Assembly (NCBI GenBank): GCA_964036195.1
Contig: OZ038458.1
Coordinates: 18,117,832-18,181,831, forward strand
Reading direction: 5' to 3'
Length of the DNA: 64,000 bases
From: Sphaerolaimus hirsutus
Lineage: Eukaryota; Nematoda; Chromadorea; Monhysterida; Sphaerolaimidae
Shown: positions 1-64,000 of the stretch, piece after piece
Position numbering within the stretch: position 1 is the stretch's first letter
Layout of the letters: each line of letters opens with the position of its first letter
Notes under the pieces: generated by a model
Database searches by the model: none
What the model was told of the DNA's origin: nothing
The model's input: the letters and a program-made list of their open reading frames with translations, nothing else
Translations under genes and position numbers: made by a program

Positions 1-1060
1 AGTTTATGTAGCCATTATATGCATAGAATTGGGATGTAAAATTATTTCTAAATAACTCGTTGTTTATCTGCCTTTGGGTTTTTTACATACGATTTATCAA
101 AGACAGTTGCCCAAATACATTCATAAGTGCATAGACTATCACAGATGCTTTTATCGAAATCTGATTTTACATAATCACATATTTACTTTTTGTTGTCACA
201 GATCTATTATTAAATTTTTATCATATTTATAAGCACAAACATTTTTGGGCGTTTTGATTGAACTTTTTACTAAAAATGTACTGTAAATGTGTGAATATAA
301 AGTATAGCTTTATATATTTCTATTTTTACAAAAATACAAATTAATTTTTTATTATTTACGCGCAATTAAAATACATTAGTATGCACTGTAGTGTTGGTGT
401 GCTGCATAGTTTCCTATTTACGTTTTCGGGAAATATGGCAAATGTAAATTGTATTAGTTGTGGTTGTAGTAGCTTCACTTTATTAAAGTGTTCTATTATA
501 TTTTCACTATTTTTGTCCGAAAAATGTTCGCGGCGCTATAACTGGAGAAGCATCCAATCTACAGAGATATAACTTGAATCACTGTTTTGTTTATGTCGCG
601 CTCGGTGACCGCGCGGCACCATGGCGCTAGCGTCAAAACAGCGCCAGTGTTAGGCACTTTATGGTGCTCGGTGCCAGTACAACCAATATCGTTCGCTGCC
701 GCCGGCACAGACTTGTGCAGCCTGAACATCTCTGCGACATTAGATTACCTACTTTAATATTTTTATTAAATACTGAGAAACTTTTGTGTGGCATGTGGGT
801 TTTATTCCCAGATAGGCATTCCGTAGATTACGCAGTTTTCTGATGAAATAAATTAGATCTTTACACTATTGATTGGATGGAAAAAATAAAAATGTACGAC
901 ACCCTTCGCTAAATGTATTTACAAAGATAAACTGACCAAAATTAGCATCACTTTCTGCTACCCGCTCAATTTAGCTGGGCTATCATGTTATCAAAATATC
1001 TACACTGACATTTTATACGTCTAAAACATTTTCATCACTTTTTTGGCACGGCGCCTAGCC
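1..1060. other. AT-rich upstream region, no gene seen
   Basis: This stretch upstream of CCDC25 is AT-rich. Short open frames in it have no recognisable protein similarity and no splice-site support. A small GC-rich patch near 600-660 could belong to a promoter, but nothing specific can be claimed. Confidence 0.5.
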
Positions 1061-3585
1061 ATGGTATTCTACTTTACCTCTGACGCTATTTCACCCCCTG
1101 CGGTAGTTTACATGGGCGCAGACAAGGTGGAAAATGAAGAATTAATTCGTTGGGGCTGGCCTGAAGATGTGTGGTTTCATGTTGATAAATTGTTTGTTGT
1201 AGACTTGGCAGGTGTTTGGTGCTTGGGGGTGACGCCTAGCGCTTATTTATAGATATTTTCATATGTAGGTAGCCTCCTATGTCCACGGAACTTCTTCAGG
1301 AATGCAAATCTAAGAAAGAGCGATTTTGATCGGATTTCGTTTTATTGCCCATTTAGTTTATTTTAAGTTTAAGTATCCCTGATTTTGAAAATTTGACAAG
1401 TTCTTAATAAATATATTTCCGGTTAGATATAGGTGCCAACCACGAAAACGACAAATAAAACTGATGCAAACGCAGTGATGTACAATGCTTTACATGGGCA
1501 AAACACGAAATCACAACAGTCAAACTGCACTAAGTTACTTATGCCTCTCATAGAACGATAAATAATGATTAAATGCTGAACTACACGCAAAGGATCGAAA
1601 ACATCAACTTCTCCGTATGATTTTGCGCATATGAGTGCCCGAACGCCAAAAATACGCTCATTACCCCAACGCCACTATAATAGCCCCCCAAACAAAACGG
1701 GATGCCCCCCCCCCCAATTGCCAAGTTCGGTCGTCGGCGCACGTGTACTTGAGGTTGCCCAAGGACGCCACATTGGACGACGTCCCGTCGCAGTTGATCG
1801 ACGAATTGGCTCAATTGGTGAAAGCCAATTCCATCCAGGGTAATAAGATGAACAATGTAGATGTGGTATATACGATGTGGTCCAATTTGAAGAAAACTGG
1901 TGATATGGAAGTCGGGCAGGTGGGTGGATTTTGGGGGGTTGCAAAAGAATTTTTCTTTGTGGTACCTAGTGCTTTTGATTCGGGTTGACTTTAAAATGGG
2001 ATGTAAAATTTTGTGGTACTAACTTAACTGGGCCGTGATATACCATTTTTCTTGCAAATACCTCGTCAAAATGGTCACTGAATTTATTAGCCCCCCTCGA
2101 AGTACCCCCCCCCAAAGGCATTTATACATGTGATGATTGTAGCAAAAAAAACATTTTTCTACGTCTGCGCACATTACAAACAACAAATTAGTACTGGGAG
2201 CTCAAAAATTTTCTGGCGAAAAAAAGTCTCCCCCCTCGAAGTACCCCCCACCCTCGAAGTGCCCCCCACCCTCGTTTAACCCCCCTTCAAAATTCTCATT
2301 CTGAAACTATCACCCCGGGGGGTATTTCGAAGAAATAAGTATTCTGATTCATGATCGAATCGAGCGCCACAAAAATAAACTTTTTTCATGAATTAAGTCA
2401 TGTGGAAAGTCACTGAAATGCCCATAGTGAGAGCGATGAAATGTGTCGAGAAAAATGTATTCGAACTATTCAGATGGGATATGGTAATTCTCGTTTGTCT
2501 GTGGTCAGTCGAGAATCGTCGCAAAATACCACTTGCGAATACTCAAATAATATTACCCTTCCCAGGTCGGTTTCCACAAGAATAAAGAAGTACGCAAGGT
2601 GCACGTGGAGAAGCGAATCAACGAGATCATAAACCGATTGGAAAAGACGCGTCGATGCGTCGAACAGCCCGACTTGCGCGCCGAACGCGAACAGCGAGAT
2701 GCCAATGAACGCGCTGCGCAGCGGGCCAGTCAGAAAGAAGCTGAGAGAATAAGACGGTTGGTTTGGGGGTTGGGCTCAGACTCGAGGCGCAAAATTGTAC
2801 CAAAACACGACTCTACTCGACTCAACGGGACAAAATATGGCTATGAATTGTGGTTTTTTGAGAGTTGAGCTTGAGACTACTTTTTTCTGGCCGTTTTTAT
2901 CTATCAGTTGCGGATTTCTAAAACCCCACATCGGATCTACCGTATTTCCTCGAAATACCCCCCCGGGGGTGATTGTTTCATAGTGCTCCCGAGAGGGGGG
3001 GGGGGTATTTCGAGGGGGGGTTATCATTTCGCACAAAATTTTGCTGGAAAACCTATAAAATTTGCTGAAATTTAGCTGGAAGTGGAAAAAATTTGCAGAA
3101 ATTTTGCTGCAAACAGAAAAACATTTACCTAATTGACAATCTGCATGAATGTTTACCAGTTTGGCTGGAACAGAAAACAGTTAGTTGAGATAGAAAACGT
3201 AAAATGAGGCAGAAAAATGGAATATTGAGGTGGAAAACGGAAAAAGGCGGAAAAACTGGAAATTTAGCCGGAAAATGGAAAATGAGCCGGAAAAATGGAA
3301 ACGGAAAAAAAGGGCCTGAAAACGGAACGGAAAACGGAGACAAAAATTTCAGCAGCCGGAAAACGGAATGGAAAACGGTAAAAAATTTGCCTGCGGAAAC
3401 GGAAATTTGACACCCCGCCACCCACCAATCACAACCAAAAACCCGCAATCAGGAAACAAGAGGATGAGGAGTCTAGACGCAAGGAGGAGGAGCGTCGCAT
3501 GCGCAGCTACGACGGCGTTTTCGACGAGCGCAAAATGGTCTCGAATAAAGACGCGGCCGCTTGCGACAGCGACGAGTTTATGTGA
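1061..3585 (+). CDS. CCDC25: CCDC25 (NFACT-R domain coiled-coil protein), 4 exons
   Basis: Exons: 1061-1211, 1726-1919, 2566-2756, 3453-3585; phases are consistent and total 222 aa (human CCDC25 is 208). The start is ATG 1061 in a good context (gccATGg). The protein begins [11 protein letters not shown], continues through the NFACT-R (DUF814) signature [12 protein letters not shown], then [20 protein letters not shown] and [15 protein letters not shown]. It ends in a charged helix ([16 protein letters not shown] and following) and the conserved C-terminus DSDEFM before TGA. All of this matches CCDC25 in order. In vertebrates the protein is a membrane-associated NFACT-R protein reported as a DNA sensor for neutrophil extracellular traps; that role need not hold here. 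The first exon junction is odd: the only consistent splice adds eight residues (FVVDLAVR) between DKL and SSAHVYL. Confidence 0.9.
2938..3415. repeat. CCDC25 intron 3 repeats: mariner-like MITE fragment plus GGAAAACGG tract
   Basis: From 2938 the intron holds a broken copy of the CCGTATTTCCTCGAAATA MITE, with long C and G runs. It is followed by about 370 bases of degenerate tandem GGAAAACGGAAA-like sequence. The tract reads open on both strands but only encodes low-complexity peptide, so it is not coding. Confidence 0.6.
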
Positions 3586-4956
3586 TTTCCAAAACCCGGT
3601 GCGCATGTAGACCCGGTGCTCGGTCCAGGGACATACATTTACAGGATTTTTGAGCGGGGGCTGTTTGTTGGGCTCAGCCCCCCCCCCCCGCCTAAAATTT
3701 TACTTACATGGTGACGGAATGGCGTCATAACACTGGCGCCATTGTCATTGGCGCCAAAAGTCGCTGATCTGTATGAATACATACATATTTACACATAGAG
3801 CGACTGGCACGCCATTCGGTGTATTTTGTAGAGAATGGACAGGACGGGGACGGATTTGTAAAATATCAGTGGTGGAAAAAGCGGGATATTTAGCCTATAT
3901 GTGCACCGGGTTCGCATGCGCACCGGCACAGACCCTATTGAATCTGTTCGCTGCCCTGTGGGCAGTGCTATTTTACTCATTACGTTTTCCCAGTGGTTGT
4001 TATCAAAACATGTGGTTTGTGACGTTATTCCACAATTTTTTACCGTATTTTGTTTGAATGAAAGAGTATTCTTGATTCAATGTCAGATCACTGGATTTTT
4101 CACAGTTAAACTTCTCAGTGGAAAAAACAGCAACGACAGAACCAGTGATATTCAAAATTGTGTATATCCCCGAAGTAGACCGCAGGGGAGTTTTTATATC
4201 TTCAGAAGTTTTTGAGGGGATTTATTCAAGGGGAGGAGTTATTTTTTCTTTGGAACTTTGATTTTATTCATTGTATGAATGCATGCATCAACTCATGTAA
4301 TCCAGGTATTTAACAAACGAAACAAGCTATTCCTGCTAAAATTTGTGTTTATCGGCATCCGAATCGTTCAAATAAGCATCCCAATAACCCCCCCCCCCCC
4401 CCGGCGAGCCCTGCGAAGATACTCTGAGTGCATGACGGCACAGCGATAATTGAAGGGTCAATTTGTTCCAACTCCTGGCTGGAATCGCCACAAGCGGTGC
4501 CGCGCGTTGGCGTGTTGGCACTACACATTTTTTTTACAGATATATACCATGGACCGCATATAATTTGACCGCGTCCGGATTTATGCCTCGCGTTTGGAAG
4601 TTTGCCAGCGTAGCCGACGTAAAATGTACTGTCGAGAGTAACGACAAACATCGCTGTTGTTGTTGTTGTTAAAACAAAAACACAATGGTCAAAATCAACA
4701 CATTTTTTCGTTTATTTGCAGTTTTTTCATTTGCTAGTCATTGTTGGCGCACTGCCAGTAAGCCGCGCTCGCAACGTTTAAAGTCAACGGAGAATAAACG
4801 AGTGGCTGAATCATTGGGCAAATTTACCCGCGGTATTTTAACAACGAATTGTCGCCAGTCGTCAGATGATTGACCTCAATACAACATCACTCCACTGATA
4901 AATTAAAAGCCGCAGAACCTACATTCGTGTGAGATACGTTAGTGCACAAAAGTAGG
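3586..4956. other. intergenic region 3' of CCDC25, no gene seen
   Basis: The stretch holds C homopolymers near 3680 and 4388-4402 and a GGCGCC-rich patch near 3733-3762. A short segment near 3895-3945 (GTGCACCGGGTT, ATGCGCAC, ACAGACCCT) recurs at 61090-61130. Open frames lack similarity to known proteins. Confidence 0.5.
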
Positions 4957-4958
4957 TA

Positions 4959-5214
4959 CCGTATTTCCTCGAAATATCCCCGCCAAAATGGCCACTATGA
5001 ATTTATAACCTCCCTCGAAATACCCCCCCCCCCCCCAAAGTGAGTGTACAGAGAACGTAAATGTCAAGAGCTGCGGTTCAACGAGAGTTCAACAAAGTTT
5101 CTGGCGATATAATACCCCCCACCCTAGAAATACCCCTCCCCCCTCGTTCAACCCTCCCACAAAATTTTCACTCGGGAAAAATAACCCCCCTGGGGGTATT
5201 TCGAGGAAATACGG
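4959..5214. mobile_element. Tc1/mariner-like MITE with TA target duplication
   Basis: A 256-bp element has terminal inverted repeats beginning CCGTATTTCCTCGAAATA, flanked by TA on both sides (4957-4958 and 5215-5216). It has C/G runs just inside each end and no coding capacity. TA duplication suggests Tc1/mariner mobilisation. Fragments of the same family occur near 2938, 16818, 36170, 36456, 37900, 38748, 41758, 50709, 51600, 52345, 53030, 53505, 53930 and 54815. Confidence 0.75.
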
Positions 5215-5431
5215 TAATCAGGTATTCATTCAGCACGTATACATTTACAAGAGAAATGTTTAGAAAAATGTACATCAAATACGTTACATCTACTTAACAA
5301 GCTGATATGATAAGGATTCTCCTAGATGCAGTTCACTCATGTTTAATAAAGGTAGGTAAATAAATACAAGAATATGTCAATATAGGTCATCCTGGTGCTG
5401 CAAGGGACAAACGAATTTAGTCAGACTTGAC

Positions 5432-6501
5432 CAGGGTTGGCAAAATCTCAGAAAAAAATAAAAATAAAATAAAAATAAAATGGAATATTCAAGAATAAAA
5501 TAAAATAAAATAAAATGGAAAATTGAAGAATAAAAATAAAAATTGTATAAAAATTCGAATTTTTGTAAAATTTTTGTAAAATTGTATAAAAATTCGTATT
5601 TTTGTAAAATTGTATAAAAATTCATATTTTTTGTAAAATTTTGTCTCATTGCTTGAGTCTCTACCTGTTTTTTTCATGGATCTGGGGGCAGTCCCAAGCA
5701 TTGTAAAGTGTCAAATCTCATGTAAAATGTCATGCAGAGTGTCAATTGTCATGACAAATGTAAAGTAAAGTGTAAATTGTCATGACATGTAAAAATTAAA
5801 GTATCAATTGTCAAGCAAATTGTGTTCAAATCTCATGTTTTATTTCAAAATCTTATGTTTTGTATCCAAATTATGTTGTTGTTGACTCCAAGCTTATGTG
5901 AACATTTGGATACAAAAACATAAGATTTGGATATAAAACATACTATGGATACAAAAACAGAAGATTTTGATACACAATTTACACTTTGCATGACATTTGT
6001 AATGACAATTGCCACTGTGCTTGAAATTTTACATGACACTTGACATTTTGCATGACAATTGATACTTTACTTTACATTTGTCATGACAATTGACACTTTA
6101 CATGACATTTTACAAATGTGCCAAGCACACTCCAGTAGTCCTTCTACTGAAAATGCAAACCATTCTTATCAATAATTGTAACTTTACACTTGCAGCTAGC
6201 TAACAATACATACTGCATGCAACTTTTGAAAAGAAAGGGAAAAAAATTTTCACAGGTTTTTCATGTATAGGTCTAATTATAACATTTTTCTGGCCTTGCA
6301 TGCATGTTTCTGATTTTTTGTAAAATTTTTGTACAATTTTTGTAAAATTTTTGTAAAATGTGTCATTTTATTTTATTAATGACTTTTGGGAATAAAATAA
6401 AATAAAATAAAATGAAACAAGAATAAAATAAAAATAAAATAAAATTTTTATACAATTTTTATACAATTTTACTAAAATGAATTTTTATAAAACCAACCCT
6501 G
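5432..6501. mobile_element. hAT-like non-autonomous element, CAGGGTTGG termini with AAAATAAAAT tracts
   Basis: The inverted termini CAGGGTTGG...CCAACCCTG are flanked by an exact 8-bp duplication GACTTGAC (5424-5431 and 6502-6509), as expected for hAT transposition. Both subterminal regions are AAAATAAAAT-type simple repeats and poly-T/A with TTTTTGTAAAATT motifs. A copy of the TGTAAARTG MITE is nested inside. No transposase reading frame is present. Confidence 0.85.
5683..6134. mobile_element. TGTAAARTG palindromic MITE nested in hAT-like element
   Basis: The left end carries GGGGGCAGTCCCAAG followed by TGTAAAGTG. The interior is built from TGTCATG / CATGACA iterations, and the right end is the inverse (ACAAATGTGCCAAGC). 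It sits inside the hAT-like element spanning 5432-6501, so it is the younger of the two insertions. Confidence 0.65.
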
Positions 6502-6903
6502 GACTTGACACAATTTTTGGGATTGATGTCAAGTGGTGTGAAGCGGAATTATTTGTTGTCAAGTAAAAAATTCTTCTTTTCAATCATTTTATCGTAAATT
6601 GACGAAATGTTTAGATAAGAGTGAAAATTGGCAAAACAAAAACAAAAGATTTAAAAAGTTTCTTTTGGGTTAGGAAAATTGGGGCTGGTTTAGATCAATA
6701 GAAAAATGGTCAGTTATATGGATAAATATAATACCAAACAATAACGAAAAATCATTCCGCTCCACACAACTCGACAGAAAGTGGAAAACTCAAAAAGCAC
6801 GCCTTTGTGCCGCTGCCACAAAAGTGCACCAAATCACTAATTGTAGTGATGTGTAAATGATATATTTATTTACAGTATTTTTAAATTCTAAACCGTGATC
6901 GAC

Positions 6904-9900
6904 ATGGAGCAGAATGGGCCATCAGATTTGGAAGACGATTTTCCAAAACCCGGTGATTTGCCCGTTTGAAAATGTCCAATAGATTTCCAAGTGTTTTCTT
7001 GTAGCGGCGAAACAAGTACAATTTTTGTTTGCCATCGTTATGTGCCAGCCGCCCGGCAGCATAGTTGTTGAAACGTATTTACGTTTAGTCGATAAATACG
7101 TACCTATACTCGAGTATTGCGTAAATACGTCTACGTTTCCTCACGTAAAAATCCCGGTACTGACTATAGATACGTCTTAACAGGTAGATACAAAATCAAA
7201 CACAATTTTTAAGTTTCCCCTGAGTAAAAATACTGGTATTTATGTTTACTCGCTTTTTCCGCAGCGTAAAAGTATAAAAAATCTTTACGTTTTCTGTACT
7301 CAGGGGTGAGTAAAAATCAAATACTTTACGTTTACTTTGAAGAACGTGCAGTACTTAAATCAACTCTGCCCCGCAGCGCGCGCCCTGAGCCTGTCGGAGA
7401 GGTCGCGGCTGTGCTGCAGCACCCGGCTCGTCTTCGCCATCCTGGTGTTCCTGGGCATGGTCAACCTGTACATGCAGCGCACCGACATGAGCGTCGCCGT
7501 GGTCTGCATGCTCAACCGCACCGCCGTCGATCAGGTGAAAGTGCCGCAAGTTGTTAAGTGTGAATGAAGTAGAGTGTTAAATGTCAAGTATCATGTGTTA
7601 AATGTCAAGTAAAAAGCGACACGAATTTGTCAAATGCCATGCAATATGTCAGAAGTTCAGTAATAAAATTTAATTTCACATTTGACACTTTTTCTGAGTA
7701 AAGTTTACTTTCCACTTTACAGAGTGCTGGACGGTAGTGCACGCAGGTGCTTGTTGAGTTGAATTTGTATGTAAGGTGCCTGAGGCGCGAGTAAACGTGT
7801 GAAATTGCGTTTGCTGTGCGCCTTACGTGCCCCTTGCTTTCAAAGGTTATTCGGTACAGGTTTAAAATTTAGTCGACCCAATTAGTTAAATTGGCCATTC
7901 AAATAGGCTCTAATAGGTCTGCTGCCCTGGTCATAATAAAAAATTTGGTCAACTCATAAATCAGCTTTGAACTCATTTGAGTTTACCATTGAGGTGTCCG
8001 TCGACCACCGTTAACGGATATAAAAATAAATGAATAAATTCGAATGCGTTCAAAGTAGATTAATGAGTCACTAAATTTTCTAAATTTCGGGCAAAAAAAT
8101 GTAAATCGCGCGTCCAACAAATTGTTTCACAGATAGATTCCGCGGCGGGGACAAAACCAGGTGTTAGTAATCCGCAGTGCATGGCGAATAGCAGCGGCAG
8201 CGCCGAATCCAAAGGGGTGCGTTGCGTCAACTTTGGTAGACGATAGTCGCGGTCGCTAGTGATAGAAATTAAGCCGTCAGCGCCGTTTAACAAAGTCCAT
8301 TTAGAAAATGAAACTGGAAATCAGTCAGGCACAAAATACAACAGCGATGGGTGTACATTCATTTGAACAACCCCCCCCGCGCAGGTGGACGGCGACTTTG
8401 TGTGGTCCAAGGGCGAGCAGGGCCTCATTCTGGGCGCATTCTTTTGGGGCTACATCGTGACGCAGCTACCTGGCGGTCGGTGGAGTGTCATGTTGACATG
8501 CTACATAAAATTACAACATAAAACAACGTTTATCAATTTTGATTGTAACAATTGCCAGCGCCACACATACTGAATGTCATAATAGTCGTGCACCTAATAC
8601 TACTCATGTGGAAATTCGACGTCGAGCCCCTGATTCAATCCTAGACCGGACCGGGTCGATTCCTTACCTAGACAAGAGTAATCGCTGAAATTGTGCCATC
8701 TGAAAATTAACATCGCCATCATGGGCAGCGGCATGTAAAATAAATCTATCGAAAATAAAATGGCGGACGCCAAGCGGCACCACTCACCCACTAAATTCAA
8801 ATCCATCAATCTTAATCCGTCCATCAATCAATCATACTAATGTAAGAGTGCAAAATTTGCGCTATCACAGGCGGAAATCGAACCCGCGCCTCTCGTATAC
8901 AACACGACGACAACACCCAACTCTAACCAATCAACTAAGTAAATCCCATCAAAAAACCCAACCGCACAACCATCCAGTTCCAACCCCCCCCCCCCCCCCC
9001 CCCCCCAAAAAAAAGGCGTGCTAGCGGAGCGGTACGGCGGCGCGCCGGTGTGCCTGGCGGCGATGCTGCTGTCGGCGGTGGGCACCATCTTGTCGCCGTT
9101 CGCCGCGCAGCTGCACGTGGTCGCCTTGATCGCTGCGAGGGTTGTCGTGGGGCTTGGAGGGGTCAGTTTTTTTGGGGTGGTGAGGGTTGAGTAAATACAT
9201 GGACAGATATTACCGGCAAAAGGCGTGAAAAGTGCACACTGCACATTCATTTATTAACGGTGGCGCGGCGCGTATTGACCGCGTATTGAACGATACCTTA
9301 TAAAACATCATACCTGGTATTCACACCGTATAACACAGCGTGGCGTCTGTTTACGAAGACTAGGCAACAGCCGGCTGAAATAGGTACCTCGCGACAAAAA
9401 CACAAAATACCTACCTTCCATAAATCCTCAAAATTAAACCACCAAGAATGGCTTCACAAAGGAATTTTCGAGGTAAATAAATATTCAAAAATAAATATAT
9501 CATGACGTCACCGCAGGGCGCTGTGTTCCCAGCGCTGCATGCCGCGTGGTCGCACTGGGCGCCGCCGCTCGAGCGCAGCATGCTGGTGACACTTCCAGAT
9601 CCAGTAAAATGACCTGTAAAATGTAAAATTTCATGCAAACTCTCAAAAGTCATGTAAAATGCCCTGGAAAATGGCAAACGTACGTTTGTCATTTTACTGG
9701 ACATTTTACATGACTTTTAACACTTTGCATGACATTTGACATTTTACATGGCATTTTACAGGGTCTGTGAGTGCCCCCCAGGTGGCCGGCTCGTACGCGG
9801 GAACGCAGATCGGCAACGTGATAGTGCTGCCCTTGTCGGGCTATCTGTGCTCCAATCTAGGCTATGAATCCATTTTCTACGTCATGGCTGCACTGGGATT

Positions 9901-12640
9901 TGTTTGGTGCGTAATTTGGTGCCTCTATGCTACCAGCACACCTGGGAAACACAGGTGTATTTCAACGGCGGAGAAAGTTTATATACAGAGAGTATTGCAT
10001 GGACAGGATGAACAGGTTGTGGTTATACTCCAGTGACTTTACACCTTGCATGCGTGGTTCACGCTGGAAGCGTGCCAAAATAACCTAACGTATGTGATTT
10101 AAAAAAAGTGTTATAACGTTTTACGATGTCTTTTACATCTTTACGATGTTTTAAAATCATTGATGTCATAACGTTTTTCGTTAATATACCTACTATCAAC
10201 AGTAATTTTTTGTTTATCATTGGCACACTTCCAACATGAGATATAAATAACTGAGCATGCAGAGTGTCCCTTTCTTAGCGACAAAACCTCCAAAATGCAA
10301 TATTAACATCAGAAAACGACCAAAGGGCATGAAAAGATTCCCTGGATGACGTTCGCCCGCTCCATGCCGGTGTGGGCGATCGTGGTGGTGCACACGTGCG
10401 CCAACTTCACCACCTACCTGGTGCTGACCCAGCTGCCCACCTACATGAACGAGGTGCTCCAGTTCGACATCAAAGCGGTTTGAACATTTGGTGCCAATGC
10501 CAGACCCTGTAAAGTGTAAAGCAATAGCAAAGTGTCAAATGACATGTAAAGTGTCCTGCAAAGTGTCAATATTCATGACAAATGTAAAGTGTCAATTGCT
10601 TTTCAAGTGACAAACTTCAGTAATAAAATCTTTGCTTTTTGATTTTGATTGACATTTTACAAAACATTTGACACTTTACTTTAAAATTTACAGGGCTTGG
10701 GACTGCCCCTTTGGAGTTTTGGATCGGTTTCGTTTAGTTTCTGTCGGATATCCTTTAAAATTTTGTCTAATTATGCCGCAGAATGGCCTGATCTCTGCGA
10801 TACCCTACATCGCGTTTTTCGTGTGCATCCAAGTGGCTGGCCTGGCGGCAGATTGGATGCGCAGCGCTCGCGTGCTCAGGACTGGCGCTGTGCGCAAACT
10901 CATGAATGTTATTGGTGTGTTCACTCCCCCACAAAAAATAATCTGTTGTGTGATGGGCTGGGAAGGGGGGCTGGGTGTAAAGCCACACACTTCACCTATT
11001 TATCATCACGATGGGCATTGAAGTGCGCTACTTTGCACGGTTCGTGAAGCGATGTGAAGCGTCAGGAAATGTCGCGGCTTCACACCAACGCTGTGGCTTC
11101 AAGAAATCACTTCACCGCGCATCACACATTACACATGACAGATTACATCCATCATCACTGTGCTCAATATAACTCCACTCTAACTTCTAACTAAATAAGT
11201 CACCACAAAAAACCACCCTTGCAGCGCTGGTGGGCCAGGGCTTCTTCCTGGTGGCCGCCGGCTACTGCGACTGCACGCGGCAAGTGCTGGCGGTGACTTT
11301 GATCACGGTGGCGCAGGCGCTGAGCGGCTTCCAGTTCGCCGGCTTCTGCGTCAACCACGTGGACATCGCGCCCAAGTACGCGGGCACCCTGTTCGGAATC
11401 AGCAACACGTTCGCCACGCTGTCGGGCATCGTCGCGCCCTACATCGCCGGCGAGATGACGCAGAATGTGCGTGGGACTGGGGGCGCGTGCAGCTCGATGT
11501 GATGGAAGAATACCATATTTCTCGAATTATGTTCTGATCCCAAAAGGGACATACTCGAAATACATCCCAGACCCTGTTAAATGCCACGTCATGCAAATTG
11601 TCAAAAGTTATTTAAAATGACACGAATAATGAAAATGATTTTCTTTTATTTCTGCCGCTCCTTTGACATTTTTCAACTGCATCACAAATTTTGACATGAC
11701 TTGTGAGACATTGCATGACAATTGACATTTTACGTGATCGGGCTGCAGGGTTATTTGCTTTTGCAACATAATATGTATGAGGGATTTTTGGAGCCAGGGT
11801 TCACTATTCGCTCAGATGGGGGTTTATTCGATGGTATAATTCGCGGATATGGTACGTAAATCGAGCGTCGACAGGAAGAAAACGGCTCAGCAAACGGAAA
11901 ACAACCATCAAAGGGTGCCGGTAAACGGCCCAAAAACACTAACAGCAGAGCACCTCAAGTTTTGCATCCATTGGTGTAGCTCCCAATCACCACTAACCCC
12001 CCCCCCCCCACCCAGGGCACCGCGTCCGAATGGCGGGTAGTTTTCTGGGTGGCCTGCGCCATCGGCATTTTCGGCGCGGCATTCTTCGTGGTGTTCGGCA
12101 GCGGCGACCTGCAGCCGTGGGCGGTGGTGCCCGACAAGTCGCCCTCGCTCGCCTTTGACCTGCAGCATCACAGGTGCGTAGGGTTGAATGGGTTTGACGG
12201 GTAGGGTGGGAAAAGCGCCGTCACGCCAGCGCCAAAGGAAAAAGCGCCATGGCGCTACTTTGCTGTGGCGCCATTGGCGCTGGACGCCACACTCATGAAA
12301 AAGGGTCATGGCGAAATTTTTTAAAAAATTATTCCTAATTGTCGAAAAAAATATGCAAAATGTGTAAATTGAAAAAAATGGCAAGTATCGTTGAAAAATT
12401 GGAATAACGGTGAAAAATCTGCGGAACCAATTTTAGATACCACTCCGCGGTTACCTCAATTTTCTAAAATTTTAGAATGATCTACCCTTAGAAGTGGACG
12501 CCTCATTTATTTACTACAGGGGCTACAGCACCGTGGTCACTGAACCAGAAGAGGACAAATTGCGTATTGAGGGGCTCAAAGAAGTTGACAGAGCAGAAGG
12601 GACTACTGCCAAACTACAACATGGTGATTCTGTGGATTGA
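6904..12640 (+). CDS. SLC17-family (sialin/phosphate-cotransporter-like) MFS transporter, 11 exons
   Basis: Exons: 6904-6952, 7377-7534, 8385-8475, 9016-9161, 9517-9585, 9782-10015, 10313-10477, 10782-10914, 11225-11466, 12016-12173, 12520-12640. All phases agree, giving 521 aa. The start is ATG 6904 (gacATGG). The product is a 12-segment major facilitator protein. TM1 region: [20 protein letters not shown] with [12 protein letters not shown] (an N-glycosylation motif) after it. Next come [16 protein letters not shown] and LAERYGG (the MFS loop signature), [34 protein letters not shown], and [21 protein letters not shown]. The family carries organic anions or phosphate coupled to H+ or Na+; the substrate cannot be told. 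The acidic cytosolic tail ends HGDSVD. Exon 7 could instead start at 10337, which would remove eight residues. Introns 4, 6 and 8 carry copies of one MITE family. Confidence 0.9.
7060..7350. mobile_element. degenerate hAT-like element (CATAGTTGTTGAAACG end) in SLC17 intron 1
   Basis: The left end CATAGTTGTTGAAACG and GTAAATACGT-type iterations match the complete element at 22736-23271. The right end is not recognisable and lies just upstream of the exon 2 acceptor. Confidence 0.5.
7550..7730. mobile_element. degenerate TGTAAARTG-type MITE in SLC17 intron 2
   Basis: Iterations of GTGTTAAATGTCAAG on the left and TTTACTTTCCACTTTACAG on the right resemble the palindromic MITE family found elsewhere in the window, but the termini are eroded. 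Confidence 0.4.
8866..8945 (-). repeat. tRNA-like (SINE head or pseudo-tRNA) segment in SLC17 intron 3
   Basis: On the minus strand the sequence has an A-box-like TTGATTGGTTAGAGTTGGG and a B-box-like GGGTTCGATTTCC at tRNA-like spacing. The acceptor stem does not pair cleanly, so a tRNA-derived SINE head or tRNA relic is more likely than a working tRNA gene. Confidence 0.5.
9586..9781 (+). mobile_element. SLC17 intron 4, formed entirely by a TGTAAARTG MITE (introner-like)
   Basis: The intron runs GTGACACTT...TGCCCCCCAG. From about 10 bases after the donor to about 13 before the acceptor it is a palindromic MITE: CAGTAAAATG at the left, a GGCAAACGTACGTTTG centre, and CATTTTACAGGGTCTG at the right. 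The last bases before the exon (TGCCCCCCAG) match those of the last ANKFY1 intron, so the acceptor appears to belong to the element terminus. Confidence 0.75.
10489..10709 (+). mobile_element. TGTAAARTG MITE in SLC17 intron 7
   Basis: The termini are GGTGCCAATGCCAGACCCTG on the left and the inverted CAGGGCTTGGGACTGCCCC on the right, with TGTAAAGTG / TGTCATG iterations inside. It begins about ten bases after the exon 7 donor (intron 10478-10781). Confidence 0.7.
11568..11750 (+). mobile_element. TGTAAARTG MITE in SLC17 intron 9
   Basis: The left end is CAGACCCTGTTAAATGCC. The right end is an eroded inverse (CATTTTACGTGATCGGGCTG form), with TGACATGACTTG-type iterations between. It lies in the intron spanning 11467-12015. 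Confidence 0.6.
12174..12519 (+). repeat. GGCGCC-rich patch in SLC17 intron 10
   Basis: Near 12210-12300 the intron holds AAAAGCGCC / GGCGCCATTGGCGC iterations like the subterminal repeats of the TAGTGATGGAA hAT-like family, without clear termini. Confidence 0.4.
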
Positions 12641-13182
12641 CGGGCCTAGCACTAAGTACTCATTCATAGGAAACGTTACCCATGTTTCAGGATTTATTGG
12701 AGGTTATTTAGAATTTTATAGTCTTGATATGATGCACTTAATTATTTACTTCATATTGTTGACAGAATTTTTTGAGTTTTTATTTCAGTTCTCGTACTGT
12801 CTGCTTACAATGAGCATTTAACAACAGTTTTCTTGAAGAAAAATATAATCAAAGAAATTTTTAACAATGTATTTACAATACCTGTATTATTTCCTTTGAA
12901 ACATAACGGTCCAATTTCTTCCTTTAAAAATTGTATTGAAGATTGTAATTATTTGTGGGAGCCTAATGGATTAAACATATGTTCATATCGATTATGTTTA
13001 TTCACTCGCAACATTCTCAGTTATCTTGCAAAGTTGAACATAAAGTTTTTAACCAAGAAATGACGAATTGGTAGTTCAAATGGTACAGTAAAGAACCCGC
13101 ATATAAGCCACGCAAAAAACACACACACACACGCACACAAAATACATAAAAACAGCAAAACCCAAACTGCAACACAGATAAA
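12641..13182. other. convergent 3' flanks of SLC17 gene and GEMIN6
   Basis: This AT-rich stretch lies between the SLC17 stop (12638-12640) and the GEMIN6 stop (13183-13185) on opposite strands. A minus-strand AATAAA (12997-13002) lies about 180 bases beyond the GEMIN6 stop and is a candidate poly(A) signal. Open frames here have no protein similarity and are treated as 3' UTR. Confidence 0.5.
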
Positions 13183-14823
13183 TCACCCCTTAACCCCCAT
13201 CTCAAAATCCACCTGCCCCACCAATTTCCTGACATTCTGCAGCACCAATGCGTTGCTGCTCTGCACACTTATGCTGTCATATGGCGCTTGAATAGTGCAC
13301 ACGCCGTTGGCGATCGAGACCACTGGGGGGCGGGGCTTAGACTGTTCTTCTGATTGGGGGTACGCTGTTACCACCTGGGGGGTGGGATGGGGGTTGGGGG
13401 GTGTCAAGTGTGAAGGATTTGAGTAATTTACGGCGTCGGCAGGTAAATCTTTCAGCATGACATATTGATAAGAATATGGTAGTTATGATTTGACAGTGTG
13501 ACCCGTATGATTTGACAGTACACTCCTGGAAATATGTCTTTACGTTCCTGAATGGGAGTAATTTTTTTTGGTTGTCATCCCATTTGAATGTGTCAACTGT
13601 TGGCATATACCTGGTATTTATACTACGTCCTAAAATAGAAGTCAGAATTTGCGTAGAAAAAAAAAACTTTACGCTTTTTTGATTTTGAAAAAGTGAAAAA
13701 CACTACTGAATTGTTGGGTGGGCACATTCAAAAATATTCAGCTTCAAAAACAGCTTAACCCACAGTTGCAGGCAGGTGATGTTTGCGCAGATAATCGAGA
13801 AGTTTGTCTCTGCGCGCGCACAGCGTCGCATCGTCAAAATCGGCTGCTCTGTCGCCAGTGGCGCTCGCCCCCGGAAGATACGCTTTTCGTAAGTCTGCGA
13901 AATGGCAGTGTGTCTCAGTCCATGTGAACTCCCAGTGCATGTAATTCGCTCCCAGCGCATGTAAACCCTCCATGCATCTATGCACCCGGCGCGTGCGAGC
14001 AAAAAATTTTTATAAGAAAACTCGCACCCAACCAAAACCCACCATCCAGCTGCAACTGCTGCCCCTCCCCGACGCCCTCCACCCGCTCAATGCCCTCCGC
14101 CAACAGAATAACCACTTTTCTGCCGCTGCCACTGTCGGCCTGGTCGCACATCAAAATCACATTGCCTGTGCATGGATCACACGCATCGAGCACGCCAATG
14201 TAGGGTTGTTGCATTTTCGCCTGCGAGAAGGGTTTCGGGTTTTCGCAATTTTCGGATTCGGGTTTTGGGTTTCGGGTCGGGCATCGGTTCCGATTTCTTT
14301 GACTACACTGAATGGGGTATTGGCAAAAAAATTGAAAACCGCCTCGTGACCACCCAGAGACAACTAGTGCCAGTTCCGCAAGCGGAGAAGTGAGAAATAA
14401 AATGGTAAAGGCGAAGTGAAATGGCAAGTAGAATGGCAAAAGCGAAAATAATAAGTAATTTCACTTCGCATCTGCCATTTTAATTCTCACTTCACCACAT
14501 GTGGAACTGGTTTGGAGACTTGAAATATCGGCTCTGGCTCCTCTCCATTGTCTGTCAATTTATTTTTAACGCACGCAAACTGGGTCAAAGCTTCCCACGT
14601 CAAGATCTATGGACAATTGAAAACGGACACACGCACAACCATTCAACAATGATGTCCGATTCAGGTCGGGTATCAAACATACCTGTGAATGCATGTGCAC
14701 GGCCACGCGGCGACCCAGCAAAGACGGTGCACATGCGTCGAAACTGTGCGTCTGGGCGGTGGTGGGCTCGGAGCGCTCGTCGGACGCGTTCAAGGGGGCG
14801 CTGTCGGCGCTGGTCGAAGTCAT
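13183..14823 (-). CDS. GEMIN6: GEMIN6 (SMN complex, Sm-fold protein), 4 exons
   Basis: Minus-strand exons in order: 14823-14683, 14220-14043, 13894-13764, 13374-13183; phases agree and give 213 aa (human GEMIN6 is 167). Exons 1-2 give an Sm-like fold: LLGRRVAVHMHSQ, then YIGVLDACDPCTGNVILMC and a VEGVGEG stretch. Exon 3 matches the helix before the second domain (RRDKLLDYLRKHHLPAT, compare KKWLEKNHIPI in human). Exon 4 carries VVSIANGVCTIQAPY and SSNALVLQNVRKLVG, matching the human C-terminal domain order. GEMIN6 pairs with GEMIN7 in the SMN complex that loads Sm rings on snRNAs. The extra length is a Ser/Ala-rich N-terminus and a Pro-rich linker at the start of exon 4. Confidence 0.85.
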
Positions 14824-16105
14824 GCTACAAGTAATGCGACATGGTCCAGTGAAACAAAGACCTATTCAGTGTGGCCACCTAGTACACCGTCGAACCTTTG
14901 GCAACTCATAATCTTTTGAGGACATTTGAGTTTACCAGAATGGATAGTTTCTGACAGTAATCAAAAGTAGTTGACAGACCCTTATTCTAGTAAACTCAGA
15001 CTTTTTCAAACAGATTTATGAGTTACCCGAATATCGGTGGCGTACTCACATTGTCAATGCATGGCGAGTTTCTGTGGAGGGCTTATAATTGGATACCTTT
15101 GTTGTTGCTGTGCAAGAAGCATGTTTGAGCTACATTTTGGGCCAATAATATACACATGATTTTTCATAATTTATTTTGATAAAATAGTGAGTAACACCTG
15201 CGATAGAAAATCTATAGGAAATAATAACAAATGACAGAGAAATATTGGTTAACAATGCGTTTTGAAAAATCTCACTTGACAAATATTTACACAGAAAAAA
15301 AAACTTGGGAAAATGCGCCCACCGACAGTAAAATACAGGGTGTGGTAAAATACAGTTATCCGTATATCACAGTGGATGTAAAGGCATCACAAATTACCGG
15401 GGGAAATGCAAAAGAAACAACACCAAACATACTGACTTGACCTCATGCTTTGCACAAATTACGTTTACCAAATTACAAATAACCTTTTTTGATATAATCT
15501 TATCACAAATTATTTATTGTGTTGAAAAGACGATATTTTCAGTACATTTTTCAGATGGGATACGGTATGGGGGTTGTCTCGCACCCTGTAAATTACAAAG
15601 TAAAGTGTCAATTGTGATGCAAAATGTCAATTAAAATGAAAAAAATTATTACAGAAATATCGACATTTTGCATGATATTTGATAAATTTGTATGTCATTT
15701 GACAGTTGACACTTTACTTTACACTTCACAGGGTGCGGCATTGCCACCGGTTTTCTGTGCAAAGCGTGTGGTCATGATTATAGGATATGAATGCACACTC
15801 TCAGCAGGTTAACGGACTAATTCCAAATGAAGTAAAACTATCAAAGCATATACACAGATCCTTCGAAAATTATGCAAAAAGTAAGAGCCCAATGAAAATC
15901 AATTTCAACCAAAGTCGTATACTGATAGGTTTAAATAAATACAAACAATGTTTTTCACAAATAAACTAGCGTGAAAAATTGTGCAACAAATTTAATTATG
16001 GTGAGAGCAATGTGATGAGAAAAATATGGCTTTTTGGTTTTTAATCGGATAGGATACGGTAGATTTCATAGTATTTATAGTGTGCGGTCACTGAATTAAA
16101 TTCAA
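14824..16105. other. GEMIN6-ANKFY1 intergenic region with small MITEs
   Basis: No gene is seen. A small palindromic element near 14927-15000 has ends GAGTTTACCAGAATG...TTCTAGTAAACTC, and a TGTAAARTG MITE lies at 15570-15748. The rest is AT-rich. Confidence 0.5.
15570..15748. mobile_element. TGTAAARTG MITE, intergenic copy
   Basis: The ends are GGGGGTTGTCTCGCACCCTG and the inverse CAGGGTGCGGCATTGCCACC. The interior has TGTCAATTGTGATGC / CATTTGACAG iterations. This copy shows the full terminal repeat (GGTGGCAATGCC form) used to judge the intron-borne copies. Confidence 0.65.
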
Positions 16106-19100
16106 TCACTCAGCATTAGTCTCAGCGAGCGTCAACAAATCCAAACACACATCGCACACTCTAACCGGTTTATTCAGTCCATACTTCACAATGGGCGTGT
16201 GCTTATCAGAACAGCGACTGCACAAAAGCCTGCCGCAGTGTCTGCAGTGGTGCTTGCGCATGGTCAACGAGAAACGAGTCGTGCATTCGGAGCACTGGGG
16301 GGCAATAACAGAGCCTGTAAAATGAAATGTAAAATGTCATGTAAAGTGTCAAAAGTCATGTCAAATGCCCTGGAAAATGGCAAACGTACGTTTGCCATTT
16401 TCCAGGGCATTCTACATGACTTTTGACACTTTACACGACATTTCACACTTTACATGGCATTTTACAGGCTCCGAAATCGCCACCTGGTCGCCGTCGGCCC
16501 AGGGCGGCTCGCGCTGCAACGAGTCGAGCAGCCGGAACAGGAGCTGCTTGGTGGGCGTGTGCTGCTTGAAGATGTTCACGCCGTGCAGATTCGTCGCGCC
16601 CAAGCACGCGCCCAGACGCACCGCAGCGCGGCACAGCGACGCCCGCCCGTTCATGTACGCCGATAGGAGCACTGCGAAGGGAGAATTGTTTGTGGTGAAG
16701 CGGTGTTCGTTCGTGAAGTAAAAGTACCAGGGTGCTTTCAAAATACTTCAATTGGAAAGATGGCTAATGACCGCAGGATCTCCAAAACGTTTGTTTTTGT
16801 GTTTTTCTAATTTCAAGTACCGCATTTCCTCGAATTACGCCACCTGAAAAATTTGCAGGTGAAATAACAAACCGCCTGGGGCTATTTCGAGGAAATATGG
16901 TAGACGAATTTTCGCGGTGCCGATTTACTCACGCGTATTGCCTTCAACGTCGGGCTTGTCGAGCGGGAAGTCTGGGCAAGCCTCGATCACCAGCTGCAAA
17001 ATGGCCGGCGCCGCGTCTTTGTCGCTCACCGCCAGCAGATGCACCGCTGTTTGACCCCTGAGAAGGAAATGTCATTTGAATTGAATTTTTTTTGCAATAG
17101 TTGTGAGTTTACTTAATTGAAGTTCAAACTCGACCCAGGGCGCACACCCAAACCCTGTAAAGTTACCTGTAAAATGTGAAATGTCATGGAAAATGCCCTG
17201 TAAAATGGCAACCTTTGCCGTTTTCCAATGCATTTTACATAACTTTTAACATTTCGCATGACATTTCACAGGATCCTAACTGGCACCACGCCAACCCACT
17301 TAAAATCCACACCATCCACATCCAGCTGTGGCGCCTCAGCCAGCAGCACCTTGACGCACTGCAGACTAGCCACCAGGCAGGCGGCGTGCAGCGGCGTCTG
17401 CAGCGACGCGTCCTTTGCCGACGCGTCGCCGCCGTGCTCCAACAGCACCGAGGCCAGCGTCGACTGGTCGCCCGAGCACGCCACGTGCAGCGGCGTCACC
17501 CGCTGCCGACTGCGCGATATCGCCGACGAGTCCGCGCCTGCCAGCAGCTGCGAGTGGTGGGTTTTGTGATGGAGCGATGTGACCGTGCGCGCTAGTTGAC
17601 AAAGACACCAAAAGTCAACTCGTGTCCATCCCAATTCAAAGCTTGCTCACGAGTGTCGCTGCACATACCGCTATATTTTGAATACTGCAGCTTCATTGGC
17701 AACACGATTAAACACTTTTGCATTCGAACGAAGTTCGTCGGCTCGCCAGCAAGCTTGAGTTAAATTCGGCCGTTAGAACTGGGATCGGAACCAGTTGACA
17801 TTTGGTGCCGTGTCAACTAATGTGGGTAAGGCCAAAGTGACCACGCACACTAGTTTATTGCCGAAATATCAGTCTAAAAATGAACCTAAATATAAATATG
17901 TTTCTAACACGTTTGAGTTTACCAGAATGAAGCAGTTTCGATCTCCGTCAACAGTAGTTGACGAACTTCTTAATCCGGTAAGCTCAAATGCGTCCAATGT
18001 TGATTTATATGTTTCCGTAATTATGGGCGTAAACTAATGCGCGGGGGGAGCAATATGAAACGTGCCGTATTCGATAATTTCCACTGTAGTTTTCGATTTT
18101 GGTGAAGTAAAAATACTTAACCCGAGTGCTAGACGGATGCAATCGTTAGTTTATCCGTTCGAAACGCTTGCTGTAATTTAGATGGACAAAAATCACAAAA
18201 GTCACAATTAGGGTTGGCCGATGTTTTTTTAAACGTTTTTTATTTTTAAAAACGTTGTTTTTTTAAACATGACGTCCGAAATGTTTTTTTTTTAAAACAT
18301 CGGCCGAAATTTTTAGTATTAAGCACTAGGTATTTTGCAAAATTTTTGCGCGCAAGCGCGCAATTTCACACACAAATTGGCATTGGTGGTTGTTTTGATT
18401 GGTTTTGTGGCATTTTTAGTATCAAAGTATCCATTTCTATGTGCTACCATGGGTTAATAAGCCGTCATATGTTGCTGTAGTATATAATATTGAGGTAATG
18501 TGCTTCCATGTACCTCCACAGTGTAACTTCACTCTCAAAGTAACAACCTCCCTTAATAACCTTGTTTAATCACCATTCCGTGCCAAACTTTACCTGAAGT
18601 CACGAACATTCGACTATAAGGCGATATACGAACGATATGTTGACGAAAAATGGATATTTTTGACACAAATCACCACTTATAATGCTATCCCATGGCTCCG
18701 CAGACATTATATGGTCATATATAACATCACAGAGTATTGCCACTGTCTGATTTACATATATACCGTATATCCTTGAATAAGACCCCAGGGGCGTTATTAT
18801 TTCGTCAGAGGTTTTGGGGGGGGGGGGTTATTCAAGGGGGGGGGAGTTATTTTTTCCTCAGAACTTCCAGGATAACTTTCACTTTATTCATTGTTTGTAT
18901 GCATTCCGTCAACACATCTAATGCAGAAAATGACCAGTTCAACAAGAACAAAAACAACGTATCCCGGGTAGGGTTCAAACGGGATTGACTTTTCGGGATC
19001 GGGATCGGGATCGGGATTCACTTTTTGAGATTTCGGGATCGGGATCGGGATCGGGATTGGGGTTTCGGGATCGGGATCGGGATCGGGACTGGTAAATCCC

Positions 19101-22100
19101 GGAATTTCACGGGATCCGGGATCGGGATCGGGATCCCGTTTGAACCCTAATCCCGGGCGTAGGCTAACATTCTTTTGTATTTTTCGTTTCACACACCAAA
19201 CCCCATTTGCATTCGATGAATCAGCCCAGACATAGCTTTATTTTTCTGTTTGTCTCGTTTGTTTTCGTGTGTTGCTCATCGATCGTTTTACATAGAGGGG
19301 GGACTTATTCAAGAGGGGGGAGTTATTCAAGGGGGGGCGTTATTTTTTCCTCACCTGGCCAACAGGGGGGTGTTATTCAAGGGGGGGGTGTTATTCAAGG
19401 GGGGTCTTATTCAAGGATATACGGTATGTTGACACACGGTCATATCTGGGAGCTTTAAAAAAAAACGTTTTTTATAATAAAAAAAACGTTTAAAAAACAA
19501 CAACATCGAGTTAAAAAAGAAACCCTAGTCACAATAGTCGAATCCAAAGGACCAACCCCCAGTCGACCAACCAAATTCCTTGCAATCAACTCGTGCCCGT
19601 GCTGCGCGGCGAAATGCAGCGGCGTGTAGCCCAAATCATCGGCGGCGGCGGCGTTCACGTCCACGCCCACGGACAAGAGGAAGAGCACCGATTCAAGGTC
19701 GCCGGTGGCCACCGCCTTGTGCAGCAGGTTCACGCCGCGGCCGTCCAACTGAAGGAGGGGGGGTGATGATGATGGCATTGTGAGTGTGTGTGTAAGTTTG
19801 CTTAGTGAGCTAATTGGTTTGTTGAAATGATCCAGAAATGTTTGAACCTTCATCAGCTGTTCTTGCAAATTAGTAATTTTAAGCACATCCTTCCACCACG
19901 AATAACTTCTACTTATCGGTCAAAACGAGGCTACCCGAAAAAAGTGTTGACAATTCAGAGCCCACACACTAGTTGACATCAAACTTAGTTTCAACAAAAT
20001 AAACTTAATTATGTCACTTAAACTTTCCTATGTGGATAGGTAATTTTGATAATAGTGAGTGGTAAGGAGCGGTAATAGTGAGTGGAGCATAGGTAATTTT
20101 TTACAGTAACACTTAATTTTCATCGTTTCTGTAAAGTGCGATGCTCAAAAAATTTCTTCTGCGTTATTTAGTTGGCATTCAGTTGACACGAATTTGCAAT
20201 GTCAACTAGTGTGTGGGCACTCATCCTAGGGTTCAAACGGGACCGCGGTCCCGGTACATGGTTCGGCAAAAAGTCGGGACTGGGGCGGTCCCGGTCCCGA
20301 CACCCCAGTCCCGGTCCCGGTCCCGGTCCCGACAATTCAGAAAAGCCAGTCCCGGTCCCGGTCCCGGTCCGGACCACCCAGTCCCGGTCCCGGAATTTTG
20401 AAGTGGTCCCGACAAGGGATGAAGAAACACGTATTTTTATGACCTTTTCAAAAAATTTGCCAGAAATGGCACTTTTCTAAAGATTATGTAGGCACATCTA
20501 AAAACAATTTGCGCACGAGTGCGCAAATACCCACCCAATGATTACATGTATTTTTCTGTAATATAACAGCGTTAGAAAGGTCCCCAACATGATTCTAGTA
20601 CGAAATATTTATAGGTATAAAAAAATACCTAGACCTAGTAGACATTGGCGCCAATACTGCCATGGCGTTGGCGCCTACAAATGGCTCTATTTCTTAACTA
20701 TAGGGCCAAAATTTGGGGGGGGGGGCATTACTTGAATAATGTTATAAGAAAAGGCTAATAAATTGAGCGTGGTCCTTCACACAGTGGAGGTGTGTGGAAC
20801 AACATTAGCTGGATATTACGTACCAACAAGGTTCAAACAAGACCGCGGTGCTGGTACATGGTTCGGCAAATCCTAGTCCTGGTCCCGACCCCTCAGTCCC
20901 GGTCCCGATCCCGGTCCCGACAATTGAAAAAAGCCAGTCCCGGTCCCGGACCCGGTCCCGACGACAGTGTAGCATTCCGCAAAAAAGCTCATTCCGCATT
21001 TTTGCCCATCCCGCAAATTATGTGACCCATCCCGCAAGTTGCATCACCTGTTTGCGGAATGGGCACATTTGCGGGATGGGTCACATAATTTGCGGGATGG
21101 GCAAAAATGCGGAATGGGCTTTTTTGCGGAATGGGCCCTTGCCGTCCCGACCCCCCAGTCCCGGTCCCGGTCCTGACATAAGAAAATTTCTGGTCCCGGC
21201 CCCGGTCCGAAAAACTGGTCCCGTTTGAACCCTAACTCATCCCCCACCCCAAAACACCCAAACAACCTGACTAGCCACCCTGTGGTCCTTCTCAATGAGC
21301 ATCTTGGCCGCTTTGTGGTTGTTCACACCCATGGCGGCGGCGAGCGCCGACCTGCCCGCCAAGTCTACCGTGGACAGAGACACGAGCGGCGACTGCAGCA
21401 GCGCGGCCAGGATGTCGTCCTGGTGGTTGGTCACCGCCTCGTGCACCGGCGTGCGCCCGTGGATGTCCTGCGGTGCGGAGAGAGTGGGTTGGCGAGATTA
21501 TGGCGCCACACACGCTGCATGTCAACTGAATTTTAGTGAATCATGTGATTTAAATTTTCCTATGCGATAGAGCATAGTTGATTTTACACGATGACACTTA
21601 ATTTTCATTGTTTCTGTTAAGTGTGGTGTTTTAATCTTTAAAATTTAATAATTTTTTTGTGTCATCTAGTTGACTTTGAGTGAGACGGATTTAGTTGACA
21701 CGAATTTCCGATGTCAACTAGCGCACGTGGGCCCTATAACTAGGGTGCTCTTCACCCAACACAGTGTTGTACGCGTTTTCGCTATTCGATTTGTCAAGAT
21801 TTAAAAATTGCATTTCACTCAGCCCAAACTCCACAGAACCGTCAACCCACTAAAACGCACCTGCGCATTGACATTGGCGCCGCGCGCCAGCAACGCATCG
21901 ACAGTACCGCCCTGTCCCCACGCGGCGGCCATGTGCAGCGGCGTCTGGCGGTCGCGCGCCAACTCCGCCGTGCTGCCGGACGTCGCCGTAGCTGCGTGCG
22001 GCCGCCGCGTCGCGTCCAGCGAGCAGCCGCTGCGGGAATGTCGAGTTGGGCTAGTACTGGCTGTTATTGAGAAGAACTGCATGTCAACGCATTTTCGATG

Positions 22101-25100
22101 GGTGAACATAATTTGTGTATAACGATAAAAAAGTGTGCGCAGTGATCAACGACGGTGCCTTGAACTCTGCTTAAATATTTTTACGTTCACAAAACGCGTG
22201 GAAAAAATCATTATCCACATTGATCCAAGATCAGTCTTTGAAAGAATGGAACGGCACCCCCCTACGGTTTGGTTAGAGGGGAGGGGGGGGGTCGCAGCGT
22301 TTCTTTATATAGGCTTTTTCGAGGTGTCGAAGGCAGACAAGGGTGTAATCGCTAAAATAGGGGAAATACAGCTAAAAATGGGTACACATACCAAAAATGG
22401 CGGAAAATAGGGAAAAAGGCACAACCAAACCAGAGATTTTGAAGGTGAAAATGGGAAAAAAAGTTGTGAAAATGAACGATTTTGAGCAAAAGTTCGGGCA
22501 AAGTTTCTCAAAATCACTAAATATAGCCAGATAGCTGACCGCTTGGTGAGGGGGCGGTTCAAGGGATAGTAGCCAAAACATGCGCCTCCGGCATAGATAG
22601 ATAGCTGGGTGATTTTGGGGGTAACCCACGCCAACCCCCTCCCCCTGCGGACCCCACCCAAAAGAATTTTTCAGTTACCCATCCCTCTGGAGGAGCGATT
22701 TGTGATCTATCAAACCTTCGCGATGGTCATACAGTCAGAGTTGTTAAAAGTATACTGAACTTTTTTTAAAGTAAATGTAAAAGTATTTTTATTTTACTCA
22801 CACCTGAGTACAGAAAGTATTTTATTTTTACTTTTACACTGCGTAAAAGGTGAGTAAAGCGAGTAACTTTTTTCCAGAGAAAACGTAAAAATGAGTATTT
22901 TTTGAGGGAAAACGTTAAAATGAGTATTTTTTCTCACAGAAACGTACTAGTGAGTATTTTCCTCACAAAGAAAACGTAAAAATTGGTGTGTGTTTTTCAA
23001 TTTTTGCCCTGAAATACATCAAAGATGTGTTTTCCTCTCCTGATAAGTATTTCTTAGGAAAATGTCCCATGTTTGTCACTTTCTGTCTGGCAAAATGACA
23101 TTTTATGTCGCCTTCAAATACGTTATCTGTACTCGCGTACTTTAAAAAAAGTACGCGAGTATGTGCGTACTGCGTACCGGTATTTTTTTCGCGAGGAAAC
23201 CTGAACATATTTACGCAGTACGCGAGTATACGTATTTATCGAGTAAACGTAAATACGTTTTAACAACTATGCATACAATCCCGTAAACGCCCGCTGCAAA
23301 TGCACCAACTTGTCAATCAAGAACACTGCGGCCGGTTCCAAATTCTCGTCGATGGCCTTGTGCAGCAGCGTCTGCTCGCAGCCGTCCACGGGGTCGGGGT
23401 GCCACGCGTCAACGTCGCAATCGTGCGATGTTAGCACTTTGGCTGAATCGTTGTCGCCGAGCTTGGTGGGGGGGGGGGGCGGAGGTGGGAGATTAAAACG
23501 GTGGGTTAAAAAGGGACTATTTGGGTTGAGTGGACAACGTAAGGGATGGTCATATCACTTGAGAAGTATGTAAATAGATCTACAAATGTGGCGTGCACAA
23601 AACTTTGTCAGCATCGTCCAAATTTTTTTAGTTTATTAAGTTTTACAGTGTCCGGGAGTGCCCCATGTGCCAATCACGTGTCAAATGTCATACAAATTTG
23701 TCAATTGTCAAACAAAACGTCAAAAGTTCACACATGTCGGAAAAAAATTACTTGACATCTTACACATTTTACACTTGAATTTACACCTTATACGGTTCGT
23801 TACATGCCCACGTAGCCAATCACCCAGCCAACCTGCAGCGCGTGCCACACAGCGGGCAGTCCGTCCTTGTCTCGCTCGTCCACGGGCGCGCCAGCGGCAC
23901 AGACGGCACGCACGCAGTCGGCGCCGGCGGCAACTGCCAGCCGCAGACACGGCGCGCCGCTCGGCGAGCTGCATGTTGGAGGTGGATTGCACACTGGGGG
24001 CAAAAGGGTGGAGGCAGGGGTTTTGCAGGGGGGTTACCGCCCAAAACCGCCAGCTATGCATATCTCCCGGAAGCAAAGTTTTGGGCTACTATCTCCTGAA
24101 CCTTGTCTCCCCAATCGAGCAGAGACTTAACTATCTGGAGCAATTTTTAAGACATTTTACCCAAATTTTCGCTCAAAATCGCTACTTTTCATACATTTTT
24201 ATGACGCCCCCTGGCTACGCCACTGCCCATTGGCCTAGCCACTACATTATCAGGTCCAAAATATGCTAAATTCCCAAAATTACCCCCCCCCATTCTGCAC
24301 TAAGGCTAGCACCAAATACCAGTCAAAGCAGAAACCACCCAACTTCAAGATTGTTGAGTGGATACAAATAATAATAAACATAATCCGTTAGGATTCTTCC
24401 TATAGGTATATTATACCACTATAGACGACGCGAGTCAAGGGTATAGGATACCGATTATTAACAAGTATTAATGCAGTTTGAAACATAAGTTTTCCAGTTT
24501 TAGTGGTGATGTTTTCAGCCCAAGCTGTTGTCGCCGTGATCAGAAGTTGAAAAAGCTATGAAAACAGTTATCTCGTATGTGAATCTGCGCGCTTGCGCGC
24601 AAAATTGTCGAATTTTACCTAGTGCATGAACGTTCTTGTAATTAGCTTTGCAGCTGACATCGCGATTCAATTCAACACTTGTCACCTTTAATAATTTTGA
24701 TTCAACCATACTTTTAAATATACTGGGCGGACACCTAAGTATGTGCAGAATCCTACCATAATTTAATGAATAAAATATGGTGATAAATTTCGTAATCAAT
24801 TATTCCGAAATATTACGATGAAAAACTGTATAATGTTTGGCTCATTATTCAGATGGGCTATGGTAGGTTTCCATACTAAGTATGATGTCCGCCGAGTGTA
24901 GCAACCATCCCCCCCCCCCTAACCAAGCACTCAAATCGGCGCCAAGTTTAATCAGCGACAGTGCGGCGGTTTCGTCGGCGCCGTGCAGCGCGGCCGTCAA
25001 AGGCGTCCAGCCGGCGTCATCTCGTTGGTTGACGTCCGCGCGCAGCGACACGAGACGTTTGCACAGCTGCACAGTGAGGATTCAGTCGTAGACTGGCACT

Positions 25101-28100
25101 GGTTTAAGGACGTTGTCCAGGTGAGGGACCCGACCCGACTCTTTGACCCGACTTGAAATTTTGCACGAGTCAAGCTCGAACTCATGAGTTTCGAGCCCGG
25201 TGACGTGGCAAATCAACTGTTAATGTTCAGTCAAATTGTAAATGCCAAAAATTATGAACAACATTTTGCAAAAGGGCTGAGTACAGGCAACATTTTTAAA
25301 AAATTAAAAAAACATCAACATCGAACAAACCATAAAATCATTTGTCGCCAGGGCCAACTTAAGCGGGGTGCCGCCGTCAAAATCAACCCGATTTACTTCC
25401 AATTGAACTCTACAATTTTCCGTCACGTCCAACAAATTATTCGCAGATTCCACTGGCTGAGACCCAGCCAAACAGCAGTGAAGGCAGTTGCGCCCTGAAA
25501 AAGTTTTTATATGCGAAAAGAAGCTCTATATCAGATGTTCAATAAAATGCCCAACCCAATCACTGACCAGCAACTGAAAATAGTCCAAATGTCTCATCAA
25601 AAGGATCGTTCGCATTTTCAACGGTCGATGTGGTGACTGCATTTGGATCGGCGCCAGCAGTTACCATTTTTTCAATCACCGGTTTTTCCACACCAGTTGC
25701 ACACGCTTTGTGCAAGGGGGTGACGCCCTAAAATCGATATTCAGTAATTACACCAAAAACTAGAAACACACACAATCGACAGAAAATTAACGAACATGAG
25801 CATCTGCAGCTTTAACATCCGCCCGGTTTTCCAGTAAAAATTCAACCATTGTGATGTCAGCCACATAAACGTGCAAAAGAGTAGAATCTGATTTGAGAGA
25901 AAAAAATCTAAATTAAATAATCCGCCATCAAAATCAATTGTAAATCACACACCATCAGCATCCACAGTAACATTTATATCAGCACCCTTTTCAATCAGCC
26001 TTTTAGCCAGATGCAATTTCGTCGCAACATTTTGGCAGCCTGCCAATGCCACCGAAAGTGGCGTGTTAAAATCGTCGGACTGAATGTTGAGCGAAATGTC
26101 CTTGCAGCGGAGCAGCCGGTCTACAGCTGAATTGTTGCCGCACTGCAGAGCGATTTGAAGCGCACTCCTGAAATGAAAATGACAACAGTATAAATGATCG
26201 CAGGTTGCTGCATTGAAAAACCCATATACAACCATGGGGAGCAAAGGTCCATCCATATAAATCGCTATCACTATAAATTCCATTTGAACCCCAGGTAAAC
26301 GTCCCCACACGTATCTTGTACAAACCAATGATCAAGAAATTTGACCATTTTATAATTGTTCAATCATTACGTGTTGTAAATGCCTTCTCTTGTAAATAAA
26401 TTCAAGGGCTTATAGGCATCACTACGCGATTGCTTCTCACATCACTCAAAAAATAAACAACAAAACGACAACCAAACAACAAACCTTCCACTTTCATCTT
26501 GCAAATCCACAAATCCTTCTTGCGCACCATTCACCAAAAGTCCAACAATTTTGTCTCCATTATCACTGACTATAGCACAAGCAGCGTGCAGTGCCGTTCC
26601 GCCCCTGTGCGAATTGGTCACGCCGAAAGCGCGGTCGGCGCCGTTTTCCAACAGAAATCGACACGCCAGGGGATCCTCTGAGGGGACGAAATGGGAGTGT
26701 GCGAAATGGGTGTATTTTATAAACAAACTGGTTGCCAAAAAGAACTCAGAGAACCGCTACACGTCTTTTATATATTTTCGCGATCCCAAAAATCGCCAGA
26801 AACGAACTGGATGTCCATTGGACACAACTGGGTTCAAATGGGAATCACTTTTAGATTTTGAGATTGGGTACGGGGGTAGCTAATGGGGGGGGGGTGTAAA
26901 AGTTACCCACCCACAAACGCTCTAACTACCTAACTATCACAAACCCGAGCGAACTATCGCTCAGCTATCTATCGATGTCTATCTCGAGTCGACGATAAGA
27001 TTCGAGGTGCGCATGAGGTCAAAATCCTGGCAAAAACTGATTGGGTAACATTCAAAATATTCGATCCGTCATTTTAAGAAACAGTCGTTGCATCGTTAGT
27101 GAATGCAGCGATAGAAGTTGAATATTCGACATTATTTCAATGTTTTCGATGACTAAATGTTTCGATATTAAATAGATAGACCACAGTAAACTCCGAAAAA
27201 AACAAAACTCCCCCAAAAACTTCACACACCTTTCAAAACGGCATCCAAAAGCAGACATTTTCCATTCACCTCACAACTGTCCAAGTTGGCGCCGTGCGAC
27301 ACCAAACTGCGCGCAATGGACATCGCCTCAGCTGTCTTTGCAGAATCCTGCCCATTTGCAGTAGATGTGCACCGGAGGGAGTGCAGGGCTATACCCAGGG
27401 GAAGGCGCCCATCTCCGTCCAGGGCGTTTACTGAGTGGGTGATTGTTACATAGTCGAGTAATAAAACACTCCGCAATGAAACCTACCGTATTCCATCTGA
27501 ATAAAAACCCACAATTTGTTTTAGTTTCTCATCACATTACATCGCTCTCCCATCGGCGGAATTTGGCGTGCAACTTTCCACGTGACTTTATTCATCAAAA
27601 TACGGTGACATTTTTTGTAAAGCGTTCAGTCCGAGGGGCATAACAGAATACGAGGATATTCAGAACGTAAGGCTGATTAGGATACCGTATTTGGTTTATA
27701 AAACGGCGCTATTTTACTTTGATCGGCGCCTGTCGGGTCTTTTAGATTTTATTACGACAATTTAAATGTTTTGTTTTCGCCACATATTTAAATATGGACT
27801 TTTTATCAATGTGGATTTTGTAGCAGCTGGTTTCTTCGCGATGCACTCCAAACCAGGGGTCTCGAATGGGGGGGGGTTGGGGGTAGGGTTCAAACGGGAC
27901 CAGTTTTTCGGACCGGGACCGGGACCGGGACCAGAAATTTTCTAATGTCGGACCGGGACCGGGACCGGGACTGGGGGGTCGGGACCGGGACCGGGACTGG
28001 CTTTTTTCAATTGTCGGGACCGGGACCGGGACCGGGACTGGGGGGTCCGGACCGGGACTGGGATTTTCCGAACCAGGTACCGGAACCGCGGTATGGTTTG

Positions 28101-31100
28101 AACCTTATTGGTATGTAATATTCAGCCAATGTTGTTCCACACACCTCCACTGTGTGTAGGACCACTCTCAATGTATAAGCCTTTTCTTATAACATTATTC
28201 AAGCAGTATTCCATTGCCATCTTCACTTGAAGTTGTGAATATTTGATGAAACGCGATGTACGCAGGATTTTTTTGGGAGGGGGGGCGGCGCCAGTTGTAG
28301 GTGCCAACGCCATGCAAGTATTGGCGCTGGCATTGGTGCCAACGTCTACAATATAGGTATCTTTATATACCTATATTTCGTACTAGAATCATGTTGGGGA
28401 CCTTTCTAACGCTGTCACTTTATGGAAAAATCCATAGTAATCATTGGCTGGGTATTTGCGCGCTGGCGCGCAAAATTTTTTTAGATGTTTCTACAAAATC
28501 GCATTAGAAAAGTGCCATTTCTGGCAAAAATTTTTTGAAAAATACGTTTTTTTTCATCCCTTGTCGGGACCGCTATAAAATTCCCGGACCGGGACCGGGA
28601 CCGGGACTGGGTGGTCGGGACCGGGACCGGGACTGGCTTTTTTTAATTGTCGGGACCGGGACCGGGACCGGGACTGGGGTGTCGGGACCGGGACCGGGAC
28701 CGCCCCAGTCCCGACTTTTTGCCGAACCATGTACCGGGACCGCGGTCCCGTTTGAACCCTAGTTGGGGGGGGGGGGGTTACCCCCCCCCAAACCGCCCAG
28801 CTATCTATCTATCCCGGAGGCCGCTCAGCTATCTATCTATCCCGGAGGCAAAATTTTGGGCTACTACCCCCTAAACCCCCCCCCCCAAATCGCCCAGCTA
28901 TCTACCTAACTGGTGCGATTTTTCAGAAACTATACCCCAATTTTTGCTCAAAATCGCTATTTTTCATACCTATATATAGATTTTCACCTCCAAAATCACT
29001 GGTTCATGCGTCTAACTAGGGTTCAAACGATATGACTTTTCGATATCGATATTCGATATTTTTTTCTGAAACTCGATATTCGATATCGATACGATATGGA
29101 ACCTCGATATCGATATTCGATATTGAAAAATGGTCGATATTCGATATTCGATATTTCGATATTTTCGATATTCGATATTGTGATATGCTTTTGGTATAAC
29201 AAGGCATATTTCAAGTGGCATATTGTATTTTCATGTGGTTGCACACATGTTTAATCATCTCTTTACTGAAATGTGAATGGTACAAGTGATTTTCACAAGC
29301 TTTACATCACTCAATGGTAGAAAATAGAAGAAAAACATTATGAATCAAAGTGTATCAGACAAAAAACAATTGGTAGATATTACAGTTCATCCTTATAACC
29401 TAATTGCTTAAGGGCATGTTGCAAAAAAGTATATCAGCGTTTTCTGGCTTCAAATTTAGCACTCCAACAACAATGACATTAAAAATACTGTACTTTTACT
29501 CATCAAATACAATACTATAAGCACATCAGATCAACCATAAACATCTCAAAATGAAAATGAAAAGTACATTTGGGGACACAATACAGGTTCGATATATCGA
29601 AAAAAAAATGGTCGATATTCGATATTTTTTCAAAATTTTCGATATCGATATTCGATATTTTTTCAAAATTTTCGATATCGATATTCGATATCAAAAAATG
29701 GTCGATATCCGATATTCGACACTCGATACGATATATCGTTTGAACCCTAGGTCTAACTGCCTATTTTCAGCTATTTTAAGTACTATATGCTCTTGTATAC
29801 CCATTTTGAGCTATTTTACACCTACTTTTAGTGTTTTTACTCCCTTTTCTTCCTTCTATGCCCCGAAAACACCTATATATCGAACCACCACAACCCCCCC
29901 CAGAAAATTTTTCAGCTATCTATCCCTCCGGAGGAGCGATTTGCTATCTATCCAACCACTCGGAGGGTCAAAATTCAAGATACCCCTGCTCCAAACTAAC
30001 ACACTTTCCATTTTTCATTCTTCCCATCGGAACAATCAACAAATTAAAATCACACTTACATAGACCCCCAACCAACCAGAATCAGCCACAGTGCCATCAT
30101 CGCCCCCGCATTCAATCAAACACAAGAAAAGTACATCCTCGCGCCCTAATCGCACGGCGGCGTGCAGCGCGGGTCGGCCTTCGACGGCTGCGGCGGCACG
30201 ACGCAGCATTTTGTAGAGTGCAGTCGCTGGCAGACCGTTGAAGTCCGCGCTGCTGTAGTCTGTCCATCTGGGGGGGGGTAATTGAGGGTGAAGGTTGTAT
30301 TTGAAATTTGATTTAGGTTGTTGTTATAATCTGGACTGGGAGTACGGTACGGTAAAGGGTCAATTTGTCGGTAGACGGTAGGGTAATGCAACTTTTTTTT
30401 CCGAATTTTCGGTTTGGTATGGTAGGGTGAATTCTGCGGCTAGGGCCCATTCCGCATCAAAGCCCATTCCGCATGTAGACCCATTATAGACACATTATGC
30501 CTGCAGGGGTAAGAAAGGGGGGTGGGTATAGGGTTCAAACGGGATCCCGATCCCGATCCCGGATCCGGTGAAATTCCGGGATTTAGCAGTCCCGATCCCG
30601 ACCCCGAAACTTTTCAAATCCTGATCCCGATCCCGAGAAACTCCAAAGTCCGGGATCCCGATCCCGGAAAAATTACTGGAAATTATCAAAAGTGAAAGAA
30701 CATCGTTTTTGCATGCAAAAATGTGAACGCAAACCCCCACCGTTCATTTTATGCCAAGTTTCTGGCATCCAACAGTGTTTTTAGACCTTTATGAACAACT
30801 GTGGATGCCAAAACATAGGCAAAAATCTCTATCCCAAGACCCCAATCCCGAAAAAATGCCAATCCCGATCCCGATCCCGTGACCCCAATCCCGGCCAATC
30901 CCGATCCCGAAATCTCAAAAAACCAATCCCGATCCCGAAAAGTCAATCCCGTTTGAACCCTAGGTGGGTAACACCACCCTAAACCGCCCAGCTATCTATC
31001 TATCCCTGGCGCAATTTTTAGGCTACATTCCTCTGAATACGCCCCCCACCCGCAAATTGCCTAGCTATCTCGCCATCTGGAGCGCTTTTGAGCAATTTTA

Positions 31101-33018
31101 CCCTAATTTTCACCAAAATTCCCTAATTTTCACACTTCTTATAGATTTTCACCTTCAAAACAATTAGGTCATGTGTTTTATTACCTATTTTCAACATGCC
31201 AGGTATAATTAAATGTGTTCCGGGTCAACATGCGGGATGGGTTTACATGCGGAATAGCACACTGCCGAATTCTGCCGCCCTAGTTGACAGACGAAATTTC
31301 CGATAGACCTGTAAAAGCCGATAAACCTGTATAAACAGTTGAGTTTACCAGAGTGAACCATTTTCGATCTCTATCAACTAAATATTAGTTGACGGACTCC
31401 TCATTCTGGTAAACTCAAATGCGTTCAAATAAAATTTTGTTGTTTGTATATTCTCTCCGGCTCTGCGCAGCACCATAGGCAAACTAAGCAGCCCACCTAT
31501 CAGCGACGAGCGCCGCAGCCGCATCAGCCAACTTAGCAGCCTGCGCCTTCTCCGCCGCCTCATACAGCCTCACCGCATTGGCTGGATCTAGTCTAGCAAG
31601 CAGCACAAATTGGCACCGTGCCACCAGCGCGGCGAGCTTGAAGCCGGCGCCGGCGCACATCAGATCGGCCACGAACGCGTCGCCCAGCTTGTCCCAGTGC
31701 AGCTGGTCCGTGTACACCCAGCGGAGAAGGGTGTGCCCGATGTTGTAGGGCATGTCTGTGGGGAGTGTTTGATAGCGAGACGTGGTATACACGATATACA
31801 GCTGTGGCGACGATATACAGTTGTGGCGACAATATAGGCGACAGTCTAACGAAGCTAGAGCTTTATTATATCGGGATCCTGGATTACGGTAGAATAGGCC
31901 CACACACTAGTTGACATCGCAAATAAATGTTAACTAAATAATACCACAATTTTTTAAGCAGCACCCTTGAAACAGAAACAATGAAATAAAGTGTCACGAT
32001 ATAAAATTAACTATCATCTATCATATAGCGAAGTTGAATTCACATAATTTACCAAATTCAGTTGACACTAACTTATTTTTAAATGTCAACAATTATTTTT
32101 AAATGTCAACAAGTGTGTGTGGGGGCCCAATGGAGCTTAAGCTCCACTATATTCTATCATTTTCCCATTCACTAATAAACTTGTTAAACTTATAACTGCC
32201 TCCAAAAATTCTGTGTTTTTTTCGTCTACTGAACCCACCAAAATCGAGTTGGTCCACGTGCGCCAGCGGCTGGGTGCACCACGAGTCTGACCGCGCCGCC
32301 AGCACGAAACGGTGTGCCCGCACAGTGTGCCCATCCAGTCGTATGACCACATCGCTGGGAGTGATATTTACAGTCGTTGGGTTGTGATTGATTTAGAGTT
32401 TTGAATTTTTTGGTTTTTTAAAATGTTATTTGAATTATTGTTTGACAAATCCAGTCTAAAATTCACTTTAAAAACTGTAATCCTAGTTCATCCAATAAAT
32501 TTAAATGGAGGTAATTCCAAATATTTGAAATGACAAAATTGGCATCGTACCTGTACTCATGTTTTTCAAACAGTTGCTCAGCTAGTGCCACCAGCGAAGT
32601 TACGAACGACTCGCCCGCGGCACCTAAAATGATGATCATATTTACAAGTTTTACATCCCTATCGAAGTTATAATCAGGGATAATTGGAGCATGGGTGGGT
32701 GGACGCAGACAAATTACTTGTCTCATTGCTTGCCACGTTCATGTTCGCGTGTCAATTTTATTATCTCTAACACCTGTACTTCCCATACCTCCTGTCACCT
32801 CCCCCCATATCATTTCATGCACAATTTCCTCAAAAATCCACCAAAAATTCATTTCATTAAAACTACACAAAAAAACCCATCCAACCTTCATCAACACTTT
32901 CACTGTCACCACCATCCCTTCTACTAGCTTTCAAAAGGTCGTATTGTCTGCGCAATTTTGCGTGTTCCGTTTGCAGCTGAACATGTTGTTCGCGCAGCAA
33001 TTCCACGTGCCGCGACAT
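16106..33018 (-). CDS. ANKFY1: ANKFY1 / rabankyrin-5 (BTB, ankyrin repeats, FYVE), 21 exons
   Basis: Minus-strand exons: 33018-32886, 32623-32551, 32354-32239, 31755-31497, 30267-30077, 27430-27230, 26677-26485, 26167-25953, 25887-25796, 25727-25568, 25494-25331, 25066-24924, 23968-23833, 23461-23310, 22029-21861, 21467-21267, 19748-19572, 17547-17300, 17057-16933, 16671-16484, 16294-16106. Every phase is consistent; total 1174 aa (human 1169). Domains: N-terminal coiled coil (HVELLREQHVQLQTEHAKL); BTB about 68-190 (SDVVIRLDG, RFVLAARSDSW, LLRWVYTDQLHWD); ankyrin repeats about 230-1060 (for example RDRQTPLHMAAAWGQGG); FYVE in the last exon. FYVE shows four CxxC pairs (CSEC, CRHC, CSRC, CDVC) and the PI3P-binding RKHHCRHCG. 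ANKFY1 is a Rab5 effector on endosomes and macropinosomes. The gene looks intact and its introns carry most of the mobile elements in this half of the window. Confidence 0.95.
16295..16483 (-). mobile_element. last ANKFY1 intron, formed entirely by a TGTAAARTG MITE (introner-like)
   Basis: Read on the minus strand the intron is GTGGCGATTTCGGAGCCTG...TTATTGCCCCCCAG. Between GCCTGTAAAATG and its exact inverse lies a near-perfect palindrome centred on CAAACGTACGTTTG. Its centre is almost identical to that of SLC17 intron 4. CAG stands at both exon junctions (CAG|GTG and CCCAG|TGC), which could be a short target duplication. Confidence 0.75.
17136..17290 (-). mobile_element. TGTAAARTG MITE at the 5' end of ANKFY1 intron 18
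   Basis: On the minus strand the terminus TGGTGCCAGTTAGGATCCTG follows the donor of exon 18 by about ten bases. The other end is the inverse of AGGGCGCACACCCAAACCCT. The remaining 3' part of the intron is unrelated sequence. Confidence 0.65.
17912..17990. mobile_element. short palindromic MITE (TTTGAGTTTACCAG ends)
   Basis: The ends TTTGAGTTTACCAGAATG and an eroded inverse (CCGGTAAGCTCAAATG) flank a GTCAACAGTAGTTGAC centre. Related copies lie near 14927-15000 and 31339-31421. It is too small for any gene. Confidence 0.6.
18763..19424. mobile_element. Tc1/mariner-like MITE, nested
   Basis: The ends CCGTATATCCTTGAATAAGA and its inverse are flanked by TA on both sides (18761-18762 and 19425-19426). 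Long G runs and TTATTCAAGGGGGG iterations lie inside each end. It is interrupted by the element at 18969-19149. Confidence 0.75.
18969..19149. mobile_element. TAGGGTTCAAACG hAT-like element, GGGATC-repeat type
   Basis: This 181-bp element has termini TAGGGTTCAAACGGGAT...ATCCCGTTTGAACCCTA and an exact 8-bp duplication ATCCCGGG (18961-18968 and 19150-19157). The interior is almost entirely GGGATC hexamer repeats. Confidence 0.85.
19960..20218. mobile_element. MITE with GCCCACACACTAGTTGACAT termini
   Basis: Long inverted termini (GCCCACACACTAGTTGACAT and inverse) flank about 220 AT-rich bases with no coding capacity. Related copies or ends lie near 17590-17850, 21520-21735, 31899-32130, 36580-36615 and 44251-44300. 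No clear target duplication was found. Confidence 0.65.
20227..21234. mobile_element. TAGGGTTCAAACG hAT-like element, GGGACC-repeat type, 1.0 kb
   Basis: The termini TAGGGTTCAAACGGGACC...GGTCCCGTTTGAACCCTA are flanked by exact 8-bp duplications ACTCATCC (20219-20226 and 21235-21242). GGTCCC hexamer blocks lie at both ends and again inside near 20830-20960. A GCGGAATGGGC repeat module (20968-21140) appears to be a further insertion. It lies in ANKFY1 intron 16. Confidence 0.85.
22250..22700. repeat. interspersed repeat with CTATCTATC / CGGAGG motifs
   Basis: The segment has G/C runs, an AGATAGATAGCTGGG motif and CTCCGGCAT near its right part. It is related, in either orientation, to segments at 24030-24250, 26860-27000, 28770-29016, 29750-29990 and 30963-31200. 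It is non-coding and its termini were not resolved. Confidence 0.55.
22736..23271. mobile_element. hAT-like element with CAGAGTTGTTAAAA termini and GTAAAA-type repeats
   Basis: The ends CAGAGTTGTTAAAA...TTTTAACAACTATG are flanked by CATACAGT / CATACAAT (22728-22735, 23272-23279; 7 of 8 bases match). The interior near both ends is made of GTAAAAATGAGTATTTT and CGAGTAAACGTAAATACG iterations. It lies in ANKFY1 intron 14. Confidence 0.75.
23650..23815 (-). mobile_element. TGTAAARTG MITE, diverged, in ANKFY1 intron 13
   Basis: One end carries TTTACAGTGTCCGGGAGTGC, matching the GGGCACTCNC-type terminus. The interior has TGTCAAATGTCAT iterations. The other end, next to the exon 13 donor, is diverged. 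Confidence 0.5.
27884..28761. mobile_element. TAGGGTTCAAACG hAT-like element, GGGACC-repeat type, 878 bp
   Basis: The termini are intact and flanked by the exact 8-bp duplication GTTGGGGG (27876-27883 and 28762-28769). Its central part matches the 20227 element in inverse orientation (motifs such as GCGCAAAATT and CATTCAAGCAGTATTCC). It lies in ANKFY1 intron 5. Confidence 0.85.
28770..29016. repeat. CAGCTATCTATC interspersed repeat, left part
   Basis: CCGCCCAGCTATCTATCTAT is repeated twice with CCCGGAGG between, then CTCAAAATCGCTATTTTTCA. The repeat is split by the GATATC-type element and resumes at 29750. Confidence 0.55.
29017..29749. mobile_element. TAGGGTTCAAACG hAT-like element, GATATC-repeat type
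   Basis: The termini TAGGGTTCAAACGATAT...ATATCGTTTGAACCCTA are flanked by CGTCTAAC / GGTCTAAC (29009-29016, 29750-29757; 7 of 8 match). Both subterminal zones are GATATCGATATTC simple repeats. The centre is unrelated to the GGGACC-type elements, so only the termini are shared. It lies in ANKFY1 intron 5. Confidence 0.85.
30430..31285. mobile_element. GCGGAATGGGC-repeat element hosting a nested insertion
   Basis: The left part has GAATTCTGCGGC, CCCATTCCGCAT repeats. The right part, near 31215-31285, has TGCGGGATGGG, TGCGGAATAGC and the inverse GAATTCTGCCGCC. The TAGGGTTCAAACG element at 30529-30962 and a CAGCTATCTATC repeat lie between. The same GCGGAATGGGC module appears inside the 20227 element. 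Confidence 0.5.
30529..30962. mobile_element. TAGGGTTCAAACG hAT-like element, GGGATC-repeat type, 434 bp
   Basis: The termini TAGGGTTCAAACGGGATC...GATTGACTT-inverse...GTTTGAACCCTA are flanked by an exact 8-bp duplication GGTGGGTA (30521-30528 and 30963-30970). CCCGAT hexamer blocks lie on both sides of a short unique centre. It lies in ANKFY1 intron 4. Confidence 0.85.
31899..32130. mobile_element. GCCCACACACTAGTTGACAT MITE copy in ANKFY1 intron 3
   Basis: The left end CCCACACACTAGTTGACATC and the right end TGTCAACAAGTGTGTGTGGG form eroded inverted termini around an AT-rich core, matching the copy at 19960-20218. Confidence 0.6.
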
Positions 33019-34320
33019 CCTGCGAAAGTTTACAGTTGGCGCCGTGCCAACTTATTTTGTTTCGTCAGACTAGGACTCAGTGGTACCGGGAAATCCGGTA
33101 AATGTCCAGTGGATTTCACAGTGGTTTTGGGGTTTTGTGAGATTTTTGCGAATGGTTTTTCGTAGAAAAGTGTTTTTGTTTGCACATCGAAGCGCTGTGA
33201 TCCAGAAACTGAGTCTATTGCATTTTAACTCTGATAAATCATTAAAATGTAACCAATCACCAGTCGATCACAGATTACGTGCCTTTAACTTACGAAAAAG
33301 TTATGCTTTATCCGAAGAATCGCTTGAACCACGCAAAAATCCAAATATCAATAAAAGCGCTTATGGTTAATTTTTTCAGCATTATGCTTGAGACTTGATT
33401 TTGTTTGTAAATTTAAGATTATTAAGACTGCAAAATGTTTTAAAAAACACCACTGACAACTGCGGTAATAGAACGATCGGGGTTAGGCGCTGTTGGCGTG
33501 GTGCCAGAGCTACGCGAAGTAAATCGCGTTACGCGAGCTGCGTGATTTGCGCAGACGCAAGTCACGCAACCACAGGGTCACGCGACTTGCGCAGGCGCAA
33601 ATTTCGCAACCACAGGGCCACGCGACTTGCGCAAATGCGCAAATTTCGCAGCTCGGGCTCGGGCTCTGGGCCGCACCTCAACGCCGAAAACTCAGAGCCG
33701 GTCTTTCAACCAGGCTCCTGGCTGGGCGTGAGCGCAAGTGAACCACTTTAGGCGTATGTATCAAAATGCGGTACATTAAAATTGCGGGTTTTATGTGCGG
33801 TAAGTAGGATTTGTTCCCGCGTTTTGCGGTGAACGGTTTTCGAACCAGGAACGTCAAAAGGACACTGCGCCATCTGCGGTAGGTAGGAAAACTGAAAATT
33901 TTGCGTGTCGCTCAGAACATGCAAACTTTGAACATCAATAACTCGACTAATTCTGGGCCGATTTTAGTAAATTCACTTTTAAAATGATGACGAATGCTTG
34001 GAGAGTTCATTTCTGAGGTCAAATAGGCGATACAACATTGTGTATATATCGATTTGGCCGGATTTTGAAATGCGAAATTTACGAAAAATCTTTATTTTTG
34101 AACATGCTATCGTATACTCCTGATCGAGAGAAACTCAATGAAACAAAAATGAGATCGATATCTCTTTCCGATCAAAAGTGCAAAAGATCTAAGCCCGTGC
34201 TAAATGAGATCGATATCTCTTTCCGATTAAAAGTGCAAAAAGATCTAAGCTTGTGCTAAGAACATTGAGGAGTGACGACACCAATTACGCTACCAGCTAA
34301 ATTACGACGACACCAATTAC
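33019..34320. repeat. upstream flank of ANKFY1 with short tandem repeats
   Basis: No gene is seen. ACGCGACTTGCGCAGGCGCA-like motifs repeat three times at 33540-33660. A unit of about 55 bases containing GAGATCGATATCTCTTTCCG is tandemly duplicated at 34149-34259. Confidence 0.5.
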
Positions 34321-34348
34321 CAGCTAAAGTAAACTCGATAGCTCCACC

Positions 34349-34540
34349 TAGGGTTCAAACGGGATCGCGATCCCGTATCCTGTGAAATTCTGGGATTGAG
34401 CAGTCCCGATCCCGAAACCCCAATCCCGAAACCCCAATCCCGATCCCGAAATCCAAAAATACCAATCCTGATCCAGAAACCTTTCAAATCCCGATCCCAA
34501 GAATCTCCCAAGTCCAGGATCCCGGAAAAAATAGTGGGAA
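34349..34540. mobile_element. TAGGGTTCAAACG element, GGGATC type, truncated copy
   Basis: The left terminus and CCCGAT repeats match the copy starting at 34827, including the flank CTCGATAGCTCCACC. The right end is missing. The shared flank shows that this is part of a local duplication, not an independent insertion. Confidence 0.7.
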
Positions 34541-34826
34541 TGATACAGTTGGGCAAAAACCAAACAAACGGCTGGCCGTGGCAAACAGACACGACAGAGC
34601 AGTTTGGTTGATTGTCGTCCTTAGCGGGCGGGGCTGGCGGACCCCATCTGGGGGCACTCACAGACCCTGTAAAATGCCATGAAAAATGTCAAGCACGCTT
34701 TGTGGTGAGACTAGTGATGGAATGGCGCCATCGACGCTTGGCGCCCTTTTCCTGTGGCGCCTGGCGCCCACTTTCTGAAAGGCGCCATGGCGAAACATTT
34801 TTGTCTATAAACTCGATAGCTCCACC

Positions 34827-35234
34827 TAGGGTTCAAACGGGATCGCGATCCCGTATCCTGTGAAATTCTGGGATTGAGCAGTCCCGATCCCGAAATCCAA
34901 AAAAAACAATCCTGATCCAGAAAACTTTCAAATCCCGATCCCGAGAATCTCCCAAGTCCGGGATCCCGGAAAAAATAGTGGGAATTATAAAAGATGGAAG
35001 CAAATGACAGTTTTGCGTGCAAAAATGTCAACGCAAACGCCCAGCGTGAATGAACAGTGACAGTGACAAACAGTGAGGAAAATCTCTATCCCTAGACCGC
35101 AATCCCGATCCCGTGACCCCAATCCCGATCCCGAAATCTCAAAATACCAATCCCGATCCCGATACCGAAACCACAATCACGATCCCGAAATCGTGAAAAG
35201 TGAATCCCGATCCCGAAACGTCAATCCCGTTTGA
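34827..35234. mobile_element. TAGGGTTCAAACG element, GGGATC type
   Basis: The left terminus follows GCTCCACC. The right end reads CCCGTTTGAACCACC, consistent with a small deletion that removed CCTAGCTC from an original right end plus 8-bp duplication. CCCGAT repeats flank a unique centre of about 120 bases. Confidence 0.7.
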
Positions 35235-35240
35235 ACCACC

Positions 35241-35600
35241 TAGGGTCGGCCGATGTTTGTTTTTATAAACGTTTTTTTTAAAAAACAACGTTTTATTTAT
35301 TAAAAAAAATGACGTCCGAATGACGTTTTTAAAAAAACATTGGCCAAAATTTTTAGTACTAAGCACTAGGTATTTTGCAAAATTTTTGCACGCAAGCGCG
35401 CAATTTCACACACAAATTGACATTGGTGGTTGTTTTCATTGGTTTTGTGGCATTTTTAGTATCAAAGTATTCATTTCTATGTGCTACCATGGGTTAATAA
35501 GCCGTCATATGTTGCTGTAGTATGTAATATTGAGGTAATGTGCTTCCATGTACCTCCAGAGTGTGTAAATTCACTCCCAAAGTACCCACCATTTTTGGTG
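35241..35600. mobile_element. TAGGGTTGGCCGATG-family hAT-like element, partial
   Basis: The left terminus TAGGGTCGGCCGATG, ACGTTTTTTTTAAAAAAC repeats and the following CGCGCAATTTCACACACAAA match the complete copy at 18209-19527. The right end is lost in a local duplication (about 35551-35715 repeated at 35999-36166). Confidence 0.65.
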
Positions 35601-35802
35601 ACTGGTCAGAAAGATAACACCGTTCATGCTGTAAACGACATCGAAAAACGTGGACGAACTCGAAAAACATTTTTACGCATAAATCTTGAAACATAATTTC
35701 CACGGGTAAGCAAATCGATGATGATGACAATTTTGATTGAATGAAGTGTGAAAATCGTATGAAACTTCTGAAAATATGCATTCAAATGGTTATCGATCCC
35801 GA

Positions 35803-35998
35803 TAGGGCTCAAAAAGGGGGCTGTGGTCCTGGTACCTGCTTCGGCAAATCCTGGTCCCGGTCCGGATGCCCCAGTCCCGGTCCCGGTCCCGACAATTGAA
35901 AAATGCCAGTCCCGGTCCCGACCACCAAGTCCCGGTCCCGATAAGAAAAATTTCTGGTCCCGGTCCCGGTCCGAAAAACTGGTCCCGTTTGAACCCTA
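35803..35998. mobile_element. TAGGGTTCAAACG element, GGGACC type, short
   Basis: Its termini are TAGGGCTCAAAAAGG (eroded) and CCCGTTTGAACCCTA around GGTCCC repeats. The flanks do not form a direct repeat. Its right flank repeats a segment from 35551, so a rearrangement probably removed the original left flank. Confidence 0.7.
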
Positions 35999-38218
35999 CT
36001 TCCATGTACCTCCAGAGTGTGTAAATTCACTCCCAAAGTACCCACCGTTTTTGGTGACTGGTCAGAAAGATAACACCGTTCATGCTGTAAACGACTTCAA
36101 AAAACGTGGACGAACTCGAAAAACATTTTTACGCATAAATCTTGAAACATAATTTCCACGGGTAAGCAAATTTTGAATTACCTTGAAATACCGCCAGGGG
36201 GTTTATTTTTTCAGAGTGAGAATTTTGAGGGGGGGTTAAACGTTGTCTATACACCAAATTTGGGGGGGGGGTATTTCGAGGGGGGGGGGGGTTATAAGTT
36301 CATAGTGACCATTTTGTGGCGGGTCAGTATTTACCGTAATTTGTCAAGTAAAGTGCAAAGATGATATAAAGTTTATGTGTATTGTCATAAAATGTTCGGA
36401 CTAGTGATGGAAAAGCGCCATAAAAAATGGATGGAGTGATATAGATGAAGCTATATACCGTATTACCTCGAATTAACCCCCCCCCCCTCGAAATACCCCC
36501 CTAAAATTTGGCTGGAAATAAATCCACATCTCAGCAAAAACAGGTGTTTGGGGATTTTTGGGTACATTTTGGGATGGACCACACGGTAGTTGACATCGAC
36601 AGCAAATGTCAACTGATTCCATCGGAATCCATCATTACCCGCAAAGGTAACGTTTCAATGAGCCATTGCTTACAGCCAATAAGTTTCTCTTACGTGATAC
36701 TTTATGTATATATGAATATTTATTTATTTATTATATATTTTTTTATTTCGCCACTCAAAAGGTATCATTTGGAGGGGGTTTTCCATTGGAAGACCCCTAA
36801 AAAAACCCATGCATACCGGCGAAATGAAACGTGGTGATGGTGATGGCAGTGGTGATTGTGATGTCGGTGTGTTGCGTTGTGGATTATGCTGCATTTGAAA
36901 TTTAATTGTGTTTATAAACTGTTTACCTTCCTATCACCCCCATGCAATTTTGGGGTCAGTGTAACTCCCACAATTCCTAAATACACCCCCCATCTTTTGA
37001 AATTCATAGAACATTGAAATCCACAGCCGCAGCCTAACCCGCAATTTATAAGTTTCAATAGCCCTACTGTAATACAGTCAAATACCAGCGATTGCGGCAC
37101 ACAACTTGGCGCCCACCAAATTGTTACCAAAATACAGGAGTTGTCACCATGGCGCAACTCGTACCAGCCTGGTATGAGATGAGCCATGGGGACCACGCCG
37201 GGTTTTTTGAGTTCCTCCAGGCGGGGAGGGACGGTAATCAAACTATTTGGAGGGACTTATTTGACAAACGATTGAAACCTATATATTGCGGGTTCGCTGG
37301 TTCCAGTCCCTCCTTGCATTAGACGAAAATGCGGGTATGGCTTTGAACACACAAACCCAGAAATCATTCAACACATGAATGCAACCCACATTTTTCATGT
37401 TTCAAGTACACACTGTAGACACCTTGTACGATTTCTTGCGTACAGCAAAACACCTTGTGTACAAATACGCATGTATTTACATGAAAATATTAAAGCGAAT
37501 ATTTATTTGAAACGCACTGTAGTTAAACAGTGTGTCATTACGGTTCAAAGTGGGTTCAAAGTGGTTGGAGGGGGTATTGGAAAACCCCTATGAAAGTATT
37601 TGACGGAATCGTCGACAATCTGCATCAACGGTACATAGAAAGCAAGGAGGTGTAAAAACCCGTGAACATATAAATGGCGGGTTTCAACTACTTATTATTT
37701 CCTTTTTGCAACATGATGACATGATGACATCATGGATAAAGAATGTCCTTGTTGAAAATGAAGCATTCCACAGAAACGCCACAACAGAGTAATTCACTGT
37801 TGGAACACAATGACAACGGTTTCCATATTGTGTACTAGCTACTAGTGATGGAATGGCGCCATGGCGCTGGCGCCATTAAAGGTTGTCTATACACCAAATT
37901 TGGGGGGGGGGTATTTCGAGGGGGGGTATAAGTTCATAGTGTCCATTTTGAGGCGGGTCAGTATTATCCATAATTTGTCAAGTAAAGTGCAAAGATGATA
38001 TAAAGTTTATGTGTATTGTCATAAAATGTTCGGACTAGTGATGGAAAAGCGCCAGAAAGAATGGATGGAGTGATATAGATGAAGCTATATACCGCATTAC
38101 TCTGAATTAAACCCCCCCCCCCCTCGAAATACCCGTTTTTACCCACGCGTTACAAGGTAAACACTTTCACATTGATCCAATTCACTGTTGAAACATTTTC
38201 TAAACGGGTTTGAAATAC

Positions 38219-38270
38219 GCTGTGGCGCAGTGTGTTTGTCGTGTTGCTGGTTCGAATCCCATCTCATAGG
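38219..38270 (+). repeat. tRNA-like SINE head, single
   Basis: The A-box-like TGGCGCAGTGTG and B-box-like GGTTCGAATCC lie at tRNA-like spacing. This copy has no inverted partner to its left, unlike the others in the array. Confidence 0.5.
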
Positions 38271-39002
38271 ACCGCATGGGTTTCATTTTCGCTCACTCCA
38301 CTAACCAGCAAATGAAACCCGCAAACGTTATGTTTCACTCGGACATACTAAAGTTCGGCTAAGCAAATATCGCCGATCAACATTCAGCTTTTGCCGCGCC
38401 CTGGCGCTTTTACATCACTATGCATGCACTGTGTACATATATTTGTGCACGTGTGACTAATTAACAAGACATAAGGAGTGTTGTGAGGGAGTTTGAGGGG
38501 GGGTATTTCAAGGAAATACGGTACATAACGTAATTTGGCAAATGAAGACATAAGTAAGTGTATGTGCTTTTGTCCGGGGATGTTCAGCCATTGTATTTAC
38601 GGAGCCACGTGAACTTTCAGCATTTACCATAATTTGTCAAGTAAAGTGCAAAGATGATATAAAGTTTGTGTATTGTCGTATAATGTTCGGACTAGTGATG
38701 GAAAAGCGCCAGAAAAAAATGGATGGAGTGATATAGATGAAGCTATATACCGTATTACCTCGAATTAACCCCCCCTCCTCGAAATACCCCCCTAAAATTT
38801 GGCTGGAAATAAATCCACATCTCAGCGAAAACAGGTGTTTTTATGTCACTCACTACGCAGTTTAACTGATCATCAACAGTGACAAAAAAAACACTTTTTA
38901 AATAATTTCTCTGTTCCAAAATATTTGCGTGTCTCACAAAAAGTGCAAAAAACACCAAATTGATCTTTTTGACTAAAATCTAGGCTTTCCTGTGGCACCC
39001 TT

Positions 39003-39240
39003 GTCGCCTGGCTTCGAACCAGCAACACGAAAACCACACTGCGCCACATGCGTATTTCAAACCCTTTTTGGAATTGTTTCAACGCTGAATCGGATCAATT
39101 TTGATCCGTTTTTACCCACGCGTTACAAGGTAAACACTTTCACATTGATCCAATTCACTGTTGAAACATTTTCTAAACGGGTTTGAAATACGCTGTGGCG
39201 CAGTGTGTTTGTCGTGTTGCTGGTTCGAATCGCATCTCAT
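39003..39240. repeat. head-to-head tRNA-like SINE pair 1
   Basis: A minus-strand tRNA-like segment (39003-39050) faces a plus-strand copy (39191-39240) across about 140 bases. Each has TGGCGCAGTGTG and GGTTCGAA boxes. Confidence 0.55.
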
Positions 39241-39812
39241 AGGACCGCATGGGTTTCATTTTCGCTCACTCCACTAACCAGCAAATGAAACCCGCGAACG
39301 TTATGTTTCATTCGGACATACTAAGGTTCAACTACGTAAATATCGCTGATTCGACTACACTCTCAATGTCAAAAGCGCCATGGCGCTTATGCTTTGGCGG
39401 CGCCATGGCGCTTTTACATCACTATGCATGCACTGTGTACGTATATTTGTGCACGTGTGTCTAATTAACAAGACATACGGAGTGTTGTGATGGTACTTAC
39501 ATGTGCTTTCCGTTCATTGTCACGTCATAAAATGTCACAATATCTCCATATTTAATTGATAAAAATACGCATATTGCATAAAATGCTTACTTCATTTATA
39601 TTGCAGAAAAACGGTGCGAAACAGTGATAATTATGTTGCAGTTTGGAATGTTTGGAACGTAAGACTAATTTTAATTGTTTGCAGCACATGCTTGATAGCA
39701 TGTGAGCTTTCGTTGGTTTAGGCCGCCAAAAATGGATCGAGTGATATAGAAAAGTGCAAAAAACACCAAATTGATCTTTTTGACTAAAATCTAGGCTTTC
39801 CTGTGGCACCCT

Positions 39813-40050
39813 TGTCGCCTGGCTTCGAACCAGCAACACGAAAACCACACTGCGCCACAGCGTATTTCAAACCCGTTTTGGAATTGTTTCAACGCTGAAT
39901 TGGAACAATTTTGATTTGTTTTTACCCATGTGTTACAAGGTAAACACTTTCACATTGATCCAATTCACTGTTGAAACATTTTCTAAACGGGTTTGAAATA
40001 CACTGTGGCGCAGTGTGTTTGTCGTGTTGCTGGTTCGAATCCCATCTCAT
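39813..40050. repeat. head-to-head tRNA-like SINE pair 2
   Basis: Same 238-bp arrangement as pair 1: minus copy 39813-39861 and plus copy 40003-40050, with GAATTGTTTCAACGCTGAAT in the spacer. Confidence 0.55.
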
Positions 40051-41042
40051 AGCACAGCCTGGGTTTCATTTTCGCTCACTCCAGTAACCAGCAAATGAAA
40101 CCCGCGAACGTTATGTTTCATTTGGACATACTAAAGTTCGCCTAAGCAAATATCGCCGATCTGTATTCACTCTCAATGTCAAAAGCGCCATGGCGCTTTA
40201 TGCTTTGGCGGCGCCATGGTGCTTTTACATCACTATGCATGCACTGTGTACGTATATTTGTGCACGTGTGTCTAATTAACAAGACATACGGAGTGTTGTG
40301 ATGGTACTTACATGTGCTTTCTGTTCATTGTCACGTCATAAAATGTCACAATATCTCCATATGTAATTGATAAAAATACACATATTGCATAAAATGCTTA
40401 CTTCATTTATATTGCAGAAAAACGGTGCAAAACAGTGATAATTATGTTGCAGTTTGGAATGTTTGGAACGTAAGACTAATTTTTAATTGTTTGCAGCACA
40501 TGCTTGATAGCATGTGAGCTTTCGTTGGTTTAGGCAACATGATGACATTGCCATCATGGATATAAACATTGTTAAGGACTGAGACTGGATCAATGCACTG
40601 AAAACACACACAACACGGTAAGCTGTGTTGAAACATAAAAATAACGGTTTCCATGAGAGCGTTCCATGATACGTTTGCGTTGGTTTTGGCTACATGATGA
40701 CTGAGGTTGATAATGAATCAACGCAGTGCTTTCACACACAGCATTGTAAGCTGTGTTGCAACATAAATATCACGGGTTCACAGAATTTCACCTGTCCCCA
40801 TTTTTAGCCGTGTCCACGTGCGCTGGCTGTTCGACCAGCGGCTGCGAAACAGTGATAATTATGTTGCAGTTTGGAATGTTTGGAACGTAAGACTAATTTT
40901 TAATTGTTTGCAGCACATGCTTGATAGCATGTGAGTTTTCGTTGGTTTAGGCCGCCAAAAATGGATGGAGTGATATAGAAAAGTGCAAAAAACACCAAAT
41001 TGATCTTTTTGATTAAAATCTAGGCTTTCCTGTGGCACCCTT

Positions 41043-41280
41043 GTCGCCTGGCTTCGAACCAGCAACACGAAAACCACACTGCGCCACAGCGTATTTCAAA
41101 CCCGTTTTGGAATTGTTTCAACGCTGAATCGGATCAATTTTGATCCGTTTTTACCCACACATTACAAGGTAAACACTTTCACATTGATCCAATTCACTGT
41201 TGAAACATTTTCTAAACGGGTTTGAAATACGCTGTGGCGCAGTGTGTTTGTCGTGTTGCTGGTTCGAATCCCATCTCATA
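41043..41280. repeat. head-to-head tRNA-like SINE pair 3
   Basis: Same arrangement: minus copy 41043-41090 and plus copy 41231-41280. It is nearly identical to pair 5, 2091 bases downstream. Confidence 0.55.
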
Positions 41281-42022
41281 GGACCGCATGGGTTTCATTT
41301 TCGATAACTCCAGTAACCAGCAAATGAAACCCGCGAACGTTATGTTTCATTCGGACATACTAAAGTTTGACCAAGTAAATATCGCCGATCCACATTCAGC
41401 TGTTGCCGCGCCCTGGCGCTTTTACATCACTATGCATGCACTGTGTACATATATTTGTGCACGTGTGACTAATTAACAAGACAAGGAGTGTTGTGAGGGA
41501 GTTTGAGGGGGGGTATTTTGAGGATATACGGTACATAACGTAATTTGGCAAATGAAGACCTAAGTAAGTGTATGTGCTTTTGTCCGGGGATGTTCAGCCA
41601 TTGTATTTACGGAGCCACGTGAACTTTCAGCATTTACCATAATTTGTCAAGTAAAGTGCAAAGATGATATAAAGTTTGTGTATTGTCGTATAATGTTCGG
41701 ACTAGTGATGGAAAAGCGCCAGAAAAAATGGATGGAGTGATATAGATGAAGCTATATACCGTATTACCTCGAATTAACCCCCCCCTCGAAATACCCCCCT
41801 AAAATTTGGCTGGAAATAAATCCACATCTCAGCAAAAACAGGTGTTTTTATGTCACTCACAACACAGTTTAACGGATCAACAGTCACTCCCATCAACAGT
41901 CACAAAAAAAGCACTTTTTAAATAATTTCTCTGTTCCAAAATATTTGCACGTCTCACAAAAAGTGCAAAAAACACCAAATTGATCTTTTTGATTAAAATC
42001 TAGGCTTTCCTGTGGCACCCTT

Positions 42023-42260
42023 GTCGCCTGGCTTCGAACCAGCAACACGAAAACCACACTGCGCCACAGCGTATTTCAAACCCGTTTTGGAATTGTTTCA
42101 ACGCTGAATTGGAACAATTTTGATTTGTTTTTACCCATGTGTTACAAGGTAAACACTTTCACATTGATCCAATTCACTGTTGAAACATTTTTTAAACGGG
42201 TTTGAAATACGCTGTGGCGCAGTGTGTTTGTTGTGTTGCTGGTTCGAATACCATCTCATA
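42023..42260. repeat. head-to-head tRNA-like SINE pair 4
   Basis: Same arrangement: minus copy 42023-42070 and plus copy 42211-42260; the plus B-box reads GGTTCGAATACC, one change from the others. Confidence 0.55.
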
Positions 42261-43133
42261 GGACCACATGGGTTTCATTTTCGCTCACTCCAGTAACCAG
42301 CAAATAAAACCCGCAAACGTTATGTTTCATTTGGACATACTAAAGTTCGCCTAAGCAAATATCGCCGATTCGCATTCAGCTTCAATGTCAAAAGCGCCAT
42401 GGCGCTTTATGCTTTGGCGGCGCCATGGCGCTTTTACATCACTATGCATGCACTGTGTACGTATATTTGTGCACGTGTGTCTAATTAACAAGACATACGG
42501 AGTGTTGTGATGGTACTTACATGTGCTTTCCGTTCATTGTCACATCATAAAATGTCACAATATCTCCATATTTAATTGATAAAAATACGCATATTGCATA
42601 AAATGCTTACTTCATTTATATTGCAGAAAAACGGTGCAAAACAGTGATAATTATGTTGCAGTTTGGAATGTTTGGAACGTAAGACTAATTTTTAATTGTT
42701 TGCAGCACATGCTTGATAGATAGCATGTGAGCTTTCGTTGGTTTAGGCAACATGATGACATTGCCATCATGGATATAAACATTGTTAAGGACTGCGGTTG
42801 ATACTGAATCAATGCAGTGCTTTCACACACAGCATTGTAAGCTGTGTTGCAACATAAATATCACGGGTTCACAGAATTTCACCTGTCCCCACTTTTAGCC
42901 GTGTCCACGTGCGCTGGCTGTTCGACCAGCGGCTGCGAAACAGTGATAATTATGTTGCAGTTTGGAATGTTTGGAACGTAAGACTAATTTTTAATTGTTT
43001 GCAGCACATGCTTGATAGCATGTGAGTTTTCGTTGGTTTAGGCCGCCAAAAATGGATGGAGTGATATAGAAAAGTGCAAAAAACACCAAATTGATCTTTT
43101 TGATTAAAATCTAGGCTTTCCTGTGGCACCCTT

Positions 43134-43371
43134 GTCGCCTGGCTTCGAACCAGCAACACGAAAACCACACTGCGCCACAGCGTATTTCAAACCCGTTTTG
43201 GAATTGTTTCAACGCTGAATCGGATCAATTTTGATCCGTTTTTACCCGCGCGTTACAAGGTAAACACTTTCACATTGATCCAATTCACTGTTGAAACATT
43301 TTCTAAACGGGTTTGAAATACGCTGTGGCGCAGTGTGTTTGTCGTGTTGCTGGTTCGAATCCCATCTCATA
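43134..43371. repeat. head-to-head tRNA-like SINE pair 5
   Basis: Same arrangement: minus copy 43134-43180 and plus copy 43322-43371; it repeats pair 3 at an offset of 2091 bases. Confidence 0.55.
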
Positions 43372-44640
43372 GGACCGCATGGGTTTCATTTTCGATAACT
43401 CCAGTAACCAGCAAATGAAACCCGCGAACGTTATGTTTCATTCGGACATACTAAAGTTTGACCAAGTAAATATCGCCGATCCACATTCAGTTGTTGCCGC
43501 GCCCTGGCGCTTTTACATCACTATGCATGCACTGTGTACGTATATTTGTGCACGTGTGACTAATTAACAAGACATACGGAGTGTTGTGATGGTACTTACA
43601 TGTGCTTTCCGTTCATTGTCACGTCATAAAATGTCACAATATCTCCATATTTAATTGATAAAAATACACATATTGCATAAAATGCTTACTTCATTTATAT
43701 TGCAGAAAAACGGTGCAAAACAGTGATAATTATGTTGCAGTTTGGAATGTTTGGAACGTAAGACTAATTTTTAATTGTTTGCAGCACATGCTTGATAGCA
43801 TGTGAGCTTTCGTTGGTTGAGGCAACATGATGACATTGCCATCATGGATATAAACATTGTTAAGGACTGAGACTGGATCAATGCACTGAAAACACACACA
43901 ACACGGTAAGCTGTGTTGAAACATAAAAATAACGGTTTCCATGAGAGCGTTCCATGATACGTTTGCGTTGGTTTTGGCTACATGATGACTGAGGTTGATA
44001 ATGAATCAACGCAGTGCTTTCACACACAGCATTGTAAGCTGTGTTGCAACATAAATATCACGGGTTCACAGAATTTCACCTGTCCCCACTTTTAGCCGTG
44101 TCCACGTGCGCTGGCTGTTCGACCAGCGGTTGTCCGCTGTCACACTGCATACTGTCACTGTAACTTACAGCTGCCATGAGTGCATAAAATCTATTGGGTA
44201 CTGCAGGACACCATCTAACATGTGTTATTTGCAAACCATCAATTGACCTACCCACACACTAGTTGACATGGTAACTGTCAACTGCCAAATGTCAACTCGA
44301 CAATGACCTGGGGAATGTCAAATGCTGGACATGTGTGTATTAGGTATTTCCTTTTTGCAACATGATGACATGATGTCATCATGGATAAATAATGTCCTGG
44401 AAAAAAGTCCTGAAAATGAAACAATCCACAGAAACAGCCACAATACAGTAACTCACTCTTGTAACATAGAGACAACGGGTTTCATTTTTTCCACGAAATA
44501 CAGAACTGCACATGCACCTGTCCCAGCTGTAGTGGCTTTCCTCCATGTTTTTCGTGTTTCTTTTTTTTCTTTTTCATTTCTTTTTTTTTCATTTTCGCTC
44601 ACTCCACTAACCAGCAAATGAAACCCGCCAAAAAGTTCAA

Positions 44641-45496
44641 AAACGTCATATTGGTTGTTTTTGCATTTTTTTTTGACCCGCATAAATTCTGTGGTGCATA
44701 AATTACTTAAGAACTGCCGGTTTTCAAGGCTGCTGATTGTTTAGAGATTCGAGTTGATTGAGTGTGGTAAATGACACAGGTGACTTGTCGACAAGTTGAA
44801 TACGGAGGGGGGAAATCGCTTATTTGACTCATTTGAAATCGTCTTGACGCTTATTCCGCGGTTGAACAAAGTCATCCTCGTCACTGAGCACAATTTCGTG
44901 TTCATGGTATAGCGTTGTAAAAAGCGATATTGATCACTAACATTTCTAGTGCAGTGTATTTTCGGCACTGCAGGTTCAAGAATCTCTCATCCTAACATTT
45001 CAACTAACCCATCACTAGCCGTGGCTTTGCGTTCAGGTGTGTGCCCGTGTGAACTGAGTTTCGATTATGTATCACACAGGGCGCCACCTGCGCGCACGGC
45101 AGGCAGTGTGCAAGCCATCTATTCTAAATATTCTATTTTTTTGAATTTTAACTTTTTAAATTTTTGGAACTGGGTGATAATGATTTGGGGTTGGCGCAAC
45201 AACAATGATTTCATGGATGATAATAAGGTGCACTACCCTGAGATGACCAAAAGTCAATTTTTACACGTGCGTATTTATATTGATATTTTGAGTGCATGGG
45301 AATAAAAATTTCTACATGTGTGTAAAAATGTTAACTTTTACACGTGTGCATTCATATTGATTTTGTCAGTACCATCTTTTTAATTTTTTTTAAAGATTCA
45401 AAAAGTTTACATTTACAGCATTCACTTGACACAAGTTTACTGCACTTCAAATCAGTCCAACCAAACAATTATCAATAACATTTTAAATGTAATAAA
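44641..45496. other. no gene seen
   Basis: AT-rich sequence with no supported exon or recognisable element termini. Short frames have no similarity. Confidence 0.4.
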
Positions 45497-46964
45497 CAGG
45501 GTGCACGCCAGGTCCGCCACCCAAATTCTGAGTCGGTGCCGGACGCCATATCTCAAGTCGTAGTGGGGGGATTTATTCAAAATTTTGAGGGCATATACTC
45601 GAAACCCACCCACTACTATACACCGGCTGGGGAAGGTCGGCGACCCACCTGAGTGTGGGTCGCCGTATAAATGATAGTTTTTTTTGAAAAAATCGCTGTC
45701 CACGCGAGGTCCGCCACCCGTTGTTTTTTTGATATAACAGGCTGCCGAACTAAAACTGTTGGGGGGAATTGATCGAAATTTTGAGGGGGTGTACACGACA
45801 CCCCCCACTACTTTTCACGGAAGGTTGAGCCCCCTGGCGACCCCCCTGAGAGTTGACCACGGGAAAATAAAATGATATTTTTGAGAATTCGCTGTCCAGG
45901 TTGAGCACTGGACAGCAAAAATAAAAATTACATTAGAATGTCCCTTGGAGGACAATGTATACCACTGTAAAAAGTGTGTATTCAAAAAGCAAATTTTAAA
46001 ATGAAAATTTGATTTGGTATGAAAGTGTATTTGACACCCATACACAAGTTCCAGATTAAATTCGATTTAAGTCAAATCCTTAATACACACTTTTAAAGCT
46101 GGTTTACGATGCCTTCTAGGAGATGATTTAAGGTAAAAATTCGCGTAAACAACATTGCCCCAAAAATCAACCATGGAGGAGATTTGATGGGGTCACTGTA
46201 ATGATGTCATTTATGACATCATTCCAGGAACAAAATTCGCCTTGTGGGACAGCTTTTGTGTTGACCCCCATCAAATCTCCACTATGATTGATTTTTTGGG
46301 TAATGTTGTTTACGCGAATTTTTACCTTAAATCATCTCCTAGAAGGCATCGTAAACCAGCTTTAAAAGTGTGTATTAAAGATTTGACTTAAAAGGAAATT
46401 TAATCTGGAACTTGTGTATGGGTGTCAAATACACTTTTGAACCAGATCAAATCTTCATTTTAAAAGTTGCTTTTTGAATACACACTTTTTACAGTGGTAT
46501 ACATTGTTCTCCAAGGGACATTCTAATGTAATTTTTATTTTTGCTGTCCAGTGCCAAACCTGGACAGCGAATTCTCAAAAATGTCATATTATTTTCCAGC
46601 GGTCCACTCTCAGGGGGGTCGCCAGGGGGCTCTCAACTTTCCGTGAAAAGTAGCAGGGGGTGTCGTGTACACCCCCTCAAAATTTCGATCAATTCCCCCC
46701 AACAGTTTTAGTTTGGCAGCCCATTATATCAAAAAAACAACGGGTGGCGGACCTCGCGTGGACAGCGATTTTCTCAAAAAAACTATTCATTTATACGGCG
46801 ACCCACACTCAGGTGGGTCGCCGACCTTCCCCAGCCCGTGTATAATAGTGGGTGGGTTTTGAGTATATGCCCTCAAAATTTCGAATAAATCCCCCCACTA
46901 CAACTGGAGATATGGCGTCCAGCACCGACTCAGAATTTGGGTGGCGGACCTGGCGTGCACCCTG
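45497..46964. mobile_element. 1.47 kb fold-back (palindromic) element
   Basis: The ends CAGGGTGCACGCCAGGTCC and the exact inverse bound two arms of about 700 bases each. The arms mirror each other throughout (for example GGAGATGATTTAAGG near 46120 against CCTTAAATCATCTCC near 46326) around a short centre near 46200-46235. It has no coding capacity. The immediate flanks (AAA...TTT) extend the inversion and no clear direct duplication is seen. Confidence 0.8.
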
Positions 46965-47213
46965 TTTACTTTAATTAACAACAATTCAAACGGTCTTGAA
47001 AGTTGAAACACGTCCACAAAAATGATGCAAATGTCAACAAAAGTAACACGTGAAATTATAAAAGGACAAATTCAGATGATCTATATCTATTCCATAATAA
47101 ATTTACAATTTTAATTAATCTAAAATTTCATACATGTGATACAATTGCACCTTCTATAATTTCACCGTAATCATTCCAAAATTTTTTTGGACAAAAATTT
47201 TTTGCCTTTCAGA

Positions 47214-49465
47214 TCAGTCAACATGTGGGGCCGCAACAATCAGGGCCAACTGGTGGCTTCCAATTTTCACCAAATGGACTTGCACGCTGCTGTCATACTG
47301 CTCTTCATCATCCTGGGTGGTGTCATGCTCAATCAACAGATAAACGATTTCGTGGCCCACCTTCACCACGGGAACGAGCCTACGCGGGGGCGGCTTAATA
47401 AATATAGAAACTATTTTATTCAGTTTTCAAAGTGTGGGGGGTACTTTTTCTACATGGCTGATTGACATGACTGTCAATTGTTTACGAAGGCCACTTGCCG
47501 TGTTTCAAGAGGGGGGGGTTCCAGCGCGGGGGCTTCAACCGGGGGGGGGGGGGTTCTTTTTCTAGATGGCTGACTGACATGACTGTCAGTTGTTTTCGAT
47601 AGCCGCTTGCCGTGTTTCAAGGGGAGTGGGGGGTTGATTTAAGTTGTCAAGTACTGATAAATTGTACTTATTAACTAACGTTGCTATACCCAATTGGAGA
47701 TACTGTATGCCCAAATCACCGACCAAAATGTCCTCGTGGGGCGGGCCGTCCAAAACAAACATGGCGCATGGCGCGGCCGCGGTGAACTCGGTGGCAATAG
47801 GGGTGAAGAGCAACCCCGGGTAACACAAACGCATTCTAAGCCTTTGTCCGCCAATACGAACGTGCACTTCGTCAGTTGTCGCCATTTTCTGTGAAAAGCA
47901 CTGGAAACTGCGAGAGCTGATAGTAAACCGAGAAGACTAACAAAATGAGAAATAGGCTAAATAAATATGTGGGTATCAGTGACCGTATGTTGTTACATAC
48001 ATAAATACATAAAATATAAAATTACAAAATAACTTTGTTTTCTTTTATTTTATACAACAACCACAAAGGACACAATGCATAGACGAAAATCACACACAAA
48101 ATGACACTTGGTGAAAAAATAACTCGAACACACTAGAAAATACTTTTTAAAAAGAGGGTGTACCTGTGCTCATTTTTGCCCGGTGCTCATCGCACGATGA
48201 GCACCGGGCAGGGTGCGTCCATGCAATGTAATGTAAATATGAGGGCACGATGAGCACCGAGCAAAAATGAGCACCGGGCACCGCACGATGAGCACCGGGC
48301 AAACATGAGCATGGCGTAACTTTTAACTGTTAAACTTTTAGGAAGCACTTTTAAAAAGGTTTTTAACAACGTTGCACATAGAAACGTTGAAAAAAACCAA
48401 CAACATAATCTGACGAGGAAACACAAAACATCATGTCAAGCAGGGACGTAGCCAAGATTTTTGAGCAGATTGTATACGTAAATCTTTCGGAGGCACAATT
48501 TCTGGCACATTTTTTGGTCAGACCCGGGATGGGGGGGGTGGGGCGGCCGCCCCCCCTGGCTACGTCCTTGATGTCAAGTCAAGACTATGTGACACTCAAA
48601 GAGACTGTCAAGACTATGTGACACTATAAAACTCATTGTCAAAATTGCAACATTCCTAAAAAATCCCAAATTTCATGCAGTTTTAAACAAATTTTTCAAA
48701 CAACAAAAACACAAAACTCAAAACACAGAGCGTGCGCACATTATCACAAATGTATCCGACGTGATCAGGAACACCCGCACGCGCAGCGTGTCATCCACAT
48801 CAGGAAGATCGACTTCAGGTTCTTGGTTCTGTTGGGGATCAAATTCATCCCAGACTTCGCGCATGTAGCGCGCACGCACTCTGATCGGTTGGTTGTGCGC
48901 AGTACCAATCACTGCAGTTCTGCAAAGTAATATAAAAGTTCAGGACGAGATAGTACACAGCTTTCACAGCGGGCCTTTGCCTCTGTGCATTTTTACCCGC
49001 TGTGCATGGTTACCCGGCGTGCATTTTTGTATTGGCTAAGAGGAGGAGAGGGGAATTGAGCTTGAATTTTCTACTAAATCAGCAACTTGCTAATTAAGAC
49101 TAAATTAAAAATGGTTCTTTGACAATTTCAAACTTGACATCTGGATGTGCCATCTAGCTATGCCCACACATAATACCCCACAGAAAGCAGAAAAGTGCCA
49201 CCACTCACTGTTCGACAGCCTCGGTCAGTTCCAGGGTGACTGGCGGCCCATTCTCTACGAAAATTTCGCTGACGTATAGCCCGATCAACCCCTCATTGCC
49301 AGGAACTCCACGTGGATCGGGCTGCTGATAAAAGTTCGCGGTCATGTATTCGACTTCCACGAAAACCATACGGCGGTCGACTTCAAAGGCGCAGCTGCCG
49401 CGGGCGAGCGGCATCTCAAAAGTTACATGCAATTTCCGGGGTACACAAGCAATACATATGCTCAT
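47214..49465 (-). CDS. unrecognised protein-coding gene, 4 exons
   Basis: Minus-strand exons: 49465-49209, 48919-48748, 47888-47680, 47379-47214. Phases agree and give about 267 aa. The start is uncertain: ATG 49465 extends an open frame with protein-like sequence (RKLHVTFEMPLARGSCAF), while ATG 49414 is an alternative. Visible features are strand-like segments (RRMVFVEVEYMTANFYQQ; GLIGLYVSEIFVENGPPVTL), a very acidic stretch (DEFDPQQNQEPEVDLPDVDD), then EVHVRIGGQRLRMRLCYPG, DILVGDLGIQYLQLG and a charged C-terminus ending APHVD. I do not recognise the family. Even composition and clean splice phases argue that it is real. It lies on the same strand as the KMT5A-like and transposase-like genes. 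Confidence 0.6.
48165..48310. repeat. GATGAGCACCGGGCA repeat module in intron of unrecognised gene
   Basis: Direct and inverted iterations of GATGAGCACCGGGCAAAAAT occur within the third intron. The design resembles the subterminal repeats of the hAT-like elements, but no termini or target duplication were found. Confidence 0.5.
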
Positions 49466-49508
49466 ACGTTTACTCAATGTATACGCATGATAGAGTTCAG
49501 AGTAGGGA

Positions 49509-49625
49509 TGGCCAGTGCTTTTGTTCACGCGCTTTTTTTTCAAAAACGCCGCTTTTTTATAAAAAAAAGCGCAAGGGTCCCAGCGCTTTTTTTAAAAAAA
49601 GCAGTGGCCTGAAAAGTGCCTGGAA
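49509..49625. repeat. AAAAAAAGCGC simple-repeat element
   Basis: GGGATGGCCAGTGCTTTT on the left and the inverse AAAAAAAGCAGTGGCC on the right flank GCGCTTTTTTT / AAAAAAAGCGC iterations. It lies just upstream of the unrecognised gene. Confidence 0.5.
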
Positions 49626-50089
49626 GAGTGCCAAAGCCACGGCAAACTGCGAGAAACTGGGCTGAGCCGAAAGTTCACCAAAAACACAAAATAAAATTAA
49701 AATTAATAAGTAAATAAATCTATGGTTATCTAGTGTCTATGCCACCTTATGGTTGTTAAAATATTGTTTCATTTAAATTTCTATATCGATTAATTGTTTA
49801 TTTCAATTCATTTATTATTCACCGAACTGCGCCACAAAAAACTTCATAGCAAAACAACATGACAAAAGTACAGCTGGAAGTGAACAAACCACTTAAAAAA
49901 GAAAACACTTTTAAGAAAAAAACACTTGGAGAAAGGTTTATAAAACAACTTTAAAGAAAGTGCAAACCATGCACACAGCAACCGACCATAAAAAGAAATA
50001 TTCAATCAGAGCCGTATCCAGGATGGGGGGGGGGCTGCAGCCCCCCTTCCTGGGCAAGATGGAAACACACGGGATCACATTAACTTCAG

Positions 50090-50240
50090 GTGTATTCAGG
50101 GAGGGTGCACCCTGCACCCGAGGGTGCACTGTTTCGCACATACGCCTGTTTCGCACAAACGCCCGTTTTGCACATGGATGAAACCTGTTTCGCACAAACA
50201 CCCGTTTCGCACATAACTGATGTGTATGTGCGGAACAGGC
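50090..50240. repeat. TTTCGCACAAACGCC repeat module
   Basis: Five iterations of TTTCGCACAAACGCC-like sequence follow a GAGGGTGCAC end. Matching modules lie at 50745-50880 and 51270-51325. Confidence 0.5.
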
Positions 50241-50578
50241 TTTTTATCAGGCAAGGAATCGAAAACTTGACATTTCTTCAACAGTGTGAGGATCATTTTT
50301 AATGCAAAAATTTGTCATGCATGGAATTGAAGACATTTGAACCTTTTTCCATGAGAAATTTTTGCATGTGAAATATTTTTTTCATTAGATATCCGAATAT
50401 CATAAATGCAAATAATACATGTAATAAATTTTACTCGAATAATGATGTTTTTGGAAGTCATTTGAATGGTGAATTATTGCATAGGGGTGAATTATTTGAG
50501 TAAATAGGGTCAACGTAACAAATCAATGTCAGTAACAAAATTCTGTCGAAAAATTCACTTAACTTCCACTATAAAAAT

Positions 50579-53500
50579 TCAACTAAATTTCAATTTTCTC
50601 CTCGCAATACCACTGGCGGAGGCATTGGCAACATTTGCAGCATTGGTAGTCGAGGGAATTTCTTTATTCAGCAACGGTGTACGCTGAGAAAGTGAGTTAG
50701 AGTGTGCATACCGTATTACCTTGAAATACCCCCATTGGGGTTTATTATGAGGGTGCACTGTTTTGCACAAACGCCCGTTTCGCACATGGATGAAACCTGT
50801 TTTGCACAAACGCCTGTTTTGCACATAACTGATGCGTGTGCGAAACGGGCCTGTGTGCGGAACAGGCATATGTGCGTGTCACAGACTGGCGTGTGACTGT
50901 GCATCCACATTCCCCCCCTTCCCCGCAGCACAATGAGTTCCAGGCTGCCGGCTGTCTGAGTTTTCATTTTGCAAGGGATTTTCCATGAATTTTGACACTT
51001 TGCATGACATTTTACATTTTACATGGTCAAAAGTCATGGAAAATGCCCTGCAAAATGCCAACCGAGTTTCCATTTTGCAGGGCATTTACCATGACTTTTG
51101 ACACTTTGCATGAAATTTCACATTTTCCATGACTTTTGAGACTGAAACCCTGTCGCATTGCGTCATTCAAGATGTTGCATTGTCTGCGCATTATACAGCC
51201 AGCCAGTGCCGCCTGGAACCAATTGTGCTGGGGGGGGGGGGGGTAAAGTCATGGGGTGCCCAGTCACGACGCACACGCACATACGCCTCTTTAGCACATA
51301 CGCCTGTTCCGCACATCAAACCATTCTTTTGTGTTTACGTTGCATACGCTGCACTTTGAAACTTTGCCCAAAACTTTGAAAGAAACTAGTTCGAATTTTG
51401 AGAAATTTTGAAATTCTAATAGAAATGATGTACATGATGTATTTATTACTACTAATTTGCATTGCAGTTACACTTATACGCTCATTTGTGTACAGATGTA
51501 CACCTATAGCCAAAATATGACCTATTTCCTCACGTTTATTACTGATTTTGTGTATGAAAAAGCGTATTCTTTACTATGAATTTCACGAAAATTTCTGACG
51601 AAACAATAAACCCCCCTCGAATTAACCCCACCTCAACATTTGCTGGCGAAATAATAAACCCCCATGGGGGTATTTCGAGGTAATACGGTATTTTCTTTGC
51701 TTTGAGGGATGGGAATGTCCAATAATCAAAATAGTAGGATAAGTGTTGACTTTTATATTTTAAACGAACCAAACTATGCAATCAAATTGTGTATTCTATT
51801 TCGTACTGTTACTCATTCAACAAAATTTGTACTGTGCGAAAGGGGGAAATTTGAGGGGGGTTAATTCAAGGGGGTTAATTTGAGGGGGGTTAATTCAAGG
51901 GGGGTTAATTCAAGGGGGGTTAATTCTAAGGCGGAGTCAGGTACAAACAAGGAATATTTTATTGTCATGTTTTGCTTTTTTGCTGGAATTATTGTAATTT
52001 TTTTAATGATGACGTCATGATGGAGTGTTTCGTTAGTAAAATGCATAGCATGTGGTCCGTCGAGTATATGGTTCATGCAAAGTGAGATGTCGGAAAGATT
52101 AGAAAGACAAAAAGTGGAAAGGGAACCTCGTATGCTGGTGTATTGCGTTCTTTCGCACGTTTTTCCTCTGGTGACTTCAGTGACAATGGGGAGTTGTGGT
52201 TGGGGGGTTCTGGTGGAGGACCTGCTGAGAAGTCACTGGGCTCTGGCTGCTCAGAGCCAGGGGGCTCTGGTGGTGTAACTGCAAATAAAGTGTGTCAAAT
52301 TTTAGTCATTTTGTATCCATTTATGTATCTACAAAAATTTCTGGCGAAACAATAAACCCCCCTCGAATAAAACCCCTGATCTGCTGGCAAAATAATAAAC
52401 CTGGCGGTATTTCGAGGTAAAATGGTATGTGTCTTTTTATGAAAGGGAAATAAAAGTTACGAAAGTCAAAAAATTTGAAAACGTTTTTGAATTCTTATTT
52501 GCCAACTCTACACATACTTCATTCACCCATTTCCTTTTCATTTTAAACGCCATTTCCTCCAGAAATTTTACATGAAATTTGATCACCTAATTTTTGCAAT
52601 TATGCTGAAGAATCAGCTTTAACTTCATCTAAAAATAACAATTGTTTAAGTGAATTTTTTCTGAAAGTTTTTAAATAATAATTGTGGTGGCTGGAAAGCT
52701 TGGAACCAACAATTTTTGTCCCTGGGTTTCAGCCAAGGGTGTCCCTCCAGGCTGATGTAGCCATGGTCGCCGTAATCATATGCCAATTCCTCCATGGGAG
52801 CTATATCCCGCAGAGCCTTCAAAACCAGCCTGGGATTTCCATCCAAATTTAAAATGGCCATTTTCAAATTGGGCGGGAAAAATTTGTCTTTTTCATGCGA
52901 ATGGTTGATTCGGCGCGCAAAGTGATCAGGGTTCTCTTCGGTTGCATCGAGGCTGTGGAAAAATGAGTAAATAAGTAAATCACAGTCTGCATAGATAGAA
53001 AATAAACTCCCTCAGAATTCACACTCATAAAAAATAAACCCCCGGGGGGTATTTTGAGGAAATACCGTACATAATTCTTCTTATATATGGTGCTTATTGC
53101 TGCATTTTTCTACTTCTGCGTACTTTACAAACACCAAAATAGTACTGGGAGTTCAGGCAATATCTGTAAAAGTGATAAACCCCCCTCAAAGTACCCCCCT
53201 CAATTTAAGACATCCCCGCTCAAAATTTTCACTCTGAAAAAATAAAAGTAAACAATAAATATATAAATTTCCACGTGGGACTTCTATTTACAACAAACCT
53301 GCACCGTTTGTTCTGGAAAGTGAAATAATAAATGAAGTTGCTTGGGTTCTCCAGCAGTTCTTCATCACGCTTGCTGACATCCTTCCCCATCCTCAGGATG
53401 CCTTTATACTCTACCACATACTCTCCCCTCTTGATCGGCACCAGCGTTTTCACCCCCCTTCCTGTAAAATATTAGACTTACATTATTAGTAGCGTATGAG

Positions 53501-54744
53501 TACCGTATTTCCTCGAATTACCCCCTCAAACGATGTTCTAACGTAACACAGTAAGTGTTTTGAACGTCTGTTAGGCATTACATCCGAGAAATACCCTGAT
53601 AATTAGTTTGGAAACTGAATGTTTCCCACACTACAAGCGTATTTACCTGTTTTGACAGGTGTTTGACATTTTGAGTGTGGGAAATACATTTTTGTTGATT
53701 TAAGTCGGAAGCTTAACACTTCCCAAAAATGTAATCAGAGTTGACACATTTAAATACCAAAATGAAAAGTGACATCACATGTCACTTGCCCTATTTTACT
53801 TGATTTTCACTAATCCTAGTTGGCAAGTTCGAGCGATAATCAAATTTCCGAATTTATGAGCCGAATATATAATATTCGACTCCCAAAAATAGGCTTGAAA
53901 TTAATTAATTACCTAATCACAAAATCATAGTGCCCATTTTGAGGGGGGTATTTCAAGGAAATACGGTATGTGGAATCTGTGAAACTACCAGAAAAAGCAA
54001 CATGAGAGTTATTTTCGGTATGCCTTTTTTGTCTGGGAGTTATTTGAGTGAAATTATTTTGTCGTCAGAATATCAAGTTATTTTAGGGGTGTTTGAGGGG
54101 GGGCTTTTTTGAGGATATACTGTGTGTATGTAAGTATCCTTAAACGTGGAAATTTTGATGAAATAATACTATCACATCACTAGGGTTCAAACGGGACTGC
54201 AGTCCCGGTACATGGTTCGGCAAAAAGTCGGGACTGGGGCGGTCCCGGTCCCGGTCCCGGTCCCAGTCCTGACACCCCAGTCCCGGTCCTGACACCCCAG
54301 TCACGGTCCTGACACCCCAGTCCCGGTCCCGGTCCCGGTCCCGACAATTCAAAAAAGCCAGTCCCGGTCCCGGTCCCGGTCCGGACCCCCCAGTCCCGGT
54401 CCCGGTCCCGGTCCGAAAAACTGGTCCCGTTTGAACCCTACACATCACGCCTTGAATGACCTCCTCCTCACATTGCGATGACAAAAAATAAATGAAAAAA
54501 AATTGTGCATTTTTATAAAATTACATATGAAAAGCTGTAGGAAAACAATGGCCCTCCAAAACTTCAAATGCCAACCTTTCCAGTGATACTCTGAAAACTC
54601 CAAAAAGCGACCTTCCTCATTCTGAATAGCATCTACAATTTCTCTATCTTTATCTGCTTGTGATTGAACATGCCTCTTTGGTCTTGGCAAACTGGCAGCC
54701 TGTGCCGAGGTACTGCTAATGCTAGGTTGGTGAAAATCATCCAT
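50579..54744 (-). CDS. KMT5A: KMT5A-like (SET8/PR-Set7) histone methyltransferase, 5 exons
   Basis: Minus-strand exons: 54744-54576, 53461-53299, 52952-52711, 52278-52127, 50683-50579. Phases agree and give 276 aa (human KMT5A is 393). ATG 54744 is the first in the exon; the exon begins at an acceptor (54751), so an upstream exon is possible. The SET domain covers about residues 57-190: GRGVKTLVPIKRGEYVVEYK, then RRINHS (the NHS motif for S-adenosylmethionine binding), DGNPRLVLKALRDIAP, and ELAYDYGD with the YDYG catalytic tyrosine, then LEGHPWLKP. This order matches KMT5A, the H4K20 monomethylase. Odd: KMT5A normally ends a few residues after this point. Here two further exons add about 85 residues of Pro/Glu/Ser-rich, probably disordered tail (TPPEPPGSEQPEPSD onward) ending RRKLKFS. 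The N-terminal extension is short. Confidence 0.8.
50955..51150. mobile_element. TGTAAARTG-type MITE in KMT5A-like intron 4
   Basis: CATTTTGCAAGGGATTTTCC at the left and iterations of AAAAGTCATGGAAAATGCCC around a central inversion (GCAGGGCATTTACCATGAC) match the palindromic family. The outer termini are eroded. Confidence 0.55.
53505..54130. repeat. KMT5A-like intron 1: mariner-like MITE pair
   Basis: CCGTATTTCCTCGAATTA near 53503 and GGGTATTTCAAGGAAATACGG near 53946 could be the two ends of one element about 465 bases long. A further end, GGGGGGCTTTTTTGAGGATA, lies near 54097. Confidence 0.5.
54181..54440. mobile_element. TAGGGTTCAAACG hAT-like element, GGGACC type, 260 bp
   Basis: The termini TAGGGTTCAAACGGGAC...GTCCCGTTTGAACCCTA are flanked by an exact 8-bp duplication CACATCAC (54173-54180 and 54441-54448). 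The whole interior is GGTCCC-type hexamers with GACACCCCAGTC variants. It lies in the first intron of the KMT5A-like gene, far from the other copies. Confidence 0.85.
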
Positions 54745-54751
54745 TTCCAAC

Positions 54752-55045
54752 CTGCAAAGTTTACATAATCAGCCAATTGTAGATTTTGGGCAGCCATAGA
54801 TTTTATATATAACCGTATTACCTCGAAATTGCCCCATGGGGATTTATTTTTTCACCAGCAAAATTTGAGAGGGGGTTTATTCGAGGGGGGCAATTATTCA
54901 AGGGGGGTTTATTTCGTCAGAAAACCATTGGAGGCATGAATGTCATTTGAAGTGTCAAAAGTCAAAAGTACGGGCACTTTACTTGGGCACCGACCCACAC
55001 CCAATTGCACCATTATAATTAGTAAAAAATGTAAAAACTAATTAC
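54752..55045. repeat. upstream flank of KMT5A-like gene with MITE fragment
   Basis: CCGTATTACCTCGAAATTGC near 54813 with G-rich TTATTCAAGGGGGG sequence marks a mariner-like MITE fragment. A TACTTGGGCACCGACC motif near 54980 matches modules at 61.7 and 62.6 kb. No exon is seen. Confidence 0.45.
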
Positions 55046-58000
55046 TAAAAAATGTACAAACAAAAACTGAATTTTCAACAACCCACGCGGTTGGAGCGGG
55101 CGCGGCGCTGCCGGACGCGGCCGGCACGGCAGCGTTGCCAGACAGGGCGGGCACGGTGGCAGCGTGGCTGGAACGGGGGACAATGTATGCGCTGGAAGGA
55201 ATTGTACGGAATTAAAATGCTATCAAACATACAGTAAGCACAGTAACTAGTCAAGTAAAGCCCCCCTCCCTCAAAATGAACTGTATGTACTTTTGTCCGC
55301 GACTATTCGCACATGCAATGGAGGCATGAAAACCGACATAAATACCGTAATTTGTAAATTGTACCACTCTAATTAGTAAAAAATGTACAAACTAATTACT
55401 AAAAAATGTACAAACAAAAACTGAATTTTCAACAACCCACGCGGTATGGGCGGGCGCGGCGCTGCCGGAAGCGGTCGGCACGGCAGCGTTGCCAGACAGG
55501 GCGGGCACGGTGGCAGCGTGGCTGGAACGGGGGACAATGTATGCGCTGGAAGGAATTGTACGGAATTAAAATGCTATCAAACATACAGTAAGCACAGTAA
55601 TTAGTCAAGTAAAGCCCCCCTCCCTCAAAATGAACTGTATGTACTTTTGTCCGCGACTATTCGCACATGCAATGGAGGCATGAAAACCGACATAAATACC
55701 GTAATTTGTAAATTGTACCACTCTAATTAGTAAAAAATGTACAAACTAATTACTAAAAAATGTACAAACTAATTACTAAAAAATGTACAAACAAAAACTG
55801 AATTTTAAACAACCCACGCGGTATGGGCGGGCGCGGCGCTGCCGGACGCGGCCGGCACGGCAGCGTTGCCAGACAGGGCGGGCACGGTGGCAGCGTGGCT
55901 GGAACGGGGGACAATGTATGCGCTGGAAGGAATTGTACGGAATTAAAATGCTATCAAACATACAGTAAGCACAGTAATTAGTCAAGTAAAGCCCCCCTCC
56001 CTCAAAATGAACTGTATGTACTTTTGTCCGCGACTATTCGCACATGCAATGGAGGCATGAAAACCGACATAAATACCGTAATTTGTAAATTGTACCACTC
56101 TAATTAGTAAAAAATGTACAAACTAATTACTAAAAAATGTACAAACTAATTACTAAAAAATGTACAAACAAAAACTGAATTTTAAACAACCCACGCGGTA
56201 TGGGCAGGCGCGGCGCTGCCGGACGCGGCCGGCACGGCAGCGTTGCCAGACAGGGCGGGCACGGTGGCAGCGTGGCTGGAACGGGGGACAATGTATGCGC
56301 TGGAAGGAATTGTACGGAATTAAAATGCTATCAAACATACAGTAAGCACAGTAATTAGTCAAGTAACGCCCCCCTCCCTCAAAATGAACTGTATGTACTT
56401 TTGTCCGCGACTATTCGCACATGCAATGGAGGCATGAAAACCGACATAAACACCGTAATTTGTTAATTGTACCACTCTAATTAGTAAAAAATGTACAAAC
56501 TAATTACTGAAAAATGTACAAACAAAAACTGAATTTTAAATGACCCACGCGGTATGGGCGGGCGCAGCGCTGCCGGACGCGGCCGGCACGGCAGCGTTGC
56601 CAGACAGGGCGGGCACAGTGGCAGCGTGGCAGGAACGGGGGGCAATGTATGCGCTGGAAGGAATTGTACGGAATTAAAATGCTATCAAACATACAGTAAG
56701 CACAGTAATTAGTCAAGTAAAGCCCCCCTCCCTCAAAATGAACTGTATGTACTTTTGTCCGCGACTATTTGCACATGCAATGGAGGCATGAAAACCGACA
56801 TAAATACTGTAATTTGTAAATTGTACCACTCTAATTAGTAAAAAATGTACAAACTAATTACTAAAAAATGTACAAACAAAAACTGAATTTTCAACAACCC
56901 ACGCGGTATGGGCGGGCGCGGCGCTGCCGGACGCGGTCGGCACGGCAGCGTTGCCAGACAGGGCGGGCACGGTGGCAGCGTGGCAGGAACGGGGGGCAAT
57001 GTATGCGCTGGAAGGAATTGTACGGAATTAAAATGCTATCAAACATACAGTAAGCACAGTAATTAGTCAAGTAAAGCCCCCCTCCCTCAAAATGAACTGT
57101 ATGTACTTTTGTCCGCGACTATTCGCACATGCAATGGAGGCATGAAAACCGACATAAATACCGTAATTTGTAAATTGTACCACTCTAATTAGTAAAAAAT
57201 GTACAAACTAATTACTAAAAAATGTACAAACTAATTACTAAAAAATGTACAAACAAAAACTGAATTTTAAACAACCCACGCGGTATGGGCGGGCGCGGCG
57301 CTGCCGGACGCGGCCGGCACGGCAGCGTTGCCAGACAGGGCGGGCACGGTGGCAGCGTGGCTGGAACGGGGGACAATGTATGCGCTGGAAGGAATTGTAC
57401 GGAATTAAAATGCTATCAAACATACAGTAAGCACAGTAATTAGTCAAGTAAAGCCCCCCTCCCTCAAAATGAACTGTATGTACTTTTGTCCGCTACTATT
57501 CGCACATGCAATGGAGGCATGAAAACCGACATAAATACCGTAATTTGTAAATTGTACCACTCTAATTAGTAAAAAATGTACAAACTAATTACTAAAAAAT
57601 GTACAAACTAATTACTAAAAAATGTACAAACAAAAACTGAATTTTAAACAACCCACGCGGTATGGGCAGGCGCGGCGCTGCCGGACGCGGCCGGCACGGC
57701 AGCGTTGCCAGACAGGGCGGGCACGGTGGCAGCGTGGCAGGAACGGGGGACAATGTATGCGCTGGAAGGAATTGTACGGAATTAAAATGCTATCAAACAT
57801 ACAGTAAGCACAGTAATTAGTCAAGTAACGCCCCCCTCCCTCAAAATGAACTGTATGTACTTTTGTCCGCGACTATTCGCACATGCAATGGAGGCATGAA
57901 AACCGACATAAACACCGTAATTTGTTAATTGTACCACTCTAATTAGTAAAAAATGTACAAACTAATTACTGAAAAATGTACAAACAAAAACTGAATTTTA

Positions 58001-59600
58001 AATGACCCACGCGGTATGGGCGGGCGCAGCGCTGCCGGACGCGGCCGGCACGGCAGCGTTGCCAGACAGGGTGGGCACGGTGGCAGCGTGGCAGGAACGG
58101 GGGAAAATGTATGGGCTGAAAGGAATTGTACGGCATAAAAACGCTATCAAACATACAGTAAGCACAGTAATTAGTCAAGTAACGCCCCCCTCCCTCAAAA
58201 TGAACTGTATGTACTTTTGTCCGCGACTATTCGCACATGCAATGGAGGCATGAAAACCGACATAAACACCGTAATTTGTTAATTGTACCACTCTAATTAG
58301 TAAAAAATGTACAAACTAATTACTGAAAAATGTACAAACAAAAACTGAATTTTAAATGACCCACGCGGTATGGGCGGGCGCGGCGCTGCCGGACGCGGCC
58401 GGCACGGCAGCGTTGCCAGACAGGGTGGGCACGGTGGCAGCGTGGCAGGAACGGGGGAAAATGTATGCGCTGAAAGGAATTGTACGGCATAAAAACGCTA
58501 TCAAACATACAGTAAGCACAGTAATTAGTCAAGTAACGCCCCCCTCCCTCAAAATGAACTGTATGTACTTTTGTCCGCGACTATTCGCACATCCAATGGA
58601 GGCATGAAAACCGACATAAATACCGTAATTTGTTAATTGTACCACTCTTATTAGTAAAAAATGTACAAACTAATTACTAAAAAATGTACAAACAAAAACT
58701 GAATTTTAAACAACCCACGCGGTATGGGCGGGCGCGGCGCTGCCGGACGCGGCCGGCACGGCAGCGTTGCCAGACAGGGCGGGCACGGTGGCAGCGTGGC
58801 AGGAACGGGGAAAAATGTATGCGCTGAAAGGAATTGTACGGCATAAAAACGCTATCAAACATACAGTAAGCACAGTAATTAGTCAAGTAACGCCCCCCTC
58901 CCTCAAAATGAACTGTATGTACTTTTGTCCGCGACTATTCGCACATCCAATGGAGGCATGAAAACCGACATAAATACCGTAATTTGTTAATTGTACCACT
59001 CTTATTAGTAAAAAATGTACAAACTAATTACTAAAAAATGTACAAACAAAAACTGAATTTTAAACAACCCACGCGGTATGGGCGGGCGCGGCGCTGCCGG
59101 ACGCGGCCGGCACGGCAGCGTTGCCAGACAGGGCGGGCACGGTGGCAGCGTGGCAGGAACGGGGAAAAATGTATGCGCTGAAAGGAATTGTACGGCATAA
59201 AAACGCTATCAAACATACAGTAAGCACAGTAATTAGTCAAGTAACGCCCCCCTCCCTCAAAATGAACTGTATGTACTTTTGTCCGCGACTATTCGCACAT
59301 CCAATGGAGGCATGAAAACCGACATAAATACCGTAATTTGTTAATTGTACCACTCTTATTAGTAAAAAATGTAAAAACTAATTACTAAAAAATGTACAAA
59401 CAAAAACTGAATTTTCAACAACCCACGCGGTTGGAGCGGGCGCGGCGCTGCCGGACGCGGCCGGCACGGCAGCGTTGCCAGACAGGGCGGGCACGGTGGC
59501 AGCGTGGCAGGAACGGGGGGCAATGTATGCGCTGGAAGGAATTGTACGGAATTAAAATGCTATCAAACATACAGTAAGCACAGTAATTAGTCAAGTAACG
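55046..59600 (-). repeat. 13-copy tandem array of a 354/377-bp unit resembling a terminal exon
   Basis: Unit starts lie at about 55052, 55406, 55783, 56160, 56515, 56868, 57245, 57622, 57976, 58330, 58684, 59038 and 59392. Spacing is about 354, or 377 where a 23-base block (CTAATTACTAAAAAATGTAC plus three) is duplicated. Each unit has an AT-rich half and a GC-rich half. Read on the minus strand the GC-rich half has an acceptor (CCTTCCAG or CCTTTCAG) followed by about 39 codons ending ALSGNAAVPAASGSAA...AWVV and a stop, resembling the last exon of the neighbouring transposase-like gene (59974-59863). The acceptor phase is the same in both. Open frames on the plus strand of each unit are treated as shadows. 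Confidence 0.8.
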
Positions 59601-59862
59601 CCCCCCCCCCGGTATGGAGTAAAGCATCGTATTAGTTCATAATTCTCATGTCAATATGACAGGGGGGACTCTATTTTGTATATATGTATACATAAAAAGG
59701 GGAAAGAATTATACATACCTATATTTACTCGGTTAATTCAATAACTCGTTAAATGAGGCGAAATTCAACATTTGCTTTCGAAAATTTCGAACTTGACATT
59801 ACTCAAATACCTCATATATTACACATATCCTCATATCCCCATACGCGGACAAAAACTGAATT

Positions 59863-62800
59863 TTAAACACACCACGCGGCGGGCATGGCGTTGTCGCCGG
59901 TCGCGGCGGGCACAGTGCTGTCGCTAGACACCTCTGGCATGGTGCTGTTCATGCCAGGAGCAGTCATTCGACATCTGTGCGAAAACAATTGGAAAGAAAT
60001 AGGAAAAAAAAACGAAGGAAAAAAGACAAAAAGCACACCAAAAATACCTGTCTGGAATCCAGCTTGTCAACTTGCGCACTTGGACTTTGACAGGCGACGG
60101 GATGGCGTCATGCGGCACATCATCAGGTGTGTCAACATCCAATTCCGTGGTCTCTTCAATCGTGACAACATCCAACTCTGCGTTGCAAGGGACATGGAGC
60201 TCCTCAATTTTGGACAGGACGATGTGCAGCATGTCAACGACCTGTTCGCTGTTCTGCATGAAAACATTAATAGTTGAGTTAGTTCGTTAGTTTAAAACAT
60301 GAAAACATGAGCACCCCAAGCAATGAAACTCATATGAACAAACCCGCATGAACAAAATGTCATCGGGGGATGGCATCTTGAAGCTCACAGGCAGATACTG
60401 ACGGGCAAATTGCAAAAATTCGAAAACGCGCCGTTTCACAGTATATTCACACATATCATTTGGCGACACATACATGTCTCGATTGTGCAGAGCGGCTACT
60501 CTGTAAAATACACACAAATGTAATATTTGTACATGTAAAAAAGGGCTCAGCAGCTGTGGACATCAAACAACCCTGGACAACAAACACCCCTGGACAACAG
60601 CGCATGCTATCAATAATCACATGATTTAATCATTATTTCATTGAATTATAATTTAATTATCATTTCAACGTGAGATATAAATCTGTAGTTTGATGCGGCG
60701 CTGGTTATACCGCTGACACGACTGCGCGGCTGGATTGGAGTGCCGCGCGGTGACGCGTTAAAAGCATATAACAATAGCCTGCCGTGCGCGAGTGCGTGGG
60801 CCGGTAGCGCATTTGCGGCGCCATGGCGCCGGCTTGGCGGGCGTATGCGCGTGTCCGTGTTGTCCAGGGGTTATTCGCCGTTAAAAAAACAATGCAGATG
60901 TAAAAACAATAGATATGTCAAATGAGACTAACTTTGCCAGCAAAATGCCATCGACGAGCTGTGCGCTCAAAATCCAGGCGGTGCCAGCTGCCACTTCTGT
61001 CGACAGCAAATCGCCCAACTTGTTGCATACAGCTTGCAGCTTCTCCCTCAGCCTTCTGGGAATCTGCGTGGGTTTATTTGGGAAATTTGGCTTGCATGTG
61101 CACCGGGTTTAGATGCGCACAGGTACAGACCCTGATAACAACAACAGCACGCCGTTCTATTCTTGTCGTATGTACAAAAGTGCCAAAATCTGCCAAATAA
61201 TTGCAACTCACCGCATCATTTACCCACTGTTTGTCATACTGCTTTGATGTGATGTCGAGAAAGGCATAAAATATGCTCATTCTATGCACTGAAAATCGGA
61301 ATTCCTCCTCTGCGAGCAGGCCACGCATAAGTCTGTACGCGAGATTGCCCTGGTCAGGGTGTATCTTCTCCGGCTTCAATCTGGCCATGTGCAGCATTCT
61401 AGATTTTAGTGGACGCCACACACCCTCTATCGCATTTGAATTGACCCCATCCGGCCTCACAAATTGAACGCTGTGGTTCACCATAAGATGGGTGTAGCCA
61501 TAGTGTGCGATAGTTCTGTAGGCCGCCCAGGAATCACTGATAATCACAGCTCCTGCACGAAAATATCAAAATAATTAACAGAAGAGAATAAGCACAAAAT
61601 GAAGACTGAAAATGTAAAACCACCAACCCTTCGCAACGTTGTCCAGTATTATCCTAATAAGGGTCTCTGCATCCCGCCTCTTGACATATCGCATGCGCAC
61701 CTGAAAAAAAAACGGCTCTGAGACGGTGCCCAAGTATGCCCGGTGCCCAAGTATAAATACCGGTGCCCAAGTGAAGTGCCCCTACTTGGACACCGGGCGG
61801 CTCTTTACTTGTGCACCGGGCGGATGTTTACTTGGGCACCAAACAGGTGCAAACGCCCTGCCCATGCACAAGTATAGGAGCGATAGTCATGGAAAATGCC
61901 CTGTAGAATGTCAAATGTCATGCGAAGTGTCAAAAACTTACTAAATTAAAAGTTACCGGTAGGACCAAGTTATTTCCGACGGGCGCCTTTTCCACCCGCT
62001 CCATGAAAAAGGCTGAATGAACTGGCAAGGTTCCAAATTATATCGAATTGTAGACTTTTTGAAGAGAGAAATCCATGTTCTTTTGAGGCATGAAAGCTTT
62101 AGAAAGACATCGGGTTTATCTTACATTGATTGTAGCTCACCCTTATCAAGTTGTTCACCAACTTAGCGAACTTAAATACAAAAGGGGTTCAATTTCTATG
62201 TTCTGAAGAAATAAATGACAACTGAAAAACAAGTTATTGCTTAAGTATTTATTTTCAATATGAATTCATGATATGAGTTCTAGATGTCAACTAAACAAAA
62301 TGTCAGATATGGCGTTATCTTTTATAATAAACCCCTCCCAAAATAATTCAAGTTGACAAGCCAAAACCTGTCAAATTAGAGATGTAAAAATACATGGCAC
62401 CTACTTCGCTCATATTTAGAAATTATTAATCCTAGTTGCTAATTTTGCTAGTCAAATAATGAATAAAGATCTCGATCTCAATAATAATTGACATTTGGAA
62501 ATCTATAACTCAGATAGGATACTCTTAATATAACTACTAATTAATCGACACTAGCCCTACTTGGGCACCGGGTATTACAACTTGTGCACCGGCCCTACTT
62601 GGGCACCGGCTTTACTTGGGCCCACGCCCATCATCAATTCAAACGTAAATCAAAAAACAAAAGTGAAACATCAATTAAACTCACTTCGACCACTTTGTGA
62701 TCGTTCAACTCGATCAAGCCAAAGATCCACGGCCCGTTGACAGAGGGTCCATAATTTTTGGATCTCGGCGCATATTTGTCACCTTTGAGCCGGCGGCCCT

Positions 62801-63937
62801 TCCTGTTTGTGTTTGGCTTCCGTCGACCTTTAAGCAGCGTCTCATCGATTTGAACGACGGACCCCGGTGTGGCACCAATCGGGTGTTTTTCCGCAAAAGT
62901 AATCCGGTGCGCGTAGATCAACTGCAACACGTAATATTTTCAAGGAATTCAGGATTTTAAATGACACAAAATAATGACGAAACTAGTGATGGAAAAGCGC
63001 TAGAAAAAAAATCGCCAGGCGCCAAGGGCGCCACAGAAAAAGGGCGCCAGGCGCCAAGGGCGCCACGGAAAGAGGGCGCCAAGCGCCAAGGGCGCCATGG
63101 CGCCATTTGAAAAATAGGGCGCCAGGCACCAAGGGCGCCAGGATAAATAAGTGCATAGAACGCCATGCGTGTGCTAAAACAGTTTCTACAGCACCCTAGT
63201 ACACACATTCACTACTTAATTCGCGTTCTCCAGGATGTAATGAACAACAACAACACTAGAACAAAAAAAATAAAATAAAATCCACATGACGAATTCAAAC
63301 ACAATGGATATTGTCATTTGATAACAATCCATTCACTTCAAATAGACTGAATCGGACAAAAAATGGAATTGCAACGATTTGAATCTGTTGTTTTTTGATT
63401 TTGCAAGTTCAACGGTTCATCATTCTCGTCTTCTGATCTGTCAGACACATCTGATGGATCGTTGCACAAAAGATTTTCACTCGCTCACACCACTTTGTCC
63501 ATTTTTCTGGCGAATTTAGATCATCCACAGATGCGTTTTTCATCTTTTTTTTCATTTACATAGCACTCACCTTGAAACCCTACTGGCGCCTTTTTGGCGC
63601 CCTTTTAAAGCAGGGCGCCAGGCGCCAAGGGCGCCACTGAAAAAGGGCGCTAAGCGCCAAGGGCGCCATGGCGCCTTTCAGGATGTGGGCACCAGGCACC
63701 AAGGGCGCCACAGAAAAAGGGCGCCAAGCGCCAATGGCGCGGCGCCCTTTGGCGCCCTCAATTGGCGCCAGCGCCATGGCGCCATTCCATCACTAGACGA
63801 AACCATAAACGACACTGAAAAAAATTAAAAATGTAAATAACATCACGGAAAGCTCTGAGCCAAAAAGTCATTGTCCCAAAGCTGGGCTGCTTTAATCGAC
63901 CGCGACGGGAGTCCATACAGGCATACTGGTCCCTAAT
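59863..63937 (-). CDS. ISXO2/IS1595-type (Merlin-like) transposase gene, multi-exon, 5' partial
   Basis: Minus-strand exons: 63937-63842 (tentative), 62921-62685, 61700-61628, 61552-61212, 61063-60933, 60500-60344, 60253-60048, 59974-59863. Phases agree throughout, giving about 450 aa with the N-terminus outside the window. The IS1595/ISXO2 DDE domain is plain: VVQIDETLLKGRRKPNTNRK (first D), VIISDSWAAYRTIAHYGYTH (second D), then VNHSVQFVRPDGVNSNAIEG with VW (the IEGxW glutamate), then RPLKSRMLHM. After the domain come about 225 further residues with no known match, ending in a Ser/Pro/Ala-rich tail (STMPEVSSDSTVPAATGDNA). Merlin elements use this transposase family. The many introns, intact catalytic residues and lack of visible Merlin termini leave open whether this is an active element or a domesticated gene. 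Confidence 0.7.
61715..62630. repeat. TACTTGGGCACCGGGC-repeat element in transposase-gene intron
   Basis: GGTGCCCAAGTAT iterations at 61727-61850 and the inverse TACTTGGGCACCGG iterations at 62552-62620 bound an AT-rich centre. A fragment of the TGTAAARTG MITE (61885-61945) lies inside. This resembles the other elements with simple repeats next to their ends, but no target duplication was found. Confidence 0.5.
62994..63795. mobile_element. hAT-like element, TAGTGATGGAA termini with GGCGCC repeats
   Basis: The termini TAGTGATGGAA...TTCCATCACTA are flanked by an exact 8-bp duplication GACGAAAC (62986-62993 and 63796-63803). Both subterminal zones are AGGCGCCAAGGGCGCCA-type repeats with AAAAAGGGCGCC spacers; the centre is unique AT-rich sequence. 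Solo ends of this family occur near 34712, 36399, 37843, 38034, 38693 and 41702. It sits in the first visible intron of the transposase-like gene. Confidence 0.85.
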
Positions 63938-63949
63938 CTGATTGCGCGT

Positions 63950-64000
63950 CCATGGGGCAGTCCCAAGACATGTAAAGTGTAAAGTAAAATGTCAAATGTA
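63950..64000. mobile_element. TGTAAARTG MITE, cut by window end
   Basis: GGGGCAGTCCCAAGACATGT followed by AAAGTGTAAAG is the family terminus; the rest lies outside the window. It is next to the tentative first visible exon of the transposase-like gene. Confidence 0.55.

Follow-up and report, generated by a model that had tools for sequence, protein, structure and literature searches.

What are the short elements that share one terminal sequence, TAGGGTTCAAACG, yet are filled with different hexamers, in a 64,000-nucleotide stretch (hereafter the window) of the nematode Sphaerolaimus hirsutus genome? The window contains 15 exact copies of this tip, and allowing up to two mismatches yields 18 matches against 1.86 expected, a number reached in 0 of 100 shuffles. 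The copies are, in all probability, non-autonomous Ac-like hAT elements with enlarged putative transposase-binding arrays, in which the repeat unit has been changed in concert on a conserved frame.

The tip matches define six two-ended elements (e1, e2, e3, e4, e5, and e8) and two further, damaged elements (e6 and e7); the nine copies reported in the preliminary description correspond to these eight plus the duplicated left end of e6. Each element is built from one of three units, GGGACC (type A), GGGATC (type B), or CGATAT (type C), and has two unlike ends: the P end carries an inverted unit pair at about bp 13 to 26 followed by units facing the tip, while units at the S end are directed inward.

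18969..19149, minus strand: e1, GGGATC type (B), 181 bp, P end right, target duplication ATCCCGGG
20227..21234, plus strand: e2, GGGACC type (A), 1008 bp, P end left, target duplication ACTCATCC
20239..20252, plus strand: inverted unit pair GGGACC-GC-GGTCCC at the P tip of e2 (bp 13-26 of e2)
27884..28761, minus strand: e3, GGGACC type (A), 878 bp, P end right, target duplication GTTGGGGG
29017..29749, minus strand: e4, CGATAT type (C), 733 bp, P end right, target duplication CGTCTAAC/GGTCTAAC
30529..30962, plus strand: e5, GGGATC type (B), 434 bp, P end left, target duplication GGTGGGTA
34349..35236, plus strand: e6, GGGATC type (B), right tip damaged, without duplication
35803..35998, plus strand: e7, GGGACC type (A), 196 bp, left tip degenerate and right tip exact, without duplication
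54181..54440, plus strand: e8, GGGACC type (A), 260 bp, P end left, target duplication CACATCAC

Members of the hAT superfamily carry a short terminal inverted repeat that starts with C/TAGGG or a similar sequence. The terminal inverted match spans 17 to 18 bp in the six intact window elements, and an 8-bp target duplication of the hAT kind, identical at seven or more positions, flanks six of the eight elements. The flanking 8-mers match perfectly in e1, e2, e3, e5, and e8, at 7/8 positions in e4, and at 2/8 and 3/8 positions in e6 and e7, against background frequencies, estimated from random position pairs, of 6.5e-5 for a perfect match and 8e-4 for 7/8 or better. The six duplicated copies of the preliminary description are thereby confirmed, five as perfect and one as 7/8. 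A blind scan of the window for [CT]AGGG..CCCT[AG] pairs with matching flanks recovered the same six elements (mean of 0.05 perfect pairs in the offset control). When the scan was relaxed to accept any inverted tip of 7 bp flanked by an 8-bp duplication, it returned 15 matches, near the control level (mean, 11.25; maximum, 60), and these provide no evidence by themselves.

Internally, e2 contains a degenerate second P end at about 20829, and the P (left) end of e6 occurs twice, at 34349 and 34827, with filler in between. Among twelve window elements (including D1, E1, F1, and G1), the longest open frame of each spans 59 to 156 codons. A relationship between the middles of e2 and e3 and element D1 was considered and dropped, as the matching pieces are not colinear. 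CpG decay was rejected as the cause of the unit change: the changed base does not lie within a CpG, and the observed/expected CpG ratio is 1.13 inside the elements and 1.00 outside.

The same tips are abundant genome-wide, with 15,514 exact copies in the 348-Mb genome against 8 for the reversed-pattern control. We sampled 40 stretches holding 84 exact tips, which were the first listed tips of one contig and not a random draw. Seventy of these tips pair into 41 elements and 14 are unpaired. An 8-bp duplication with at most one mismatch flanks 36 of the 41 pairs (30 perfect and 6 with one mismatch; 2 others have two and 3 have four to six), in a procedure that favored matching flanks and admitted an inexact tip only where the flanks matched; among pairs with both tips exact, the count is 24 of 29. 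The five sampled pairs that lack a duplication count against the hAT interpretation, as do e6 and e7 in the window. In the consensus of 35 perfect duplications, taken on both strands, positions 2 and 7 are T and A (47% each), in keeping with the hAT target consensus nTnnnnAn; G at position 1 and C at position 8 are equally enriched, and this is a preference only. Three sampled copies (L138, L149, and L158) are 98.7 to 99.7% identical over 621 to 627 bp and have different duplications. The genome search proposed in the preliminary description thus bears out the claimed mobility, with duplications recurring outside the window and near-identical copies at different sites. Beyond this genome, an exact-tip scan of viral and genome contigs in public collections found 65 and 45 loci, respectively. 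For 108 of these 110 loci, no partner tip within 3 kb comes closer than three mismatches, the other 2 did not permit this check, and no unit pair was seen within 600 bp, so these matches look like chance. The tip sequence was not found in the open-access literature searched.

Tandem hexamers flanked by a recurring motif could instead be satellite DNA or ordinary microsatellites with chance or captured tips, and the arrays do score as tandem repeats. This reading is extremely improbable, given the target duplications and the location of the units. Inside the window elements there are 65 GGGACC and 46 GGGATC units, against 4 and 8 outside. Among the sampled stretches, which were chosen around tips, unit pairs lie either within a paired element or up to 1.2 kb inward from an exact tip in 58/58 cases for GGGACC, 155/155 for GGGATC, 64/66 for GATATCGATAT, and 111/112 for GATATTCGATAT, which speaks against a terminal motif that is merely part of a non-mobile satellite.

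The preliminary description had proposed that only the termini are needed for movement, that any interior moves with them, and that the hexamers are microsatellites expanded independently in each copy from the bases next to the tip. Several observations agree with this: tip-adjacent units match the array type of their element, unit numbers differ between copies, and elements as short as 100 and 105 bp have perfect duplications, which indicates that the element middle is dispensable. However, all 47 tabulated elements also hold at least four units, and three unit types account for every one of them. The interiors, described as otherwise unrelated, align at 80% over 798 columns between e2 and e3 and at 69% over 453 columns between e5 and e6b, and spacers between the unit clusters are common to different subfamilies. 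Of the 47 elements, 45 have an ACTTTT-type spacer, the S motif, at their S end, and none has it at the P end. In 22 of the 23 B elements, AAAAGTCA serves as the first spacer of the S end, and GAAAAGTCA, shared with the B-type S spacer, also follows the S tip of the C element e4. Units are strongly polar (781 antisense and 49 sense across the 47 elements, 28 of which have a sense unit at bp 13), a count that is in part one-way by construction because the orientation of each element was set by the prevailing direction of its own units. A palindrome of 10 to 18 bp is found at eight of nine window P tips (all but that of e7), against at most 4 bp at eight S tips. With the one-ended spacer, the shared spacers, and this polarity, growth of the hexamers from the base run at the terminus is highly unlikely.

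Other spacers vary in length, and the parser merges variant units into them. The second spacer measures 16 bp in 16 of the 23 B elements; among the 13 A elements, it measures 16 to 17 bp in 4 and 22 to 23 bp in 5. A third spacer of 8 bp is present in 11 of the 23 B and 6 of the 13 A elements. Spacer lengths in this larger set are more variable than the window alone would indicate.

The assignment to hAT is strengthened by transposase sequence. The genome contains 28 matches to the hAT dimerization domain (PF05699), and 2 of the 12 loci checked downstream have an exact TAGGGTTCAAACG tip and CGATAT arrays (E-values, 2.7e-12 and 1.2e-11), which upholds the earlier label of hAT-like. One of these transposase-exon copies, C2, lies between two copies of GCACCTGA, with five additional bases at its left; the other, C6, is flanked by GGCGCTTG/GGTGCTTG. 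Window element e4, which retains the 3′ end (last codons) of the transposase exon, aligns with C2 at 73 to 80%, the exon 3′ end included. A tblastn search with the hAT exon detected remnants of it in 9 of the 12 C elements (E-values, 7e-5 to 0.75), and blastn with the flanking unique DNA picks the same nine; such retention of exon parts is as expected of internal-deletion derivatives. Local tblastn with this exon found no match in 13 A and 23 B elements, and no GGGACC- or GGGATC-type transposase was found. The preliminary description proposed looking for an autonomous hAT with the same ends; transposase-bearing elements with these ends were found for the CGATAT type, two elements with a C-terminal exon, and not for types A and B. 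All transposase evidence is this C-terminal exon, from the CGATAT type and its sister lineage.

That sister lineage, about 48 to 52% identical in the exon, is represented by five other transposase-bearing loci with TAGGGYGTCAA tips and 5 to 13 AAACGG units each, all pointing one way. AAACGG is the hexamer bound by the maize Ac transposase, and three copies are described as sufficient in maize (PMC3260210). The subterminal AAACGG of Ac/Ds is thus found at the five TAGGGYGTCAA-tipped loci and not in the A, B, or C arrays. CGATAT arrays occur with two different tips, which indicates that tip and unit can change separately. As in the available account of Ac/Ds, the present elements combine short common terminal repeats, 8-bp duplications, and subterminal hexamers with non-autonomous copies of varied size and filler and derivatives with transposase fragments (PMC3260210), and AAACGG itself forms arrays in the related family of this genome. 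Unlike in Ac/Ds as described there, a large share of the element consists of arrays, and GGGACC, GGGATC, or CGATAT takes the place of AAACGG in subfamilies that have one tip in common.

Hermes, a house fly hAT, is described with an inverted subterminal repeat pair at bp 11 to 27 of its left end, with STR2 to STR7 of the left end antisense and STR1 to STR5 of the right end sense (PMC10368747), where we understand sense to mean the inward direction from each tip. The elements here resemble it in their unlike ends and in the inverted unit pair near one tip, but the AAG(T/C) repeats reported for Hermes are spread out, whereas ours form dense tandem clusters (PMC10368747). Because inverted tips enclosing a one-way array would by themselves place two units in inverted orientation at one end, geometry may account for part of the likeness. 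Short subterminal motifs are also reported to be bound by the Herves transposase of mosquitoes (PMC3143072) and to be repeated between the ends of Kat1 in Kluyveromyces, where they are thought to aid cutting (PMC4763223); the features described for these two include neither dense arrays nor alternative units. The DNA-binding domains of hAT proteins are reported to prefer CGG, GCGC, or AT-rich motifs, and the motifs of four such proteins match their own subterminal regions (PMC8097297), although that study of hAT-derived CGG-binding proteins, as far as its account goes, concerns separate families and host proteins and not tip-sharing subfamilies. Tetris of Drosophila virilis is likewise a DNA transposon tied to tandem repeats and satellite DNA, but is named a foldback transposon and not a hAT (PMC4079207). 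The open-access literature searched yielded no description of subfamilies with a common tip and exchanged units.

We infer that the hexamers are putative subterminal repeats bound by the N-terminal BED zinc-finger domain of the transposase. The putative enzyme would bind the arrays, pair the unlike P and S ends, and then cut and insert with an 8-bp stagger. The unit (GGGACC, GGGATC, or CGATAT) has been exchanged in concert at both tips and throughout, with the outer 12 bp and several spacers kept, and the likeliest putative cause would be altered transposase specificity together with array homogenization. Co-evolution of the unit with the putative transposase is likely. The elements could alternatively be hAT elements whose units changed neutrally, with gene conversion, unequal exchange, or slippage homogenizing a chance variant while specificity stayed the same. 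GGGACC and GGGATC differ by a single transition, the arrays are tandem and variable in length, one GTCCC site persists in each of the window B elements (e1, e5, and both e6 ends), and tip and unit are separable in the CGATAT arrays, all of which fit such drift. Yet the inverted P-tip unit and the single S-tip unit have changed as well, which is hard to obtain by slippage in direct arrays; in 74 of 75 pairs, conservation is higher in the units than in the remaining sequence, a comparison biased by defining units as exact matches; and a transposase lineage at about half identity in the exon carries another unit, AAACGG. On balance, neutral change is rather unlikely. As an extension of concerted replacement under a co-evolving enzyme, we suggest tentatively, at somewhat less than even chances, that one hAT lineage switched its putative binding site several times (AAACGG, CGATAT, GGGATC, and GGGACC), replacing every copy of the unit within a fixed end architecture, so that families share cut sites and answer to different transposases.

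Subterminal repeats are known from hAT elements; here they form dense arrays in thousands of copies, with units that differ despite identical tips. For annotation, the implication is that masking should treat these hexamers as hAT elements and not as microsatellites. The finding allows one to ask how a transposase evolves jointly with its many putative binding sites, whether one family is shielded by its unit from the enzyme of another, and how simple repeats come to be seeded in introns by transposons. If true, serial site switching would be a natural record of an enzyme and its sites changing jointly, written in thousands of copies within one genome.

The 13-base terminal repeat TAGGGTTCAAACG (the tip) has 15 exact occurrences in the window. 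Element boundaries were set by reading tips together with their flanks, which delimited six intact and two damaged elements, with target duplications perfect in five, matching at 7/8 positions in e4, and absent in e6 and e7:

e1, 18969-19149: intact, 8-bp target duplication perfect
e2, 20227-21234: intact, 8-bp target duplication perfect
e3, 27884-28761: intact, 8-bp target duplication perfect
e4, 29017-29749: intact, target duplication 7/8
e5, 30529-30962: intact, 8-bp target duplication perfect
e6, 34349-35236: damaged, target duplication absent
e7, 35803-35998: damaged, target duplication absent
e8, 54181-54440: intact, 8-bp target duplication perfect

Elements e1 and e2 sit between minus-strand open frames that contain Pfam ankyrin repeats and appear to belong, as exons, to a single gene. 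Farther upstream, e3, e4, and e5 are located between frames assigned by eye as exons of the same gene. The window also holds a satellite (55003-59610; period 354 bp, 12.8 copies) and an open frame encoding an ISXO2/IS1595-like transposase domain (61074-61565; E value 7.5e-9).

The preliminary description regarded these elements as a hAT-like family and proposed a genome search with the 13-base terminus. Searching the assembly (348 Mb, 762 contigs) recovered 7,752 + 7,762 tips, compared with 5 + 3 for the reversed control; 3,241 tips are followed by ATAT and 2,505 by GGACY. The first 84 of 100 listed tips, in 40 stretches (248 kb) of contig C1, were sampled, and 70 exact tips fell into 41 paired elements, with 14 tips unpaired. 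Pairing gave preference to matching flanks, and the target duplications of the 41 pairs were perfect in 30, had one mismatch in 6 and two in 2, and were worse in 3. The 8-bp duplications thus extend beyond the window, with no more than one mismatch in 36/41 sampled pairs and in 24/29 of those with both tips exact. Three elements of 621 to 627 bp at separate sites are 98.7 to 99.7% identical.

The hAT dimerisation region has 28 matches in the genome, and 1.2 kb was inspected at 12 of them. The exact tip is present at two loci (L165 and L166), whose inspected stretches contain 15 and 23 CGATAT units, respectively. Five others (L159, L160, L163, L169, and L170) terminate in TAGGGTGTCAACA or a variant of it, and the remaining five lack TAGGGTTCAAACG at up to two mismatches within the 1.2 kb. 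A tipped copy on contig C2 spans 995 bp, with one mismatch in the left tip, arrays at both ends, and a single exon encoding the dimerisation region; GCACCTGA flanks it on both sides, with five additional bases on the left. The C6 copy (3,188 bp) contains the exon twice and is flanked by GGCGCTTG/GGTGCTTG. Element e4 aligns with the C2 copy at 73 to 80%, exon end included. The target duplications, the near-identical copies at separate sites, and the hAT exon in tipped copies bear out the earlier claim of mobility: the mobile elements are real and belong to hAT.

The 41 sampled and 6 window elements comprise 13 of type A (GGGACC units), 22 of type B (GGGATC), and 12 of type C (CGATAT). Exon remnants occur in 9/12 C elements, some only at weak E values, and in 0/13 A and 0/23 B elements. 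The other two units are absent from 42/47 elements, and four contain exactly one foreign unit. L156, tallied as C, has 39 CGATAT and 13 GGGATC units between tips of the B type, a pattern resembling a C element nested inside a B element.

The two ends of each element, assigned by the majority direction of its units, are unlike. Inverted units stand at the start of the consensus P ends, and the consensus of the opposite, S, end is TAGGGTTCAAACGGGACCAGTTTTTCGGACC (A), TAGGGTTCAAACGGGATTGACTTTTCGGGATC (B), or TAGGGTTCAAACGATATGACTTTTCGATATC (C). An ACTTTT-type motif is found in 45/47 S ends and 0/47 P ends. With the 47 elements oriented by unit majority, antisense units outnumber sense units 781 to 49; a sense unit stands at bp 13 in 28 elements. 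Spacers of ∼8 and 16 to 17 bp part the unit clusters in the window, and their order, counted from the S tip, is similar between A and B. In the larger set, the first spacer is almost invariant (B, AAAAGTCA in 22/23; A, 13 bp, mostly GTCCGAAAAACTG, in 11/13), and later spacers are more variable. The spacer adjoining the S tip, GAAAAGTCA, is identical in e1 and e5 (B) and e4 (C) despite differing units on both sides; therefore, the subfamilies have a common frame within which the unit varies.

Some window elements are rearranged. In the e6 region (34330-35240), the P end occurs twice together with 19 bp of the left flank, with ∼280 bp between the copies, which looks like faulty break repair. Element e7 is flanked by two 98% identical copies of a 173-bp stretch (35543-35715 and 35999-36171), the second beginning exactly at its right tip. 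Both e2 and e3 hold an internal second, degenerate P end, and they may therefore be fused double elements, later mobile as a single unit.

Hermes is described as having the same end arrangement: one end carries an inverted subterminal repeat pair at bp 11 to 27, bound by two BED domains, the following repeats of that end are antisense, the repeats of the opposite end are sense, and activity requires unlike ends (PMC10368747). Preferred motifs reported for hAT DNA-binding domains are CGG, GCGC, or AT-rich (PMC8097297). By analogy, the arrays would recruit transposase as putative binding sites, and unit type would follow transposase specificity.

Across the genome, 53 matches to the dimerisation exon were recorded, and 8 of them were inspected downstream. 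Four (L174, L176, L179, and L180, on contigs C6, C15, C9, and C14; exon 56 to 66% identical) combine CGATAT units with an altered tip, TAGGGTTGGGACG, TAGGGTTCGGACG, or TAGGGTTGGAACG; the remainder are broken by other DNA or have no such end within 621 bp. The unit is unchanged and the tip altered in these sister lineages; hence, the two can change separately. The TAGGGYGTCAA-tipped loci (exon 48 to 52% identical for those among the matches listed) carry 5 to 13 AAACGG units that all run in the sense direction from the tip, many at a spacing of 6 bp; AAACGG is also the hexamer reported to bind Ac transposase in maize (PMC3260210).

A blind scan of the window for hAT-type ends found three further elements of this design whose 8-bp duplications are perfect, where the control gave an expectation of 0.05. 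A fourth (62984-63795) came from a relaxed scan that performed no better than its own control, but its tips, arrays, and duplication are mutually consistent:

5432-6501: hAT-like element, CAGGGTTGG tips, duplication GACTTGAC, blind scan
18209-19527: hAT-like element holding e1, TAGGGTT tips, AAACGTT units, duplication GTCACAAT, blind scan
27854-29988: hAT-like element holding e3 and e4, CAGGGGT tips, CAGCTATCTATC units, duplication CTCCAAAC, blind scan
62984-63795: element, TAGTGATGGAA tips, 23 GGCGCC units in 812 bp, duplication GACGAAAC, relaxed scan

Tandem repeats cover 28 to 89% of the outer 200 bp at the left ends of these four and 0 to 62% at the right (none at the right end of 27854-29988), compared with 4.8% outside elements. 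The 5432-6501 element has AT-rich arrays near each end and a nested inverted repeat within. A second copy of the 18209-19527 element begins at 35241, adjoining e6, and an element resembling 27854-29988 interrupts a transposase exon at L177.

The common spacers and the one-sided ACTTTT-type motif do not agree with the unrelated microsatellite interiors first described, and that reading is replaced by one of subterminal arrays of putative binding sites. The unusual feature of the family is that its unit has changed in concert on a common frame.
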